Of a stretch of DNA of 64,000 nt, positions 1 through 64,000 are shown one piece after another. The notes under the pieces are model-generated. The model was given only the letters and a program-made list of their open reading frames with translations. It ran no database searches and was not told the origin of the DNA. Source of the stretch: Pedococcus badiiscoriae. GTDB taxonomy: Bacteria > Actinomycetota > Actinomycetes > Actinomycetales > Dermatophilaceae. The DNA lies in the NCBI RefSeq assembly GCF_013408925.1, contig NZ_JACCAB010000001.1, forward strand, positions 2,108,001-2,172,000. Direction: 5' to 3'. The number at the start of each line of letters is the position of its first letter. The stretch's first letter is position 1. The position numbers were made by a program, and so were the translations under genes.

Positions 1-625
1 CGAGCGCGGCGAGGAGGCTCGTGCGCACGACCCTCCCGACGCCGGTGGTGTTGCGTTCGTGGAGGGCTGTCACCACACCGTAGGCGCCGTACATGCCGGC
101 GAGCAGGTCGCCGATCGGGACGCCGACCCGTTGGGGGGTGTCGGCATCGGGACCTGTGACTGACATCAGCCCCGACTCACCCTGGGCGATCTGGTCGTAG
201 CCGGCCCGGCCGCCCTGCGGTCCGTCATGCCCGAAGCCACTGATGCTGAGGAGCACCAGGCGCGGGTTGAGCTCGTGCAGCCGCTCGGCGGAGAAGCCCA
301 GCCGGTCGAGGACGCCCGGCCGGAAGTTCTCGACGAGGACGTCGCCGCGCTGCACCAGCTTGGTGAGGACCTCGCGACCGTCGTCGGACTTCAGGTCGAG
401 GGTGATCGACTCCTTGTTGCGGTTGGCGGCCAGGAAGTACGTGGAGATCGGGTCGTCCTCGGGTCCGACGAACGGGGGGCCCCACCCGCGCGTGTCGTCC
501 CCGGTCCCCGGTGACTCGACCTTGATCACGCGGGCGCCCATGTCTCCCAACATCATCGCTGCGTGCGGGCCGGCCAGGGCCCGCGACAGGTCGATGACGA
601 CGATGTCCTCCAGCGGCGCGTTCAC
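1..625 (-). CDS. Family III (CaiB/BaiF) CoA-transferase, C-terminus off the left edge
   Basis: This is the N-terminal 208 residues of a class III CoA-transferase, which moves CoA between carboxylic acids in the cytoplasm. The start is GTG at 625, giving MNAPLEDIVVIDLSRALAGP, followed by the family features MLGDMGARVIKVE, NRNKESITLDLK, a GREVLTKLVQRGDVLVENFRPG segment and a glycine-rich stretch. The conserved Asp of the family lies beyond the part seen or cannot be assigned. It starts 7 bases after the hyuB stop, so it is probably the last-read member of the hyuA-hyuB operon. Formyl-CoA:oxalate CoA-transferase and carnitine or succinate CoA-transferases belong here. The substrate cannot be read from the sequence; the neighbours make a product of ring degradation, perhaps oxalate, a reasonable guess. 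Confidence 0.88.
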   Translation of the reverse strand, partial: MNAPLEDIVVIDLSRALAGPHAAMMLGDMGARVIKVESPGTGDDTRGWGPPFVGPEDDPISTYFLAANRNKESITLDLKSDDGREVLTKLVQRGDVLVENFRPGVLDRLGFSAERLHELNPRLVLLSISGFGHDGPQGGRAGYDQIAQGESGLMSVTGPDADTPQRVGVPIGDLLAGMYGAYGVVTALHERNTTGVGRVVRTSLLAAL

Positions 626-632
626 GGTCTGC

Positions 633-2564
633 TCACATCCAGTCGACGTCGGCGGCGTCCTTGCCGCCGGCGAGGCGAGCGTAGCCCGGGCCGCGGTCGA
701 AGAACGGCTCCGCGTCGGGGCGGGCGTCGCGCAGCTGATCGCGCAGCGCGTCGCTCGCCGCGACATCGACGACCGGGGCGTCCTTGGTCCCCGAGGCGAC
801 CACCCCGTAGTCGGTGCGCGCGCCCTCCAACGACACCTTGCCCCAGCGCAGGTCGCGTTCGATGTCCTCGTAGGGACGCTCGAGCGGGTCGCCCCAGCCG
901 CCACCGCCGGTGGTGCGGATCCGGATCAGCTGGCCTGCCTTGACCGGTTCGGCGTCGGCCAGCGCGTCGACCTCCCGCTCGTCCGGGCCGCCGAGGTCGA
1001 TGGTGACGTTGAAGGAGCTGCCGGCCTTGCCGCCCTTGACACCCCAGCAGGCGAGGATCGAGCGGTCCGCGATGGACATGAAGTGCGCGTCCTTGAGCAT
1101 CCGGATCTGCTTCTCGTACCCCAGGCCGCCGCGGTAGCGCCCGGCGCCGCCGGAGTCGACGGCCAGCCCGAGCCGCTCGACGATGAAGGGGAACCGGCTC
1201 TCGGTGAACTCGGTGGGCAGGTTGCGTGAGTCCGGCACGACGTGGATGGTGTCCTCCCCGTCGGCGTAGTAGCGGCCACCCGAACCACCGCCGAGCACTT
1301 CGCGCATGAGGTAGTCGTTGCCGTCCCGGTCCTTGCCGTAGACACCGGTGTAGCGGATGGTCTCCTGGTCGGCGGGCATCTTGCCGTCGACGGCCTTGGC
1401 CACGACGCCGGCCAGCACGCCCAGGAGCCGCAGGATGACGAAGGTCCGGGCGTTCGTCGGGGCCGGGAAGATCGGCGTCAGCAGGGTGCCCTTGTCGGGG
1501 AAGCGCATCTCGATGAGCGGCACGATGCCCTCGTTGACGTCGAGCTCGGCCATCCGCTCAGGGGTGTCGGCGAGGTTGCGCAGGATCGGCGCGAGCCACT
1601 TCTTGAGGAAGTTGCCGCCGACGTAGTCACCGCAGTGGTTGATCGGACCCTTGGCCTGCGGGGCGGTGCCGGTGAAGTCGATGATGAGGCGCGGCCCGCC
1701 GTCTCCGGGACCGGGGCCTCCGGTGGACTCCTTGGTGAGGGTGATCCGCTGGGTGTGCAGCTGCGGCTCGTCCACGCCGTCGTGCTCGGCGTAGTCCTCC
1801 CACACGTAGGTGCCGTCGGGGATCTTGGACAGGATCTCGCGCCGGTAGGTCTCGGTGGTCTGGTCCAGGATGGTGTCGAAGGCCGCCTCGATGGTGTCCC
1901 GGCCGTAGCGCTCGAACAGCTCGGACAGGCGCCGGGCGCCCATCAGGCAGGCCGAGCACTCGGCGTCGAGGTCCGCGGCCAGCGAGTCGGGCATGCGGGA
2001 GTTGCGGGTCATGATCCGCAGCGCCGCCTTGTTGGGAACTCCCTTGTCCCACAGCTTGATCGGCGGGACGGCCAGGCCCTCCTCGTACACGCTGGAGGCG
2101 TCGCTGGGCATCGACCCGGGCACGGCGCCACCGATGTCGTCGTGGTGGCCGAACGCCTGCACGAAGGCCACGACCTCACCACCGCTGAACACGGGGACGG
2201 TCACACAGAGGTCGGGCAGGTGGCCGATGCCGCCCTCGGACTCGTAGACGTCGTTGTGGAAGAAGACGTCCCCCTCGCTCATCTCCGCCAGCGGGAAGTC
2301 GCGGACGATCGGGTGCACGAGCGCCGAGTAGGACCGGCCGGTGAGCTTGCGCAGCTGGCGGTCGTGGATGCCCGCCCGGAAGTCGTGGGCGTCCCGGATC
2401 ATGGGGGAGCGGCTGGTGCGCGCGATGGCCGTCTCGACCTCCATCTCGACGCTCGCCAGGGTCCCCTGGACGATCTCCACGAGGATCGGGTCGACCGTGG
2501 TGCCCAGCGGCGTGAGCCGGTTGCCGTGCTCGTATGCCGTGGGCAGGCCGGCGTTGTTGGCCAT
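633..2564 (-). CDS. hyuB: Hydantoinase B / oxoprolinase family protein (HyuB-like)
   Basis: This 643-residue protein is the B (catalytic-partner) subunit of the ATP-dependent hydantoinase/5-oxoprolinase/acetone carboxylase family. It typically works with HyuA to open a cyclic imide or lactam or to carboxylate a ketone in the cytoplasm. Family features include PILVEIVQGTLASVEMEVE near the N-terminus, SPMIRDAHDF, HNDVYESEGGIGHLPD, a QAFGHHDDIGG segment and a C-terminal glycine-rich TTGGGGWGDP motif near residue 560. The length matches typical HyuB subunits. The start ATG overlaps the hyuA stop in a TGATG junction, which indicates translational coupling. The substrate is not determined; the setting (Mo hydroxylase, nucleobase permease, PucR, oxamate carbamoyltransferase genes) favours an N-heterocycle over acetone. 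Confidence 0.92.
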   Translation of the reverse strand: MANNAGLPTAYEHGNRLTPLGTTVDPILVEIVQGTLASVEMEVETAIARTSRSPMIRDAHDFRAGIHDRQLRKLTGRSYSALVHPIVRDFPLAEMSEGDVFFHNDVYESEGGIGHLPDLCVTVPVFSGGEVVAFVQAFGHHDDIGGAVPGSMPSDASSVYEEGLAVPPIKLWDKGVPNKAALRIMTRNSRMPDSLAADLDAECSACLMGARRLSELFERYGRDTIEAAFDTILDQTTETYRREILSKIPDGTYVWEDYAEHDGVDEPQLHTQRITLTKESTGGPGPGDGGPRLIIDFTGTAPQAKGPINHCGDYVGGNFLKKWLAPILRNLADTPERMAELDVNEGIVPLIEMRFPDKGTLLTPIFPAPTNARTFVILRLLGVLAGVVAKAVDGKMPADQETIRYTGVYGKDRDGNDYLMREVLGGGSGGRYYADGEDTIHVVPDSRNLPTEFTESRFPFIVERLGLAVDSGGAGRYRGGLGYEKQIRMLKDAHFMSIADRSILACWGVKGGKAGSSFNVTIDLGGPDEREVDALADAEPVKAGQLIRIRTTGGGGWGDPLERPYEDIERDLRWGKVSLEGARTDYGVVASGTKDAPVVDVAASDALRDQLRDARPDAEPFFDRGPGYARLAGGKDAADVDWM

Positions 2565-4651
2565 CAGTGCTCCTTGGTGATGACGAGGTTGCCGATCGAG
2601 TCGACGCGGACGGTGAAGCCGGGGTGCACGGGGACGGTCGATCCGAACTCCTCCACGATCGCCGGCCCCGCGAAGGTGTCGCCCGCGCGCAGGTCAGGTC
2701 GCCACAGCACCGGGGTGTCGACGTAGCCCGCGTCCGCGTCGAAGCAGACCGGCCGGCTGCTCTTGAGGGCGCGGGTGGCAACGTCGTCCTGCTCCTCGGC
2801 TGCGGCAGCCAGGTCGCGCAGCTCCGGGCGGGTGATCGGACCGACGCCCGTCACGCGCAGGTTGACCCATTCGACCTGTTGGCTCGGGTCGTCGCGGAAG
2901 TCGTAGCCGTACAGCGCACGGTGCTCGGCGTGGAACGCCTCGGCGACGTCGGCGGCATACGCCTCGTCGACGGCACCCTCCGGCGCGGCGACCCTGACCT
3001 CGAACGCCTGGCCGAAGTAGCGCAGGTCGACGGTGCGCGAGTAGCGGTGCTCGTCGCGCGGGAAGCCTTCACCGTCAAGGGCTTTCGCGGCCTTGGCGGT
3101 GAGCTCGTCGAAGGTCCGCTGGACGGCGGCGTAGTCGAGCGAGGCGTGCTTGGAGACCATCGTCTGGACGTAGTCGTTCTTCACGTCGACGGTGAGCAGG
3201 CCGAAGGCGGAGACGTTGCCGGGATTCTGCGGGACGACGACCCCGGCGAGGTCGAGGATGTCGACGAGGCGGCAGCCCAGCAGCGAGCCGGACCCGCCGA
3301 AGGTCGTGAGCATGAAGTCGCGGACGTCCAGGCCGCGCTTGACCGAGACCTGACGCAGCGCGTTGGCCTGGTTCCACGCCGAGATCTCGAGGATGCCGGT
3401 GGCGCAGCGGACGGGGTCGATGCCGAGTTGTCCGGCGAGGGAGTCGATGCCCTCGCGCGCGGCCTGCACGTCGAGGGGGATCTCGCCGCCGAGCAGGTGC
3501 GGGGGGATCCGCCCGAGGACGACGTGCGCGTCGGTGATGGTCGGCGCGGTGCCGCCCTTGGCGTAGCAGAGCGGGCCCGGGTCGGCGCCGGCGGAGTGCG
3601 GCCCCACCTTGAGCGTTCCTTCGGGGGAGATCCACGCGATCGACCCGCCGCCGGCGCCCACGGTGACGACGTCGATCATCGGGATCTTGCTCGGGTAGGC
3701 CCCGACCGTGCCCTCGGTCGTCAGGGTCGGCTCGCCGTCGAGGACCACGCTGACGTCGGTCGAGGTGCCACCGCCGTCGCAGGTCAGCACCTTGGGGAAC
3801 CCGGCCCGTCTGGCGATCAGCCCCGCGCCGAGCGCGCCCGCCGCAGGACCCGACAGGACCGTCGTGATCGGCTGGTGCACGACCTCGTCGGCCGACAGCA
3901 CCCCCCCGTTGGACTTCATGATGTAGAAGGGGATCCCGCTCGCGAAGTCGTCCAGGCGGGTGTGGATGTTGGTGACGTAGCGGCTCACGTTGGGCTTGAC
4001 CGCCGCGTCGACGAGGGTGGTCATCGAGCGCTCGTACTCGCGGTACTCGCGCAGCACCTCGCTCGAGATCGACACGATCGCCTCGGGGTGCTCGCGGTGC
4101 AGGATCTCGCGCATGGCCAGCTCGTGGGTGTCATTGGCGTAGGAGTGCAGGAAGCAGACGCCAAGGGTGGTGATCCCCCGGTCGCGGAACCAGCGTGCGG
4201 CGGCCACGGCGGACTCCTCGTCGAACGGCCGGAGCTCGGTGCCCTGGAAGTCCATCCGGCCGCCCACCGTGCGCACGGCATCGGCCGGCACGATGCGCGG
4301 CGGCTTCACCCAGAAGTAGGAGTTGCCGTAGCCGTCCGGCACCGCCTGGCGGGCGATCTCGAGCATGAACTCGTAGCCCTCGCTGGTGATGAACCCGAGC
4401 CGCTCCACCTTGCCCTCGAGGAGCTTGTTGGTGGCGACCGTCGTGCCGTGGCAGACCGCGGTGATGTCGGCCCCGGCGGCGCCCATCAGGTCGAGCACCT
4501 TCGAGACGCCGTTGATGAAGCCGTCAGCCGGGTTGCTCGGCGTGGACGGCGTCTTGGTCGTCACCATCTCGCCGGAGTCCTCGTCGAACGCCACGACGTC
4601 CGTGAACGTGCCGCCGGTGTCGATGCCGATCCTGATCCGCCGCTGAGCCAT
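2564..4651 (-). CDS. hyuA: Hydantoinase A / oxoprolinase family protein (HyuA-like)
   Basis: This 695-residue protein is the ATP-binding partner of HyuB. The N-terminal actin-like nucleotide site is clear ([17 protein letters not shown], residues about 8-24), followed by [14 protein letters not shown], the [14 protein letters not shown] segment and [10 protein letters not shown] in the hydantoinase A domain, and a C-terminal oxoprolinase-type domain ending near GNLVITKEH. Length is normal for the family. It is the first gene of the hyuA-hyuB-CoA-transferase operon. A palindrome lies 36 bases upstream of its ATG (4687-4703). Family members act on hydantoins, 5-oxoproline, N-methylhydantoin or acetone; the name reflects family only. 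ATP-driven opening of a five-membered imide ring is the role most consistent with the neighbours. Confidence 0.92.
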
Positions 4652-4686
4652 GGGTGAGATTCAACAGGTCAGGCGTCCGCCTCGCC

Positions 4687-4703
4687 TTGGCACATGTTGC
4701 CAA
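4687..4703. promoter_or_regulatory. Palindromic candidate operator upstream of hyuA
   Basis: A perfect inverted repeat TTGGCA-CATGT-TGCCAA with 6-base arms and a 5-base spacer lies 36 bases upstream of the hyuA ATG, in the 135-base gap between hyuA and the VOC gene. The symmetry and position suit a dimeric regulator. Which protein binds is unknown; the PucR regulator at 12492-14201 is one candidate. The rest of the gap holds one GTATGCCG motif (4717) and no gene. Confidence 0.45.
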
Positions 4704-4786
4704 CCACATCGGCGATGTATGCCGCGTGGTGCCCATCCGCCGTACGTCCCGGCGCAGGCCGTGGCCCGCGGTCGGGCAGGCGCGGG

Positions 4787-5218
4787 TCAGGCCTCGCCGA
4801 AGCGGCCCCGGTGGTCCAGGGGGATGAGCGGCTTCTCGCCGCGCACCTTGAGCTGCTGGACGGCCCAGGTGTTCCCGTCAGGGTCGGCGAAGCCGAAGAA
4901 GGTGCCGCCGTCCCGCTCGTCGAACACGGTGACCTCGCTGCACTCGACACCCCGGCCGACCAGCTCGTCGCGGGCAGACGCGGCGTCGGCGACGACGAGC
5001 TGGAGGCCGCGCATCGACCCGGGCGCCATCTCCTGCTGCGAGGGCAGCGTGCCGATGACGACGGAGCAGCCGGACCCCTGCGGAGTCAGCTGGGCGACGT
5101 CCATGTGGTCGTTGGTGGTGCGGTGGTCGAGGTGGAAGCCGACCTTGTCGCGGTAGAACTCGATGGCCGAGGTGAGGTCGGAGACGGGCAGGATGACGAC
5201 TTCGAGGGTCCAGTCCAT
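4787..5218 (-). CDS. VOC (glyoxalase/bleomycin-resistance fold) family protein
   Basis: A 143-residue single-module VOC protein, of the fold that binds a divalent metal and acts as a glyoxalase, isomerase, dioxygenase or resistance protein. It begins MDWTLEVVILPVSDLTSAIEF, typical of the beta-alpha-beta entry of the fold, followed by YRDKVGFHLDH and a C-terminal FADPDGNTWAVQQLK segment typical of the second half. An alternative ATG nine bases upstream (5227) exists. I prefer 5218 because CAGGAT sits seven bases before it, readable either as a -10 box of a leaderless message or as an AGGA ribosome site. It is flanked by catabolic genes on the same strand, but its substrate is unknown and it may be unrelated to them. 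Confidence 0.8.
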   Translation of the reverse strand: MDWTLEVVILPVSDLTSAIEFYRDKVGFHLDHRTTNDHMDVAQLTPQGSGCSVVIGTLPSQQEMAPGSMRGLQLVVADAASARDELVGRGVECSEVTVFDERDGGTFFGFADPDGNTWAVQQLKVRGEKPLIPLDHRGRFGEA

Positions 5219-5242
5219 GGCGCCCATCCTGCCGGGCGGCCG

Positions 5243-6139
5243 TCAGTGGGGGAAGGACGTCTGCGCGGGGCGCTCGAGGTCGTCGCGGTGGGCGCGGATC
5301 AGGTCGAGGTTGCGGTCGCGCAGGTGGTCGAAACCCTGGCCGATGTTCGAGCCGGGCGTGAGGGACGACAGGGCGGTCGCCGGGTCGAGCACGGCCGAGA
5401 CCCAGCCCTCGTGCGAGGCGGCCTTGGCGGCGATGTGCGCGGTGGGTGTCACGATGTGCGAGTTCCCGAAGTAGAGCACCCCGGCCGGGTCGGTCCCGGT
5501 GGCGTTGGCGCCGATGACGAAGACGTGGTTGTCGTAGGCGCGCGCCCGCGACGTCAGCTCCCAGATGTCGGCCGACCGGAGCAGCGCGCTGGGTCGGCAG
5601 ATGACCTCCGCGCCCTGCACCGCCTGGATCCGCGACAGCTCGGGGTAGTCGCCGTCGAAGCAGATGATCATGCCGATCCTGCCCAGGTCGGTGTCGCAGA
5701 CCGTCACCGTGTCGCCGGGCGTGACCCAACCGCCACCGTCAACGTGCTCGGTGCAGAACGGGTGCGTCTTGCGGTAGACCCCGATCACCTCGCCGGACCG
5801 GTCGATGAGCACCGAGGAGTTGTAGATGACGCCTCGCTCCGGCCCCCGCTCGTAGGTGCCCAGCACGGCATACACACCGAGGTCGCGGGCCACGGCCTGC
5901 ACGGGTTCGGTGACCGGCCCCGGGATGTCCGAGACGAGGTCCCAGAGCTCCTCGGTGGTGCAGTCGGGGGTGAACCCGGTGGTCGCCGACTCGGGGAGCA
6001 CGACGAGCTCGGCCCCGGTCGCGTCGACGCAGCGTCGCGTGAAGTCGACGCACTTGTCCAGGTTCTTGCGCACCGACTCCGGGGACAACGGCCCGGGCAC
6101 GGGTGCGAGCTGGATGGCAGCCGCCGTGAAAGCGCGCAT
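5243..6139 (-). CDS. Nitrilase-superfamily (carbon-nitrogen hydrolase) amidase
   Basis: A 298-residue cytoplasmic C-N hydrolase. The catalytic triad is readable: Glu50 (LVVLPESATTGF), Lys124 (GVYRKTHPF) and Cys160 (MIICFDGDYPE). Members cleave amides, N-carbamoyl compounds or nitriles with release of ammonia. I place the start at ATG 6139 because GGAGG lies six bases upstream; a longer reading frame continues upstream through coxG and is not real. The start overlaps the coxG stop (TGATG), making this the last gene of the coxM-coxS-coxL-coxG operon. That position suggests it acts on a product of the molybdenum hydroxylase. Oxamate amidohydrolase or N-carbamoyl amidase activity would fit the surrounding genes, but specificity cannot be read from sequence. 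Confidence 0.9.
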   Translation of the reverse strand: MRAFTAAAIQLAPVPGPLSPESVRKNLDKCVDFTRRCVDATGAELVVLPESATTGFTPDCTTEELWDLVSDIPGPVTEPVQAVARDLGVYAVLGTYERGPERGVIYNSSVLIDRSGEVIGVYRKTHPFCTEHVDGGGWVTPGDTVTVCDTDLGRIGMIICFDGDYPELSRIQAVQGAEVICRPSALLRSADIWELTSRARAYDNHVFVIGANATGTDPAGVLYFGNSHIVTPTAHIAAKAASHEGWVSAVLDPATALSSLTPGSNIGQGFDHLRDRNLDLIRAHRDDLERPAQTSFPH

Positions 6140-6756
6140 CAACGTCCTCCGATCGCCCATCCCACGATAACCCCGGCCAGCGCGATCACCCCGCCGGAGA
6201 CGACACCCCAGGCGTAGGGCCGGCCGGCGAAGGCGGCGGTCGCGGTGCCGACGCCCTCGATGGGTCGCGGACCGCTCGGCACGTCGACCGGCTTGGGCTT
6301 CTTGTCCTCCTTGCGGACGCCGGCGATGTCGTCGTCGACGGCCTCGAAGAACTGCCCGGCCATCTTCCTGGTCACCCCGGCGAGCATCCGCTGACCGACA
6401 CCGCCGATCACCCCACCGACCGCCGCGTCGGCGTCGTAGCCCAGGTCGGTGCCACCGGAGGCAGAAGGCGCGAGGCGGACCACGACATCGGCGTCGACGG
6501 TTCCCGGGCCTCCGGCGCCCTGCGCCTTCATCGTGAACTGCTCCGGGTGCCGCGGGTCGAGCAACGCCACCTTGCCCTCGTAGGTGCCCTTGATCGCCGC
6601 CACGCCGGCGGTCACGACCATCGCGTACTCGTCGCGGCCCACCTCGGTGAGGGACTCGCAGCCGGGCAGGCAGCGCGCGAGCACCGCGGGGTCGTGGAAC
6701 GCGTCCCACACCTGTTGGGGGGTCGCCCTGAGGGCGGCCGTTCCGGAGATCTTCAT
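6139..6756 (-). CDS. coxG: CoxG-like SRPBCC protein, membrane-anchored maturation factor of the Mo hydroxylase
   Basis: A 205-residue SRPBCC/START-fold protein of the CO dehydrogenase subunit G family. It begins MKISGTAALRATPQQVWDAF, then has LARCLPGCESL, the family hallmark, and ends with a hydrophobic segment at about residues 180-203 (PYAWGVVSGGVIALAGVIVG) that should be a membrane anchor. CoxG proteins recruit the large hydroxylase to the membrane or to the respiratory chain. The start is ATG 6756, with GGAGG close upstream and an ATGA overlap with coxL. A glycine-rich and lysine-rich linker separates the domain from the anchor. Its place directly after coxL supports a shared role. Confidence 0.88.
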   Translation of the reverse strand: MKISGTAALRATPQQVWDAFHDPAVLARCLPGCESLTEVGRDEYAMVVTAGVAAIKGTYEGKVALLDPRHPEQFTMKAQGAGGPGTVDADVVVRLAPSASGGTDLGYDADAAVGGVIGGVGQRMLAGVTRKMAGQFFEAVDDDIAGVRKEDKKPKPVDVPSGPRPIEGVGTATAAFAGRPYAWGVVSGGVIALAGVIVGWAIGGR

Positions 6757-9185
6757 CGTGCCTCCTGCTGCGATGGGTTGTGCCGCGTGCGGGCCAGTGA
6801 GGGGATCTCGCCGCGGGCGTGCCGCTGGCGCAGCTCCCACAGCTCGACCGGGGAGATCGGCATCGAGGTGATCGGGAAGCCCTCGGCGTCCTCGATGGCC
6901 GAGGCGATGACCGCCGTGACGGGAATGCACCCGGCCTCGCCGGCGCCCTTGATCCCCAACGGGTTCAGGGGCGAGGGGGTCTCGAGGTGGTCAGTCTCGA
7001 CGAACGGGACCTCGGAGGCGTAGGGCATCAGGAAGTCCATGAACGAGGCGTTGAGCAGCTGCCCGGACTCGTCGTAGACCATCCGCTCGTAGAGGGCCCC
7101 GCCCACGCCCTGGGCGACGCCGCCGTGGACCTGGCCCTCGACGATCAGCGGGTTGATCATGGTGCCGCAGTCGTGGATGACGCAGTAGCGCAGGATCCGG
7201 ATCTCGGCGGTCACCGGGTCGGTCTCGACGATGGCCGCGTGCATGCCGTTCGCGAAGGTGGCCTGGGGCGGGGAGTAGAAGTCCCTGCCCTCCAGGCCGG
7301 GCTCGTCGTCGTCCGCCACGGGTGGCTTGCTGAGGTCGGTGTTCCCCGCGAACTGGGTGGCTGCCTTGGCCGCGTCGTCGAAGGCGTAGCGCAGCGGGTT
7401 GGACATCACCGAGATCGTGCCCAACGACATCCGGGTGCCCGGGGCGCCCTTGACCTGCACGATGCCGTCGACGATCTCGAGGTCCTCCGCCGAGACCTCC
7501 AGGGCGTCCGCCGCGATGCGCAGTGCCTTGGCCCGGACGGCACGCGCCGCCAGGGCGATCGCGTTGCCGCTCGTCACCGCGGCACGGGAGGCGAACGTCC
7601 CCACGGCATACGGCATGCGGCGGGTGTCGCCGGTCGTGACGAAGACATCGTCGAGGGGGACACCCAGCTCCTGGGCGACGATCTGGGCGAAGGCGGTCTC
7701 GTGCCCCTGGCCCTGCGACGTGAGGCCGGTGGACACGTTGACGCGCCCACTGGTCTCGATCTGGATGTGTCCACCCTCGTAGGGGCCGACCCCGGTGCCC
7801 TCGACGTAGCAGCCGATGCCCAGACCGACGCGCCTGCCCTCGGCCTCGGCCTGCGCGCGGTATGCCGCGAAGTCGTCCCAGCCGACGAGTGCCTTCAGCT
7901 TGGCCAGGGAGGCGGGGAAGTCGCCCGAGTCGTACTTCAGGGGTCGTCCGTCCTGGAAGAGCAGCCCGTGGTCGTAGGGCATCTCGCTCGGGAGGATGAA
8001 GTTGCGCGAACGCACCTCCGCCCGGTCGATCCCGAGACTGTCCGCGATGGCATCCATGGTGCGTTCCATGGCGAAGCAGCCCTGCGGGCGTCCCGCGCCC
8101 CGGTAGGGGGTCACGAGCACCGTGTTGGTGTAGAGCGACCAGAACTCGCAGCGGTAGGCGCCCGGCTTGTAGGGACCGAGCAGCTGGGTGCTGGTGATGA
8201 TCGGCACGATGATGCCGTACGGGGTGTAGGCGCCGTTGTCGTGCCAGAACTTGACGTCAAGGCCGAGGATGCGGCCCTCGTCGTCGAACCCGACCCGGAC
8301 CTGCTGCAGCTGGCCGCGCTCGTGGGCACTGGAGATGAAGTGCTCGCGTCGGTCCTCGGTCCACTTCACCTCCTGCTCGAGGAGCCTTGCGGCCCAAGGG
8401 ATCAGGACCTCCTCGGGCCACGGGTGGTTGATCTTGACCCCGAAGCCGCCGCCCACGTCGGGGGCGATGCACTCGACCTTCGCGAGCGGCAGGTCGAGCT
8501 TGGCGGCCACGGCGGCCCGCACGCCCGTCGAGGTCTGCGTGGAGGAGAAGATGCGCAGCTCGCCCTTGTCGGTGTCCCAGCGGGCCAGGACGCCCTTGCC
8601 CTCCATCGGCATGCAGGCGCTGCGCTCGATGTCGAGCTCCAGCTCGAGGACGTGGGGCGCGGCGTCGATGGCCGCATCGACGTCACCGACCTCCTGGAGC
8701 ATGCGGCAGGCGACGTTGCCGGGCACGTCCTCGTGGACCAGCGCCGACCCGTCGCGGGCGTTGGCGATCCCCACGACCGGGGTGAGCAGCTCGTAGTCGA
8801 CCCGGATCCGCTGGCACACGTCCTCGGCGATGTAGCGGTCGCGGGCGACCACCATGACGATCGCCTCCCCGACGTAGTTGACCTCGTCGCGAGCCAGGGC
8901 GAACTGCGTGCGCCCGTGGGTGAGGGTGGGGTGGGGGATGAGCAGCGGCAGCGGTTCGCCGACCTTGCCCGGCAGGTCCTCATGGGTCCAGATGCCGACC
9001 AGGCCGTCGATCTCGAACGCGTCACTGACGTCGATGTCGAGGATCCGGGCATGGGCGTGCGGGCTGCGCACGAACGCGGCGGCCAGGGCGCCGTGACCCA
9101 TGTCGTCGAGGTAGCGACCCCCGCCGGTGACCAGGCGCGGGTCCTCCTTGCGTGCCACCCGCGCTCCGAACAGCTGGGTCGTCAT
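6753..9185 (-). CDS. coxL: Molybdenum hydroxylase large (Mo-pterin) subunit, CoxL/XdhB-like, form II type
   Basis: This 810-residue molybdopterin subunit belongs to the xanthine dehydrogenase/CO dehydrogenase family and hydroxylates a substrate at the Mo centre. Readable features are GARVARKEDPRLVTGGGRYL at the N-terminus, the aldehyde-oxidase-type DVGGGFGVK, the active-site loop PYRGAGRPQG, the GVAQGVGGALYE segment and the catalytic glutamate in KGAGEAG (Glu750). True aerobic CO dehydrogenase (form I) carries AYxCSFR in the active-site loop. Here the loop is of the RGAGR type, so CO is unlikely to be the substrate and a purine, other N-heterocycle or aldehyde is more likely. The start ATG 9185 overlaps the coxS stop by four bases (ATGA), as does its stop with coxG. 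Confidence 0.92.
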   Translation of the reverse strand: MTTQLFGARVARKEDPRLVTGGGRYLDDMGHGALAAAFVRSPHAHARILDIDVSDAFEIDGLVGIWTHEDLPGKVGEPLPLLIPHPTLTHGRTQFALARDEVNYVGEAIVMVVARDRYIAEDVCQRIRVDYELLTPVVGIANARDGSALVHEDVPGNVACRMLQEVGDVDAAIDAAPHVLELELDIERSACMPMEGKGVLARWDTDKGELRIFSSTQTSTGVRAAVAAKLDLPLAKVECIAPDVGGGFGVKINHPWPEEVLIPWAARLLEQEVKWTEDRREHFISSAHERGQLQQVRVGFDDEGRILGLDVKFWHDNGAYTPYGIIVPIITSTQLLGPYKPGAYRCEFWSLYTNTVLVTPYRGAGRPQGCFAMERTMDAIADSLGIDRAEVRSRNFILPSEMPYDHGLLFQDGRPLKYDSGDFPASLAKLKALVGWDDFAAYRAQAEAEGRRVGLGIGCYVEGTGVGPYEGGHIQIETSGRVNVSTGLTSQGQGHETAFAQIVAQELGVPLDDVFVTTGDTRRMPYAVGTFASRAAVTSGNAIALAARAVRAKALRIAADALEVSAEDLEIVDGIVQVKGAPGTRMSLGTISVMSNPLRYAFDDAAKAATQFAGNTDLSKPPVADDDEPGLEGRDFYSPPQATFANGMHAAIVETDPVTAEIRILRYCVIHDCGTMINPLIVEGQVHGGVAQGVGGALYERMVYDESGQLLNASFMDFLMPYASEVPFVETDHLETPSPLNPLGIKGAGEAGCIPVTAVIASAIEDAEGFPITSMPISPVELWELRQRHARGEIPSLARTRHNPSQQEAR

Positions 9186-9691
9186 GCGGGTCCCGCCGTG
9201 GTCTCGGACTTCAGCTCGGCGGCGCGCAGCACGGACTTCACGATGTTCTGGTAACCGGTGCAGCGACACAGGTTGCCCGAGATGGCGTCGCGGGCCTCCT
9301 CGGCGGTCGGGTGGGGGTGGTCGTCGAGGTAGGCCGTGATGGTGGTCAGGAACCCGGGGGTGCAGAAGCCGCACTGCAGACCATGGCACTCGGTGAACGC
9401 CTGCTGGACCGGACCCATGGAGTCGATGGTGCCGAGCCCCTCGACGGTCGTGATCGCGTGGGCCTGGGCGGTGACCGCGAACATCAGGCAGGAGCGCATG
9501 GGCCGGCCGTCGACGAGGACCGTGCAGGCGCCGCAGACCCCGTGCTCGCAGCCGACGTGGGTGCCGGTGAGCCGCAGGTCGTGGCGCAGGAAGTCCGACA
9601 GCAGCCGACGGGCCGGAGCCTTGGCATGCCGCGGCACCCCGTTGACGGTGACCGTCAGGTCGAGCAGCTCCTCCGTGGCCGGTTCGCTCAT
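9182..9691 (-). CDS. coxS: Molybdenum hydroxylase small subunit, two [2Fe-2S] clusters
   Basis: A 169-residue iron-sulfur subunit that passes electrons from the Mo site to FAD. Both clusters are complete. The plant-type N-terminal cluster has Cys48, Cys53, Cys56 and Cys68 (GCEHGVCGACTV and SCL). The C-terminal alpha-helical cluster has Cys107, Cys110, Cys142 and Cys144 (CGFCTPGF and CRCTGYQNI). Length is typical. The start ATG 9691 is coupled to coxM by an ATGA overlap. The order M-S-L is the same as in cox and related operons. Confidence 0.95.
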   Translation of the reverse strand: MSEPATEELLDLTVTVNGVPRHAKAPARRLLSDFLRHDLRLTGTHVGCEHGVCGACTVLVDGRPMRSCLMFAVTAQAHAITTVEGLGTIDSMGPVQQAFTECHGLQCGFCTPGFLTTITAYLDDHPHPTAEEARDAISGNLCRCTGYQNIVKSVLRAAELKSETTAGPA

Positions 9692-10590
9692 GCTGCTGGT
9701 CCTTCCGTGTCGTGCGGGACCGGCTGCGGCGCAACGGAGCTCGCGGCGGCCTCGGTCAGGGTGAGTCGGGCGAGCTCGGCGGCCAGCATGGCGCGGTACT
9801 CGGCAGTGGCGTGGATGTCGCCCTCGGGGTCGATGGAATCGCGGACCAGGTCGCCTGCGGCCGACCAGTCCACCGCGGCCGGCTCCAGGCCGGCGAAGAC
9901 GGAGGTGACGTCGAGGGTGCGGGGCACGTCGGTGACCGACACGAACGACAGGCGGGCGTCCGCGACGACGCCGTCGGTCGTGCGGACCGCAGCGGCCACG
10001 CCGGCCATGGCGTAGTCGCCGTGCCGCCGGGCGCGCTCCATGAAGGCCGTGCCGGTGCCCGCCGCGAACCGTCGGAACCGCACCGCGACGGCCAGCTCCT
10101 CTGGGGCCAGGGACGTCTCGAGCGCTCCGAGGAAGAAGTCGGCGACGGCGATCTCGCGGGAGCCGGAGGCGGAGACGGCCTCGACCACCCCGTCGGTCAG
10201 GGCGAGCATCGCGGGCATCTCGCCGGCCGCGTCGGCGTGGGCGATCGAGCCGACGGTCGTGCCCCGGTTGCGGATGACCGGGTGGGCCACGCAGACCAGC
10301 GCCTGGCGCAGCAGCGGCAACGCGGCATACGCCTGCGCGTGGTGCTCCAGCTGCGCGTGGCGCACCAGCGCGCCCACCCGCACCTCGGTGTCGCTCACGA
10401 CCACGTCGGCGAGACCGGAGACCTGGTTGATGTCGACCAGGTGGGCAGGTGAGGCGAGGCGCATGTTGAGGATCGGGATGAGGCTCTGGCCGCCCGCGAG
10501 GACCTTGCCGTCGTGTCCCACCTCGGCCAGCACCGCAACCGCCTCCGCGACGGTGCGAGGGGCGTGGTGGACGAACGGCGCGGGCTTCAC
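9688..10590 (-). CDS. coxM: Molybdenum hydroxylase medium (FAD-binding) subunit
   Basis: A 300-residue flavoprotein subunit of the Mo hydroxylase that accepts electrons from the iron-sulfur subunit. The FAD-binding motifs are present: AGGQSLIP at residues 32-39 and TVGSIAHAD at residues 112-120, plus the CO dehydrogenase flavoprotein C-terminal domain. It is the first gene of the five-gene operon coxM-coxS-coxL-coxG-amidase, with every junction overlapping by one to four bases. The start is GTG 10590. CAGGAT lies six bases upstream and could be a -10 box or part of an AGGA ribosome site. The 96 bases between it and the hairpin at 10687-10715 should hold its promoter; no clear operator stands out. 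Confidence 0.93.
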   Translation of the reverse strand: MKPAPFVHHAPRTVAEAVAVLAEVGHDGKVLAGGQSLIPILNMRLASPAHLVDINQVSGLADVVVSDTEVRVGALVRHAQLEHHAQAYAALPLLRQALVCVAHPVIRNRGTTVGSIAHADAAGEMPAMLALTDGVVEAVSASGSREIAVADFFLGALETSLAPEELAVAVRFRRFAAGTGTAFMERARRHGDYAMAGVAAAVRTTDGVVADARLSFVSVTDVPRTLDVTSVFAGLEPAAVDWSAAGDLVRDSIDPEGDIHATAEYRAMLAAELARLTLTEAAASSVAPQPVPHDTEGPAA

Positions 10591-10686
10591 GGACTGATCC
10601 TGCCTTCTGCGGTGGATGGGGGAAAGGGCGGGGGAGCGGCGGGGCCGAGTGGTCGGCGCAGGCGGGGGAATGGCCGGGAAATGGCA

Positions 10687-10715
10687 CGGGCCCCCGATGC
10701 TGGATCGGGGGCCCG
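10687..10715 (-). terminator. Hairpin terminator after the NCS2 permease
   Basis: A perfect 12-base stem (CGGGCCCCCGAT paired with ATCGGGGGCCCG) with a 5-base loop lies just past the permease stop on the minus strand and before the coxM promoter region. There is no good T tract after it, which is usual for actinobacterial terminators. It should insulate coxM from permease transcription. Confidence 0.7.
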
Positions 10716-10726
10716 CACCACGAGGG

Positions 10727-12190
10727 TCAGCGTCGGGCGTCGTCCTGGTAGAGGTCGTCGACCCCGTCGCTGTCGCCGTAGGTCTCCCGACCGCCGACGG
10801 TCAGGACCGCACCCTCGGCCCGGGCTCGGAGCTCGGCGGGTGCCAGCGCCTTGGCGACGTGGTAGGCCACCACGGCGACGATGGTGCCCAGCGCGATCCC
10901 GGTGAGGGAGAAGCTGTCGGTGAACTTGAGCGTCACGTTGCCGATGCCGATGACGATGCCGGCAGCCACCGGGACCAGGTTGATCGGGTTGCCGAAGTCG
11001 ACCCCGTTCTCCTTCCAGATCTTGGCGCCGAGCAGGCCGATCATGCCGTAGAGGACGACCGTGATGCCGCCCAGGACGCCACCGGGGGTCGAGGCCACGA
11101 GCGCACCGAACTTCGGGGAGAACCCGAACAGGATCGCCACGATCGCCGCGACGAAGTACGCGGCCGTCGAGTAGACGCGCGTCGCTGCCATGACCCCGAT
11201 GTTCTCGGCGTAGGTCGTCGTCGGCGAACCACCCACCGCGGAGGCCACCACCGTGCCGAAGCCGTCAGCGGCGATGGCGCGACCCATGTAGGGGTTGAGG
11301 TCGGTCTTGGTCATCTCGGCGACGGCCTTGACGTGCCCGGTGTTCTCGGCGATCAGGGCGATCACGGCAGGCACCACCAGCAGGATGGCGGCCACCGAGA
11401 ACGACGGTGCGTGCCAGCCGACGACCTCCTTGCCACCGACGACCTGGGTGTGCGGCGGGAAGCCGAACAGCGCGGCGTCCTTGATGCCCTGGAAGTTGGT
11501 GCGGAAGTGCGTGGTGATCTTGCCGGCGCCGGGGTCGAACGAGGTGATCTTGCCGAAGCCCTTGTCGAACAGCCAGGACAGGACGTAGCCGAAGATCAGC
11601 GCGAGGAAGATCGCGATGCGCCCGATGAAGCCCTTGAAGGCGACCGCACAGATGATCGTGAAGGTCATCACCAGCAGCGCGACCCACTGGTCCTGCGGCC
11701 AGTAGATGTTGGCGACCACCGGCGCGAGGTTGAAGCCGATGAGCATGACCACGGCACCGGTCACGACCGGCGGGAGCACCCTGTGCAGCACGGCCGACCC
11801 GAGGAAGTGGATGAGCACACCCACCAGGGCCAGCACGACGCCCGCCACGAGGATCGCACCGGTGACGGTGGCCGAGGTCGAGCCCGCCTGTGCGCGAATG
11901 GCCACCACGGCCCCGACGAACGAGGCCGACGTCCCCAGGTAGCTGGGGACCTTGCCCTGGACGATCAGCAGGAAGCAGATCGTCGCGACGCCGCTCATCA
12001 TGATCGCGAGCTGGGCGTTGAGCCCCATGATCAGGGGGAAGACGAACGTTGCCCCGAACATGGCCACGACGTGCTGGGCGCCGAGCCCGATCGTCTTGCC
12101 CCACGACAGTCGCTCGTCGGGAGCGACGACGTCATCGGGGCCCATGGTGCGGCCGTCTCCATGCAGTTTCCAACCCAGGCCCAATGACAT
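10727..12190 (-). CDS. NCS2-family nucleobase (uracil/xanthine-type) permease
   Basis: A 487-residue polytopic membrane transporter of the nucleobase-cation symporter-2 family. It shows the TM1 QH motif (GLGAQHVVAMFGATF), repeated hydrophobic helices over most of its length, the conserved PPVVTGAVVMLIGFNLAP segment, an ENTGHVKAV motif in the substrate-binding helix and GGSPTTTYAENIGVM. AAGGAG five bases before ATG 12190 fixes the start, six codons after an upstream alternative. It lies between the PucR regulator and the Mo hydroxylase operon, so it probably imports the base or related heterocycle that the cluster degrades. Uracil, xanthine, urate and related rings are all carried by this family and I cannot choose among them. 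Confidence 0.92.
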   Translation of the reverse strand: MSLGLGWKLHGDGRTMGPDDVVAPDERLSWGKTIGLGAQHVVAMFGATFVFPLIMGLNAQLAIMMSGVATICFLLIVQGKVPSYLGTSASFVGAVVAIRAQAGSTSATVTGAILVAGVVLALVGVLIHFLGSAVLHRVLPPVVTGAVVMLIGFNLAPVVANIYWPQDQWVALLVMTFTIICAVAFKGFIGRIAIFLALIFGYVLSWLFDKGFGKITSFDPGAGKITTHFRTNFQGIKDAALFGFPPHTQVVGGKEVVGWHAPSFSVAAILLVVPAVIALIAENTGHVKAVAEMTKTDLNPYMGRAIAADGFGTVVASAVGGSPTTTYAENIGVMAATRVYSTAAYFVAAIVAILFGFSPKFGALVASTPGGVLGGITVVLYGMIGLLGAKIWKENGVDFGNPINLVPVAAGIVIGIGNVTLKFTDSFSLTGIALGTIVAVVAYHVAKALAPAELRARAEGAVLTVGGRETYGDSDGVDDLYQDDARR

Positions 12191-12381
12191 GCGGACTCCT
12201 TTATCCACCAGGGGCCACCCCAGGTGACGTGGCCCACAGTCCCGTTCGGGATAGGCGAAAACTAGCGGCCAGACCGGGCCGGTGCATTGGGCAATTGTTG
12301 CTATCGGAGCCGGAGCGCCTTTCGGCAGAGTATGCGGAGTGGCGCGCTCGCGTTTCCCGTCCCGGAGGAGTCGAATGGGCT

Positions 12382-12414
12382 GTGCCGCGTCCCTCCCGCC
12401 AGAGGGCGCGGCAC
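12382..12414 (-). terminator. Hairpin terminator after pucR
   Basis: GTGCCGCG (12382-12389) pairs with CGCGGCAC (12407-12414). Inside it, CCCTC (12391-12395) pairs with GAGGG (12402-12406), so the full stem is 13 pairs with one bulged T and a 6-base loop. It lies 78 bases past the pucR stop. There is no T tract. Confidence 0.6.
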
Positions 12415-12437
12415 CTTCATGTGGGGTCCCACGGATG

Positions 12438-12479
12438 GCACGCGGACGGCATGCAGACGCATGCGGACGGCATGCAGAC
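12438..12479. repeat. Two 21-base tandem copies downstream of pucR
   Basis: GCACGCGGACGGCATGCAGAC is followed directly by the same unit with one change (GCATGCGG). Each copy contains GCATGC-type self-complementary sequence. The pair lies 12-54 bases past the pucR stop and upstream of the permease. It may be a simple duplication or paired protein sites. Confidence 0.7.
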
Positions 12480-12491
12480 GCCTACAGGGGC

Positions 12492-14201
12492 TCAGATGCC
12501 CCGCATCTGGTGCACCTTGAGGGCCAGCGCGAGCTTGAGCCGCAGCTGGGGGTCGGTGGTGAACGGGCCGAGCATCTTCTCGAGCTTCACGATCCGGTAG
12601 CGCAGCGTGTTGTAGTGGAAGAACAGCCGGCGGGCCGTCTCGGCCACGTTCATGTTGGTGTCGATGAGGATCGACAGGGTGCGCCTCAGGTCGACGTTCT
12701 CGGGGGAGTCGTCGGCAGCGAGGCCGCCCAGCGACTCGTCCACGAAGCGGCGCAGGTCGGCGCTGTCCGGGATCAGCGCGAGCAGCCGGAAGACCCCGAG
12801 GCCGTCGAAGTGGGTGACCGCCGAGTCACCGTGCAGCTGGCGTCCGACGCTCACCGCGCTGAGCGCCTCGTCGTAGGCCTGCGGCAGGTCGGCGACGGAG
12901 TCGATCGGCCGGGAGACACCGGTGGAGAAGGTGCGCCGACCGCCGCCGCCGATCCCGCTGATGACCCGGACGACTTCGGAGACGGTGCGCATGATCGCGT
13001 CGGTGTCCGCCGTGGGCGAGACGCCGCAGAGCGCGACGACCTCCTGGCTGAACCCCATCACCGGCGCCCGCGGGTCCCGCACTGCCATCGCCTGGCTCCA
13101 TGCCCGCGAGAAGCGTTCCTGCAGGACGCCGACCTCCTCCGGTGACCGCGTCGAGTGCGCGTCGTCCTCGTCGGTCTCGGCGACGACGACGACGAGCCGG
13201 CGGTCGATGTCCCACCCCAGGGAGGCCGCGTGGGCCACGGCCTCGGTGGGGGAGCCGGCCCGTCCGGACAGGGCGTCCCGCAGGAACTCGGCGCGGTACT
13301 TGCTCTCGACCGCGGAGACGGCCTGCTCCTTGGTGATGGCCAGCGCCGCCACCGTGGCGGCCCGCTCGAGCAGGTGGACGTCGTCGGCGGTGAGGGCGCG
13401 GTCCCCGACGAACGCGGCCAGCAGCCCGTGGTTGAGGTTGCCCGCGGCGATCCGCACCATGGCGCGGCGGGCGCTGGCTCCGTGGGGAGGGCGGATGCCG
13501 ACCGGCTCGTGCTCGGTGATGAGGCGGCCGGTGCGGTCGAAGCAGTCGAGGGACAGTGCCGCGGCGAGGTCGGCCTCCGACCCGGCGCTGGCCAGCACCC
13601 GACCGTCGCTGGTGGTCACCATGGCCGCGCCTCCCAGGAACCCGGCCAGCTGCTGGCAGAGGTCTTCGAGCCCACCCCCGGCGAGGACGACCCCGACCAG
13701 GATCTGGTGGGCCTCCTCGACCCGTTCGAGGATGCCGGCCTGCTGGTCCAGCACCGCCTCGAGGACCTCGGTGACGATCCGCTCGGGCGCGGCGGTGCGC
13801 GATGCCAGCACCAGCGGGAGCCTCGCCGCGGCGGCCTGTGAGCCCCAGTGCAGGGCCTGGTCGGAGGTGCCGCCGGCGACGGCCAGCGCGGTGGCACCGT
13901 CGAGGGAGCACTGTTCGAAGGGGTCGCGGCCTGCTGCCTGCCAGGCCTCGATGGTCTCGGCGTCCGCGCAGACCAGGTGGTGGCGGGGCTCAGGTGCGGC
14001 GCCGAGCAACGAGGCCCGGCTGACGCCTCGCGCCGGCTCGTCGGGGTCGTGGAGCAGCCGAGCGCCCGCCAGCGATGGCAGCGCCAGCAGTCGCTCGAGG
14101 CTCACGCCGCCGACGAGGTCGTGGCTGGGCGGGGCCGTGAGGGGGGAGGCCGATGGCAACTCCGCGTCAACCAGGGCGTCATCCTTGGCAACATTCACCA
14201 T
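12492..14201 (-). CDS. PucR-family transcriptional regulator
   Basis: A 569-residue regulator. The N-terminal part (about residues 25-170) matches the purine-catabolism regulator PucR sensor-like domain, a GAF-like middle region follows (VTTSDGRVLASAG), and the C-terminal PucR helix-turn-helix is clear at about residues 515-543 (NVAETARRLFFHYNTLRYR). PucR proteins control purine and ureide catabolism in other bacteria. The gene lies between the permease and the divergent DUF2877-fdrA-DUF1116 operon, so it is the obvious local regulator for the block. The start ATG 14201 has TACAGT six bases upstream and no ribosome site, suggesting a leaderless message. Confidence 0.92.
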   Translation of the reverse strand: MVNVAKDDALVDAELPSASPLTAPPSHDLVGGVSLERLLALPSLAGARLLHDPDEPARGVSRASLLGAAPEPRHHLVCADAETIEAWQAAGRDPFEQCSLDGATALAVAGGTSDQALHWGSQAAAARLPLVLASRTAAPERIVTEVLEAVLDQQAGILERVEEAHQILVGVVLAGGGLEDLCQQLAGFLGGAAMVTTSDGRVLASAGSEADLAAALSLDCFDRTGRLITEHEPVGIRPPHGASARRAMVRIAAGNLNHGLLAAFVGDRALTADDVHLLERAATVAALAITKEQAVSAVESKYRAEFLRDALSGRAGSPTEAVAHAASLGWDIDRRLVVVVAETDEDDAHSTRSPEEVGVLQERFSRAWSQAMAVRDPRAPVMGFSQEVVALCGVSPTADTDAIMRTVSEVVRVISGIGGGGRRTFSTGVSRPIDSVADLPQAYDEALSAVSVGRQLHGDSAVTHFDGLGVFRLLALIPDSADLRRFVDESLGGLAADDSPENVDLRRTLSILIDTNMNVAETARRLFFHYNTLRYRIVKLEKMLGPFTTDPQLRLKLALALKVHQMRGI

Positions 14202-14207
14202 GAGCCG

Positions 14208-14213
14208 ACTGTA
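14208..14213 (-). promoter_or_regulatory. -10 box of a leaderless pucR promoter
   Basis: TACAGT on the minus strand ends six bases before the pucR ATG. That spacing puts transcription start at or next to the start codon. It shares the 83-base divergent gap with TAGCGT (14225-14230), a candidate -10 for the DUF2877 operon on the plus strand. Confidence 0.55.
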
Positions 14214-14284
14214 ACGGCACTCGATAGCGTCGCTGCGTCAGTCCGAGGAAACCCCGAGGAACCCGCACGCACCGGAGGTCGTCC

Positions 14285-15232
14285 GTGACAGCGTCCGAGC
14301 CGCTCTGGCCGGCAGCGGTGTCCGAACGTGCTGCCACGCTGGTCCACGGACCCGCCCGCTCGGCGAAGGTCCTCGGCACCTTTCCGACGGCGCTCTACCT
14401 CCAGGTCGGCGGCCACGCGCGGGTCCTCCCGGTCGTGACCCCCGACGGCCTGCGCCTGCCGACAGCCCTGGCCGTCGCGACCTCGTTGCCCAGGGTCGGG
14501 TGGGGCGTCCAGCCGGGCGACGACGTCGTGGTGGGTGGTGGTGACGTGCTGCTGCCGGGCGTGACGATCCGCGCCGTCCGCACCTGGCACCCGCGCCGGG
14601 TGCCGACCGCCTCCGTCGCGACGTTCCTCGGTGCGCCGCTTGCCCCCCTGGCTCTGCCCTGGCGAGCCGCCTCGCGCGTGCTCACGCAAGGACTGACCGG
14701 CGACGAGCGCTCCCTGCCGTCCCGGGTGCAGGAGCTGGTGGGGCGGGGACCTGGTCTCACCCCGAGCGGCGACGACGTCCTGTGCGGGGTGATGCTCGCC
14801 CTGCGCCTGCACCCTCGGGGATCCGACGTGCTGCTGGGCCGCCTCTGGCGGGCGGTGCGTCCGCTGCTCGCGACGACCACGAGCCTGTCCGCGGCCCTGC
14901 TCACCGAGGCTGCGCGGGGGTATGCCGTGGCGCCGGTCGTGCGCCTCACCGAGGCTCTGGCGGGCGCCGACCGCGCAGCCCCGACGGGCTCGGCACGCCT
15001 GACGGGGGAGACCGGCCCCGCGGGCTCCACGCTCCCCGACGAGGTCGCCGCAGCCATCCGCGAGGTGCTCGCCATCGGTCACTCCTCGGGTGCCGACCTG
15101 CTGGGCGGCCTCGCCGGCTGCCTCGACGCGCTCGACGCCCTCGACGAGGCTGACTCGGCTGACCTCCTCGGCGCCCCCGACCTGCTCGTCCACTCCGGCC
15201 GCCCGGCCATGACCCCCAGGAGCCTTCAGTGA
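14285..15232 (+). CDS. allH: DUF2877 protein, probable oxamate carbamoyltransferase subunit (AllH-like)
   Basis: A 315-residue DUF2877 protein. The family motif GRGPGLTPSGDDVLCG is at residues 153-168 and GHSSGADLLGG at 265-275. The E. coli homologue YlbF (AllH) is one of three subunits, with FdrA and YlbE, of the carbamoyltransferase that converts oxalurate and phosphate to oxamate and carbamoyl phosphate. Start GTG 14285 has GGAGG six bases upstream. It is first in a tightly coupled three-gene operon. The gene symbol is transferred from that family knowledge, and the actual substrate here is not proven. Confidence 0.82.
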   Translation: MTASEPLWPAAVSERAATLVHGPARSAKVLGTFPTALYLQVGGHARVLPVVTPDGLRLPTALAVATSLPRVGWGVQPGDDVVVGGGDVLLPGVTIRAVRTWHPRRVPTASVATFLGAPLAPLALPWRAASRVLTQGLTGDERSLPSRVQELVGRGPGLTPSGDDVLCGVMLALRLHPRGSDVLLGRLWRAVRPLLATTTSLSAALLTEAARGYAVAPVVRLTEALAGADRAAPTGSARLTGETGPAGSTLPDEVAAAIREVLAIGHSSGADLLGGLAGCLDALDALDEADSADLLGAPDLLVHSGRPAMTPRSLQ

Positions 15233-16794
15233 CCGACCACCTCGAGGTCCGCAGCGGGGCCTACTACGACTCGGTCAGCCTGATGCAGGTCTCCCGGCAG
15301 GTCGCCGGTGCCCCCGGCGTGGCGGCCGCACAGGTTGCGATGGCCACCGAGCTGAACCTCGACGTCATCGCCGGCATGGGGTTCTCGGTCCCCGCCGGCG
15401 TCCAGCCCAACGACCTCGTGGTCGCGATCCGAGCCGAGGACGAGAACGGCGTCGCCAGCGGGTTGACCGCCCTCGAGACGGCCCTGGCCGCCCTGCGGTC
15501 CGCGGGGTCGCAGGCCGGCGGCTTCGGTGAGGCCCCTGCCCCTCGCACCCTCGGACGCGCCGTCGCGGTCGGGGCTGCCAACCTCGCCCTGGTCTCCGTC
15601 CCCGGCCAGTACGCCACCGTCGAGGCCTACGACGCCATCGACCGCGGTGTCTCGGTCATGCTCTTCTCGGACAACGTGCCGGTCGAGGACGAGGTGCGGC
15701 TCAAGGACGCCGCGGCCGCCCGGGACATCCTGGTCATGGGGCCGGACTGCGGCACCGCCGTCGTCGCCGGCGTCGCCCTGGGCTTCGCCAACGTCGTCGA
15801 GCGGGGCCCCGTCGGCATCGTCGCGGCGTCCGGCACCGGTGCACAGCAGGCGATGGCCCTGCTCGACGCCGCCGGGCTGGGGGTGAGCCACTGCCTCGGC
15901 GTCGGGGGCCGGGACCTCTCGGCCACGGTCGGCGGCCGCTCCACGAGGCAGGCTCTCGCGGCGCTCGCGGCAGACGAGTCGACCGAGGCGATCATCGTGG
16001 TGTCGAAGCCTCCGGCCGCGCAGGTGCTCGCCGACCTCGAGGCGTATGCCGGCGAGCTCGGAAAGCCGGTCCACTGGGCGACGCTCGGCACCGGGCGCCC
16101 CGACCTGACGGCCGCCGTGGAGGCCTTCCTCGAGGCCCGCGGGCAGGCCGTCCCCACCTGGCCGTCCTGGCCCGCGCACGACTCGCGCGACCCGCTCGAC
16201 CCCCTCGACGCGGCGACGGGAGCCAGCGGCCGGTACCTGCGCGGGCTCTTCTGTGGCGGCACCCTCGCCGACGAGGCGATGCTCGTCGCCGGGGCGCAGC
16301 TCGGCGGCATACGGTCCAACATCCCGCTCGCCCCCGAGCTGGCGCTCGACGCGGACCTGCGGGCCGACGACCACGTCGTGATCGACTTCGGCGACGACGG
16401 CCTGACCCGGGGTCGGGCCCACCCGATGATCGACCCGACCCTGCGGCTGGAGCGGGTCGCCGCCGAGGGGAGCGACCCGACCTGCGGGGTGCTGTTGCTC
16501 GACCTCGTGCTCGGTCACGGCGCCCACCCCGACCCGGGGCCCGAGCTCGCGGACGCCATCCGTGGGGCGCGCGAGGCTGCCCGTTCCGGCGGGCGCGAGC
16601 TGCCGGTCGTGGTCTCGCTCACCGGCACCCGTGGGGACCCCCAGGACCTTGCCGCGACAGCCGCGGCGCTGTCCGCGGCGGGCGCGTCCGTGCACCTGTC
16701 CAACGCCGAAGCCACCCGGACGGCTCTGTCCCTGCTGTCCGACCTGCCGGCCGACCTGCTGTCCGACACCGACCCCCTGGGAGGACCTCGATGA
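15229..16794 (+). CDS. fdrA: FdrA family protein, probable oxamate carbamoyltransferase subunit (AllF-like)
   Basis: A 521-residue protein of the acyl-CoA synthetase/succinyl-CoA ligase alpha-like superfamily. FdrA features include LMQVSRQVAGAPGV near the N-terminus, GPDCGTAVVAG at residues 171-181 and the phosphate-loop-like ASGTGAQQAM at 200-209. In E. coli FdrA (AllF) is the central subunit of oxamate carbamoyltransferase. Start GTG 15229 overlaps the DUF2877 stop (GTGA), with AGGAG seven bases upstream. Its stop overlaps the next start (ATGA), so the three subunits should be made in step. No carbamate kinase, the usual partner that harvests ATP from carbamoyl phosphate, is in the window. 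Confidence 0.9.
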   Translation: MTDHLEVRSGAYYDSVSLMQVSRQVAGAPGVAAAQVAMATELNLDVIAGMGFSVPAGVQPNDLVVAIRAEDENGVASGLTALETALAALRSAGSQAGGFGEAPAPRTLGRAVAVGAANLALVSVPGQYATVEAYDAIDRGVSVMLFSDNVPVEDEVRLKDAAAARDILVMGPDCGTAVVAGVALGFANVVERGPVGIVAASGTGAQQAMALLDAAGLGVSHCLGVGGRDLSATVGGRSTRQALAALAADESTEAIIVVSKPPAAQVLADLEAYAGELGKPVHWATLGTGRPDLTAAVEAFLEARGQAVPTWPSWPAHDSRDPLDPLDAATGASGRYLRGLFCGGTLADEAMLVAGAQLGGIRSNIPLAPELALDADLRADDHVVIDFGDDGLTRGRAHPMIDPTLRLERVAAEGSDPTCGVLLLDLVLGHGAHPDPGPELADAIRGAREAARSGGRELPVVVSLTGTRGDPQDLAATAAALSAAGASVHLSNAEATRTALSLLSDLPADLLSDTDPLGGPR

Positions 16795-18200
16795 CCTCGC
16801 CCCTGCACGGGCTGCTGGCCGCGGACCCGGTGCTCGCCACCGCTGGTGCCTCGATGTTCGCGGACGCCTTGCGCGACCAGGCGGTGGTGGTCACCGAGAC
16901 GGACTGGCAGCCACCCCTCGACGGCACCGCCGCCCACCTGACCGCCGTCCTGGGTGACGCGCGCCGCGCCGACGCGAATGCCGTTGCGCTGCAGCGGATG
17001 ACGGCGGCAGGCGCCGACTTCGTCGACGTGCGTCCGGCCAGCGAGGCGCTGGGTCTCGAACGCGGTACGTTCCTGCACGCCGGTCCTCCCATCGAGTGGG
17101 ACCGGGCCTCCGGGCCGCTGCGCGGAGCCCTCATCGGCGCCATGCTCTTCGAGGGGATGGCGGACACCCCCGAGGCCGCCGAGGCTGCCTTGTCACGGGG
17201 TGACGTCGAGCTCGAGCCGTGTCACCACCGTGACGCGGTCGGACCGATGGCCGGCGTGATCTCGCCCTCGATGTGGGTCTACGAGCTGCGCGACGAGGTC
17301 CATGACCACACCTCGTGGTGCTCCCTCAACGAGGGACTGGGCAAGGTGCTGCGTTACGGCGCCTACGGCCCCGAGGTCATCGACCGGCTGCACTGGATGA
17401 ACTCGGTGCTGGGGCCGTTGCTGCAGCAGGCGATCCGCGCCGCGGGTCCCATCGACGTGAAGTCGATCATCGCCCAGATGCTGCAGATGGGCGACGAGGG
17501 CCACAACCGCAACCGGGCCGGTTCGCTGATGCTCCTGCGCGAGCTGCTGCCCTCGCTCATCGTCGCCGAGGCGTCGTCCGCGGACATCGCCGAGGCGGTG
17601 CGGTTCTCGGGCGCCAACGAGCACTTCTTCCTCAACCTGGGTATGCCGGCCTGCAAGCTGTCCACGTTGGCGGCCGAGGGGATCGCGGGCTCGACCGTGG
17701 TCACCACCATGGCCCGCAACGGCACGGACTTCGGGATCCGCACGGCCGGCACCGGCGCACAGTGGTTCACCGGCCCGGCCAACACGCCCGAGGGACTGTT
17801 CCTGGGCTCGTACGGGCCGGACGACGCGAACCCCGACATCGGGGACTCGGCCATCACCGAGACGGCGGGCATCGGCGGCTTCGCGATGGCGGCGGCGCCG
17901 GCGATCGTCCGGTTCGTCGGCGGCGACGTGCCCCTGGCGCTGCGGGCCACGCGCACCATGTACGAGATCACCGTCGGCGAGCACACGGCATACCAGGTGC
18001 CCATCCTGGAGTTCCGCGGAACGCCGACGGGGATCGACGTCTCGGCCGTCGTGCGCACCGGGATCCTGCCGCAGATCAACACCGGCATGGCGGGACGCGT
18101 GGCGGGGACGGGCCAGGTCGGCGCCGGCCTGGTGACCCCGCCCGCGGAGTGCTTCACCCAGGCGATCGCCGCGCTGGCGGCCGCCGCGGGAACACCCTGA
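16791..18200 (+). CDS. allG: DUF1116 protein, probable oxamate carbamoyltransferase subunit (AllG-like)
   Basis: A 469-residue DUF1116 protein, homologous to E. coli YlbE (AllG), the third partner of FdrA. Recognisable stretches are [19 protein letters not shown], the cluster [15 protein letters not shown] in the centre, and [16 protein letters not shown], which are highly conserved in this family. Length is close to the family norm. It is last in the DUF2877-fdrA-DUF1116 operon, with an ATGA overlap to fdrA. The complete trio in one operon beside a PucR gene and hydantoinase genes is strong context for ureide carbamoyl-group recovery. Confidence 0.9.
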
Positions 18201-18297
18201 CCTCCGCTCCGCCTCGTCCCGCGCCAGTCCTGTGCCCCGGACCACGCAGCGGCACTGCCGCGGGCGGTCGCAGTCGGGCGTGGCAGGATACGGGCTC

Positions 18298-19170
18298 GTG
18301 ACGGCACGCATCCTCGACGGCAAAGCGGTCCTGGCGACCATCAAGGACGAGCTCCGCGGGCGGGTGGACGCGCTGCGCGAGCACGGCGTCGTACCGGGCC
18401 TCGGCACGGTGCTCGTGGGTGACGACCCCGGCAGCCGCTGGTACGTCAACGCCAAGCACCGGGACTGCGCCGAGATCGGGCTCACGAGCATCCGCCGCGA
18501 CCTGCCCTCGAGCGCCACGCAGGCAGAGGTCGAGGCCGTCATCGACGAGCTCAACGCCGATCCGGACTGCACCGGGTTCCTCGTGCAGCAGCCGACGGGG
18601 CTCGACGAGTTCGCCCTGCTCTCGCGCGTGGACCCGACCAAGGACGTCGACGGCCTGCACCCGACCAACCTGGGCTGGCTCGTCCTGGGCAAGCCCGCGC
18701 CGCTTCCGTGCACCCCAGCGGGCTGCATCGAGCTCCTCCGCCGGTTCGACGTGCCGATCGCCGGGGCCCGGGTGGCCCTGGTCGGGCGCGGGATCACCGT
18801 GGGCCGGCCGCTCGGGCTGATGCTCACCCGACGCAGCGAGAACGCCACGGTCGTCCTGTGCCACACCGGGACCCGTGACCTCGCCGCGGAGGTCCGCCAG
18901 GCCGACATCGTGGTGGCCGCCGCCGGCCAGCCCGGCCTCATCACGGCCGACATGGTCAAGCCGGGTGCCGCCGTCCTCGACGTCGGCGTCAGCCGGATCA
19001 CTGCCGAGGACGGCAGGTCAGTCGTCGCCGGAGACGTCGCCGACGACGTCGCGGAGGTGGCCGGCTGGGTCAGCCCCAACCCCGGAGGCGTCGGTCCGAT
19101 GACTCGCGCCATGCTGCTGTCCAACATCGTGGCAGCGGCCGAGCGTCAGCTCGCCGAGACCCGGGCCTGA
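18298..19170 (+). CDS. folD: Bifunctional methylene-THF dehydrogenase/methenyl-THF cyclohydrolase FolD
   Basis: A 290-residue one-carbon enzyme that interconverts 5,10-methylene-, methenyl- and 10-formyl-tetrahydrofolate in the cytosol. The catalytic YxxxK pattern is present (WYVNAKHRD, Lys53), as are [19 protein letters not shown], a Rossmann segment [15 protein letters not shown] and the C-terminal [12 protein letters not shown]. Two motifs differ from the textbook forms: VQQPTG replaces VQLPLP and GRGITVG replaces GRSxxVG. I take GTG 18298 as the start, since it gives the standard N-terminus ([10 protein letters not shown]). CAGGAT is eight bases upstream. It is followed at once by a DUF3017 gene and then mdh, the usual actinobacterial order. 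Confidence 0.93.
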
Positions 19171-19175
19171 CCCGC

Positions 19176-19445
19176 ATGATCGCACCGCGCCTGGGCTGGT
19201 GGTGGGTCGCCGCCCCGGTCCTGGTGCTCGGTGTCGGGCTCTTCCTGCTCGACCAGGTGCGGCTCGCGGGCTACGTCCTCGCGGCTGGCCTCGGACTGGC
19301 GGCGCTGTTGCGCCTGGTGCTCCCCACGGCGCGCAGTGGTGGACTCGCGGTGCGTTCCCGGGGCATCGACGTGGTGACGATGGCAGCCCTCGGACTGGCG
19401 CTCGCCGTCATCACCTCGGTGCTCGACCTGCGTCCCGGCCGCTGA
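19176..19445 (+). CDS. DUF3017 small membrane protein
   Basis: An 89-residue protein with three hydrophobic segments (about residues 8-25, 29-47 and 65-84) separated by short charged loops, fitting DUF3017. This family is typically found between folD and mdh in actinobacteria, as here. It begins five bases after the folD stop and must be co-transcribed with it. Function is unknown. Confidence 0.85.
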   Translation: MIAPRLGWWWVAAPVLVLGVGLFLLDQVRLAGYVLAAGLGLAALLRLVLPTARSGGLAVRSRGIDVVTMAALGLALAVITSVLDLRPGR

Positions 19446-19464
19446 CCCCGCGGCGCGGGGGTCA
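19443..19464 (+). terminator. Hairpin terminator after the folD operon
   Basis: TGACCCC pairs with GGGGTCA around an 8-base GC-rich loop (7-base stem), starting on the DUF3017 stop codon itself. It is followed by two degraded copies of a GGGGTCAACG-like unit up to about 19490, giving a 14-base imperfect tandem array. It separates the convergent folD and mdh units. Confidence 0.5.
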
Positions 19465-19503
19465 ACGGCGCGGGGTCAACGACGCGTGGTCAGCGGCACT
19501 GCC

Positions 19504-20496
19504 TCAGCCGAGCAGGCCCAGGCCGCGGACCGCGTCGCGCTCCTCCTCGAGCTCCTTGACGGAGGCGTCGATGCGGGCGCGGGAGAAGTCGTTGATCTCC
19601 AGGCCCTGGACGATCTGCCAGTCGCCGTTGCTCGTGGTGACGGGGAAGGAGGAGATGAGCCCCTCCGGCACACCGTAGGAGCCGTCCGAGCGGACCGACA
19701 TCGAGACCCAGTCACCGGGGGCCGTGCCGAGCGCCCAGTCGCGGGCGTGGTCGACCGTGGCCGAGGCCGCGGAGGCGGCTGACGAGGCGCCCCGCGCGTC
19801 GATGATCGCCGCGCCGCGCTTGGCGACCGTGGGGATGTAGGTGTCCGCCAGCCACGCCTCGTCGTTGATCAGCTCTGCGGCGTTGCGGCCGCCGACCTCG
19901 GCGTGGAACAGGTCGGGGTACTGGGTGGCCGAGTGGTTGCCCCAGATGGTCATGTGGGTGATGTCGGTGACGGCGGCACCGGTCTTGGCGGCCAGCTGGC
20001 TGATCGCGCGGTTGTGGTCCAGACGGGTCAGGGCCGAGAAGCGCTCCTGCGGGATGTCGGGGGCGTTGCTCATCGCGATGAGGGCGTTGGTGTTGGCCGG
20101 GTTGCCGGTCACCGTGACCCGGATGTCATCGGCGGCAACGGAGTTCAGCGCCTTGCCCTGCGGGGCGAAGATGCCGCCGTTGGCCTCGAGCAGGTCGCCG
20201 CGCTCCATGCCGGGGCCGCGCGGCCGTGCGCCGACGAGCAGGGCGTGGTTCACGCCGTCGAAGACCTTCTCCGCGTTGTCGCCGATCTCGACCCCGGCCA
20301 GCGTCGGGAACGCGCAGTCGTCGAGCTCCATGACGACGCCTTCGAGCGCCTTGAGCGCCGGCGTGATCTCGAGCAGTCGCAGCTCGACGGGGGTGTCCGG
20401 GCCGAACAGCGAACCGCTCGCGATCCGGAAGAGGAGGCTGTAGCCGATCTGGCCGGCGGCGCCGGTGACGGCGACCTTGACGGGGGAGGTGCTCAC
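19504..20496 (-). CDS. mdh: Malate dehydrogenase
   Basis: A 330-residue NAD-dependent malate dehydrogenase of the cytosolic/type 2 group, which oxidises malate to oxaloacetate in the TCA cycle. It has the Rossmann motif [28 protein letters not shown], the active-site LTRLDHNRA and [12 protein letters not shown] (catalytic His). Start GTG 20496 has AAGGG upstream. A TAGCGT box at 20539-20544 on the minus strand is a candidate -10, giving a leader of about 40 bases. It converges with folD-DUF3017. Confidence 0.96.
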
Positions 20497-20575
20497 GGTG
20501 GGACCCTTCGCGTGCTGGTGGGCTGGTGACTGCCAACGACGCTAGCAGGCGGCCCGCAGCACGCGGCCGGGTGGC

Positions 20576-20581
20576 TAGGGT
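20576..20581 (+). promoter_or_regulatory. -10 box of a leaderless promoter for the NUDIX-GNAT gene
   Basis: TAGGGT ends six bases before the ATG at 20588, with no ribosome site in between. Same arrangement as at 44095-44100 and 31335-31340. Confidence 0.55.
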
Positions 20582-20587
20582 CGACTC

Positions 20588-21637
20588 ATGCCGACTCCGG
20601 AGTTCATCCTCGCCCTGCGTGAACGGGTCGGCACCCAGCTCCTCTTCCTGACGGGCGTGACTGCGGTGGTGCGCAACTCGCATGGTGAGGTGCTGCTCTG
20701 CCGCCGCGTCGACAACGGCCAGTGGGCCCTGGTCAGTGGCATCCTCGAACCGGGTGAACAGCCGGCCGAGGGGCTTCGCCGCGAGATCGCGGAGGAGACC
20801 GGGGTCGCGGCGCGGATCGACGACCTGACCGGCGTGTGGACGCTGCCCGCTCAGCAGTACCCGAACGGCGACCGCGCCCAGTACCTCGACCTGTGTTTCA
20901 CCGCCACGTACCTGTCGGGGCAGGCCCGGGTCAACGACGACGAGTCGCTCGAGGTCGGCTGGTTCGCGCTCGACGCCCTCCCGGAGATGATGGAGCGTTC
21001 GAGGGTGCGGCTCGAGCGCGCCCTCGCCTTCACGGGTCACGTCTGGTTCGAGCGCGCTGCGACTCCCACCGACCGGTATGCCGCCGGCTCCGACGACGGT
21101 CCGCCCCCCGCGGCCGTGGGCGCCCCCTTGGCAGCCCTGGACGCCGGGGGCCGTCCGGTGGTGCTCCGACGCGCGACCCGCGAGGACGTGCCGGCCGTGG
21201 TCGCCCTGATCGCCGACGACCAGCTCGGGGCGACCCGGGAGTCGCCGGGTGAGCTGGCGGCATACCTGCGGGCCTTTGCGGCCATCGATGCGGACCCGGC
21301 TCAGCTGCTCGTGGTCCTGGACGACGGCGGCGTCGTGGTCGGCACTATGCAGCTGACGGTCATCCCCGGCCTGGCGCGTGGGGGCGCGCTGCGCGCACAG
21401 GTCGAGGCGGTCCGGGTGGCAGGCAGCCAACGCGGGCAGCGCCTGGGGGAGCAGCTGATCCGGTGGGCCGTCGCGGAGGCGTCACGCCGCGGCTGCGCCC
21501 TCGTGCAGCTCACCACCGACAAGCGACGGGCCGACGCGCACCGGTTCTACGAGCGACTGGGGTTCACCGCGTCGCACGAAGGGTTCAAGATGGCGCTGTC
21601 AGGCCGGCAGGTCCCCACGATCGAGGAGCAGCGATGA
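20588..21637 (+). CDS. NUDIX hydrolase-GNAT acetyltransferase fusion protein
   Basis: A 349-residue two-domain protein. Residues about 20-150 form a NUDIX hydrolase with a complete Nudix box (GX5EX7REUXEEXGU), here GILEPGEQPAEGLRREIAEE followed by TGV. Residues about 185-340 form a GNAT N-acetyltransferase with the acetyl-CoA pocket SQRGQRLGEQL and the RFYERLGF motif. An Ala/Pro-rich linker joins them. NUDIX enzymes clean up nucleotide-diphosphate compounds, and the GNAT target is unknown. The pairing suggests a linked repair or modification role, which I cannot specify. The stop overlaps the start of the next gene (ATGA). Confidence 0.9.
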   Translation: MPTPEFILALRERVGTQLLFLTGVTAVVRNSHGEVLLCRRVDNGQWALVSGILEPGEQPAEGLRREIAEETGVAARIDDLTGVWTLPAQQYPNGDRAQYLDLCFTATYLSGQARVNDDESLEVGWFALDALPEMMERSRVRLERALAFTGHVWFERAATPTDRYAAGSDDGPPPAAVGAPLAALDAGGRPVVLRRATREDVPAVVALIADDQLGATRESPGELAAYLRAFAAIDADPAQLLVVLDDGGVVVGTMQLTVIPGLARGGALRAQVEAVRVAGSQRGQRLGEQLIRWAVAEASRRGCALVQLTTDKRRADAHRFYERLGFTASHEGFKMALSGRQVPTIEEQR

Positions 21638-22038
21638 GCGGAAGCGGGACGAAGGACGACCCCTGGGCACTGAAGACCCCACCCGGGACCGGCGAGTACG
21701 CGATGTACCGCGACGACGATGCCGACCCGGCGCAGCTGGTCTGCCAGGTGGGCTCGACCACGCTGCGTTATGACGCCCGGGTCGTGGAGGACCTGCACGC
21801 CTGGCTGCGCGAGCAGGGCGACTGGGTGCCGCTGGGCAGCGCCGACGAGCAGAAGCCCGCCAAGGACGGCACGGTCGAGGCCTGGGGTCGGTCGGAGGCC
21901 AACCCCGTCGGGGGCTGGTACGGCCTGCGCAAGGGCTACCGCGGCCGCGTCGGCATGTACCTGCCACCGCTGCTCGAGGAGCTCGGGCTCGCGGAGGTGG
22001 AGCACAACCCGCGCAACAACCGGATGCGGGCGCTCTGA
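21634..22038 (+). CDS. Conserved hypothetical protein (possibly DUF6855)
   Basis: A 134-residue soluble, charged protein beginning MSGSGTKDDPWALKTPPGTG, rich in Trp, Gly and acidic residues, with a C-terminal MYLPPLLEELGLAEVEHNPR segment. It has no signal peptide or membrane segment. I recognise it only as a type of conserved actinobacterial hypothetical protein, perhaps the DUF6855 family. It is translationally coupled to the NUDIX-GNAT gene by an ATGA overlap, so the two probably act together. Confidence 0.75.
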   Translation: MSGSGTKDDPWALKTPPGTGEYAMYRDDDADPAQLVCQVGSTTLRYDARVVEDLHAWLREQGDWVPLGSADEQKPAKDGTVEAWGRSEANPVGGWYGLRKGYRGRVGMYLPPLLEELGLAEVEHNPRNNRMRAL

Positions 22039-22066
22039 GGCTCTGCCGTTCCCGGCGCGGACCGGG

Positions 22067-22477
22067 TCAGGCGACGGGGCGCAGCCGCAGCACCGGGATG
22101 ACCCGGCTCGTCTTCGTCTCGTACTCGCCGAAGCCCGGTCGCTCTGCCACGATGAGCGGCCAATGCTTCGCGCGCTCCTGCGGGCTGAGCTCCGCGGCGT
22201 CTACGGTGAACGTGCGGGTGCCCACCTCGACCTCGAACCGGGGGTTGGCCAGGACGTTGTGGTACCAGTCCGGGTTCGTCGGGGCACCGCCCTTGGACGC
22301 CACGACGAGCATCGAGCCGTCGTCCTGCGGGAAGTACACCAGCGGAGTCACCCGCACCGTGCCGGTCTTCGCCCCGATGTGGTGCAGCAGGATCATCGGC
22401 GCGCCCTCGAAGTAGCCACCGACCTTGCCCTCGTTCGCACGAAACTCGGCGATGACACCGTCATTCCAGTCGCTCAT
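22067..22477 (-). CDS. Ddn-like nitroreductase/F420-dependent oxidoreductase family protein
   Basis: A 136-residue small split-barrel protein of the deazaflavin-dependent nitroreductase (Ddn) family. Family features are LLHHIGAKTGTVRVTPLVYF, VVASKGGAPTNPDWYHNVLANP and a C-terminal GFGEYETKTSRVIPV. These proteins use F420H2, made by actinobacteria, to reduce quinones or nitro compounds. It stands alone, convergent with the preceding gene, and its own substrate is unknown. Confidence 0.88.
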   Translation of the reverse strand: MSDWNDGVIAEFRANEGKVGGYFEGAPMILLHHIGAKTGTVRVTPLVYFPQDDGSMLVVASKGGAPTNPDWYHNVLANPRFEVEVGTRTFTVDAAELSPQERAKHWPLIVAERPGFGEYETKTSRVIPVLRLRPVA

Positions 22478-22524
22478 GTCCGGTGCAACCCCGCGGGTCC
22501 CTGGCCCATTCCGGGACGAACCGC

Positions 22525-24879
<2,355 letters not shown>

Positions 24880-25671
24880 TCAGCTGGTGGGCCTGAGGTC
24901 CTCCGGGTCGACCACCCCGGTGATGTCCTCGTCGCGACGGTCGATGCCGGTCACCAGGTGGTACGTCGCGCCTGCGATCGCGGCGCCGACGAGGGGGGCC
25001 ACCCAGAACGCCCACAGCTGGGCCGGTGCGCCGTTGCCGTTGAAGAAGGCGACCGCGGTGGAGCGCGCGGGGTTGACCGAGGTGTTGCTGATCGGGATCG
25101 AGATCAGGTGGATGAGCGTGAGGGCCAGCCCGATGGCGATGGGGGCGAAACCCGTCGGCGCGCGATCGTCCGTGGCTCCCAGGATGACGTAGAGGAAGAA
25201 GGCGGTCAGGATGGCCTCGGCGCACAGCACCGCGACCAGGGTGTAGCCGCCGGGGGAGTGCTCGCCGTAGCCGTTGGCGGCGAGGTGACCCGTGGCGTCG
25301 AACCCGGGGACGCCACGGGCGATGCCCCACAGGGCCAGTCCGGCCAGGAGTCCGCCCCCGACCTGCGAGCCGACGTAGGCCGGCACGTCCGTCCACGGGA
25401 AGCGCCGCGCCACTGCGACGCCGATCGTCACCGCGGGGTTGAAGTGCGCCCCGGACACGTGCCCCACGGCATACGCCATCGTGAGGACGGAGAGCCCGAA
25501 GGCGAGCGCCACGCCCAGGAAGCCGATCCCGACCTGGACCCCCTGACCGGCGACGACGCTGGGGGCGAGGTACTTCGCCGAAAAGATGCCGCTGCCGCAG
25601 CCGGCGAAGACGAGCCAGAACGTGCCCAGTGCCTCCGCGCCGAGGCGTGAGCTGAGTGCCGGTGTGCGCAT
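24880..25671 (-). CDS. aqpZ: Aquaporin Z-type water channel
   Basis: A 263-residue integral membrane channel with six helices and the two aquaporin half-helix boxes HFNPAVT and SVNPARS. The surrounding residues ([15 protein letters not shown]) resemble bacterial AqpZ more than glycerol facilitators. Start ATG 25671 ([19 protein letters not shown]) has AGGGGAG upstream and gives the normal N-terminus; a longer frame upstream is not needed. A perfect 9-base hairpin lies 44 bases before the start (25715-25738). Rapid water flux and osmotic adjustment are the expected role. Confidence 0.92.
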
Positions 25672-26019
25672 GCGTGGCTCCCCTTGGTCCGGCCGGTGGC
25701 CCGTCACGGGCGCCGGTGCGGGACCACTCTCCCGCACCAACGTCGCGCGCACACCCCCAACACCCCGTGCAGGTCAGGACCCACGCAGGAGGCCGATGGG
25801 AAGGTGCCCGGAGCACGGCCTCTCGATGTCAAACGGGTCATCCTCCGAAAGGACTAGTGAACTGTCGGTGAATACGTCGAATGAATGAGGTCATATCCGG
25901 ACAAACCATATCGTTTAACTTTCATTTCTTTACCAAATGCTGGTAAAAGCAAACCCTGTCCTTTACGTTCTCCCCAACATCAGAGCGAGCCCGTGCGGGA
26001 CTCGAGAGGCGGGGTTTCG
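25672..26019. other. Intergenic region with an AT-rich island
   Basis: No gene is visible in these 348 bases. The right half (about 25840-25980) is strikingly AT-rich, by eye a little over 40% GC against about 70% elsewhere, and carries TTTACCA-N5-TGGTAAA (25929-25947). The left half holds the hairpin in front of aqpZ. The region separates divergent aqpZ and the Tat-signal protein gene. Confidence 0.7.
25715..25738 (-). promoter_or_regulatory. Perfect hairpin in the aqpZ leader region
   Basis: GGTGCGGGA pairs with TCCCGCACC (9 bases, 6-base loop). It lies 44 bases upstream of the aqpZ ATG. If the promoter lies further upstream, the hairpin would be in the 5' leader and could affect translation or termination. 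It fits no riboswitch class that I know. Confidence 0.4.
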
Positions 26020-26466
26020 GTGGATGAGCAGGGGAGCAGCAGGGACGGCGCGCGGCCGTTGCTGAGTCGACGCAGCGTTGCACTGGGTGCAGCCTGGTCG
26101 GTGCCCGTCATCCTGCTGGCCACGGCGGCCCCGGCCGCGGCCGCCTCGGGGGTCGCACCGGTGATCGGGGCCAGGCTCGTCGCGGACAAGCAACCTGCCA
26201 ACCAGTTCGGCCAGAAGGCGATGGACTTCGTCATGACGCTGACCAACACCGGCAATGCGGCCGGGTCGGTCCAGGTCCTCTCGGTGACATCGAGCGCCAC
26301 GACCGGCTCCACGGTCGGCGTGCCGACGACGGTGACCGTGCCCGCGGGGGACAAGGTCGACGTGAGCTTCTCGTACATCTACACCGGCAACGCTGGCACC
26401 GCGACCTACACGGTCAGCTACCGGACCGACGGCGGTCCGGTCCAGGTCGTCCAAGTCAAAGCCTGA
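26020..26466 (+). CDS. Tat-signal exported small protein, function unknown
   Basis: From GTG 26020 the product is 148 residues. It begins with a charged N-region, then a twin-arginine-like signal (LLSRRSVALGAAWSVPVILL) and an AxA-type cleavage region (TAAPAAAA). The mature part is about 105 residues with beta-rich, Thr/Val/Gly-rich sequence resembling the CARDB/DUF11-like surface folds (MTLTNTGNAAGSVQVLSV). No cysteine is present. An upstream extension of the frame exists (from about 25885) but lies in AT-rich non-coding-looking sequence. It converges with the PqqD-like operon, and I cannot tell whether it functions with that operon. Confidence 0.75.
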   Translation: MDEQGSSRDGARPLLSRRSVALGAAWSVPVILLATAAPAAAASGVAPVIGARLVADKQPANQFGQKAMDFVMTLTNTGNAAGSVQVLSVTSSATTGSTVGVPTTVTVPAGDKVDVSFSYIYTGNAGTATYTVSYRTDGGPVQVVQVKA

Positions 26467-26468
26467 GC

Positions 26469-26771
26469 TCAGCCAGTCATGGAGCGGTCAGGCGGAACAC
26501 GCGACACCAGCCCTCGGGACTCCAGCTCGGCCAGGAACCCCAGGACGTCCGGCTCGACGTCGGCGGCAGGGAGCCCGAAGGCGGCGGCCACCCGAGCGAC
26601 CAGCTGGTCCGTCGTCGGCCGGCCGTCCAGGGCCTGCCAGATGGCGTGGGCCGAACCCTCCATCACGAACGGCCGGGCGGTCCGGGGGGTGGTCAGGTCG
26701 AGCACGACGACCCGTCCCGGCGACTCGACCACCGCCAGGTCGGGCTCGAGGCGCCAGACCGTGTCAGTCAA
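26469..26771 (-). CDS. PqqD-like (RRE-fold) protein 1
   Basis: A 100-residue protein of the PqqD family, whose winged-helix fold binds leader peptides of ribosomally made modified peptides or serves as an adaptor in other clusters. Readable pattern: VVVLDLTTPRTARPFVMEGSA, AIWQALDGRPTTDQLVARVA, and a terminal LAELESRGLV. The start appears to be TTG 26771, overlapping the end of the preceding gene by eight bases, with GGAG very close; the start is uncertain. It is third in the operon with the HPr-kinase-like protein and a second PqqD-like protein. No radical SAM or other maturation enzyme is nearby. Confidence 0.78.
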   Translation of the reverse strand: MTDTVWRLEPDLAVVESPGRVVVLDLTTPRTARPFVMEGSAHAIWQALDGRPTTDQLVARVAAAFGLPAADVEPDVLGFLAELESRGLVSRVPPDRSMTG

Positions 26772-27024
26772 GCTCCACCAGTCCCTGCGTCGCCAGCGTC
26801 CGCAGTGCCACGTCCGTGGCCACGACGGCGTCGACCCCCTCGGGTGTCGGACCGAACACCGCCAGCAGCACGTCGACCAGCTCCGCAGCCCCGGTCCACT
26901 CGACGCACGAGTCGACGAGTGTGGTGGCCAGTGCCGAGAGGCGCACCACCTCGCGGCCGACCAGGACCACGGCCTCGCCGTCCCGGTCCACCCGGTCGGC
27001 CGCCGGCAGGTAGCGCGCTCTCAT
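26764..27024 (-). CDS. PqqD-like (RRE-fold) protein 2
   Basis: An 86-residue PqqD-like protein, MRARYLPAADRVDRDGEAVV onward, with VVRLSALATTLVDSCVEWTG in the central helix region and a terminal LRTLATQGLVELD matching the family end. A longer upstream frame exists but is a shadow of the kinase-like gene. The ATG 27024 overlaps the kinase-like stop (ATGA). Two adjacent, divergent PqqD-like proteins, each following the kinase-like gene, is the odd feature of this operon. Confidence 0.75.
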   Translation of the reverse strand: MRARYLPAADRVDRDGEAVVLVGREVVRLSALATTLVDSCVEWTGAAELVDVLLAVFGPTPEGVDAVVATDVALRTLATQGLVELD

Positions 27025-27851
27025 GACGCCACACCGATCAGCTCGTCCACCAACCCGGCCACGTCGGCCGACTCCCGATAGGTGATCCGATGCACACCAC
27101 CAAGCGACTCGCACAGCGCCGCCAGGCGCTGCAGTGGGCGTGCCATCTCGGGCAGGTGCGAGGTCTGGGGCACCAGGGCGACCAGCGCGTCGAGGGTGGG
27201 CAAGGTCTCGACCGTGGGCTCCCGGCGGTGGCCGGGGTCTCTCTCGAGCAGGCACAGGGCCGCGAGCTGGACACGGCCGGTCGGTGCCACGAGTCCGACC
27301 GCGCTCGGTGGGGTCTCGTCCTTGAAGAGGCTGTCCGGGTCGCGGCGGATCGACAGGGGCTTGGGGTAGGGCAGGACCGTGCCGTCCTCGAGCACCACGG
27401 TGGTCTCGTCGGTGACGTACCAGCGATCCCGACCGAGGGTCCGCGCGAGCGTGGTCTTGCCAGTGCCGCCACGCGCGACGAAGGCTGCGGCGTCGCCCGT
27501 CCGCGGGTCGGCGATGCAGGCTGCGTGCAGCATGAGGCACTCACCGGCGCGGGCGTCGATGGCCGACAGGGTGATGCGCTGGGTCAGCACCTGCAGCAGG
27601 TCCTCGAAGTCGAGCCGCGAGACGGCGCCCTGCGCCTCCGCCAGCAGCCAGGCCTGGGGGTCGCTGTCGAAGACCACCTCCACCGTGACCTCGCCCGTCG
27701 CGCCGGCCGGTGCGGGGCAGAACTCCCACAGCAACGGCAGCCGGTCCAGCACCTGACTTGCCCGGTCGCCGCGCACGCTCACCTCCACGTGCACGCCGAA
27801 GGCGTCCACCACGGTGGGGCGGCTGGAGGTCTCCAGCTCGACTGCGGTCAC
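27021..27851 (-). CDS. HPr kinase-like P-loop protein
   Basis: A 276-residue P-loop protein resembling the HPr kinase/phosphorylase C-terminal domain and the HprK-related kinases found near PqqD-like genes. A Walker A (VARGGTGKTTLAR) sits mid-protein, followed by WYVTDETTVVLEDG (metal-binding acidic segment) and PYPKPLSIRRDP. The N-terminal 90 residues are beta-rich and unassigned. Such kinases phosphorylate peptides in some lasso-peptide clusters, but the target here is unknown. I prefer GTG 27851 because TACTGT ends seven bases upstream, a leaderless arrangement; GTG 27860 is also possible. It is divergent from the tyrosine autokinase gene. Confidence 0.72.
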   Translation of the reverse strand: MTAVELETSSRPTVVDAFGVHVEVSVRGDRASQVLDRLPLLWEFCPAPAGATGEVTVEVVFDSDPQAWLLAEAQGAVSRLDFEDLLQVLTQRITLSAIDARAGECLMLHAACIADPRTGDAAAFVARGGTGKTTLARTLGRDRWYVTDETTVVLEDGTVLPYPKPLSIRRDPDSLFKDETPPSAVGLVAPTGRVQLAALCLLERDPGHRREPTVETLPTLDALVALVPQTSHLPEMARPLQRLAALCESLGGVHRITYRESADVAGLVDELIGVAS

Positions 27852-27858
27852 AGGCCGC

Positions 27859-27864
27859 ACAGTA
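27859..27864 (-). promoter_or_regulatory. -10 box of a leaderless promoter for the HPr-kinase-like gene
   Basis: TACTGT on the minus strand ends seven bases before GTG 27851. It also overlaps the alternative start at 27860, arguing for the downstream start. Confidence 0.5.
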
Positions 27865-27940
27865 GAGCAGTTCGCACCACTGCACGGGGCAACCGCACCC
27901 GCGCAGCCGAGCGCGTCGACACCGCACGTCAGGAGCAGCC

Positions 27941-29737
27941 GTGGAACTGACCGACTACCTCAGGGTGGTGCGCGCCTACTGGCGCGGCGTCGCCGCGTTG
28001 GTGCTGCTCGGGGTCGTCCTCGCCGGCGGGGTGAGCCTCGCCCAGCCCAAGGTGTACCAGGCGGACGCCAGCGGTTTCGTCAGCGCGGGCACGACGAGCT
28101 CGGCCGGCGAGGCGGCGGTCGGGGACAGCCTGGCCAAGTCGCGGGCCGCGTCCTACGTCGACCTGGCCCGGTCCCGGGCCACGGCACAGACGGTGATCGA
28201 CGACCTGGGTCTCCAGGTCGCACCTGCCACCCTGATCGGCGCGGTGGCGGTGTCGCAGCCGCTCGACACGGTGCTGATCAAGGTCAGTGCTCGGGCGGCG
28301 ACCCCCCGCTCCGCCCAACAGCTGGCGGACGCGTGGGTGCAGGCCCTCAAGCAGCAGGTCGACCAGGTCGAGAACCCGTCCGGTTCCTCGACCCAGGCCC
28401 TGCGCATCGTGCCGATCGAGTCCGCTGCCCTGCCCTCCTCGCCCGTGTCGCCCAACACGACCCGGAACGTCGGGATCGGCTTCGTCTTCGGCTTCCTGCT
28501 CGGCATCGGGTATGCCGTGGCGCGCAGCCAGCTCGACCGGAAGCTGCGCCGCGGCGAGGACGTCGAGCGGGAGTTCGGGGTCACCGTCGCGGCCGCCATC
28601 CCGGCCAGCCCCGCCATGGTCCGCAAGCCCGGTGCGCTCGCCCCCCTCGTGGTCGGCCACTCGGCGGTGAAGGACCCCGTGCATGCCGCGGAAGCCTTCC
28701 TCAAGCTCCGGACGAACCTGCAGTTCATGGACATCGACAGCCCGCCCCGCGTGATCGTGGTGACCAGCCCGCTGCCGGGCGACGGCAAGTCGACGATCGC
28801 GGCCAACCTCGCTGCCGCCCTGGCGATGTCGGATCGGCGCGTCGTGCTGATCGACGGAGACCTGCGTCGCCCGGTCGTGGCCGAGTCCTTCGGCATGGTC
28901 GAGGGTGCCGGGCTCACCGACGTCCTCATCGGCCGCGTCGACTTCGCGGACGTGGCCCAGCAGGTGGCCGCACTGCCCAACCTGACCGTCCTCGCGGCCG
29001 GCGGGATCCCGCCGAACCCCAGCGAGCTGCTCGGATCCAAGGCGATGCGACGACTGTTGCACGGGCTCGCCGAGAGCGGTCACACGGTGATCATCGACGC
29101 GCCTCCGCTGCTCCCGGTCACCGACGGTGCCGTGCTCACGGCGGCGGCAGACGGTGCCCTCGTGGTGGTGACGGCCGGCAAGACCCTCGACACCCAGCTC
29201 GGGGCAGCCCTGGCGAGCCTGCAGGCCGTGCAGGGGCACACCCTGGGCGTGGTGCTCAACAGCGTCGAGCCCAAGGCGTCCGGCGTCGGCTACTACGGCG
29301 GCTACTACGGGTCCGCGAAGCCGCTCACGGAGCGGCTCCAGTCCCCGGTGGTCCGCGCTCTGCAGCGGCGCTTCGGCGCCACACAGGAGCGCCCCTCCGG
29401 CTCGGAGTCGGCCCGGGTGGCTGCGCGGACGCCGGACCGTACTGCCGAGGCGCTCCCAGACCTCCAGCCCGGGCGACTGCCGGAGGTGGGTCAGGCGGTC
29501 GAGGCGGCCCGGGCAGCGGCGGAGGGCGTCAAGGCGGCTCAGGCCGCTCGACCCGCAAAGCCAGCACGGGGGATGTCACAGGCGACCCCGCCGGGCGCGT
29601 CCGCGGTCACCCAGGCCTCGCCGGTCACCCAGGCCTCGCCGGTCACCCAGGCCTCGCCGGTCACCCAGGCCCCGCCGAAGCCCGCGGTGAAGCCGCGTGC
29701 GCCGCGTGCGCGGGCGGCGGCCGGCGCCCGGCGCTGA
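27941..29737 (+). CDS. Polysaccharide-type tyrosine autokinase (Wzz-BY-kinase fusion)
   Basis: A 598-residue membrane protein joining a Wzz/chain-length-determinant domain to a cytoplasmic BY-kinase. Membrane segments lie at about residues 17-34 and 177-194. The kinase has Walker A (LPGDGKST, about residue 280), Walker A' (VLIDGDLRRP, about 305) and Walker B (VIIDAPPLL, about 388). A tyrosine cluster follows (GYYGGYYG, about 450). The C-terminal 130 residues are Ala/Pro-rich with a VTQASP repeat, ending in Arg-rich sequence. Start GTG 27941 has AGGAG five bases upstream. Such proteins control length and export of capsule or exopolysaccharide. No glycosyltransferase, flippase or polymerase gene is next to it. 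Confidence 0.88.
   Translation: MELTDYLRVVRAYWRGVAALVLLGVVLAGGVSLAQPKVYQADASGFVSAGTTSSAGEAAVGDSLAKSRAASYVDLARSRATAQTVIDDLGLQVAPATLIGAVAVSQPLDTVLIKVSARAATPRSAQQLADAWVQALKQQVDQVENPSGSSTQALRIVPIESAALPSSPVSPNTTRNVGIGFVFGFLLGIGYAVARSQLDRKLRRGEDVEREFGVTVAAAIPASPAMVRKPGALAPLVVGHSAVKDPVHAAEAFLKLRTNLQFMDIDSPPRVIVVTSPLPGDGKSTIAANLAAALAMSDRRVVLIDGDLRRPVVAESFGMVEGAGLTDVLIGRVDFADVAQQVAALPNLTVLAAGGIPPNPSELLGSKAMRRLLHGLAESGHTVIIDAPPLLPVTDGAVLTAAADGALVVVTAGKTLDTQLGAALASLQAVQGHTLGVVLNSVEPKASGVGYYGGYYGSAKPLTERLQSPVVRALQRRFGATQERPSGSESARVAARTPDRTAEALPDLQPGRLPEVGQAVEAARAAAEGVKAAQAARPAKPARGMSQATPPGASAVTQASPVTQASPVTQASPVTQAPPKPAVKPRAPRARAAAGARR
29606..29677 (+). repeat. Four 18-base tandem repeats in the autokinase tail
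   Basis: The unit GTCACCCAGGCCTCGCCG is repeated four times (the last copy has one base change), encoding VTQASP three times and then VTQAPP. The copies are nearly identical at the DNA level, so the array is recent or kept uniform and could vary in copy number between strains. Confidence 0.95.
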
Positions 29738-29749
29738 CCGACGGGCTGC

Positions 29750-31327
29750 TCAGCGGGCTCCCGCGCCACCGGACCCCGCGCGGCTGGGCTCCACGCCACT
29801 GAACCGGGTCACGAACGAGGCCAGGTCCTTGGACTGCTGCAGCCGACTCGGCTCGTGGACGTACATCATGTGTCCGGCCTCGTAGTAGGCGTCCTCGACG
29901 TTGGCCCGCAACGACGCAGGGATCTCCAGGTGGGCGACCGCGTCCTGCGCGCCGTAGTACGGCGTCGCCCCGTCGTGGTAGCCGTACGCGATGTGCACCC
30001 GGAGGTGGGGGTTGCCCCGCATGGCCCGCGCGAGCTGCGAGCTGACGTCGATCGGCTTGCCCTCGAACTCCTTGAACGACCACTCCGTCGACGCGAGCTC
30101 GGAGATCTGGGCATAGGGCAGGTCGTTCTCGTAGCCCAGCTCGTCGCGCACGTAGTGGTTCCAGGCGGCGGCGTACGGGCCGCTGATCGCGTCATGGGAC
30201 GGGTCTGCGTCCCACTTCTCGGCGTTGGCATGCACGAGTGGGCCGGTGAACCGTGCGTCGAGCCGGCCCACCGCCAGGCCCTGGTCGCGCAGCAGCTCGG
30301 TGAAGAACCGGACGTGCTCGATCCGCAGGTCTGCGCGGTCGACGTAGCCCTCCGACAGGCCGGTGAGCGCGGCAAGGCGACCCACGTGCTCGGCGCGCTC
30401 CGCGGCGGTCAGGCGCGACCCGCGGGACAACGCCCAGGGGTAGTCGCGCGCGGCATACTCCTCGGCCTCGGCGAGGACCGTGTGCAGCGACTTGCGTCCG
30501 TGCTTGCCGTGGTAGTGGGCGGCGGCAGCGTAGGTCGGGAGGTAGTCGACGTGCGCGCGGTCGTTGCGGAACTCGAAGTCGACCGTCGCGACGTCGAGCA
30601 CCGAGCTGATCAGCATGATGCCGTTGACGAAGAGCCCATGACGGGCCTGGAGGTGCTCGGCGAGCGCCGCTGCGCGGATGGTGCCGTAGGACTCGCCGGC
30701 GATGAACTTCGGTGACAGCCAACGGTTGTGGCGGGTGGTCCAGAGCCGGATCAGCTCGCCGACGCTCTCGATGTCAGCCTTGAAGCCGTGGTAGTCCTTG
30801 GGCTTGCCTCCCTCCACGGCGCGCGAGTACCCGGTCGACACGGGGTCGATGAAGACCAGGTCGGAGACCGCCAGCAGGGTCTCGGTGTTGTCGAGCAGGC
30901 CGTAGGGCGGCGGGGTCGGGTTGCCCACGTCGCCGGAGTCGACCCGGCGCGGACCGAGCAGGCCCAGGTGCAGCCAGACCGAGCTGGATCCCGGTCCGCC
31001 GTTGAACGCGAACGTGACGGGGCGCCGGCTGCCCGCAGGCGCGTCGAGGACGTAGGAGGTGACGCTCAGCTCGGCCTTGGCGTTGTGCCCCTTGAACACA
31101 CCGTCCTCGAAGACCTCCTCACGCAGCACCATGCGCCCGGCCGTCGCCGTGTAGCGCAGCGTCTTGCGGCCGATCTTGAGGGTATGCCGCGTGGTCACCA
31201 GGTCGTCCTGGGGAGCCGGGGTCGTGGGCGCATCCGCGCTCGTGGCCGGCTCGGTGTCCGAGGCCGCCGGGGACGCCGACGATGCGGCGGGGACGGGCGC
31301 TGGGGTGTGGGTGGACTCGTGGGGCAT
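29750..31327 (-). CDS. Serine carboxypeptidase-like peptidase (family S10)
   Basis: A 525-residue alpha/beta-hydrolase of the S10 carboxypeptidase family. NGGPGSSSVWLHLG forms the oxyanion region, FIAGESYGT carries the nucleophilic serine, YGYHDGATPYYG the likely acid residue, and YYEAGHMMYVHEPS the catalytic histidine. The N-terminal 45 residues are Ala/Pro/Ser-rich and low complexity. There is no clear signal peptide, which is unusual since eukaryotic S10 enzymes are secreted or vacuolar. ATG 31327 has TAGGGT seven bases upstream and no ribosome site, so a leaderless start is likely; an ATG three codons upstream overlaps the -10 region. It is divergent from exonuclease III. Confidence 0.88.
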   Translation of the reverse strand: MPHESTHTPAPVPAASSASPAASDTEPATSADAPTTPAPQDDLVTTRHTLKIGRKTLRYTATAGRMVLREEVFEDGVFKGHNAKAELSVTSYVLDAPAGSRRPVTFAFNGGPGSSSVWLHLGLLGPRRVDSGDVGNPTPPPYGLLDNTETLLAVSDLVFIDPVSTGYSRAVEGGKPKDYHGFKADIESVGELIRLWTTRHNRWLSPKFIAGESYGTIRAAALAEHLQARHGLFVNGIMLISSVLDVATVDFEFRNDRAHVDYLPTYAAAAHYHGKHGRKSLHTVLAEAEEYAARDYPWALSRGSRLTAAERAEHVGRLAALTGLSEGYVDRADLRIEHVRFFTELLRDQGLAVGRLDARFTGPLVHANAEKWDADPSHDAISGPYAAAWNHYVRDELGYENDLPYAQISELASTEWSFKEFEGKPIDVSSQLARAMRGNPHLRVHIAYGYHDGATPYYGAQDAVAHLEIPASLRANVEDAYYEAGHMMYVHEPSRLQQSKDLASFVTRFSGVEPSRAGSGGAGAR

Positions 31328-31334
31328 GCGTGGC

Positions 31335-31340
31335 ACCCTA
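31335..31340 (-). promoter_or_regulatory. -10 box of a leaderless promoter for the S10 peptidase
   Basis: TAGGGT on the minus strand ends seven bases before ATG 31327. GACAAT at 31366-31371 on the plus strand is a weaker candidate for the divergent exonuclease gene, six bases before its ATG. Confidence 0.5.
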
Positions 31341-31377
31341 GTGCGGGTCGAGGGTGGGTGGCACGGACAATGTCCGG

Positions 31378-32181
31378 ATGCGGGTTGTCTCGGCCAACGT
31401 CAACGGTATCCGCGCCGCCGTCCGCCGCGGTGGCATGGGATGGCTGGCGGCGCAGCGACCGGACGTCCTGTGCCTCCAGGAGGTGCGCGCGACCGATGAC
31501 CAGCTCCGGGAGGCGCTGGAGCTCGGTGGCTTCGGTGGATGGCACGTGGCCCACACCGAGGCGCAGGCCAAGGGTCGGGCGGGGGTGGCCGTCGTGAGCC
31601 GGATGGCGCCCACCAGGGTGCAGGTGGGGGTCGGCCACGCCGAGTTCGACGGCGCCGGCCGCTGGGTCGAGGTCGACCTGGCGACGCCGGTGGGACCGGT
31701 CACGGTCGCGTCCACCTACGTGCACACGGGGCAGGCGGGCACCCCCCGGCAGGAGCTGAAGCTGCGTTTCCTGGACGCGATCGGCGCAAGGCTGCGGGAC
31801 TGGACGGCCTCGGGCGCCCTGGCTGTCGTCACCGGCGACCTCAACGTGGCGCACCGGGAGGACGACCTCAGGAACTGGAAGGGCAACGTGGGCAAGTCGG
31901 GGTTCCTGCCGCAGGAGCGGGCTCGGTTCGACAGCTGGTTCGCGGCGGGCGCGTGGGTTGACGTGCATCGCGCCGCGCACGGGCCGGGTCCGGGCCCGTA
32001 CACCTGGTGGTCCTGGCGCGGGCAGGCTTTCGACAACGACTCGGGCTGGCGGATCGACTACCAGCTGGCCAGCCGTCCCCTGGCGGACCGTGCCGTGACG
32101 GCGACGGTCGGCCGCGCCGCGGCCTACGACCAGCGGTGGTCCGACCACGCCGCGGTGACGGTCGACTACGACTTGGGCTGA
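31378..32181 (+). CDS. xth: Exodeoxyribonuclease III family (AP endonuclease)
   Basis: A 267-residue exonuclease III/AP endonuclease that cuts abasic sites and removes 3' blocking groups in base excision repair. The family order is complete: ANVNGIRAAVRRG (Asn), LCLQEVRA (metal Glu), a VVTGDLNVAH segment (catalytic Asp/Asn), RIDYQLAS, and the terminal WSDHAAVTVDYDL (Asp-His pair). ATG 31378 is the natural start. It is divergent from the S10 peptidase gene, separated by 50 bases. Confidence 0.94.
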   Translation: MRVVSANVNGIRAAVRRGGMGWLAAQRPDVLCLQEVRATDDQLREALELGGFGGWHVAHTEAQAKGRAGVAVVSRMAPTRVQVGVGHAEFDGAGRWVEVDLATPVGPVTVASTYVHTGQAGTPRQELKLRFLDAIGARLRDWTASGALAVVTGDLNVAHREDDLRNWKGNVGKSGFLPQERARFDSWFAAGAWVDVHRAAHGPGPGPYTWWSWRGQAFDNDSGWRIDYQLASRPLADRAVTATVGRAAAYDQRWSDHAAVTVDYDLG

Positions 32182-32185
32182 GTGC

Positions 32186-33349
32186 TCAGCGGTCGCGGTC
32201 GGCGGCGCCCGAGGCGGTCACCAGGAAGCTGTCGGGTGACCGGAATCCCCTCGCCGCGAAGGCTTCCCGCACGGTTGCCTGGACGGCCGGCGCACGGTCG
32301 GCCGGGACGAGCGCGATGGCCGAGCCACCGAAGCCACCGCCGGTCATCCGCGCGCCGAGCGCGCCCGCCGCGACCGCCGACTCCACTGCCGTGTCGAGCT
32401 CCGCCACGGAGATCTCGAAGTCGTCGCGCATGGAAGCGTGCGAGGCGAGGAACAGCTCGCCCACCGCGCGGAAGTCGTTGCTGCGCAACGAGGTGACGGC
32501 CTGCTGGACTCGCGAGATCTCGGTGACGACGTGCCGCGCACGCCTGCGCAGCACGTCCGAGGACAGCGCCGACAGGCGTTCCTCCAGGCCCTCGGCCGGC
32601 ACCTCGCGCAGACTCGCGACGCCGAGCTCACGGACGGCGGCTTCGCACGAGTCGCGCCGCTGCGCGTACTGGCCGTCCACCAGCGCATGCTGCGCCCGGG
32701 TGTCGACGACGAGCAGGGCGAGCCCGTGCGCCGACAGGTCGAACGGCACCTGTTCGGTGTGCCCGTCCCGGCAGTCCAGCAGCAGGGCATGGCCTTCGGA
32801 GGCCAGCAGCGCCGCCGACTGGTCCATGCCGCCGGTCGGCGCCTGCGCGATCGTGTTCTCGGCGTCGACACAGGCCGCGGCCAAGGTCGTGCGGCCGACG
32901 TCACCGGCCAGCAGGTCGAGGTGGAACAGGTCGGACGCCGCGGCTCCCACCGCGCACTCCAGGGCGGCCGAGCTGGAGAGCCCGGCACCCAGCGGCACGC
33001 GGCCGTCCACGGCCACGTCGAGCCCGGTCACGGCATACCCCGCCCTGCGCAGGGCCCACGGGACACCGGCGACGTAGGCGGCCCACCCACCAGGGCGGCC
33101 CGGGGCCACCTCGGCGAGGGGCACCTCCACCAGGCCGTCGCCCTGCGCTGACACGACCCGCACGAGGTCGTCCTCGCGGGGCTTGGCCGCGACGAAGGTG
33201 CGGTGGGGCAGCGCGATGGGCAGACACAGGCCGCTGTTGTAGTCGGTGTGCTCGCCGATCAGGTTGACCCGCCCGGGCGCAGACCAGACCCCCGTGGGGT
33301 CGGAGCCGAACGTCGTGCGGAACAGCAGTGCAGCGGCGTCGGCCGTCAC
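32186..33349 (-). CDS. galK: Galactokinase
   Basis: A 387-residue GHMP kinase that phosphorylates galactose to galactose 1-phosphate. The galactokinase signature GRVNLIGEHTDYNSG is at residues 27-40, the ATP motif VPLGAGLSSSAALECA follows, then GGMDQSAALL, and MTGGGFGGSAIAL near the C-terminus. Start GTG 33349 overlaps the galT stop (GTGA). It is the last gene of the minus-strand galactoside arm: GH42, DeoR regulator, galT, galK. Confidence 0.96.
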   Translation of the reverse strand: MTADAAALLFRTTFGSDPTGVWSAPGRVNLIGEHTDYNSGLCLPIALPHRTFVAAKPREDDLVRVVSAQGDGLVEVPLAEVAPGRPGGWAAYVAGVPWALRRAGYAVTGLDVAVDGRVPLGAGLSSSAALECAVGAAASDLFHLDLLAGDVGRTTLAAACVDAENTIAQAPTGGMDQSAALLASEGHALLLDCRDGHTEQVPFDLSAHGLALLVVDTRAQHALVDGQYAQRRDSCEAAVRELGVASLREVPAEGLEERLSALSSDVLRRRARHVVTEISRVQQAVTSLRSNDFRAVGELFLASHASMRDDFEISVAELDTAVESAVAAGALGARMTGGGFGGSAIALVPADRAPAVQATVREAFAARGFRSPDSFLVTASGAADRDR

Positions 33350-34515
33350 GAGGCGACCTCGACGGCGACGCCTGAACCGACCCCTGAACCGACCCCGGGT
33401 GCCACCTCACGGAGCCTGGCCGCGATCTGCTCCGGCGGCACGTCGTTGACCCAGCCGCCGACGCCCGACTCCGAGCCGGCGAGGTACTTGAGCTTCTTGG
33501 GCGAGCGCAGCACCGACATCACCTGCAGGTGCAGCCGCGACACCTCGCGCCCCCGGTGGGCGGGCGCCTGGTGCCAGCCCGCGATGTAGGGCAACCGGAT
33601 CGCACTGCCGTCCTTCGCGACGTAGTAGCGGTCCAGCCGCTGCAACAGGTCGAGGTAGACGCGGGCGAGGTCGTCGCGTTCGGCGCTCGTCAGGGACGCC
33701 AGGTCAGGCACGTCCCGGCGGGGTGCGAGATGCACCTCCACGGGCCACCGCGCGGCGAACGGGACGTAGGCGGTCCAGTGCTCGGTGTCGATCACCACCC
33801 GCTCCGCGGCCTCCAGCTCGGCCGCCAGGATGTCGGCGCCGAGCAGGCGGCCGGTGCGGGCGTGGTGTGCCGTCGCCTGCGCGAGGATGGCGGCGGATCG
33901 TTGTGGCACATAGGGATACGCATAGATCTGACCATGCGGGTGGTTGAGCGTGACGCCGATCTGCTGGCCACGGTTCTCGAAGCAGAAGACCTGCTCGACC
34001 TCGGGCAGCGCACCCAGCTGCGCCGTGCGGTCGGCCCAGGCGTCGATGACGGTGCGCGCCCTCTGGGGAGTGAGGTCGGCGAACGTCGACTCGTGGTCGC
34101 TCGTGAAGCAGACGACCTCGCAGCGACCGAGCGCCGGCCGGCTCTGGAGCAGGTCGCCGCCGAGCCGGCCGTCAGGTCCGCAGGCCTGCGCGGAGACGGG
34201 GGAGTACGAGGGAAACCGGTTCTCGAAGACGACGACGTCGTAGTCGGCCTCGGGCACCTCCGAGGGGACGCTGCCGACGCCGCTGGGGCACAGCGGGCAC
34301 TCGTCCTTCGGCGGGAGGAAGGTGCGGTTGCTGCGGTGCCCGGCGACCGCGACCCAGTCGCCCACGAGGGCGTCGAGGCGGATCTCGCCCGACGCGGCCC
34401 GCTCACCGAGTGGCCGGGTGTCCTCGGCGATCCGCGGCGGCGCCTGCGGGGAGTCGTCGAAGTAGATGATCTCGCGGCCGTCGGCGAGCCGACGACTGGT
34501 GCGCCGCGCCATCAT
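33346..34515 (-). CDS. galT: Galactose-1-phosphate uridylyltransferase
   Basis: A 389-residue Leloir enzyme that exchanges galactose 1-phosphate with UDP-glucose. The active-site His-Pro-His is at residues 192-194 (NHPHGQIYAY), and zinc ligands are seen as ECPLCPSG (Cys73, Cys76). I place the start at ATG 34515, which overlaps the DeoR stop (ATGA); a second ATG follows directly at 34512. A longer frame upstream is a shadow of the deoR gene. A short VGSGVGSGV repeat lies close to the C-terminus. No galE is in the window. Confidence 0.95.
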   Translation of the reverse strand: MMARRTSRRLADGREIIYFDDSPQAPPRIAEDTRPLGERAASGEIRLDALVGDWVAVAGHRSNRTFLPPKDECPLCPSGVGSVPSEVPEADYDVVVFENRFPSYSPVSAQACGPDGRLGGDLLQSRPALGRCEVVCFTSDHESTFADLTPQRARTVIDAWADRTAQLGALPEVEQVFCFENRGQQIGVTLNHPHGQIYAYPYVPQRSAAILAQATAHHARTGRLLGADILAAELEAAERVVIDTEHWTAYVPFAARWPVEVHLAPRRDVPDLASLTSAERDDLARVYLDLLQRLDRYYVAKDGSAIRLPYIAGWHQAPAHRGREVSRLHLQVMSVLRSPKKLKYLAGSESGVGGWVNDVPPEQIAARLREVAPGVGSGVGSGVAVEVAS

Positions 34516-35324
34516 GCCTGCTCCCGCAGCGGACGAGGCGTCCTGGCCGTGGCGGCGGTGGCCAGGACCATCTCCACGCCGGCGTCGGTCACGGCCTGTC
34601 GTGCCCGGGGGGTGAGTCCCGGGTCGGTGACCAGCAGGTCCACCGCCGACAACGGGATGATGGTGCTCAGGCCGACCGTGCCCCACTTCGTGTGGTCGGC
34701 GAGGACGCAGACCCGTCGAGCCGTGTCGACGAGGGCCTGGTTGGTCTCGGCCTCGACCAGGTTCGGGGTGGTCAGGCCGGCCCGGGCGTCCATGCCGTGC
34801 ACGCCGAGGAAGAGCCGGTCGACGTGCAGCATGCGCAGGGCCGCGACCGCGACGGGACCGACCAGCGCGTCGGACGGCGTGCGCACCCCGCCGGTGAGGA
34901 CCACGGTCTGGCCCGGCGTCCCGGACTCGTGCAACAGCTGCGCCACGGGGACCGAGTTCGTCACGACGGTCAGGTCCGGGACGTGCCGGACGGCGCGCGC
35001 GAACTCGAAGGTCGTCGTCCCCGCCGAGATGCCGATGGCCGCGCCCGGTTCGACGAGCTGGGCGGCGGCGTGGGCGATGGCGTTCTTCTGCGCCTGCATG
35101 AGGGCGGACTTCGCGGTGAACCCGGGTTCCTCGCTGCTGCGCCTGCCCATGGCCAGGGCTCCGCCGTGGACGCGCTCGACGAGGCCCTCGGTCGCGAGCT
35201 GCTCGATGTCGCGGCGGATGGTCATGTCCGAGACGCCGAGCTGGTCCACGAGGTCGGACACCCGCGCGGCGCCGCTGTCCTCGACGAGGCCCAGGATCGT
35301 CGCGCGACGCTGGCTGGCGAGCAC
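34512..35324 (-). CDS. DeoR-family regulator of the galactoside genes
   Basis: A 270-residue DeoR-type repressor. The N-terminal helix-turn-helix (RRATILGLVEDSGAARVSDL then LGVSDMTIRRDIEQL) is followed by a DeoR C-terminal sugar-phosphate-sensing domain with GISAGTTTFEFAR and GVHGMDARAGLTTPN. Start GTG 35324 shares a base with the GH42 stop (TAGTG), and GGAGG lies just upstream, so it is coupled. Its operon position and the two TGTTGAT-containing sites at 37343-37358 and 37510-37526 make it the likely regulator of both galactoside arms. A galactose or tagatose phosphate would be the expected inducer. Confidence 0.93.
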   Translation of the reverse strand: MLASQRRATILGLVEDSGAARVSDLVDQLGVSDMTIRRDIEQLATEGLVERVHGGALAMGRRSSEEPGFTAKSALMQAQKNAIAHAAAQLVEPGAAIGISAGTTTFEFARAVRHVPDLTVVTNSVPVAQLLHESGTPGQTVVLTGGVRTPSDALVGPVAVAALRMLHVDRLFLGVHGMDARAGLTTPNLVEAETNQALVDTARRVCVLADHTKWGTVGLSTIIPLSAVDLLVTDPGLTPRARQAVTDAGVEMVLATAATARTPRPLREQA

Positions 35325-37309
35325 TAGTCCTCCCTGATGACGGCGACCGCACCCGCGGCCAGAGCGGTGTCCGGTCCGAACGGACGGTCGGCGACGAGGT
35401 CGTGACCAGTTGCAGCGATGTGCTGTTCCCGGTCGGTGTCGTTGACGAGGAACAGCCAGGACCCATCATGACTGCTGCGCCGGACGGCCTCGACACCGAC
35501 AGGCACGTCGGCTGCCGGGGTGACACCCGCGGCGCCGGTCACGTCGTCCAGCAGAGCGCCCAGCGCCGCGTCGTCGAGCAGCGTGCTGAGGTACCACGCG
35601 GCGCCCGAGCCGACCTCACGGCGGGTGATGGCGGGACGGCCGGCGAGCGGGCCGTCGGAGTACCGCTCGAGCACCTCGGCGGCGACGGCGGTGACGTCCT
35701 CGCTCCAGCGGCGACCCGTGCCCGCGCCGACGGACACCTCCTCGTGGTCCAGGAGGGGGAAGAACTCCTCGACGCGCACCCCGAGCAGCTCGCGGAAGGC
35801 CCCGGGGTACCCACCGAGCCGCACGTGGTCGTTCTCGTCGCTGATGCCGGAGAAGAAGGTCACCAGCACCTGCGCGCCCGCCTGCGCCGCCGCCGCGACG
35901 GCGGCTGCGTGCTCGTCGGTGACGAGGTAGAGCGTCGGGACGACGACGACCTTGTATGCCGTGAGGTCGGCGCTCGGGTGCACGACGTCGGCCGTGATGC
36001 CGCGGTCTCGCAGCACGCGGTGGATCGCGTGCGCGGTGGTCGGGTAGCCGAGCTCGGTGGACGGCATGGCGGGACCGGAGGCGGCCCACTGCGCCTGGTA
36101 GTCCCAGAGGATCGCCACCTGGCTCTCCACCCTGGAGCCCACGACCTCCCCGAGGCGCTGCGCGATCCGCCCGAGCTCGACCACCTCGCGGAACCGTGCA
36201 CTGTCGGGCCCCGCGTGCGGCACGAGCGCCGAGTGGAACTTCTCGGAGCCGGAGAGCGACTGCCGCCACTGGAAGAAGCCCAGCGTGTCGGCGCCCCGGG
36301 CGACGTGGGCGAGGCTGTCGCGCAGCGTCTGGCCGGGCGCCTTCGCGGGGTTCACCGCCTGCCAGTTGACCGCGCTCGTCGAGTGCTCCATGAGCATCCA
36401 CGGCCCGCCGCCGGCCAGGCCGCGGGTGATGTCGCCGCTGAAGGCCAGCTCCGCCCTCGGGTGCTCGAGGCTGTTCACGACGTAGTGGTCGGTGCTGATG
36501 ACGTCCTGCTCCGCCGCCCACTGGTGGTAGTCGAGGTGGTCGAAGTGCGCGAGCGTCATGAAGTTGGTCGTCACCGGCACGCCGGGGGAGAGGTCCGCGA
36601 GGATGGCCTTCTCGCTGCGGTGGAAGTCCAGCAGCGTGTCGGACTGGAACCGCTTGTAGTCGAGCACGTGCGTGGGGTTCGCGAACGTCGTCGTGAGCCG
36701 CGGCGGGAGGATCTGCTGCCAGTCGGTGTACCGCTGGCTCCAAAAGGCCGTGCCCCAGGAGTCGTTCAGGCGCTCGAGGCTCTGGTGACGTCGCTGCAGC
36801 CACCCGCGGAAACCGGCCGCGCAGGTGTCGCAGTAGCAGGGGACGTTGTGGCAGGCGTACTCGTTCGAGACGTGCCACATCGCCAGCGCCGGGTGCCCGT
36901 GGTAACGCTGGGCGAGCTGCGTCGTGAGCGCGAGGGCGTGGTCGCGGTAGACCGGCGAGCTCGGGCACCAGGCCTGGCGGCTGCCCGGCCACAGCGTGTG
37001 GCCCTCGTGGTCGACCGGCAGGATCTCGGGGTGTGCGGCCGACAGCCACGGCGGAGGCGTGGCTGTCGCCGTGGCGAGGTCGACGGCGATGTCGTTCGTG
37101 TGGAGCAGGTCCATGACGTCGTCGAGCCAGGCGAAGTCGTACTCGCCCTTGGCGGGCTCGAGCCACGACCAGGAGAAGACCCCCAGGGTGACGAAGGAGA
37201 CCCCCGACTCGCGCATGAGCTCCATGTCGTGCGACCAGACCTCGCGCGGCCACTGCTCGGGGTTGTAGTCGCCACCCAGGGCGATCCGACGGCTCGGCCA
37301 TGAACGCAT
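35324..37309 (-). CDS. Beta-galactosidase, glycoside hydrolase family 42
   Basis: A 661-residue cytoplasmic GH42 enzyme that releases terminal beta-galactose from small galactosides. It begins with GGDYNPEQWP. The acid/base is Glu150 (WHVSNEYACHN) and the nucleophile Glu308 (MLMEHSTS). A zinc-type Cys set is present (Cys153, Cys158, Cys160, Cys163). The C-terminal trimerisation and beta domains are of normal length, and no signal peptide is present, so substrate must be imported. It is first in the minus-strand operon with deoR, galT and galK. ATG 37309 is preceded by CACACT at seven bases and TTGACA 18 bases further, making a leaderless promoter likely. Confidence 0.95.
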   Translation of the reverse strand: MRSWPSRRIALGGDYNPEQWPREVWSHDMELMRESGVSFVTLGVFSWSWLEPAKGEYDFAWLDDVMDLLHTNDIAVDLATATATPPPWLSAAHPEILPVDHEGHTLWPGSRQAWCPSSPVYRDHALALTTQLAQRYHGHPALAMWHVSNEYACHNVPCYCDTCAAGFRGWLQRRHQSLERLNDSWGTAFWSQRYTDWQQILPPRLTTTFANPTHVLDYKRFQSDTLLDFHRSEKAILADLSPGVPVTTNFMTLAHFDHLDYHQWAAEQDVISTDHYVVNSLEHPRAELAFSGDITRGLAGGGPWMLMEHSTSAVNWQAVNPAKAPGQTLRDSLAHVARGADTLGFFQWRQSLSGSEKFHSALVPHAGPDSARFREVVELGRIAQRLGEVVGSRVESQVAILWDYQAQWAASGPAMPSTELGYPTTAHAIHRVLRDRGITADVVHPSADLTAYKVVVVPTLYLVTDEHAAAVAAAAQAGAQVLVTFFSGISDENDHVRLGGYPGAFRELLGVRVEEFFPLLDHEEVSVGAGTGRRWSEDVTAVAAEVLERYSDGPLAGRPAITRREVGSGAAWYLSTLLDDAALGALLDDVTGAAGVTPAADVPVGVEAVRRSSHDGSWLFLVNDTDREQHIAATGHDLVADRPFGPDTALAAGAVAVIRED

Positions 37310-37316
37310 GGGCGCC

Positions 37317-37346
37317 AGTGTGTCCCTGTTCGGGAAGCCATGTCAA
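37317..37346 (-). promoter_or_regulatory. Promoter of the GH42-deoR-galTK operon
   Basis: On the minus strand TTGACA (37346-37341) and CACACT (37322-37317) are 18 bases apart, and CACACT ends seven bases before the GH42 ATG. The DeoR-like site 37343-37358 overlaps the -35 box, as expected for repression. Confidence 0.6.
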
Positions 37347-37358
37347 CAAAAATCAACA
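37343..37358 (-). promoter_or_regulatory. Candidate DeoR operator on the GH42 side
   Basis: The plus strand reads TCAACAAAAATCAACA, so the minus strand reads TGTTGATTTTTGTTGA. It shares TGTTGAT and a following T-run with the site at 37510-37526, and resembles DeoR-family sites with T-rich, TGTT-type half repeats. It overlaps the -35 box of the GH42 promoter. Confidence 0.55.
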
Positions 37359-37473
37359 CGCGGTTTGGGGTGCCGTCCTCGGCCCTCCTGCTGTGCTCGC
37401 ACCAGAGCGTATGCCGCGTGGTTGAGCCGATCCCGCGACCTGTCCGTCCAATGAACAGGGTGGGCCGTAGGTC

Positions 37474-37502
37474 TTGACAGACCCGGCCCGGGCGTTCATC
37501 CT
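37474..37502 (+). promoter_or_regulatory. Promoter of the galactoside ABC transporter operon
   Basis: TTGACA (37474-37479) and CATCCT (37497-37502) are separated by 17 bases. The DeoR-like site begins eight bases downstream of CATCCT, at the start of the transcript. Confidence 0.6.
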
Positions 37503-37509
37503 CGGGTGT

Positions 37510-37526
37510 TGTTGATGGTTTTTGAT
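37510..37526 (+). promoter_or_regulatory. Candidate DeoR operator on the ABC transporter side
   Basis: TGTTGATGGTTTTTGAT, just after the -10 box, matches the GH42-side site over TGTTGAT and the T-run. The two sites are about 165 bases apart and face opposite operons, so a single regulator could control both or loop the DNA. Confidence 0.55.
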
Positions 37527-37602
37527 CGAATCTGTCGGAAGATGGCGATGGCCCATCGCACCGGTGGAACCCGCGTCAAGCCCGTGTCAAAGGAGACCCG
37601 AA

Positions 37603-38946
37603 ATGACCCGCCCGACCTCAGAGGCCGAGTACCTCGCCAGCCTCGTCCCTGCCTCTGTCCGTGGCGTCAGCCGGCGGACCCTGCTGCGCGGCGCCCTCGG
37701 CGCCGGCACCCTGCTTGCCGCACCCACCCTGCTCGCCGCCTGTGGTGGCAGCGGAGGCAGCAGCGGCGGTGCCGCGACCGGCACCGTGACCGTGGGCTCC
37801 AACCAGTCCGACGCCGTCCCGAAGGCGGCCATCCAGGCCGTGATGGACGCCTTCCAGAAGGCGAACCCCGGGCTGACCGCCAAGGTCAACACGATCGACC
37901 ACAACTCCTTCCAGGAGAACATCAACAACTACCTGCAGGGGTCGCCGGACGACGTCTGGATGTGGTTCTCCGGCTACCGCATGCGGTTCTTCGCCTCCAA
38001 GGGCCTGGCCGGTGACGTCTCGGACGTGTGGAAGAACCTGTCCGGCATGTCGGACGCGCTGAAGAAGGCCTCGACGGGCGACGACGGCAAGCAGTACTTC
38101 GTGCCGTCGACCTACTACCCGTGGGCTGTCTTCTACCGCAAGAGCGTCTTCTCCAAGTACGGCTACACCGAGCCCAAGACGCTCGACGAGTTCAAGGCCC
38201 TCGGTGCGCGGATGAAGAAGGACGGGCTCGTCCCGATCGCCTTCGGAGACAAGGACGGCTGGCCCGCGATGGGCACCTTCGACCAGCTCAACCTGCGCAT
38301 CAACGGCTACGACTTCCACGTCAGCCTGATGGCCGGCAAGGAGGCCTGGAACGGCGACAAGGTCAAGAAGGTCTTCGACACCTGGGCGGGCCTGCTCGAC
38401 CTGCACCAGCCGGACTCGCTCGGCCGCACCTGGCAGGAGGCGGCCCAGGCGCTCCAGCAGAAGAAGGCCGGCACCTACGTCCTCGGCTCCTTCCTCGCCC
38501 AGCAGTTCGGGAAGGGCGCGGAGCAGGACGACCTCTCCTTCTTCAACTTCCCCGAGGTCGACTCGAACATCGGCGCCGACGCGATCGAGGCCCCGATCGA
38601 CGGCTACATGATGGCGAAGCGCCCGAAGAACGAGGCCGGCGCCAAGAAGCTCCTCGGCTACGTCGGCTCGGCCGCGGCGCAGAACATCGTCGTCAAGGCG
38701 GACCCGAGCGTGATCGCCACGAACGAGCAGGCCGACAAGGGCGCCTACACCGCACTGCAGAAGAAGTCGGTGGAGTTCGTCTCCCAGGCCAAGTCGATCG
38801 CCCAGTTCATGGACCGGGACACCCGCCCCGACTTCGCCTCCACGGTGATGATCCCCGCCATCCAGTCCTTCATCAAGAACCCCAAGGACATCGACGGCCT
38901 CGTCAACGGCATCGAGAAGCAGAAGCAGAGCATCTTCGCGAGCTGA
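37603..38946 (+). CDS. Sugar ABC transporter substrate-binding lipoprotein (Tat-exported)
   Basis: A 447-residue extracellular solute-binding protein (family 1) expected to capture a galactoside for import. The N-terminus has a Tat-type motif (VSRRTLLRGALGAGTLL) and a lipobox (LLAAC) followed by a Gly/Ser linker, so it should be a lipid-anchored, Tat-exported protein. The mature domain contains YFVPSTYYPWAVFYRKSVF and later GYMMAKRPKNEAGAKKLL, typical of the family. ATG 37603 has AAGGAG upstream. It is first of the operon with two permeases and an alpha-galactosidase. No ATPase (MsmX/MsiK type) is in the operon; such transporters often share one encoded elsewhere. Confidence 0.94.
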   Translation: MTRPTSEAEYLASLVPASVRGVSRRTLLRGALGAGTLLAAPTLLAACGGSGGSSGGAATGTVTVGSNQSDAVPKAAIQAVMDAFQKANPGLTAKVNTIDHNSFQENINNYLQGSPDDVWMWFSGYRMRFFASKGLAGDVSDVWKNLSGMSDALKKASTGDDGKQYFVPSTYYPWAVFYRKSVFSKYGYTEPKTLDEFKALGARMKKDGLVPIAFGDKDGWPAMGTFDQLNLRINGYDFHVSLMAGKEAWNGDKVKKVFDTWAGLLDLHQPDSLGRTWQEAAQALQQKKAGTYVLGSFLAQQFGKGAEQDDLSFFNFPEVDSNIGADAIEAPIDGYMMAKRPKNEAGAKKLLGYVGSAAAQNIVVKADPSVIATNEQADKGAYTALQKKSVEFVSQAKSIAQFMDRDTRPDFASTVMIPAIQSFIKNPKDIDGLVNGIEKQKQSIFAS

Positions 38947-38979
38947 CCGCGACGACGCCGACGCAACCGAGGAGCCTCC

Positions 38980-39876
38980 GTGGCCAGACGTGCGAAGTAC
39001 AAGGGGATCGACCACCTGACCCCTGTCGACCGAGTGGTGGTCGGGCTGATGATCGCCGTCCCGACGATCCTGGTGCTGTGGCTGGTCTGGGTGCCGGCGA
39101 TCGGGTCGGTCCTGCTCTCCTTCACCAACTGGGACGGGATCGGCCCGATCAGCGCGGCCAAGAACGTGGGGCTGAGGAACTACCACGACGTCCTGACGAT
39201 CTACCCACCCTTCGTGCCGGCGTTGCAGCACAACCTGATCTGGCTCGCGGTGATGTTCCTCTTCGCGACCCCGGTCGGGATGTTCCTCGCGGTCCTGCTC
39301 GACCGGGAGGTGCGTGGTTCGCGGGTCTACCAGACCGCCATCTACCTCCCGGTCGTGCTGTCCCTCGCCCTCGTCGGGTTCATCTGGCAGCTCATCTACA
39401 GCCGTGACCAGGGCCTGATCAACGCGGTGACCGGGGGCAGCATCGACTGGTACGGCGACCAGCGCTACAACCTGTGGGCCGCCCTGATCGCCTCCAGCTG
39501 GCGGCACGTCGGCTACATCATGTTGCTGTACCTGGCGGGGCTCAAGGGCGTCGACCCGACGTTGCGCGAGGCGGCCAAGGTCGACGGCGCCTCCGAGCGC
39601 CAGACCTTCTTCAGGGTCGTCTTCCCGGTGATGTTCCCGATCAACATCATCGTCCTGGTCGTCACCGTGATCGAGTCGCTCCGGGCCTTCGACCTCGTCT
39701 GGGTCATCAACAAGGGCCGCAACGGGCTCGAGCTCATCTCGACCCTGGTGACGAGCAACATCGTCGGTGAGGCGAGCCGCATCGGCTTCGGCTCGGCGCT
39801 GGCGACCTTCATGCTCGTCATCTCCTCGATCTTCATCGTCCTCTACCTACGCATCGTCATGAGGGAGCAGCGATGA
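38980..39876 (+). CDS. Sugar ABC transporter permease, MalF type
   Basis: A 298-residue inner-membrane permease with six hydrophobic helices, the first near residues 22-44. The ABC permease EAA loop is visible as LREAAKVDGASERQTFFRVV, the site that contacts the ATPase. Start GTG 38980 has GAGGAG upstream, 33 bases after the binding-protein gene. It overlaps the next permease by ATGA. Confidence 0.94.
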   Translation: MARRAKYKGIDHLTPVDRVVVGLMIAVPTILVLWLVWVPAIGSVLLSFTNWDGIGPISAAKNVGLRNYHDVLTIYPPFVPALQHNLIWLAVMFLFATPVGMFLAVLLDREVRGSRVYQTAIYLPVVLSLALVGFIWQLIYSRDQGLINAVTGGSIDWYGDQRYNLWAALIASSWRHVGYIMLLYLAGLKGVDPTLREAAKVDGASERQTFFRVVFPVMFPINIIVLVVTVIESLRAFDLVWVINKGRNGLELISTLVTSNIVGEASRIGFGSALATFMLVISSIFIVLYLRIVMREQR

Positions 39877-40805
39877 CTGCCGCCAGCGAAGCACCGCAGA
39901 CCGCTGCGCCACGGAGCCGGAACCCACTCAGCAGCAGGCGTCCCCAGGGCGTCGGTCAGCAGAAGGGCAACCGCGGCATCCAGATCTTCCTGGCCGTCGT
40001 CGCCCTGATCTGGATCTTCCCGGTCGGGTACGCGCTGCTGAACAGCTTCCGCAACTACGCCTACACCGCGAAGCACGGCTACCTGTCCTTCGGCGGCTTC
40101 ACCCTCGACAACTACAGGAACGCGTGGCAGCAGGCCGACTTCTCCCACACCATGCTCAACTCGGCCTACATCACCATCCCGGCCGTCCTGCTCACGCTGT
40201 TCCTGTCGTGCTGTGTCGCGTTCGTCGTGTCGCGCTTCTCGTTCAAGTTCAACCTCGCGCTGCTCGGCATGTTCACGGCGGCCAACCTGCTGCCGCCGCA
40301 GGCCCTGCTCATCCCCGTGTACCGGATGTTCCGCGCCATCCAGGTGCCCTTCTGGTTCAGCGACTCCGGCACGCTGCTCAACTCCTACTGGGGCCTGATC
40401 CTGGTGAACGTCGCCTTCCAGACCGGCTTCTGCGCCTTCGTCCTGTCCAACTACATGAAGACGCTGCCGCGCGAGCTCTACGAGTCGGCGGTGGTCGACG
40501 GGGCCGGCGTGCTCCGGCAGTTCTTCCAGCTCACGCTGCCACTGTGCCGGCCGCCGCTCGCGGCGCTGGCCACCCTCGAGGTCACCTGGATCTACAACGA
40601 GTTCTTCTGGGCGACGGTGCTCCTGCAGTCCGGCGACAAGTTCCCGGTAACCAGCTCGATCAACAACCTGCGTGGCCAGTTCTTCACCGACAACAACCTC
40701 GTCGCGGCAGGATCGGTCGTGATCGCCCTGCCCACCCTCATCATCTTCTTCGTCCTGCAGAAGCAGTTCGTCGCCGGCCTGACTCTGGGAGCCACCAAGG
40801 GATGA
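39873..40805 (+). CDS. Sugar ABC transporter permease, MalG type
   Basis: A 310-residue permease with six membrane helices after a charged cytoplasmic N-terminus of about 35 residues. The EAA loop reads LPRELYESAVVDGAGVLRQF. It pairs with the preceding MalF-type permease to form the channel. The stop overlaps the alpha-galactosidase start (ATGA), so transport and hydrolysis are coupled. Confidence 0.94.
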   Translation: MTAASEAPQTAAPRSRNPLSSRRPQGVGQQKGNRGIQIFLAVVALIWIFPVGYALLNSFRNYAYTAKHGYLSFGGFTLDNYRNAWQQADFSHTMLNSAYITIPAVLLTLFLSCCVAFVVSRFSFKFNLALLGMFTAANLLPPQALLIPVYRMFRAIQVPFWFSDSGTLLNSYWGLILVNVAFQTGFCAFVLSNYMKTLPRELYESAVVDGAGVLRQFFQLTLPLCRPPLAALATLEVTWIYNEFFWATVLLQSGDKFPVTSSINNLRGQFFTDNNLVAAGSVVIALPTLIIFFVLQKQFVAGLTLGATKG

Positions 40806-42985
40806 CCATCCCCACCACCACCCTCCGTTCCGCAGGCACCTGCCTGGTCATCGAGCTCCCCGAGGGCGAGCTGCCGCGGGTCCTGCACTGGGGGGTGGAC
40901 CTGCCCGATGCCGTGCACAGCCAGCTCGCGGGTGTCACCACCCGACCGGTGCCGAACAACGCGCTGGACGAGCCGTGGCCCCTGACCGTCCTGCCCACCA
41001 GCGGCGACGGCTGGCTCGGCACCCCCGCGTATGCCGCCCACCGCGCCGGCGGCGCGACCGCCCCCCGCTGGGCCGTCACCACCGAGCAGGACGGCGAGCG
41101 GTCGCTGGTCGTCACCGCTCGCGACGGGGTCACCTCCGTGCGCAGCGCGTGGACCCTGGACGCCCACGGGGTGCTGCGGGTGTCGAGCTCGGTGACCAAC
41201 CTGGCGAGCCGGGACGACGCCGGGTCGCCAGGGCCTGGCGCCATGCAGGCGTCGACGCTCGACCTCGGTGCGCTGCGGGCACTGCTCCCGCTGCCCACCC
41301 GGGCCACGGAGGTGCTCGACCTCACCGGTCGCTGGTGTCGCGAACGCTCCCCGCAGCGATCGACCCTCCAGGACGGCACCCACCTGCGGGCGTCGCGTCG
41401 CGGCCGCACGGGGCACGACGCGACGCTGCTGCTCACCGTGGGCACGCCCGGCTTCGGCTTCCGCACGGGCGAGGTCTGGTCGGTCCACGTGGCCTGGAGC
41501 GGCAACCACGAACACCTCGTCGAGCGGCTGCCCGAGGGCGCCGGCGTCCACTCCGCCGTCCTCGGTGGTGGCGAGCTCCTCGAGCCGGGAGAGGTCCGGC
41601 TCGCGCCGGGGGAGACCTACACGGCCCCCGACGTCGTCTTCGTGCACTCCGCCGACGGGCTCGACGGGGTCTCGCGCCGGCTGCACCGCAGCCAGCGCGC
41701 GACCGCCAAGCACAGCAACGACCCGCGTCCCCTCGTGCTCAACACCTGGGAGGCCGTCTACTTCGACCACGACCTGACCCGGCTCAAGGCCCTGGCCGAC
41801 ACCGCCGCCTCGATCGGGGTGGAGCGCTTCGTCCTCGACGACGGGTGGTTCGGCAGCCGCCGCGACGACCACAGCGGCCTCGGCGACTGGGTCGTCTCGA
41901 CGGACGTGTGGCCGGACGGGCTCGCACCGATCGTCGAGCACGTCAAGGGACTGGGCATGGAGTTCGGCCTGTGGTTCGAGCCCGAGATGGTGAACGTCGA
42001 CTCCGACCTCGTGCGCGCCCACCCCGACTGGGTGCTCGGGCCCCGGGCGGGACTGCCGCGGCCGTCGCGGCGCCAGCACGTGCTCGACCTCGCGAACCCG
42101 GACGCGGCGGCGCAGATCGAGGGACAGATCAGCACGCTCGTCGCCGAGCTCGGCATCGACTTCATCAAGTGGGACCACAACCGCGACCTGCACGAGGTAG
42201 TGCGCACGGACTCGACCGGGACCGACCGCCCTGCGGTGCACCGCCAGACCGAGGCGGTCTACGCCCTGCTCGACCGGCTGCGGGCCGCCCACCCCGGCCT
42301 GGAGATCGAGTCGTGCTCCAGTGGCGGGGGCCGCGTCGACCTCGGGATCCTCGCCCGCACCGATCGGATCTGGACCAGCGACTGCAACGACGCCCTCGAG
42401 CGCGCGGCCATCCAGCGGTGGACCTCCCTGCTGGTCCCCGCGGAGCTCATGGGCACGCACATCGGGCCGGCCACCGCCCACACGACGCACCGCACGCTCG
42501 ACCTGCCGTTCCGGATGCTGCTCGCGCTGCAGGGCCACGCCGGCCTGGAGTGGGACATCACGGCCTGCACTCCCGACGAGCTCGAGTCCCTGCGCAGCTG
42601 GTCCGCGCTCTACCGCGAGCTCCGCCCGCTGCTGCACGCCGGCGACCTGGTCCGGGCCGATCTCCCGCCGGAGCAGGGCCTGCTCGTGACGGGCACCGTC
42701 TCCGCGGACGGCGCCCAGGCGGCATACACGGTCCTGCGCACCGTGAGCGGACCGGCCGTCCAGCCGGGGCTGCAGACCCTGCCCGGGCTCGACCAGGACC
42801 GCACCTACACCGTGCGGGTGCGCGGCGAGGCTGGGCTGCCCGCCGTGACGCAGAACAGCTGGCCGGGGTGGTGGGACCAGGCCCTGGACGGTGGTTTCGA
42901 CGTCAGCGGGGCAGTGCTCACCCACGTCGGGCTGGCCCTGCCGGTGCTCGACCCCGCCCAAGGTTTTTTGCTGCACCTGACCTGA
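40802..42985 (+). CDS. Alpha-galactosidase, glycoside hydrolase family 36
   Basis: A 727-residue cytoplasmic alpha-galactosidase that hydrolyses melibiose/raffinose-type oligosaccharides. The GH36 core has [23 protein letters not shown], the nucleophile Asp458 (FIKWDHNRD), [12 protein letters not shown] and the acid/base Asp527 (IWTSDCND). The N-terminal beta-supersandwich and a C-terminal beta domain are of family size. No signal peptide is present, so it acts on imported sugar. With GH42, galK and galT it makes a route from alpha- and beta-galactosides to UDP-galactose. It ends 13 bases before trpS, a separate unit. Confidence 0.95.
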
Positions 42986-42998
42986 CAGAATGGCGCGC

Positions 42999-44021
42999 AT
43001 GCCTGAAACGTCCGCGCCCGCCGTGCTGCCCCGGATCCTGTCCGGGATGCAGCCGACCAGCGACTCCCTGCACCTCGGCAACTACCTCGGGGCGCTGGTC
43101 AACTGGGTCACGCTGCAAGACGACTTCGAGGCCTTCTACTTCGTGGCCGACCTGCACGCGCTCACGGTGCCCACCGACCCCGAGGTGCTGCGCCGGCGCA
43201 CCCGCGTGACGGCGGCCCAGTTCCTCGCCGGCGGCGTCGACCCGAAGCGCTCGGCGGTCTTCTGCCAGAGCCACGTCACCGAGCACGCCGAGCTCGGCTG
43301 GGTGATGAACTGCCTCACCGGCGACGGCGAGGCGCGCCGGATGACCCAGTTCAAGGACAAGGTCTCCAAGGGCCAGAACGCCAACGTCGGCCTGCTCACC
43401 TACCCGATGCTGATGGCGGCCGACATCCTCATGTACGACGCGGCGTACGTGCCGGTCGGGGAGGACCAGCGCCAGCACCTCGAGATCACCCGCGACCTTG
43501 CCGAGCGGTTCAACACCCGCTTCGGCGAGACGCTCGTGGTGCCTGATCCCTACATCGTCAAGGGCGCCGCCAAGATCATGGACCTGCAGGACCCCACCGC
43601 CAAGATGAGCAAGACGGGGTCCTCGCCCAAGGGACTCATCGACCTCATGGAGGATCCCGCCAAGATCGCGAAGAACATCCGGTCGGCGGTCACCGACACC
43701 GATGGCGAGGTGCGCTACGACCCGGACACCAAACCGGGCGTCTCCAACCTGCTCGTCATCCACTCGGTGCTCTCGGGGACCTCGGTCGAGGACCTGGCCG
43801 CGTCGTTCGCGGGTCGCGGCTACGGCGACCTGAAGCAGGAGGTCGCCGACGTGGTCGTGGACCGGCTGACCCCGTTCCAGACCCGGATGGCCGAGCTGCT
43901 GGCCGACCCGACCGAGCTGGACCGCATCCTGGCCGACGGCGCCGACCGCGCTCGCGAGGTCGCCCAGGCCACCATGGCCCGGGTGCGCGCTGCCGTGGGG
44001 TTGCTGCCCAGTGCCCGCTGA
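42999..44021 (+). CDS. trpS: Tryptophanyl-tRNA synthetase
   Basis: A 340-residue class I aminoacyl-tRNA synthetase. The HIGH-like motif is LHLGNYLG near residue 25, and the KMSKS-like motif is AKMSKTGSS near residue 203. The start is ambiguous between ATG 42990 and ATG 42999. I prefer 42999 because CAGAAT lies seven bases before it and would be a -10 box of a leaderless message. Length is that of bacterial TrpRS. The stop region begins a 15-base duplication (44011-44055). Confidence 0.95.
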
Positions 44022-44055
44022 CCCCGTGCCCGCTGACCCCGTGCCCACCCCGATG
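44011..44055. repeat. Tandem 15-base repeat at the trpS 3' end
   Basis: GTGCCCGCTGACCCC occurs twice in a row, and a third partial copy follows. The first copy includes the trpS stop codon, so the duplication extends the gene's end into the gap. Confidence 0.9.
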
Positions 44056-44094
44056 GCCGGGACTCACAGCAGGGTGTCCGCCGAAAGCATTGGG

Positions 44095-44100
44095 TAGGGT
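44095..44100 (+). promoter_or_regulatory. -10 box of a leaderless promoter for the 2H phosphoesterase
   Basis: TAGGGT ends six bases before GTG 44107. There is no ribosome site. Confidence 0.5.
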
Positions 44101-44106
44101 CGCCGG

Positions 44107-44622
44107 GTGCCCACCATCGGTGTGTCCATCGCCATCCCCTCTCCGCACGCGGAGATGCTCCAGGGCAAGCGGGCGTCCTTCGGGGACCCGCTCGCCGAGT
44201 CCATCCCCACCCATGTGACGCTGCTGCCCCCCACCGAGGTCGACGACGACGAGCTGGCCTCGGTCGTCGAGCACCTGGAGTCCGTGGCCACCCAGGGACG
44301 CTCGTTTCCGATGGTGTTGCGCGGCACCGGCACCTTCCGGCCGACCTCGCCGGTCGTCTTCGTCCAGGTCTCCGGGGGACTGGCCGACTGCGAGCTGCTC
44401 GAGAAGGCGGTGCGACGCGGGCCGCTCGAGCGCGAGCTCGACTTCTACTACCACCCGCACGTGACCGTGGCCCACCACGTCTCCGACGACAACCTCGACC
44501 GCGCCTTCGCCGACCTGGCGGACTTCGAGTGCACCTTCGACGTAGGGGAGTTCCACCTCTACGAGCACGGTGCCGACGGGGTCTGGCGGCCGGTGCGTTC
44601 CTTCGCCCTGAACGGGAGCTGA
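44107..44622 (+). CDS. 2'-5' RNA ligase family (2H phosphoesterase) protein
   Basis: A 171-residue LigT/2H phosphoesterase-like protein. The two H-x-T motifs that give the family its name are visible, THVTLLPP near residue 36 and HPHVTVAHH near residue 120. The family includes RNA 2',3'-cyclic phosphodiesterases and mRNA/tRNA-end enzymes. The GTG start is supported by the leaderless -10 box. It precedes a YihY gene by one base, so they are probably one transcript. Confidence 0.86.
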   Translation: MPTIGVSIAIPSPHAEMLQGKRASFGDPLAESIPTHVTLLPPTEVDDDELASVVEHLESVATQGRSFPMVLRGTGTFRPTSPVVFVQVSGGLADCELLEKAVRRGPLERELDFYYHPHVTVAHHVSDDNLDRAFADLADFECTFDVGEFHLYEHGADGVWRPVRSFALNGS

Positions 44623-44623
44623 C

Positions 44624-45715
44624 ATGCAGACGATCAAGGGCTGGTGGGCGCGGTTCCAGACGACCCACGTCTGGCGTGCCTGGAAGCGGTACGGCGACCG
44701 CAACGGCAACCTCCTCGCCGGAGGCGTCGGGTACTTCGCCTTCTTCTCGATCTTCCCCGCGGTGCTCCTGGCGTTCACCGTGTTCGGCCTCGTGCTGCGC
44801 AGCCAGCCCCAGCTGCTCACCGACACCAAGAACGCCATCAACAACCTGCTCCCTGGCTTCGTGAAGACCGCTGCCAACCCGAACGGGATCATCAACGTCA
44901 ACGTGCCCACGGGTGCCGCCCTGTCGATCGAGGGGATCGTGTCCGTGGTGGGACTCGTCCTCGCCGGGACGGGCTGGCTCGGCGCGCTGCGGGACGCGAT
45001 CCGGGCGATCTTCGGCGTGCAGGGCAGCTCCGGGAACCCCGTCCTGGCCAAGCTCCGGGACATCGGGGTCCTGGTGCTCCTCGGCGTCGGCATCCTGCTC
45101 TCGGCCGCGGTCGGGGCCATCGCGGGCGCCGCCGCGAGCTGGGTGGGCCACTTCGTCGGACTGGGCGGTCAGGGCTGGATCCTCACCGTCGTCGCCTTCC
45201 TCGTGGGGATCGCCCTCGATGCGGGCCTGGTGGCGATCATGCTCCGCCTCCTGACCGGGGTGCGGCTCCCGTGGGAGGTCCTGCGCAACGGTGCGCTCTT
45301 CGGCGGGATCGGCCTGACGGTGCTCAAGAAGTTCGGAACGCTCCTGCTCTCGAGCACGACCCACAACAAGCTCTACCTCGGGTTCGCCCTCGTCGCCGGC
45401 CTGCTGGTGTGGCTGAACCTCATGTCCCGGGTCATCCTCGTCGCGGCGGCGTGGGCGGCCAACGACCTCGACGGCCCCGCCGGCGCCCGCCTCGGTCGCG
45501 ACGTCAGTCCCGGCCAGGCGCAGAAGCTTGCCGAAGGTCCGGCCCCCGAGCCCGTGGGCAGCGTCCGTCAGCGCACCGACGCAGGGCTGCCGACCTTCGG
45601 CCAGCGCGCGGCGGACCGGACCAGTGTGGCTGCGGGTGCGGTGCTGGGTGCGGTCGGCGCGGTGGCACTGGGCTCGGTCACCCGCGGCATACGGAGCCTG
45701 GTCCGCCGCGGCTGA
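44624..45715 (+). CDS. YihY/BrkB family inner-membrane protein
   Basis: A 363-residue polytopic membrane protein of the YihY/BrkB (formerly RNase BN) family. It has about six hydrophobic helices, with ISIFPAVLLAFTVFGLVL-like first segment, GLVLAGTGWLGALRDAIRAIF and the conserved LFGGIGLTVLKKFG region. The cytoplasmic C-terminal 75 residues are Pro/Ala-rich. Function is not established; transport or envelope roles have been suggested. It starts one base after the 2H phosphoesterase gene. Confidence 0.88.
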   Translation: MQTIKGWWARFQTTHVWRAWKRYGDRNGNLLAGGVGYFAFFSIFPAVLLAFTVFGLVLRSQPQLLTDTKNAINNLLPGFVKTAANPNGIINVNVPTGAALSIEGIVSVVGLVLAGTGWLGALRDAIRAIFGVQGSSGNPVLAKLRDIGVLVLLGVGILLSAAVGAIAGAAASWVGHFVGLGGQGWILTVVAFLVGIALDAGLVAIMLRLLTGVRLPWEVLRNGALFGGIGLTVLKKFGTLLLSSTTHNKLYLGFALVAGLLVWLNLMSRVILVAAAWAANDLDGPAGARLGRDVSPGQAQKLAEGPAPEPVGSVRQRTDAGLPTFGQRAADRTSVAAGAVLGAVGAVALGSVTRGIRSLVRRG

Positions 45716-45719
45716 GCCG

Positions 45720-47075
45720 TCAGCGGTGACGCCCCCGGGCCCGCACCGATCTCCGGCGGGTCCGGGCAGCGAGGAGCAGGACGAGGGCCGCCGCTGCGGC
45801 GAGACCGGCTGCGCCCACCCAGGGCCGCAGACCCGAGAACGCCATGCCCGAGCTGGACAGGGCGGCAGCGGCCGCATTCGCAGCGGCGGGCCCGGCACCG
45901 CCCGCGCCGGGCGCGCCCAGGCTCGGTGAGGTCGACTGCGGCGGGAGGGTCGGCGATGTCGTGACCGAGCCGGGTGCGACGAGCTCGCCCACCGGCCTCG
46001 CCTTGTCGCCGTAGGCGAAGGCCCAGTCGTACATCGCCGCCTGCGGACGCCAGGACGAGTCGAGCCCGTGCATCTCGGTGAGCAGGTAGGTCCTCCTCCC
46101 GCGGGTGACGGCGGAGATGAAGGTGCGGCTGGCGGCCTCGGTGTAGCCGTTCTTGACGCCGATGGTGCCGGGGTAGTTGTACAGCAACGTGTTGTGGTTG
46201 TTGACCTTGTAGGTCGCGCGCTTCTTCGTCTTCGGGTCCAGCCGGCCGGGGAAGTCGACCTGCTTGGTCCGCACGTAGCCGCGGAAGTCCTGGAGCTGCA
46301 ACGCCGCACGACCGATCAGGGCCAGGTCGTACGCGCTCGACGTCTGCCCCGGTTCGTCCAGCCCCGCGGGGTTCCGCGCGACCGTGTCGTGCGCCCCCAG
46401 GTATGCCGCGCGCTCGTTCATCGCAGTCAGCGTCGCCGCCCGGCCGCCGGCGGCCTCGCTGAGCGAGTAGGCGGCGTCGTTGCCCGACGCCATGAGCAGC
46501 GCCTGGAACAGCTGTCCGGCCGTGTAGGAAAGCCCGGGCACCAACCCCACCCTGGTGCCGTCCGCACTCGCGTCCGCCTGGGTGGGCACGATGCTGCGGG
46601 TCGCAGGCACCTTCGGGATGAGGGTGAGCGCCGTCAGCGTCTTGAGGGTGCTTGCCGGGAGCAGCCGGGCGTGCGCGGCCTTCGCCGCGATCACCGCTCC
46701 GGAGTCGAGGTCGGCCAGCACCCACGACACGTCACGAAGAGTGGGCGGGGCAGGGACCCCCGGCGGCAGATCCGTGACGACCCCCATCGACGCCAGTCGC
46801 GGGCCGCCGACCGACACGGACGGGTCCACCGTGGCGCTCGGCACCGGCAGCGTCTTCGTCGTCGCCGACGGCGCCGGCCTCACCGCGACAGCGTGCGTCG
46901 TGCCCGACGAGAGCGCCGTGGCCGCGCCTGGTTCTGCTACCGCCATGAAGAATGCGAGGCCCGCGGCAAGGAGTCCGAGGAGCGCGCCCCGGAAGCGGCG
47001 TGCAGCGCCGTAAAACGAGCTTGCGAGAGGCGCAAACGCCCCTTCCGGGGCGCGCGACGACACCCGGCGCCTCAT
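45720..47075 (-). CDS. D-alanyl-D-alanine carboxypeptidase, family S11
   Basis: A 451-residue penicillin-binding-protein-like carboxypeptidase that trims peptidoglycan stem peptides outside the membrane. A signal-anchor lies at about residues 31-50 and a C-terminal transmembrane helix at about residues 415-440, followed by an Arg-rich tail. Active-site motifs are STLK (Ser142-Lys145) and SGN (Ser197-Asn199). The third motif reads KNG (Lys308-Gly310) in place of KTG. The start ATG 47075 gives a normal export signal; a longer frame upstream is a shadow of sdhB. It sits five bases after the sdhB stop on the same strand. Confidence 0.88.
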   Translation of the reverse strand: MRRRVSSRAPEGAFAPLASSFYGAARRFRGALLGLLAAGLAFFMAVAEPGAATALSSGTTHAVAVRPAPSATTKTLPVPSATVDPSVSVGGPRLASMGVVTDLPPGVPAPPTLRDVSWVLADLDSGAVIAAKAAHARLLPASTLKTLTALTLIPKVPATRSIVPTQADASADGTRVGLVPGLSYTAGQLFQALLMASGNDAAYSLSEAAGGRAATLTAMNERAAYLGAHDTVARNPAGLDEPGQTSSAYDLALIGRAALQLQDFRGYVRTKQVDFPGRLDPKTKKRATYKVNNHNTLLYNYPGTIGVKNGYTEAASRTFISAVTRGRRTYLLTEMHGLDSSWRPQAAMYDWAFAYGDKARPVGELVAPGSVTTSPTLPPQSTSPSLGAPGAGGAGPAAANAAAAALSSSGMAFSGLRPWVGAAGLAAAAALVLLLAARTRRRSVRARGRHR

Positions 47076-47080
47076 GGAGC

Positions 47081-47833
47081 TCAGAACCGGGACGTCAGAA
47101 GCGCGCGCTTCACTTCTTGGATCGCCTTCGTCACCTGGATGCCGCGCGGGCAGGCGTCGGTGCAGTTGAAGGTCGTGCGGCAGCGCCACACGCCTTCCTT
47201 GTCGTTCAGGATCTCCAGCCGCTGGGCTCCGCCGTCGTCACGGGTGTCGAAGATGAACCGGTGCGCGTTGACGATCGCCGCGGGTCCGAAGTACTGGCCG
47301 TCGTTCCAGAAGACCGGGCAGCTCGTGGTGCACGCGGCGCACAGGATGCACTTGGTCGTGTCGTCGAACCGGTCGCGGTCGGCCTGGCTCTGGATGCGCT
47401 CGCGGGTCGGCTCGTTGCCCTCGGTGATGAGGAACGGCATCACCTCGCGGTAGGCGTCGAAGAACGGCTCCATGTCGACGATGAGGTCCTTCTCGAGCGG
47501 AAGGCCCTTGATCGCCTCGACGGTGATCGGCTTGTCGGGGTTGACGTCCTTGATGAGCGTCTTGCAGGCAAGCCGGTTCTTGCCGTTGATCCGCATCGCG
47601 TCGGAGCCGCAGACCCCGTGGGCGCAGGACCGGCGGAACGACAGCGAGCCGTCCTGGTCCCACTTGATCTGGTGCAGGGCGTCGAGCACGCGGTCGGTGG
47701 CATGCGCGGTGACCTGGTAGGTCTCCCAGTGGGGCTCGGTGTCGGTCTCGGGGTTGTAGCGCGAGATCCTGAGCGTGACGGTGAAGGTGGGCACGGCCGT
47801 CGCGGCCTTGGGCTCCTGGGCTGTTGCGGTCAT
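47081..47833 (-). CDS. sdhB: Succinate dehydrogenase iron-sulfur subunit
   Basis: A 250-residue subunit that carries electrons from SdhA to the membrane subunits. All three cluster patterns are visible: the [2Fe-2S] set (SCAHGVCGSDAM and later NRLAC), the [4Fe-4S] set (CILCAACTTSCP) and the [3Fe-4S] set (CTDACPRG, with a preceding Cys). Its start overlaps the sdhA stop (TGATG). It ends the sdhC-D-A-B operon. Confidence 0.97.
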   Translation of the reverse strand: MTATAQEPKAATAVPTFTVTLRISRYNPETDTEPHWETYQVTAHATDRVLDALHQIKWDQDGSLSFRRSCAHGVCGSDAMRINGKNRLACKTLIKDVNPDKPITVEAIKGLPLEKDLIVDMEPFFDAYREVMPFLITEGNEPTRERIQSQADRDRFDDTTKCILCAACTTSCPVFWNDGQYFGPAAIVNAHRFIFDTRDDGGAQRLEILNDKEGVWRCRTTFNCTDACPRGIQVTKAIQEVKRALLTSRF

Positions 47834-49608
47834 CAGTACTTGCGCTCCATCGGCTGGTAGCGGGTCACGGTCACGGGCTTGTAGTCGAGGCGGACCTCGT
47901 CCGCGAAGGTCGGCCCCTGCTCCTCGTCGGTGACCGGCGGGCGGTAGGCCATCGTGTGGCGCATGAAGTTGACGTCGTCGCGGGCCTCGTAGTCCTCGCG
48001 GAAGTGACCACCGCGGGACTCCTTGCGTGCCAGAGCCCCGAGGGTGATGACCTCGGCCAGCTCGATGAGGAAGCCGAGCTCGACGGCCTCGAGGAGGTCG
48101 GTGTTGTAGCGCTTGCCCTTGTCCTGGACCACGACGTTGGCGTAGCGCTCCTTGAGCTCGTCGATGACGCCGAGGGCCTCCTTCATCGAGGCCTCGGTGC
48201 GGAAGACCTGGACGTTGCGGTCCATCGTCTCCTGCAGGGCCTTGCGCAGGTCGGCGACCCGCTCGCCGCTCTCGCGGGTGCGGATGGTCTCGACCATGGC
48301 CTCCACGAAGGTCGAGGGGTTGGCCGGCAGGTCGACGTACGGGGCGTTCGCGGCATACTCCGCGGCGGCGATGCCGGCCCGGCGCCCGAACACGTTGATG
48401 TCCAGGAGGCTGTTCGTGCCGAGGCGGTTGGAGCCGTGCACGGAGACGCAGGCGACCTCGCCCGCGGCGAACAGGCCGGGGACGACGTCGGTGTTGTTGC
48501 GCAGCACCTCGGTCTCGACGTTCGTCGGCACGCCACCCATGGCGTAGTGCGCGGTCGGGTAGACCGGCACCGGCTCGGTGTAGGGCTCGACGCCGAGGTA
48601 GGTGCGGGCGAACTCGGTGATGTCGGGGAGCTTGGCGTCGATGTGGGCCGGCTCGAGGTGGGTCAGGTCGAGCAGGACGTAGTCCTTGTTGGGACCGGCG
48701 CCGCGACCCTCGCGGACCTCGTTGGCCATCGAGCGCGCGACGATGTCGCGGGGCGCGAGGTCCTTGATGGTGGGGGCGTAGCGCTCCATGAACCGCTCGC
48801 CGTCGGCGTTGCGCAGGATGCCGCCCTCACCGCGGGCCGCCTCGGAGAGCAGGATGCCCAGGCCGGCCAGGCCTGTCGGGTGGAACTGGAAGAACTCCAT
48901 GTCCTCCAACGGGATCCCGCGGCGGAAGGCCACGCCCATGCCGTCGCCGGTGAGGGTGTGCGCGTTGGAGGTGGTCTTGAAGACCTTGCCCGTGCCGCCG
49001 GTGGCGAAGACGACCGACTTGGCCTGGAACACGTGCAGCTCACCTGTGGCGAGCTCGTAGGCCACGACGCCCGCGGTGTGCTGCTCGCCGTCCGCGCCGG
49101 TGTTCATGAGCAGGTCGAGGACGTAGAACTCGTTGTAGAACTCCACGCCCTGCTTGACGCAGTTCTGGTAGAGCGTCTGGAGGATCATGTGGCCGGTGCG
49201 GTCCGCGGCGAAGCAGGACCGGCGGACGGCAGCCTCACCGTGGTTGCGGGTGTGCCCACCGAACCGGCGCTGGTCGATCTTGCCCTCGGGGGTGCGGTTG
49301 AACGGCAGCCCCATCTTCTCGAGGTCGATGACCGCGTCGATGGCCTCGCGGCACATGATCTCGGCAGCGTCCTGGTCGACGAGGTAGTCGCCACCCTTGA
49401 CGGTGTCGAAGGTGTGCCACTCCCAGTTGTCCTCCTCGACGTTGGCCAGGGCGGCACACATGCCACCCTGCGCCGCGCCGGTGTGGGAGCGGGTCGGGTA
49501 CAGCTTGGTGAGCACCGCCGTGCGGGTGCGGGTGCTCGACTCGAGCGCGGCACGCATGCCCGCGCCGCCGGCCCCGACGATGACGACGTCGTACTTGTGC
49601 GTCTGCAT
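47833..49608 (-). CDS. sdhA: Succinate dehydrogenase flavoprotein subunit
   Basis: A 591-residue flavoprotein that oxidises succinate to fumarate. The N-terminal dinucleotide motif (VVIVGAGGAGMRAAL), the covalent-FAD histidine region (TRSHTGAAQGGM), the catalytic segment HTRNHGEAAVRRSCFA and ALYHPTGLAG-like substrate region (QFHPTGLAG) are all present. Length is typical. It is coupled to sdhB and separated from sdhD by 25 bases. Confidence 0.97.
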   Translation of the reverse strand: MQTHKYDVVIVGAGGAGMRAALESSTRTRTAVLTKLYPTRSHTGAAQGGMCAALANVEEDNWEWHTFDTVKGGDYLVDQDAAEIMCREAIDAVIDLEKMGLPFNRTPEGKIDQRRFGGHTRNHGEAAVRRSCFAADRTGHMILQTLYQNCVKQGVEFYNEFYVLDLLMNTGADGEQHTAGVVAYELATGELHVFQAKSVVFATGGTGKVFKTTSNAHTLTGDGMGVAFRRGIPLEDMEFFQFHPTGLAGLGILLSEAARGEGGILRNADGERFMERYAPTIKDLAPRDIVARSMANEVREGRGAGPNKDYVLLDLTHLEPAHIDAKLPDITEFARTYLGVEPYTEPVPVYPTAHYAMGGVPTNVETEVLRNNTDVVPGLFAAGEVACVSVHGSNRLGTNSLLDINVFGRRAGIAAAEYAANAPYVDLPANPSTFVEAMVETIRTRESGERVADLRKALQETMDRNVQVFRTEASMKEALGVIDELKERYANVVVQDKGKRYNTDLLEAVELGFLIELAEVITLGALARKESRGGHFREDYEARDDVNFMRHTMAYRPPVTDEEQGPTFADEVRLDYKPVTVTRYQPMERKY

Positions 49609-49633
49609 GTTCAGCGGATTCCTTAGCTCGAGC

Positions 49634-50104
49634 TCACTTGTGACACACGGAGAGGGTCGTCGACGGGTCGAGGCACGGGTCGAAGGTGAAGATGACCAGC
49701 GTGCCGAGCACCATGACGAGCAACGCGCTCGCCACGAGCAGACCCTTGAGGATCCACCGGGTGCGGTCCTTCTCGGTGTAGTCGTTGATGATCGTGCGGA
49801 CCCCGTTGAACCCGTGCAGCTCCGCGAGCCACAGCATCAACAGGTCCCACGTCTGCCAGAACGGGCTGCTCCACTTGCCGGCAACGAACGCGAAGTCGAT
49901 GCCGTGGATGCCCTCGCCCAGCATGAGGTTGACGAACAGGTGCCCGAAGACGAGGACGAGCAGCAGGATGCCGCTGCCGCGCATGAACACCCAGGACCAG
50001 AGCTCGAAGTTGCCGCGGCCCGTGGAGACCCGGCGGTAGCGGGACTTCTTGGCCGAGACGGCGTCGGGGCCGGCCTGGTAGTTGGTTTCGGTGCTGGCGC
50101 TCAT
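49634..50104 (-). CDS. sdhD: Succinate dehydrogenase membrane anchor subunit D
   Basis: A 156-residue membrane anchor with three hydrophobic helices. The first contains GSGILLLVLVFGHLFVNLML, with a His suitable for haem or quinone contact, followed by LHGFNGVRTIINDY, the conserved SdhD-type pattern. It lies ten bases after sdhC and forms with it the quinone-reducing membrane part. Confidence 0.93.
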   Translation of the reverse strand: MSASTETNYQAGPDAVSAKKSRYRRVSTGRGNFELWSWVFMRGSGILLLVLVFGHLFVNLMLGEGIHGIDFAFVAGKWSSPFWQTWDLLMLWLAELHGFNGVRTIINDYTEKDRTRWILKGLLVASALLVMVLGTLVIFTFDPCLDPSTTLSVCHK

Positions 50105-50114
50105 CGTCAGCCTC

Positions 50115-50492
50115 TCAGTGCGTGAACACGACGGTCAGGTGCCGGATCGCGAAGGGCGCGAACAGCACGACGAAACCGATGACGACGCCCCAGAAGAGCT
50201 GTCGCTGGTACTTCGGGCCCTTCGCCCAGAAGTCCACGGCGATGATGCGAAGACCGTTGAGCGCGTGGAAGATCACTGCGGCTACCAGCCCCGCCTCGGC
50301 GAGCCCGACGACGGGGTTCTTGTAGGCCCCCATCACCTCGTTGTAGGCGTGGGGGGAGACCCGCACGAGCGCCGTGTCGAGCACGTGCGCGAACAGGAAG
50401 AGGAAGATCAGAACCCCGCTGATGCGGTGGGCCACCCACGACCACATGCCTTCACGGCCGCGGTAGAGGGTCCCGTTGGCTGCCTGCGCCAC
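50115..50492 (-). CDS. sdhC: Succinate dehydrogenase cytochrome b556 subunit C
   Basis: A 125-residue membrane subunit. The signature MWSWVAHRISGVLIFLFLFAH gives the quinone-site Ser/Arg and a helix His, and FHALNGLRIIAVDF holds the haem-ligand-type His. Three helices are evident. Start GTG 50492 has AAAGGGA upstream. TAACCT (50566-50561) on the minus strand is a candidate -10 for the operon. Confidence 0.94.
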   Translation of the reverse strand: MAQAANGTLYRGREGMWSWVAHRISGVLIFLFLFAHVLDTALVRVSPHAYNEVMGAYKNPVVGLAEAGLVAAVIFHALNGLRIIAVDFWAKGPKYQRQLFWGVVIGFVVLFAPFAIRHLTVVFTH

Positions 50493-50592
50493 TGCGCGTC
50501 CCTTTCGAAGCAGATGTCACGGCAGTCGTCGCGAGCGTCGAGGGCCGTAGTTCGCCCGTCAGGTTATCGGCCCGGCCACCGGGTCCGTGAAC

Positions 50593-50620
50593 GGCCTGCC
50601 TGTGAGAAACCAGACAGGCC
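50593..50620 (-). terminator. Hairpin terminator after the GT4 gene
   Basis: GGCCTGCCTG pairs with CAGACAGGCC (nine of ten positions) around an 8-base loop. It lies 33 bases past the GT4 stop and upstream of the sdh promoter, so it would keep the two units separate. No T tract. Confidence 0.5.
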
Positions 50621-50653
50621 GGGTTACCCGCCGGTATGCCGAGGGCGCCAGCC

Positions 50654-51796
50654 CTACCCGGCGAGGGACCGGGCCTGCTGGGCGGACGAGTAGTGGGTCA
50701 GCAGCTGGTCCGTCAGGGACGCCCAGCTCCGCGGAGCGACCCGCAGCCGTCCGGCCTCTCCCATCGCCTCCCGCTTGACCCGGTCGCCGGCCAGGTGGGC
50801 CACCGCCTCACGCAGGGACTCCGGTCGGTCCGGGTCGAAGAGCAGGCCGGTCCGCGAGTGGTCCACCAGGTCGAGGGGGCCGCCGCGCGCGGGGGCGATG
50901 ACAGGCAGCGCCGTCGCCGCGGCCTCCTGCAGGGTCTGCCCGAAGGTCTCCCGGGTGCCGGTGTGCACGAAGAGGTCGAACGCGGCATACGCGCGGGCGA
51001 GGTCGTCCCCCTCGCGCCGGCCGAGGAACACGGCGTCGACACCGGCTGCAGCCAGGGCCGCGGCGTCCTCGTCGCGGGTCGGACCCTCGCCGACGACGAC
51101 CACCCGCAGGCCCGGCAGGCCGGCGAGCGATGCCAGCCGGGTCAGCTCCTTCTCGGGAGCGAGCCGTCCGACATAGCCCACGAGCACCTCCCCCTTCGGC
51201 GCGAGGGACCGGCGCAGCGCGCGGGTGCCGGCGTCGGCGCGCCAGCCGGGGTGAAACAGGGCCGCGTCCACGCCCCGGGCCCACAACGCCGTGCGGGGTA
51301 TGCCGTGCGCGCGCAGCTCGGCGAGGGTCGCCGACGAGGGGGCGAGGGTCAGGTCGGCCATCTCGTGCATCCTGCGGATCCATCGCCAGGCCGCCCGCGC
51401 GGCGCCGCGTCCCACCGCGCCGGGGCCGTGCTGTCGGACGTAGCTGGGCATGTCCGTCTGGTAGACGGCCACCGTCGCCAGCCCGAGCCGTGCAGCGGCG
51501 GACAGGGCGCTGGCGCCGAGCACGAAGGGTGAGGCCACGTGCACGACGTCCGGGGCGAAGTCGGCCAGGGCGGCCTCGACCTCGCCGCCCATCGGCAGCC
51601 CGACCGGGAACTGCCGCACAGGCACGGACGCGAGGCCGTGGACGGCATACCCGGCGTAGTGGGACGGGGCGGGGCGTGGGGCGAGGATGAGCGCCTCGTG
51701 GCCACGGTCCCGCAGGCACTCGGCGACCCGGCAGACGCTGGTCGTGACCCCGTTGAGGTAGGGCAGGAACGACTCGGTGACGATGGCGACGCGCAC
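50654..51796 (-). CDS. GT4 glycosyltransferase, mannosyltransferase-like
   Basis: A 380-residue GT-B glycosyltransferase of family 4. The N-terminal half begins MRVAIVTESFLPYLNGVTTS, a hallmark of GDP-mannose-dependent alpha-mannosyltransferases of the PimB/MgtA group. The C-terminal donor domain has GYVGRLAPEKELTR and the EX7E-type segment HTGTRETFGQTLQEAAATAL. It is divergent from a GDP-mannose pyrophosphorylase gene, which supports GDP-mannose as donor. Start GTG 51796. The acceptor, perhaps a phosphatidylinositol or other lipid, is unknown. Confidence 0.88.
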   Translation of the reverse strand: MRVAIVTESFLPYLNGVTTSVCRVAECLRDRGHEALILAPRPAPSHYAGYAVHGLASVPVRQFPVGLPMGGEVEAALADFAPDVVHVASPFVLGASALSAAARLGLATVAVYQTDMPSYVRQHGPGAVGRGAARAAWRWIRRMHEMADLTLAPSSATLAELRAHGIPRTALWARGVDAALFHPGWRADAGTRALRRSLAPKGEVLVGYVGRLAPEKELTRLASLAGLPGLRVVVVGEGPTRDEDAAALAAAGVDAVFLGRREGDDLARAYAAFDLFVHTGTRETFGQTLQEAAATALPVIAPARGGPLDLVDHSRTGLLFDPDRPESLREAVAHLAGDRVKREAMGEAGRLRVAPRSWASLTDQLLTHYSSAQQARSLAG

Positions 51797-51882
51797 ACCA
51801 TCAGCGTCCGCACCCAGGGTGAGGGGTGGGCCACGACTGGGGGTGTGTCGGGTGAGCGGCAGGTGACGGGCTGGTGGTGGGC

Positions 51883-51888
51883 TAGCGT
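51883..51888 (+). promoter_or_regulatory. -10 box of a leaderless promoter for GDP-mannose pyrophosphorylase
   Basis: TAGCGT ends seven bases before ATG 51896, with no ribosome site between. Confidence 0.5.
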
Positions 51889-51895
51889 TCCGGCC

Positions 51896-53005
51896 ATGTC
51901 ATCCGCGGCGAGCAACGACGTTGCACCCACGAACGACCACTTCTGGGCGGTGATCCCCGCCGGGGGTGCCGGCACGAGGCTGTGGCCGGTGTCCCGCGCG
52001 GGGTCGCCCAAGTTCCTGCACGACCTCACCGGTTCGGGCCGCTCCCTGCTGCAGGCCACCTGGGACCGGCTCACGCCGCTGACCGGCGCGCGAGTGCTGG
52101 TCGTCACCGGTGTCGCCCACCGGGCGGCGGTGGGGGAGCAGCTGCCCGACCTGCCGCCGGACCAGCTGTTGGCCGAACCGGCGCCACGGGACTCCATGGC
52201 CGCGATCGGGTGGGCGGCGGCAGTCCTCGAGGCGCGCGATCCCGATGCGGTGCTGGGGTCCTTCGCAGCGGACCACGTGATCACGGACGAGGACGCGTTC
52301 CGCGCCTGTGTCGCCGAAGCGGTGCGGGTCGCGGAGCAGGGCTTCGTCGTCACGATCGGCATCGAACCCACCCATCCCGCAACGGGATTCGGCTACATCG
52401 AGATGGGTTCACCCCTTGGGGACGGCCCGACCACCGCGGTCAGCCAGTTCGTCGAGAAGCCGGATCGGGCCCGAGCGCAGGACTACCTGTCGACCGGGCG
52501 GTTCCGGTGGAACGCCGGCATGTTCGTCGTGAAGGCCACGGTCCTGCTGGACCTGCTGGCCCAGTGGCACCCCGAGCTCGCGGCGGGAGTCCGCGCGCTC
52601 GCGGCCGACCCGGGTCGGCTCGAGGAGGTGTGGCCCGGGCTGGAGAAGATCGCGATCGACCACGCCGTCGCCGAGCCTGCGGCCGGCCAGGGGAGGGTCG
52701 CCATGGTGCCGGGCGGTTTCGGCTGGGACGACGTCGGCGACTTCAGCTCCCTGGGCGGGTTGCTCTCCGACGCCTCCGGTATGCCGGGGGTCCGAGTCCT
52801 CGGCGACGCCTCAGCCGTGCGGGTGGTCGACTCGACCGGCATCGTGGTGCCCGGAACGGGGCGCGTCGTGGCGCTCGTCGGCCTCGACGACGTCGTCGTG
52901 GTCGACACCCCCGACGCCCTGCTGGTGATGTCCCGCGAGCGGGCCCAGGACGTCAAGGCCGTCGTCGACGCCCTGCGGTCCGAGGGGCGCGCCGACCTCC
53001 TCTGA
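51896..53005 (+). CDS. manC: Mannose-1-phosphate guanylyltransferase (GDP-mannose pyrophosphorylase)
   Basis: A 369-residue nucleotidyltransferase that makes GDP-mannose from GTP and mannose 1-phosphate. The N-terminal signature IPAGGAGTRLWPVSR is at residues 20-34, the SPKF motif follows, then FVEKPD and GFGWDDVGDFSSL. It lacks the C-terminal isomerase domain of bifunctional enzymes. The start ATG 51896 gives the standard N-terminus and has the leaderless -10; the longer upstream frame runs through the opposing GT4 gene. GDP-mannose would feed the adjacent GT4. Confidence 0.93.
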   Translation: MSSAASNDVAPTNDHFWAVIPAGGAGTRLWPVSRAGSPKFLHDLTGSGRSLLQATWDRLTPLTGARVLVVTGVAHRAAVGEQLPDLPPDQLLAEPAPRDSMAAIGWAAAVLEARDPDAVLGSFAADHVITDEDAFRACVAEAVRVAEQGFVVTIGIEPTHPATGFGYIEMGSPLGDGPTTAVSQFVEKPDRARAQDYLSTGRFRWNAGMFVVKATVLLDLLAQWHPELAAGVRALAADPGRLEEVWPGLEKIAIDHAVAEPAAGQGRVAMVPGGFGWDDVGDFSSLGGLLSDASGMPGVRVLGDASAVRVVDSTGIVVPGTGRVVALVGLDDVVVVDTPDALLVMSRERAQDVKAVVDALRSEGRADLL

Positions 53006-53049
53006 CCCGGTGCCACAGTCCCGCGAGCTGGCTGGGGCTCTCAGCGCTC

Positions 53050-54639
53050 TCAGCTGACCAGGTCGCGGCGGCGGAACTGGGTGAAGCCGAGGCCTGCGAC
53101 CACCACGGCCGCGACGACCAGCGCGACGAGGCCGCCCGCGTTGGCGTTGCCACCGGGCAGGCTGCCGAGGTGGTCGAACGGCGAGAGGGCCAGCGCCCAC
53201 GCCGGGAGCGACAGGAGGGCGCCGAACTCACCGAGGAGCACGAACGCCGCCAGCAGACCCCAGGCCAGGGTCGAGCGCCGCGGGAGCAGCCCGAACAGCA
53301 GGACCGCCAGGGCCACGCAGACGAGCACGGCGGGGGCCGTCGCGAGGGCGGCCGGCAGCAGCTGGCCCACCCCGGTGCTGCTCACCGCACCCGCGGACAG
53401 CCCGGCCGCTGTGCCCACCACGGCCAGGAGCCACAGCGAGCCCAGCACGGCGATCGTCGCGTGGCTGCCCAGCCAGGTCCACCGGCTCACCGGCGCGGCC
53501 AGCACGACCTCCGCGCGTCCGGCGCTCTCCTCGGACCGCAGCCGCAGGGTCGTCGCGATGCCGTAGGCGGCCACGCCGATCGCGAGGAACCGCAGCTCGG
53601 TACCGAAGAACGCATCCACGAGGGAGCCCTTTCCACCGCTCATCGTGCGCAGCATCTCCTCGACGCTCGGGCTGCTCGCGATCTGGTCCACGGACCTGGC
53701 GATGTTGCCCACGGCCAGGCCGAGTACGGCATACCCGATGGTCCATCCGAGCAGCGCACCGCGCTGCAGGCGCCAGGCGAGGCCGAGCGGGCTGGCCAGG
53801 GCGGCGGAGGCCCTCGTCGGACCTGGGCGGGGGGCCCACAGGCCCGAGCCGAGGTCGCGACGGTGCAGCAACACGTCGGCGACGAACAGCAGCGCGGCGG
53901 TGGCCAGGACTGCGGGCAGGAGCAGCCACAGCCGATCGGCACCGAACGGGCTGACCTTCTCGGCCCAGCCGAGGAACGACAGCCAGGCGAGGTGCTGGCC
54001 GCCGGCTTTCGTGGTGTCGGCCAGGGCCCGGACGACGAAGGCCAGGCCCAGTGCCCCCACCGCGATGCCCCCCGCCCCGCGGGTGGTCGAGGTCAGCTGG
54101 ACGGCGACGGCGGTGACGCCGGTCATGACGAGTCCGGCCACGACCTCCACCGCCCCGAGCGCGAAGGAGCCGGTCACGCCCACGCCCGTGGCCACCAGGC
54201 TCAGCGCGGAGAGCAGCCCGGTGGCGAGGACCGTCGCCGTCGCCAGCCCTACGGCGGCCGCGAGCGGGGCGCGGCGCCCCACGACGCCGGCTGCGACGAG
54301 CTCGAACCGGCCGTCCTCCTCCTCGCTGCGGGTGTGCCGGCGCACGATGGCGAAGGCGAGGAACGCGGTGAACAGGCTGCCCATCATCACGGTCTTGAGC
54401 ACCCCGATCCCGGCGGCCGTCGCCGACGGCAGCGGCCCGTACAGTGCGGTGAGCGACGGGTTGTCGACCATCACCGCGGCGCCCGAGGCGGCCTCGGCGT
54501 CGGTCGGGTAGAGGTCGAGGGTGGCGACCATCGACCCGTAGGCCGTGGCCACCAGGGCGAGGACGCTGGCCACGATGACCCAGCGGTCGCGGCGCCAGGC
54601 CAGGCGCAGGAGCGGTCCGGTGCCGACGAGCGACGTCAC
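53050..54639 (-). CDS. ABC exporter permease, large ABC-2-like
   Basis: A 529-residue membrane protein with about twelve hydrophobic helices in two similar halves, the layout of actinobacterial exporters for antibiotics or lipids. I read GTG 54639 as the start (MTSLVGTGPLL), with AAGGAGG about ten bases upstream; the frame upstream is a shadow of the ATPase gene. It follows the ATPase gene by 28 bases on the same strand. The exported compound is unknown; the divergent GbsR/MarR gene is the likely regulator. Confidence 0.86.
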   Translation of the reverse strand: MTSLVGTGPLLRLAWRRDRWVIVASVLALVATAYGSMVATLDLYPTDAEAASGAAVMVDNPSLTALYGPLPSATAAGIGVLKTVMMGSLFTAFLAFAIVRRHTRSEEEDGRFELVAAGVVGRRAPLAAAVGLATATVLATGLLSALSLVATGVGVTGSFALGAVEVVAGLVMTGVTAVAVQLTSTTRGAGGIAVGALGLAFVVRALADTTKAGGQHLAWLSFLGWAEKVSPFGADRLWLLLPAVLATAALLFVADVLLHRRDLGSGLWAPRPGPTRASAALASPLGLAWRLQRGALLGWTIGYAVLGLAVGNIARSVDQIASSPSVEEMLRTMSGGKGSLVDAFFGTELRFLAIGVAAYGIATTLRLRSEESAGRAEVVLAAPVSRWTWLGSHATIAVLGSLWLLAVVGTAAGLSAGAVSSTGVGQLLPAALATAPAVLVCVALAVLLFGLLPRRSTLAWGLLAAFVLLGEFGALLSLPAWALALSPFDHLGSLPGGNANAGGLVALVVAAVVVAGLGFTQFRRRDLVS

Positions 54640-54667
54640 GCCGACACCCCCTCCTTGGCCCCCGGCG

Positions 54668-55606
54668 TCACCGACGACCCCGTCGACTCGGTCGTCGGTG
54701 TGTCCGGGTCGGTGCCGACCGTGTCGCGTACTGCGAGAGGAACAGCTCCTCGAGGGTGGGCGGCTGGCAGATGAGGGCCTGGATGCCGTGGGGCCCGAGC
54801 CGACCCAGCACGTCGCCGACAGCGCTGGTCTCGACCGACAGGACGAGGCGGTCACGGTCGAGGCGTGCGGCATCCACTCCGGGCCAGCCGGCCGCCTCGG
54901 TCTGGGCGACCGGCCTGGCCAGGGTCGCGGTCACGCTGGTGCGGGTCAGGTGGCGTAGGTCGGCGAGCGTGCCGGAGTCGACGATCCGGCCGGCCCGCAC
55001 GATGCTGACCCGGTCGGCCGCCGTCTCGACCTCGGACAGGATGTGGCTGGAGAGCAGGACCGTCCGACCTTCGGCCCGCACCTGGGTGAGGTGGTCCTGG
55101 AAGACCTTCTCCATCAACGGGTCCAGGCCCGAGGTGGGTTCGTCGAGGACCAGCAGCGGGACGTCCGAGGCGAGGGCCGCGACCAGGGCGACCTTCTGCC
55201 GGTTCCCCTTGGAGTAGGAGCGGCCCTTCTTGGTGGGGTCGAGCTCGAACGCCTCGAGCAGCTTGTCCCGCTTGCCCTCGTCGATCCCGCCGCGGAGCCG
55301 GCCGAGCAGGTCGATGACCTCGCCCCCGGTCAGGTTGGGCCACAGGACGACGTCGCCCGGCACATAGGCCAGCTGGCGGTGGAGCTCCGTGGCGTGCGTC
55401 CAGGGGTCTCGACCCAGCAGGCTCACGGTGCCGCCGTCCGAGCGCAGCAGGCCGAGCAGGATGCGGATCGTGGTGGACTTCCCGGCACCGTTGGGGCCGA
55501 GGAAGCCGTGGACCTCGCCCTCGTGGACCGTGAGGTCGAGTCCGTCGAGGGCAGTCGTGGCGCCGAACTTCTTGACGAGGCCGGTGGCTTCGATGACGGG
55601 TGCCAT
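54668..55606 (-). CDS. ABC exporter ATP-binding protein
   Basis: A 312-residue ATPase of the drug-exporter type. Walker A is FLGPNGAGKSTT, the signature is SKGNRQKVALVAAL (a divergent form of LSGGQ), and Walker B is LLVLDEPTSGLDPL. The C-terminal 90 residues form the extra domain usual in these exporters. Its ATG 55606 has TACAGT seven bases upstream, a leaderless arrangement, in the short divergent region shared with the GbsR gene. It is the first gene of the exporter unit. Confidence 0.94.
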   Translation of the reverse strand: MAPVIEATGLVKKFGATTALDGLDLTVHEGEVHGFLGPNGAGKSTTIRILLGLLRSDGGTVSLLGRDPWTHATELHRQLAYVPGDVVLWPNLTGGEVIDLLGRLRGGIDEGKRDKLLEAFELDPTKKGRSYSKGNRQKVALVAALASDVPLLVLDEPTSGLDPLMEKVFQDHLTQVRAEGRTVLLSSHILSEVETAADRVSIVRAGRIVDSGTLADLRHLTRTSVTATLARPVAQTEAAGWPGVDAARLDRDRLVLSVETSAVGDVLGRLGPHGIQALICQPPTLEELFLSQYATRSAPTRTHRRPSRRGRR

Positions 55607-55613
55607 GGCTTCG

Positions 55614-55619
55614 ACTGTA
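55614..55619 (-). promoter_or_regulatory. -10 box of a leaderless promoter for the exporter
   Basis: TACAGT on the minus strand ends seven bases before ATG 55606. It lies 29 bases from the -10 of the divergent regulator gene. Confidence 0.55.
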
Positions 55620-55625
55620 CACCGT

Positions 55626-55651
55626 TTTCAGAAACTCTTGAATGTTCTAAA
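55626..55651. promoter_or_regulatory. Candidate GbsR/MarR operator
   Basis: TTTCAGAA (55626-55633) and TTCTAAA (55645-55651) form an imperfect inverted repeat in an A/T-rich patch between the divergent exporter and regulator. It overlaps the regulator's -10 (TAAACT, 55648-55653, six bases before its ATG) and lies just upstream of the exporter -10. It could hold both in check. Confidence 0.45.
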
Positions 55652-55659
55652 CTCCTCGT

Positions 55660-56139
55660 ATGACCGCCGACAAGCCCACCGCGCAGCACCGGTTCGTCGA
55701 GCGGTTCGGGTCGGCGCTGACCGAAGCAGGGCTCCAGCGCCTGCCCGCCCGGGTGTTCGCCGCGCTGCTGGCGGACGACGACGGACGGATGACGGCCGCC
55801 GAGCTCGGTGAGGTCCTGTCGGTGAGCGCCGCGTCCGTGTCCGGGGCTGTCCGCTACCTCCAGCAGCTGCGGATGATCCACCGTGAACGCGAGAAGGGGA
55901 GCAGGCGGGACGTCTATGTCGTGGCCGACGACGCCTGGCACGACATGATGATGAACACCCCGCGCGTCTACGAGCCGATGACGACGGCGCTGCGTGACGG
56001 GGTGGACCTCGTGGGTGGGCGGGCCACCTCGGCCGGCAAGCGGATCGCGCTGAGCGTCGACTTCCTCGAGTTCGTCAGCGAGGAGATGGGCTCCATCGCC
56101 GAGCGGTGGGACAAGCGCCGGGCCGAGCTCGGCCACTGA
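55660..56139 (+). CDS. GbsR/MarR-type transcriptional regulator
   Basis: A 159-residue winged-helix regulator of the GbsR-type MarR group. The helix-turn-helix reads MTAAELGEVLSVSAASVSGAV, then YLQQLRMIHREREKGSRRDVY as the wing. A C-terminal helical dimerisation part follows. ATG 55660 has a leaderless -10 (TAAACT). Divergence from the exporter with a shared operator region suggests it represses the exporter and itself, responding to an exported compound. Confidence 0.9.
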   Translation: MTADKPTAQHRFVERFGSALTEAGLQRLPARVFAALLADDDGRMTAAELGEVLSVSAASVSGAVRYLQQLRMIHREREKGSRRDVYVVADDAWHDMMMNTPRVYEPMTTALRDGVDLVGGRATSAGKRIALSVDFLEFVSEEMGSIAERWDKRRAELGH

Positions 56140-56140
56140 C

Positions 56141-56166
56141 CCGTGACGTAGCCCCGTGACGTAGCC
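56141..56166. repeat. Two 13-base tandem copies after the GbsR gene
   Basis: CCGTGACGTAGCC is repeated twice, starting two bases after the GbsR stop. The next bases (56164-56181) can form a short GCCCAC/GTGGGC hairpin. Confidence 0.85.
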
Positions 56167-56214
56167 CACGGTGAGGTGGGCCACGGGTGGTGACCACACG
56201 GCATACGGGCTCAC

Positions 56215-56220
56215 TATCGT
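56215..56220 (+). promoter_or_regulatory. -10 box of a leaderless promoter for the mutase gene
   Basis: TATCGT ends seven bases before ATG 56228, and no ribosome site lies between. Confidence 0.55.
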
Positions 56221-56227
56221 GGGCGAC

Positions 56228-57823
<1,596 letters not shown>

Positions 57824-57893
57824 GGGACGGTCGGCCCGGCGCTGCGGGAACGAGCGTGGCTGCGCCGGACCCGCGAGTAGAGTGCGCGCTGAC

Positions 57894-59117
57894 ATGAGCG
57901 ACAACCAGCTGCTGGCCGACCTGTGCACCACCATCGACTTCCTCACCCCCGAGCTCCTGGCCCTGCAGCACGACCTGCACACACACCCAGAGCTCTCCCG
58001 TGGCGAGACGCGCACGACCGCCAAGGTCGCGGAGCGCCTGGAGGCCGCCGGGGTCTCTCTGCGCCGCCTGCCCGTCAGCGGGCTGATCGCCGACCTCGGA
58101 GCCGAGCAGCCGGCATACCGGGTGGCGTTGCGCGCCGACCTGGACGCCCTGCCCGTGGGGGAGCGCACGGACCTGCCGTGGGCGTCGACCACCGAGGGCA
58201 TCTGCCACGCCTGCGGGCACGACGTCCACGTGGCGGGCATGGTGGGCGCCGGCCTCGCCCTCAAGGCCCATGAGGACGCGCTGCGGGAGCGCGGCATCGC
58301 GGTCCGCCTGCTCTTCCAGCCCGCCGAGGAGGTGATCCCCGGCGGCGCGGTCGACCTGCTGGCCGAGAGCGCCCTGGACGACGTCCACGCCATCTTCGCG
58401 GTCCACTGCGACCCCAGCCTGGACGTCGGCACCGTGGGCCTGCGCGACGGGGCGATCACCGCGGCAGCCGACCGCGTGACGGTGCACCTCTCCGGCCGCG
58501 GAGGCCACACCTCGCGACCCCATCTCACCGAGGACCTCACCTTCGCGATGGCCAAGGTGGTCACCGAGCTGCCGGCCGTTCTGTCCCGCCGGCTCGACCC
58601 GCGCACGGCGTTCGCGCTGGTCTGGGGCGAGGTGCACGCCGGTCAGGCCGCCAACGTGATCCCGTCGAGCGGCACCCTCGCGGGCACGCTGCGCATGCTC
58701 GACGCCAAGGCCTGGACGACGATCGGACCGCTCCTCGCGCAGGCCGTCGAACACATCGTGGCCCCGTACGGCGTGACGGCAGTGCTCGAGCACGTCCAGG
58801 GAGTGCCTCCGGTGGTCAACGCCACGGAGGCGGTCGAGGTGTTCCGGGCGGCGGCAGAGGGAGTCGGCCTGACGGCCCTGGGGACCGTGCAGTCCCTCGG
58901 CGGGGAGGACTTCGCGTGGTACCTGCGCGAGGTCCCGGGCGCCATGGCCCGGCTGGGGACGCGGACACCCGGCGGCCACACGTACGACCTTCACCAGGGT
59001 GACCTCGTGGTCGACGACGACTCGGTCGTGCACGGCGCACGCCTGCTCGCAGGTGCGGTGGTGTCCGGCGTGGTCAAGACCCGAGCCAGCGCCGATGGGT
59101 CCAGCGGGCTCGGCTAG
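57894..59117 (+). CDS. M20-family amidohydrolase
   Basis: A 407-residue M20D-type metal amidohydrolase (N-acyl amino acid or carbamoyl-type substrates). Readable metal-site segments are HACGHDVHVAG, PAEEVIPGG, the HCDPSLDVG region and LGGEDFAWYL; the dimerisation domain lies in between. ATG 57894 is preferred over a GTG four codons upstream because TAGAGT (57878-57883), a likely -10, would overlap it. It is read just after the mutase gene, but from its own promoter. The stop overlaps that of the convergent secreted-protein gene. Confidence 0.9.
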   Translation: MSDNQLLADLCTTIDFLTPELLALQHDLHTHPELSRGETRTTAKVAERLEAAGVSLRRLPVSGLIADLGAEQPAYRVALRADLDALPVGERTDLPWASTTEGICHACGHDVHVAGMVGAGLALKAHEDALRERGIAVRLLFQPAEEVIPGGAVDLLAESALDDVHAIFAVHCDPSLDVGTVGLRDGAITAAADRVTVHLSGRGGHTSRPHLTEDLTFAMAKVVTELPAVLSRRLDPRTAFALVWGEVHAGQAANVIPSSGTLAGTLRMLDAKAWTTIGPLLAQAVEHIVAPYGVTAVLEHVQGVPPVVNATEAVEVFRAAAEGVGLTALGTVQSLGGEDFAWYLREVPGAMARLGTRTPGGHTYDLHQGDLVVDDDSVVHGARLLAGAVVSGVVKTRASADGSSGLG

Positions 59118-59419
59118 TTCGACGCGATGCGGTACGTCACGTTGGTCAGCGAGTAGCCCGTGCCCACTCTGATCTCTGACCGGGAGCCCCCTGCCTTGGA
59201 GACGTAGGGGCCGAACTGGGTGCGACAGCCGCTCGCGTTGCAGACGCTGGCCTCGACCCGGATGTACCCGGTGTCGAGGATGCCGGAACAGCTCGCGTAG
59301 GCGTACTGCAAGGTCGGGCGGTAAGACCCGCACCCGGCTGCCTCTGCCCCCGGAGCCGCGGCTATCGCCGCACCGGCCGTGAGCCCCACGGCCAAGACAG
59401 TTGCGTGCATCTTCTTCAT
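59114..59419 (-). CDS. Small secreted protein with four cysteines, function unknown
   Basis: A 101-residue protein. ATG 59419 has AGGGGGG close upstream. The N-terminus is a Sec signal peptide (MKKMHATVLAVGLTAGAAIA then APGAEA), with cleavage near residue 27. The mature part of about 75 residues has four Cys (GCGSY, ASCSG, SVCNA, SGCRT) that could form two disulfides, and is rich in Ser, Gly and Tyr. I do not recognise the family. The C-terminal stop shares CTAG with the M20 stop on the other strand. Confidence 0.75.
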   Translation of the reverse strand: MKKMHATVLAVGLTAGAAIAAAPGAEAAGCGSYRPTLQYAYASCSGILDTGYIRVEASVCNASGCRTQFGPYVSKAGGSRSEIRVGTGYSLTNVTYRIASN

Positions 59420-59648
59420 GTGCCCCCCTTTGACTGCGATGGCAATGGTTTGCATCATCGCAGTCGAAAGCTAGCGGGCGCCTCACGGTTCACAAGGCCG
59501 GTGGAACGGCAGCGAGGCGGTCGCGGATCGGTAACGGTTTGTCACCCGACTGCCCGAAGGCTGAGTTGCCGATCCGTCGGTCGGGCTATCCTCACGGCCT
59601 AGTGGCGCAGCAGAGCGCCTCTTGCATACCAAAGAACAGGAGACAGCC
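59420..59648. promoter_or_regulatory. Divergent region between the secreted protein and the BMP importer
   Basis: No gene is visible. A long inverted repeat, CGGATCGGTAAC (59524-59535) and GTTGCCGATCCG (59565-59576), with one mismatched pair, lies upstream of TATCCT (59587-59592), the likely -10 of the importer gene. The two arms are 29 bases apart, so it is either two operator half-sites or the arms of a large hairpin. A leader of about 50 bases follows before the TTG start. Confidence 0.5.
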
Positions 59649-60710
59649 TTGCGTCACACGATGAAGGTTGCAGCGGTGATGTCGGTGGCAGCACTGACCC
59701 TCGCCGCATGCGGTGGCTCGGGCAGCGGCTCGGGGTCCAGCGGTTCCAGCTCGAGCTCGAGCTCGAGCACGAAGGCCGCGCTCAAGGTCGGCATGGCCTA
59801 CGACGTGGGTGGTCGCGGGGACCAGTCGTTCAACGACGCCGCCGCGGCGGGTCTCGACAAGGCCAAGACCGACCTCGGGGTGACCACCAAGGAAGCCGCC
59901 GCGGTCGCCAACGAGAACGAGGCCGCTCGCGAGGAGCGCCTCCAGCAGCTCGTCGACGCCGGCTACACCCACGTCGTCGCGGTGGGCTTCGCCTACGCCA
60001 AGTCGGTCGGCAAGGCCGCCAAGGACAACCCCAACGTGCACTTCGCGATCGTTGACGACGCGTCGCCGGACTCCGCGGGCCCCAACGTCGACCAGATCAC
60101 GTTCGCCGAGAACGAGGGCTCGTTCCTCGTCGGTGCGGCCGCTGCACTGAAGTCCAAGACGGGCCACATCGGCTTCGTCGGTGGCGTCAACGTGCCCCTG
60201 ATCAAGAAGTTCGAGGCTGGCTACATCGCCGGTGCGAAGGCCGTCAACCCGGCCATCAAGATCGACTCGCAGTACCTCACCCAGCCGCCGGACTTCACCG
60301 GCTTCGGTGACCCGGCCAAGGGCAAGACCGCAGCCGAGGGCATGTACCAGAAGGGCGCCGATGTGGTCTACCACGCAGCCGGTGGCTCCGGTGGTGGCGT
60401 CTTCACGGCCGCCAAGGCTGCCGGAAAGCTGGCCATCGGTGTCGACTCCGACCAGGCCCTGACGGCCCCGGCGGACGTGCGCTCGGTCATCCTCACGTCG
60501 ATGATCAAGAAGGTCGACGTCGCGGTCTACGACTTCATCAAGTCGGCGTCCGACGGCAAGGACCTCACCGGTAACCACGTCTACGACCTGAAGGCCGGCG
60601 GTGTGGACTTCGCCACGACCGGCGGGATGATCGACGACATCAAGAGCAAGCTCGACGACTTCAAGGCGAAGATCATCGCTGGGACGATCAAGGTGCCCGT
60701 CACCCCCTGA
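59649..60710 (+). CDS. BMP-family nucleoside ABC transporter substrate-binding lipoprotein
   Basis: A 353-residue Bmp/PnrA-type lipoprotein, which captures purine or other nucleosides outside the membrane. TTG 59649 is chosen because AGGAG lies six bases upstream; an ATG four codons on is possible. The signal ends in a lipobox (LTLAAC, Cys21) followed by a Gly/Ser linker with an AGCTCG hexamer run. The mature domain has GGRGDQSFNDAAAAG and HFAIVDDASPD, as in BMP proteins. It heads the importer operon, and a strong hairpin follows it. Confidence 0.93.
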   Translation: MRHTMKVAAVMSVAALTLAACGGSGSGSGSSGSSSSSSSSTKAALKVGMAYDVGGRGDQSFNDAAAAGLDKAKTDLGVTTKEAAAVANENEAAREERLQQLVDAGYTHVVAVGFAYAKSVGKAAKDNPNVHFAIVDDASPDSAGPNVDQITFAENEGSFLVGAAAALKSKTGHIGFVGGVNVPLIKKFEAGYIAGAKAVNPAIKIDSQYLTQPPDFTGFGDPAKGKTAAEGMYQKGADVVYHAAGGSGGGVFTAAKAAGKLAIGVDSDQALTAPADVRSVILTSMIKKVDVAVYDFIKSASDGKDLTGNHVYDLKAGGVDFATTGGMIDDIKSKLDDFKAKIIAGTIKVPVTP

Positions 60711-60735
60711 TCACCTTTGTCGAGCATGTGGGCAA

Positions 60736-60779
60736 CACACGGCCCGGGCGGCGCGGTAGCGTCTGACCCGGGCCGTGTG
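60736..60779 (+). terminator. Strong hairpin between the binding protein and ATPase genes
   Basis: CACACGGCCCGGG pairs perfectly with CCCGGGCCGTGTG (13 bases) around an 18-base loop, 26 bases past the binding-protein stop. CTTCCTT follows, a weak T/C tract. It could end part of the transcripts, so the binding protein is made in excess over the membrane and ATPase subunits. Confidence 0.65.
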
Positions 60780-60924
60780 CTTCCTTGAACTACCAGCACC
60801 CGTGCTTCCCTGAGCGACCCCGCACACGGCATCCGACCCTCGCCGCAGGTGCCCGAAATGCGCCCCCCGCCCGCCATGCCGCGGGCCCGGACCAGGAGTG
60901 TGAACCATCACCGCCTCCCCCCCG

Positions 60925-62463
60925 ATGACGCAGACCACGACCGACGCCGGTGCCCCCGCCGTCGAGCTCGAGGGGATCACCAAACGATTCCCGGGCGTGG
61001 TCGCCAACAAGGACATCGCCTTCTCCGTCCGGCGAGGCACCGTCCATGCGATCGTCGGTGAGAACGGCGCCGGCAAGTCGACCCTGATGAAGATCCTGTA
61101 CGGCGTGCAGCGTCCCGACGAGGGCACGATCAAGATCGACGGCCGGCTGGTCAACCTGCACTCGCCCGCGGACGCGATCGCCGCCGGGATCGGCATGGTC
61201 TTCCAGCACTTCATGCTCGCCGACAACCTCACCGTCCTCGAGAACGTCGTGCTGGGCGCCGAGAAGCTGCACGGGATCGGCGACAGCGCGCGACGCGAGA
61301 TCATGCGGATCTCCGACGCCTACAAGCTGGACGTGGACCCCGACGCCCTGGTTGCGGACCTCGGCGTGGGCGCCCGTCAGCGGATCGAGATCCTCAAGGT
61401 GCTGTTCCGCGGCGCCAAGACGCTCATCCTCGACGAGCCCACGGCCGTCCTCGTGCCGCAGGAGGTCGACGAGCTCTTCGACCAGCTCGCCGAGCTCAAG
61501 GACGAGGGACTCACCGTGCTGTTCATCTCGCACAAGCTCGACGAGGTGCTGAGGGTGGCCGACTCGATCACGGTGATCCGTCGTGGCACGACGATCGACA
61601 CCGTCGACCCCAAGTCCGTCAACGCCCGCCAGCTCGCCGAGCTGATGGTCGGGTCCGAGCTCCCCTCGCCGACGACCGAGGAGTCCACGGTCACCGACCG
61701 GGTGCTGCTCAGGGTCGACGACCTGGCGCTCGGCGGCGGCACCGGGCGCCCGATCCTCGACGGGATCTCGCTGACGATCCATGCCGGCGAGGTGCTCGGC
61801 ATCGCCGGCGTCGAGGGCAACGGGCAGGCAGAGCTCGTCGAGGTCATCATGGGCATGCGCGAACCCACCTCGGGCCAGGTCTTCCTCGGCGACGTCGACA
61901 TCTCCGACTGGCACACCCGTGAGATCCGTGAGGCCGGTGTCGGCTACATCCCCGAGGACCGGCACCGCCACGGCCTGCTGCTCGAGGCGCCGTTGTGGGA
62001 GAACCGCATCCTCGGTCACCAGACCGAGGCGCCCAACGTCAAGGGCCAGCTCATCGACGCCGCCGCGGCCAAGGCCGACACCGAGCGCATCGTCAAGACC
62101 TACGACGTGCGCACCCCTTCCATTTTCGTCACGGCGGGCTCGCTCTCAGGCGGCAACCAGCAGAAGCTCATCATCGGCCGCGAGATGAGCCACCAACCCA
62201 AGGTCCTCATCGCCGCCCACCCGACCCGGGGCGTCGACGTCGGCGCTCAGTCGAGCATCTGGGACCTCATCCGCGACGCCCGCCGCGAGGGGCTTGCGGT
62301 GCTGCTCATCTCGGCCGACCTGGAGGAGCTGATCGGCTTGTCCGACACCATCCGCGTCATCCTGCGAGGCAAGCTCTCCGGTGACTTCGACCCGGACCAC
62401 GTGACGGCCGAGGACCTCGGTGCGGCGATGACCGGAGCCGGCGAGAAGGAGGAGTCGCGGTGA
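60925..62463 (+). CDS. Nucleoside ABC transporter ATP-binding protein (two ATPase domains)
   Basis: A 512-residue double ABC ATPase of the sugar/nucleoside importer class. First domain: Walker A GENGAGKST, a QHFMLADNLTV segment, GARQRIEILK as signature and ILDEPTAVL as Walker B. Second domain: GVEGNGQAELVE in the Walker A position, the SLSGGNQQKLIIGREM signature, and AAHPTRGVDVG. The Walker A of the second half is degenerate, as is usual in this family. The 214-base gap before it holds the hairpin at 60736-60779. A GTG 24 bases upstream is an alternative start. Confidence 0.94.
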   Translation: MTQTTTDAGAPAVELEGITKRFPGVVANKDIAFSVRRGTVHAIVGENGAGKSTLMKILYGVQRPDEGTIKIDGRLVNLHSPADAIAAGIGMVFQHFMLADNLTVLENVVLGAEKLHGIGDSARREIMRISDAYKLDVDPDALVADLGVGARQRIEILKVLFRGAKTLILDEPTAVLVPQEVDELFDQLAELKDEGLTVLFISHKLDEVLRVADSITVIRRGTTIDTVDPKSVNARQLAELMVGSELPSPTTEESTVTDRVLLRVDDLALGGGTGRPILDGISLTIHAGEVLGIAGVEGNGQAELVEVIMGMREPTSGQVFLGDVDISDWHTREIREAGVGYIPEDRHRHGLLLEAPLWENRILGHQTEAPNVKGQLIDAAAAKADTERIVKTYDVRTPSIFVTAGSLSGGNQQKLIIGREMSHQPKVLIAAHPTRGVDVGAQSSIWDLIRDARREGLAVLLISADLEELIGLSDTIRVILRGKLSGDFDPDHVTAEDLGAAMTGAGEKEESR

Positions 62464-63578
62464 AGCCGCTCAACGTGCGCCGGATCCTGATGAGCATGGC
62501 CGCACCGGTCCTTGCCCTCGTCGTCGCGTTCGTCGTCACCTCGCTGGTGCTCGCGGCGGTCGGGGACCCGGTGTGGGACGTCTGGAAGACCATCCTCGCC
62601 GTGCCCAAGCCGCGCCAGATGGTCAACGTGGTCAACGCCGCCTCGGTCTTCTACCTCTCCGCGATCGCCGTCGCGGTGGGGTTCCGGATGAACCTGTTCA
62701 ACATCGGGGTCGACGGCCAGTACCGCGTGGCCGTCTTCGCCGCAGCCGTCTTCGCAGGCCAGGCGTGGCTGCCCGGCTGGCTGAACATCCTCGCGTCGAT
62801 CGCCATCGCGATGGTGGCCGGTGGGCTGTGGGCCAGCATCGCGGCATACCTGAAGGTGAAACGCGGTGTGTCCGAGGTGATCTCCACCATCATGCTCAAC
62901 GCCATCGCCACCGGCGTGGTGAGCTGGCTGCTGGTGACGGTGTCCGATCGGCACGCCGGCTCCAACAGCATCGAGACCAAGACCATCCCGGACTCCTCCC
63001 AGCTCCAGGGCTTCACGCTGATCCCGGGAGCGACCAACCGCGTCTACACGCTGATCGTGCTGTCGCTGCTCGTCGGGTTCCTCTACTGGTTCGTCCTCGG
63101 CAAGACGCGGTTCGGCTTCGACCTCCGCGCCACCGGTCGGTCCGAGAGCGCGGCCGTCGCCAGCGGCGTGAAGGTGCCGCGGATGGTGACGACCGCGATG
63201 ATCGCCTCGGGTGCGCTCGCGGGCCTGGTCGGGATGCCGCTGCTGTTCGGGCAGGACCACAACTACGGCACGACCTTCCAGGCGGGGCTTGGCTTCGCCG
63301 GCATTGCCATCGCCCTGCTGGGCCGGAACAACGCGGTCGGGATCGCCTTCGCCTCGATCCTGTGGGCGTTCCTGGACGTGCAGTCCAACGCCCTGCAGAT
63401 CCAGGCGAACGTCGCCCAGGAGCTCGTCAACATCATCCAGGGCGTGATCCTGTTCGCCGTGGTCATCGCCTACGAGCTGATCCGGCGGGCCGACAAGCGC
63501 CTCGAGCAGGCCCGGGTCGCCCGTGAGCTCGCCGCCCAGCGACAAGCCGCCTCGGTCACGGAAGGAGCCCCCGCATGA
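62460..63578 (+). CDS. Nucleoside ABC transporter permease 1
   Basis: A 372-residue permease with about nine hydrophobic helices, BPD_transp_2 type. NIGVDGQYRVAVFAAAVFAG and the ATGRSESAAVASGVKV loop (the ATPase contact) are recognisable. Start GTG 62460 overlaps the ATPase stop (GTGA), with GGAGG upstream. A charged cytoplasmic tail of about 30 residues ends the protein. Confidence 0.93.
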   Translation: MKPLNVRRILMSMAAPVLALVVAFVVTSLVLAAVGDPVWDVWKTILAVPKPRQMVNVVNAASVFYLSAIAVAVGFRMNLFNIGVDGQYRVAVFAAAVFAGQAWLPGWLNILASIAIAMVAGGLWASIAAYLKVKRGVSEVISTIMLNAIATGVVSWLLVTVSDRHAGSNSIETKTIPDSSQLQGFTLIPGATNRVYTLIVLSLLVGFLYWFVLGKTRFGFDLRATGRSESAAVASGVKVPRMVTTAMIASGALAGLVGMPLLFGQDHNYGTTFQAGLGFAGIAIALLGRNNAVGIAFASILWAFLDVQSNALQIQANVAQELVNIIQGVILFAVVIAYELIRRADKRLEQARVARELAAQRQAASVTEGAPA

Positions 63579-64000
63579 GCGCCGCCGGACTCGAAGTCGG
63601 CACCCAGACCGTGCTGGACCGTCCCCGTCGTCGTCGGTTCGGCCCGCGCGAGTACGCCGTCGTCGCTGTCGGTGCGCTCCTCGTCATCTCGGTGCTGCGA
63701 CTGGTGACCGGCGCCGACGACATCGCCTCGTCCGGCGCCCTCGCCGCCGCGATCGGTCTGGCCGTCCCGATCGGCCTGGCCGGTCTCGGCGGCCTGTGGT
63801 CCGAACGCGCGGGCGTGGTCAACATCGGGCTCGAGGGCATGATGATCCTCGGGACCTGGGGGGCCGGGTTCTTCGGCTACCACATGGGCCCGTGGGCGGG
63901 CGTCCTCGGCGCGATCCTCATGGGCATGCTCGGCGGCCTGATCCACGCGACCGCCACGGTGACCTTCGGGGTCGACCACATCGTCTCGGGTGTCGCCATC
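63575..64000 (+). CDS. Nucleoside ABC transporter permease 2, cut by the right edge
   Basis: The first 142 residues of a second BPD_transp_2 permease, MSAAGLEVGTQTVLDRPRRR onward. LAGLGGLWSERAGVVNIGLE and GMMILGTWGAGFFG are typical of the second subunit of these importers. It is coupled to permease 1 by an ATGA overlap. The rest lies beyond the window. Confidence 0.9.
   Translation, partial: MSAAGLEVGTQTVLDRPRRRRFGPREYAVVAVGALLVISVLRLVTGADDIASSGALAAAIGLAVPIGLAGLGGLWSERAGVVNIGLEGMMILGTWGAGFFGYHMGPWAGVLGAILMGMLGGLIHATATVTFGVDHIVSGVAI

Follow-up and report, generated by a model that had tools for sequence, protein, structure and literature searches.

A dispersed, non-palindromic octamer in Pedococcus badiiscoriae and its family, and its possible role in recognising self-DNA

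What keeps a single octamer, GTATGCCG, at dozens of scattered positions in the DNA of Pedococcus badiiscoriae? The window, i.e. the whole 64-kb stretch analysed, contains 36 copies by exact word search (17 on the + strand and 19 on the − strand), and every position given in the original prediction was recovered; in 36 out of 36 the heptamer GTATGCC is followed by G, as had been claimed. In 100 dinucleotide shuffles of the window the mean was 0.80 copies and the maximum 4. The excess stands at the genome level, the 3.39-Mb genome holding 1,934 copies (963 on the + and 971 on the − strand) versus 60 (28 and 32) of the reversed word taken as a control. In 464 kb of this genome, 270 copies were observed with 8.1 expected from an order-2 Markov model, an enrichment of approximately thirty-fold. 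The dispersed word is confirmed.

The word is exact. Its 3′ extension, YG, is weak, and its one-base neighbours are mostly at about background in the 464 kb (order-2 Markov). GGATGCCG exceeds background (99 versus 47) and lesser excesses were seen for CTATGCCG (14 versus 5), GTAGGCCG (42 versus 24) and GTATGACG (11 versus 5). Singly mismatched forms taken together are hardly enriched and lie near background in this genome (398 versus 347.5), whereas such forms are reported as enriched in Haemophilus and Neisseria (PMC1939737).

Gene calls in the window were made with our own codon-score gene caller. Four copies lie outside called genes (4717..4724, 37409..37416 and 50634..50641 on the + strand, 56199..56206 on the − strand), the number that had been predicted to be intergenic. 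Among the 32 genic copies, 17 are read as ..G TAT GCC G.. (Tyr-Ala). These are 14920..14927, 16044..16051, 21076..21083, 28510..28517, 41029..41036 and 56407..56414 on the + strand, and 2953..2960 (in gene 2564-4651), 5866..5873, 7604..7611, 10323..10330, 25467..25474, 30451..30458, 33031..33038, 48351..48358, 50983..50990, 51643..51650 and 53727..53734 on the − strand. Nine are antisense and read as.CG GCA TAC (Ala-Tyr): 2532..2539 (in the hydantoinase-B-type gene 633-2564), 7860..7867, 35954..35961 and 46401..46408 on the + strand, and 17986..17993, 21258..21265, 42720..42727, 58111..58118 and 62842..62849 on the − strand. The remaining six use other frames, namely GGT ATG CCG (17641..17648 and 52779..52786, both +), antisense GGC ATA CGG (16305..16312 and 45685..45692, both −), antisense CGG CAT ACC (31182..31189, +) and antisense GGC ATA (51298..51305, +). 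The view that copies occur in all frames thus holds in so far as these six exist, but frame use is uneven and the Tyr-Ala and Ala-Tyr frames dominate. Across the 464 kb, TAT GCC accounts for 113 of 127 sense copies and GCA TAC for 60 of 78 antisense copies.

Codon choice depends on the complete word. Inside G-TAY-GCC-G the Tyr codon is TAT in 113 of 133 cases (85%); with one outer G missing the share is 29-30% (11/38 and 8/27 in the two contexts), and in the remaining five contexts it is 2.6-9.3%. After genome-wide synonymous codon shuffling, 10.3 ± 2.9 coding copies were left in the sampled DNA, the largest of 30 shuffles giving 16, as compared to 205 observed. Codon-pair bias as the source of the word is ruled out by this count together with the context-dependent use of TAT, in agreement with the original prediction that codon preference does not explain the word; the outcome that would have refuted that prediction did not occur. 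In the samples from this genome, non-coding gaps shorter than 600 bp, 28.7 kb in total, contain 52 copies (≈ 1.8 per kb), versus ≈ 0.5 per kb in genes; nine further copies fall in gaps above that length, which may include overlooked genes.

GTATGCCG is non-palindromic and without strand skew; strand use is near equal in the sampled pieces, and no co-orientation with replication was seen there. Orientation nevertheless governs the spacing of the copies. In a first analysis of the spacing the pool of relatives was taken without L058-L110, which duplicate named loci, and without pieces carrying fewer than 0.35 copies per kb. In a later one, within about 1 kb, 21 same-orientation pairs were found as compared to 81.9 expected, while opposite-orientation pairs (106 versus 81.9) showed no avoidance. 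Since avoidance is confined to the same orientation, the word behaves as a directional signal. The rule applies inside one gene (7 same versus 42 opposite pairs) as well as across different genes (9 versus 53) and was seen in 21 of 24 pieces. In 2,000 permutations of the orientation labels the lowest number of same-orientation pairs was 43, against the 21 observed; with pairs closer than 60 bp removed, 20 remained and the lowest permutation gave 36. An effect of gene strand or reading frame is ruled out, because the rule holds within and between genes and under permutation. KOPS/SRS (FtsK, SpoIIIE) and HIP1 are likewise dispersed short words with genome-wide enrichment, KOPS being strand-skewed by replichore and HIP1 palindromic; GTATGCCG is neither replichore-skewed nor palindromic. 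The lack of strand bias, from which a non-polar motif had been predicted, still speaks against KOPS, but a strand-balanced word can be a polar element all the same, because only copies in the same orientation repel each other within ≈ 1 kb.

Pairs less than 60 bp apart are few, 10 in 520 kb. Five are +/− inverted pairs, at least four of which form long stems (e.g. L008 6988/7009, L009 1523/1544 and L011 1498/1519). Spacing in the own genome is even, with a Fano factor of 0.57 in 5-kb bins, and none of 78 control 8-mers was as low; 20-kb bins alone were indistinguishable from Poisson (P 0.097). The relatives in this later pair and Fano analysis were 23 non-comEC pieces chosen by hand from word-bearing genomes. 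Fano factors were 0.53 in G058, 1.25 in G132 and 1.42 in the pooled relatives, and 1.23 for the Janibacter word described below. Even spacing is not general across the relatives.

Enriched GTATGCCG is a trait of one family, Dermatophilaceae/Intrasporangiaceae, and none of 293 actinobacterial genomes sampled from outside it shows comparable enrichment. The 11 genomes of the own genus carry 625-3,986 copies, a 6-fold range, and sharp within-genus contrasts occur elsewhere (1,062 copies in G035, 3,681 in G126 and 19 in G100). Several members spell the word differently. GGATGCCG was counted genome-wide and reached 4,480 copies in G132 (control 262), 3,949 in G058 (289) and 3,816 in G026 (392). The other dialects come from 14-40 kb samples, in a survey that left out three of 80 named loci, all shorter than 7 kb. 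Of these, GTACGCCG (G079) and GAATGCCG (G022) also rank top in the codon-shuffle test, and the candidate GTATGACG (G059) is missing from its top six. Janibacter-type genomes, assigned by a genus label shared with G068 or G069, have a different word, CGAAGGGRG, in eight out of eight cases (1,452-2,601 copies); in 39 other genomes it never exceeded 3.3 times its control.

Twenty GTATGCCG-poor genomes were sampled (16-116 kb each), and a one-base variant was the top octamer only in G058. Janibacter apart, the top-octamer and codon-shuffle tests, both of low power, gave no convincing own word for the rest; the strong-word genomes G025, G028, G066 and G081 also failed to return GTATGCCG on top, and G012 and G024 were untrainable and stand outside this comparison. 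An excess of GTCGAACTG in G033 was rejected as a word, being a 24-bp tandem repeat, as were excesses of the CCCCCCCC and GAGGACGA types, which resemble low complexity or codon effects.

Copies are kept between species. Where the flanks are 70-80% identical, the exact site is conserved in a fraction of 0.59 in the Pedococcus group (169 comparisons) and 0.77 in Knoellia (96), versus 0.15 for other octamers. Intrasporangium is an exception, conservation not being seen there (two exact out of six comparisons). As to depletion in mobile DNA and phages, a single integrase-bearing low-GC stretch, L017, has three copies in 20 kb and the other 19 pieces have 8-17, while the phage TJE1, with two copies and 0.94 expected, speaks neither way.

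The original prediction had likened the density of the word to that of DNA-uptake sequences. Of the machinery for transformation, the own genome contains dprA, comEA and comEC as well as a locus for a Tad/Flp pilus (tadA, pilin domains). A panel of 60 genomes was hand-picked from 159 to represent strong (31), weak (8) and low (21) GTATGCCG counts, the low group including G058 with its dialect and G068 and G069 with the second word. ComEC was matched in 59 of the 60, with no match in G065 (760 contigs); DprA was present in 31 out of 31 genomes examined, and tadZ/A/B/C with flp in 19 out of 19 loci chosen by a T2SSE match. Word-poor G016 gave one weak T2SSE match only and perhaps has no Tad locus. 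ComEC, DprA and the Tad locus occur in word-bearing and word-poor genomes alike and do not separate them. A TadF-like protein is found in some genomes of both kinds, and ComEA sequences of the compared genomes showed no evident difference by eye. A search for ComP-type pilins found N_methyl pilins in two of the 60 panel genomes and none in the own genome. No protein recognising GTATGCCG was found among ComEC, DprA, the Tad locus, the N_methyl pilins, the TadF-like protein and ComEA; the receptor may yet be part of the Tad pilus or another component. In M. luteus, which has comEA and comEC homologues, transformation is reported to depend on Flp pili (PMC6370729).

We give an even chance to GTATGCCG being a self-recognition sequence for natural transformation, comparable in function to those that Neisseriaceae and Pasteurellaceae use for DNA uptake. 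According to this model, a surface or membrane component of a Tad/Flp-pilus and ComEA/ComEC route would recognise the octamer in DNA arriving from outside. It would read one strand only, or process the DNA in a fixed direction, and word-carrying DNA would be preferentially taken up or recombined. As homologous stretches of the chromosome are replaced again and again with this bias, the word might become fixed and protected at each place where the protein code or an intergenic position can accommodate it. Within ≈ 1 kb, a further copy in the same orientation would add little and would therefore be dropped; a drifting recogniser protein would let the word drift as well, hence the one-base dialects and the other word in Janibacter-type genomes. 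We infer all three elements, namely uptake or transformation as the process, its directionality and the drive. Of the readings considered, the uptake analogy has the most computed evidence behind it: the word is exact and strand-balanced, has dialects and hairpin pairs and is evenly spaced in the own genome, where competence genes are present. Against it count the unsuccessful search for a receptor and the presence of competence genes in word-poor relatives as well.

In the portions of the literature compared, the DUS of Neisseriaceae are also short exact words with thousands of copies, inverted-pair hairpins and lineage variants, and two variants can share one genome (PMC3630211, PMC2397512); stems made of inverted pairs are likewise reported for uptake sequences (PMC2397512, PMC7811141). 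The differences are that GTATGCCG belongs to another phylum, that its family has hardly any N_methyl pilins and a Tad/Flp pilus instead, that some relatives use an unrelated word, and that same-orientation copies repel, which is unreported for DUS in the portions compared. Haemophilus-type USS uptake is described as orientation-independent (PMC1939737), and from uptake of that type the effect of orientation on GTATGCCG spacing would not be expected. A literature search found no uptake or transformation work in Dermatophilaceae/Intrasporangiaceae, nor an earlier report of such a word in the part of the papers containing GTATGCCG that was covered.

Could the octamer instead be a Chi-like signal for AdnAB, a helicase-nuclease, or for some other enzyme that resects DNA ends, which would read it one way while unwinding and then switch to recombination? 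We regard this as unlikely, even though a polar signal predicts orientation-specific repulsion. On this reading both orientations would be required, as resection proceeds from either side of a break. Frames of AdnA/AdnB size (about 890 residues or more) with a PDDEXK_1 match, putatively AdnAB, exist in at least 52 of 55 panel genomes including the own, which has no RecC match; among the matches listed, however, genomes that are word-poor or use another word have them just as well, and G016, G067 and G081 show shorter PDDEXK_1 frames only. Among the panel genomes, RecC was matched in 7 of the 31 with a strong word, 4 of the 8 with a weak one and 12 of the 21 poor in GTATGCCG; RecBCD therefore does not set the word, and a RecBCD-Chi was rejected since the own genome has no RecC and RecC presence does not track the word. 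GTATGCCG shares with Chi (RecBCD/AddAB) the octamer scale, over-representation and polar behaviour, here in spacing only. As a yardstick, E. coli Chi is locally skewed, whereas the strands are near equal in our sampled pieces, and it is enriched about three-fold (2.9-fold) as opposed to about thirty-fold; its same-orientation pairs, a small sample, show no repulsion (11 versus 13.3 expected). Re-spelling and sharp differences within one genus would also be odd for a repair signal.

A binding or methylation site of some other chromosomal protein (nucleoid, segregation, methylation or a defence self-mark), regularly placed on each strand, is to our mind similarly improbable. Evenly spaced copies, as seen in the own genome and G058, strong site conservation and strand balance would all suit it, and the nucleoid-protein or methylation site of the original prediction keeps a small probability. 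By itself, however, such a site predicts no dialects, second word or orientation rule: the dialects, the Janibacter word and the near absence from close relatives demand a dispensable, fast-changing binder, and a non-directional one leaves the orientation rule unexplained. Over-representation is also atypical of restriction or methylation sites. Far less credible, and disfavoured, is the view that the word is a side effect of biased mutation or repair (VSP-like repair, HIP1-like drift) or of a preference for certain codon pairs. Most genic copies do occupy the two cheapest frames, but the codon-shuffled count falls far below that observed, intergenic copies are denser, the word is not palindromic, and neither orientation-specific repulsion nor interspecies conservation is a mutational signature.

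Two Gram-negative families are known to have uptake sequences, and whether these arise by selfish drive or as mate recognition is a long-standing argument. If the uptake reading is true, GTATGCCG would be a third, independent case. Its dialects, its losses and its replacement by another word, all in one family, would then serve as natural replicates, and new insight into how the word is read would come from the orientation rule. Should AdnAB be what the word serves, the question of a Chi signal for that enzyme class would be settled. More tentatively, at a little under an even chance, one actinobacterial family may have evolved its own language of self-DNA recognition independently of Neisseriaceae and Pasteurellaceae, with a Tad/Flp pilus, directional or one-strand reading, two or more unrelated words (CGAAGGGRG besides GTATGCCG) and a number of dialects. 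The word is a possible handle for transforming members of the family, many of which come from activated sludge and soil, and, if this proposal is true, spelling would decide which genera in this family of soil and sludge bacteria are open to DNA from each other and which are shut off from it.

The octamer GTATGCCG occurs 36 times in the window, 17 and 19 times on the two strands and at the sites originally claimed, where shuffled sequences give 0.8, and the observation that every GTATGCC heptamer there is followed by G was correct. The excess extends to the whole genome of P. badiiscoriae, a single contig of 3,386,878 bases in which the window spans 2,108,001-2,172,000, with 963 and 971 copies by strand compared to 60 for the reversed word. 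In a 464-kb sample of this genome (the window plus 20 evenly spaced pieces), 270 copies were observed against a trinucleotide expectation of 8.1. No strand skew was seen in the genome-wide counts or in the sampled pieces. One-base variants, pooled, hardly exceeded background (398 observed and 347.5 expected over 520 kb); one of them, GGATGCCG, showed an about twofold excess in the 464 kb. The sampled piece L017 (G000:C1:2380001-2400000), probably a mobile island, combines low GC and an integrase of phage type with just 3 copies of the word. Within the window, positions 633-18200 hold a purine and hydantoin catabolism cluster comprising hydantoinase A/B, xanthine-dehydrogenase-type molybdopterin and FAD subunits, a permease, a PucR-type regulator and an AllG-type protein.

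Codon preference does not explain the word, as originally claimed: the called genes of the 464-kb sample contain 205 copies vs 10.3 after genome-wide synonymous codon shuffling (maximum 16 in 30 shuffles), a test that ranks GTATGCCG first among octamers. The proposed frame independence holds only insofar as several frames are used. Two are favored, Tyr-Ala and Ala-Tyr accounting for 113 of 127 sense and 60 of 78 antisense copies, and frame use therefore mirrors protein tolerance. Based on genes called by a simple codon-score caller, the word is about 3.5 times denser between genes (52 copies in 28.7 kb vs 205 in about 398 kb genic).

Conservation was analyzed around comEC by pairwise, and hence non-independent, comparisons. 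Between species of one group, GTATGCCG sites outlast other octamers with equally similar flanks: at 70–80% flank identity, 0.59 of the sites were kept in the Pedococcus group (169 comparisons) and 0.77 in Knoellia (96 comparisons), vs 0.15 for other octamers in both. Terrabacter and Humibacillus agree. No excess was found in Intrasporangium (2 exact in six comparisons), and at 40–50% flank identity Pedococcus gave 0 exact in six.

The copies are spaced more evenly than by chance in P. badiiscoriae (Fano 0.57 in 5-kb bins, with 78 of 78 control octamers higher; evenness in 20-kb bins alone was not significant) and adjacent copies alternate in orientation (198 of 276; 27 of 35 in the window alone, permutation fraction 0.001). 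Both properties arise from an orientation-specific effect on pairs closer than 1 kb. Same-orientation pairs numbered 21 and opposite pairs 106, each against 81.9 expected, or against 77.2 and 86.6, respectively, given the strand counts. When orientations were permuted within pieces at fixed positions, the same-orientation mean was 59.8 and the minimum 43 in 2,000 trials. Independent material, namely two relatives, G132 and G058, and other relatives pooled, showed same-orientation pairs at 152 vs 201, 58 vs 100 and 48 vs 83, and opposite pairs at 214 vs 201, 104 vs 100 and 107 vs 83; control octamers (n = 52) never fell below 0.90. Overall evenness is not universal, the Fano factor being 1.25 in G132 and 1.42 in the pooled relatives.

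Abundance of GTATGCCG is a trait of the family. Judged by ComEC, the closest genomes with names belong to Pedococcus, Phycicoccus and Knoellia (Dermatophilaceae, also labelled Intrasporangiaceae). Eleven genomes drawn from the own genus carry 625 to 3,986 copies, and 159 genomes across the family 7 to 4,724, with sharp contrasts within some genera. In 22 genomes from other families of the same order the word never exceeded 3.6 times control. A phylum draw of 296 genomes included 3 within the family; among the 293 actinobacterial genomes outside it, the maximum was 386 copies (G229, 7.5 Mb, control 176), the best ratio with more than 100 copies was 161 vs 30 (G451), and higher ratios occurred only at tiny counts (15 vs 2 in G390, 8 vs 1 in G419).

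The word has dialects. In 20-kb-scale samples, a one-base variant was the top octamer in four of five weak-count genomes (GGATGCCG in G132 and G026, GTACGCCG in G079, GTATGCGG in G030) and in one of 20 low-count genomes (GGATGCCG in G058), while in some strong-count genomes a variant stood beside or ahead of the canonical form (GTATGACG in G013 and G059, GAATGCCG in G022, the shifted GGTATGCC in G078). The codon-shuffle test again placed GTACGCCG (G079) and GAATGCCG (G022) on top; it did not recover GTATGACG as top word in G059. Genome-wide, GGATGCCG reaches 4,480 copies in G132, 3,949 in G058 and 3,816 in G026 (controls 262–392), against about 1.3 to 5 times control in dialect-free genomes; G075 uses both GTATGCCG and GGATGCCG (1,217 and 2,195 copies). 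Small counts in named loci indicate that Flexivirga and Arsenicicoccus use words resembling GTATGNCG, that one Nostocoides uses GTATGCGG, and that an Ornithinibacter bin combines GTATGCCG and GGATGCCG. A 24-base tandem repeat (L042 5011-5635, genome G033; 27 units seen) contains GTCGAACTG.

Janibacter loci lack a GTATGCCG excess; in their genes it is CGAAGGGRG that outnumbers the shuffled-codon expectation. All eight Janibacter-type genomes carry 1,452–2,601 copies (controls 14–40), and in 39 remaining family members checked it stayed at or below 3.3 times control. In G068, inferred to be Janibacter melonis, it is strand-balanced genome-wide, occurs in two phases on either strand, lies outside called genes in 25 of 75 copies (50 genic vs 6.8 codon-shuffled) and pairs into long hairpins; its orientation effect is weaker (13 vs 21.3 same-orientation pairs; Fano 1.23). 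The CGAAGGGRG-bearing Janibacter-type loci are L089, L217, L255-L259 (G068), L139, L142, L149, L151, L156, L161, L164, L189 and L193, of which L164, the sole Marihabitans locus, is likewise rich.

Candidate uptake machinery is present in P. badiiscoriae: comEA and comEC adjoining leuS, degV and plsY (neighbors assigned by eye), dprA, a Tad/Flp locus (tadZ, tadA, tadB, tadC, a DUF4244 pilin, a weak TadE match, a Tad-like protein) and a second Flp/Tad pilus locus (L219 5671-15659; two small pilin-like frames, a CpaF-type ATPase), downstream of which lies a phosphoribosyltransferase gene, perhaps comFC. Transformation of M. luteus, which has comEA and comEC homologues, requires Flp pili (PMC6370729). 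ComEC (59 of 60 panel genomes), Tad genes (19 of 19 loci, chosen by T2SSE match) and DprA (31 of 31 genomes) also occur in word-poor genomes; their presence thus makes uptake possible without implying that the word serves it. N_methyl pilins of the ComP type were matched in only 2 of 60. In G080:C1 the ComEC match is partial, and in G004 it falls in two separate places (G004:C1:1517076-1517881) despite an abundant word; GTATGCCG-poor G016 has a single weak T2SSE match (E 1.8e-4) and perhaps lacks a Tad or Flp pilus.

The orientation rule is what a polar signal would produce, and GTATGCCG might thus be a Chi-like signal read by AdnAB; whether AdnAB has one is an open question (PMC4824097). We consider this unlikely, since the word has no strand skew, AdnA/AdnB-size PDDEXK frames appear among the matches listed for at least 52 of the 55 panel genomes, also for word-poor ones, and RecC, not matched in P. 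badiiscoriae, is present in 7 of the 31 strong, 4 of the 8 weak and 12 of the 21 low genomes. E. coli Chi itself shows 2.9-fold enrichment, local skew and no repulsion (11 vs 13.3) over 400 kb of K-12. RecBCD is unevenly distributed across the family (RecC in 23 of 60 genomes), and several genomes seem to combine RecBCD with AdnAB-size enzymes. Some 8–27 kb from the AdnAB-size gene, many genomes have a RecB-family PDDEXK frame of about 300 residues (G000:C1:716413-728290 and equivalents); by eye, among the matches listed, genomes with RecC mostly lack it, G002 having both.

A role in repair or in the nucleoid would not readily account for turnover of word and dialect inside one family. With uptake sequences (DUS of Neisseriaceae, USS of Pasteurellaceae) GTATGCCG shares a long list of features; two others are lacking, as mismatched forms are near background and no ComP-type receptor was found for it in the 60-genome panel. 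It most likely works like an uptake sequence, but is not classed as one.
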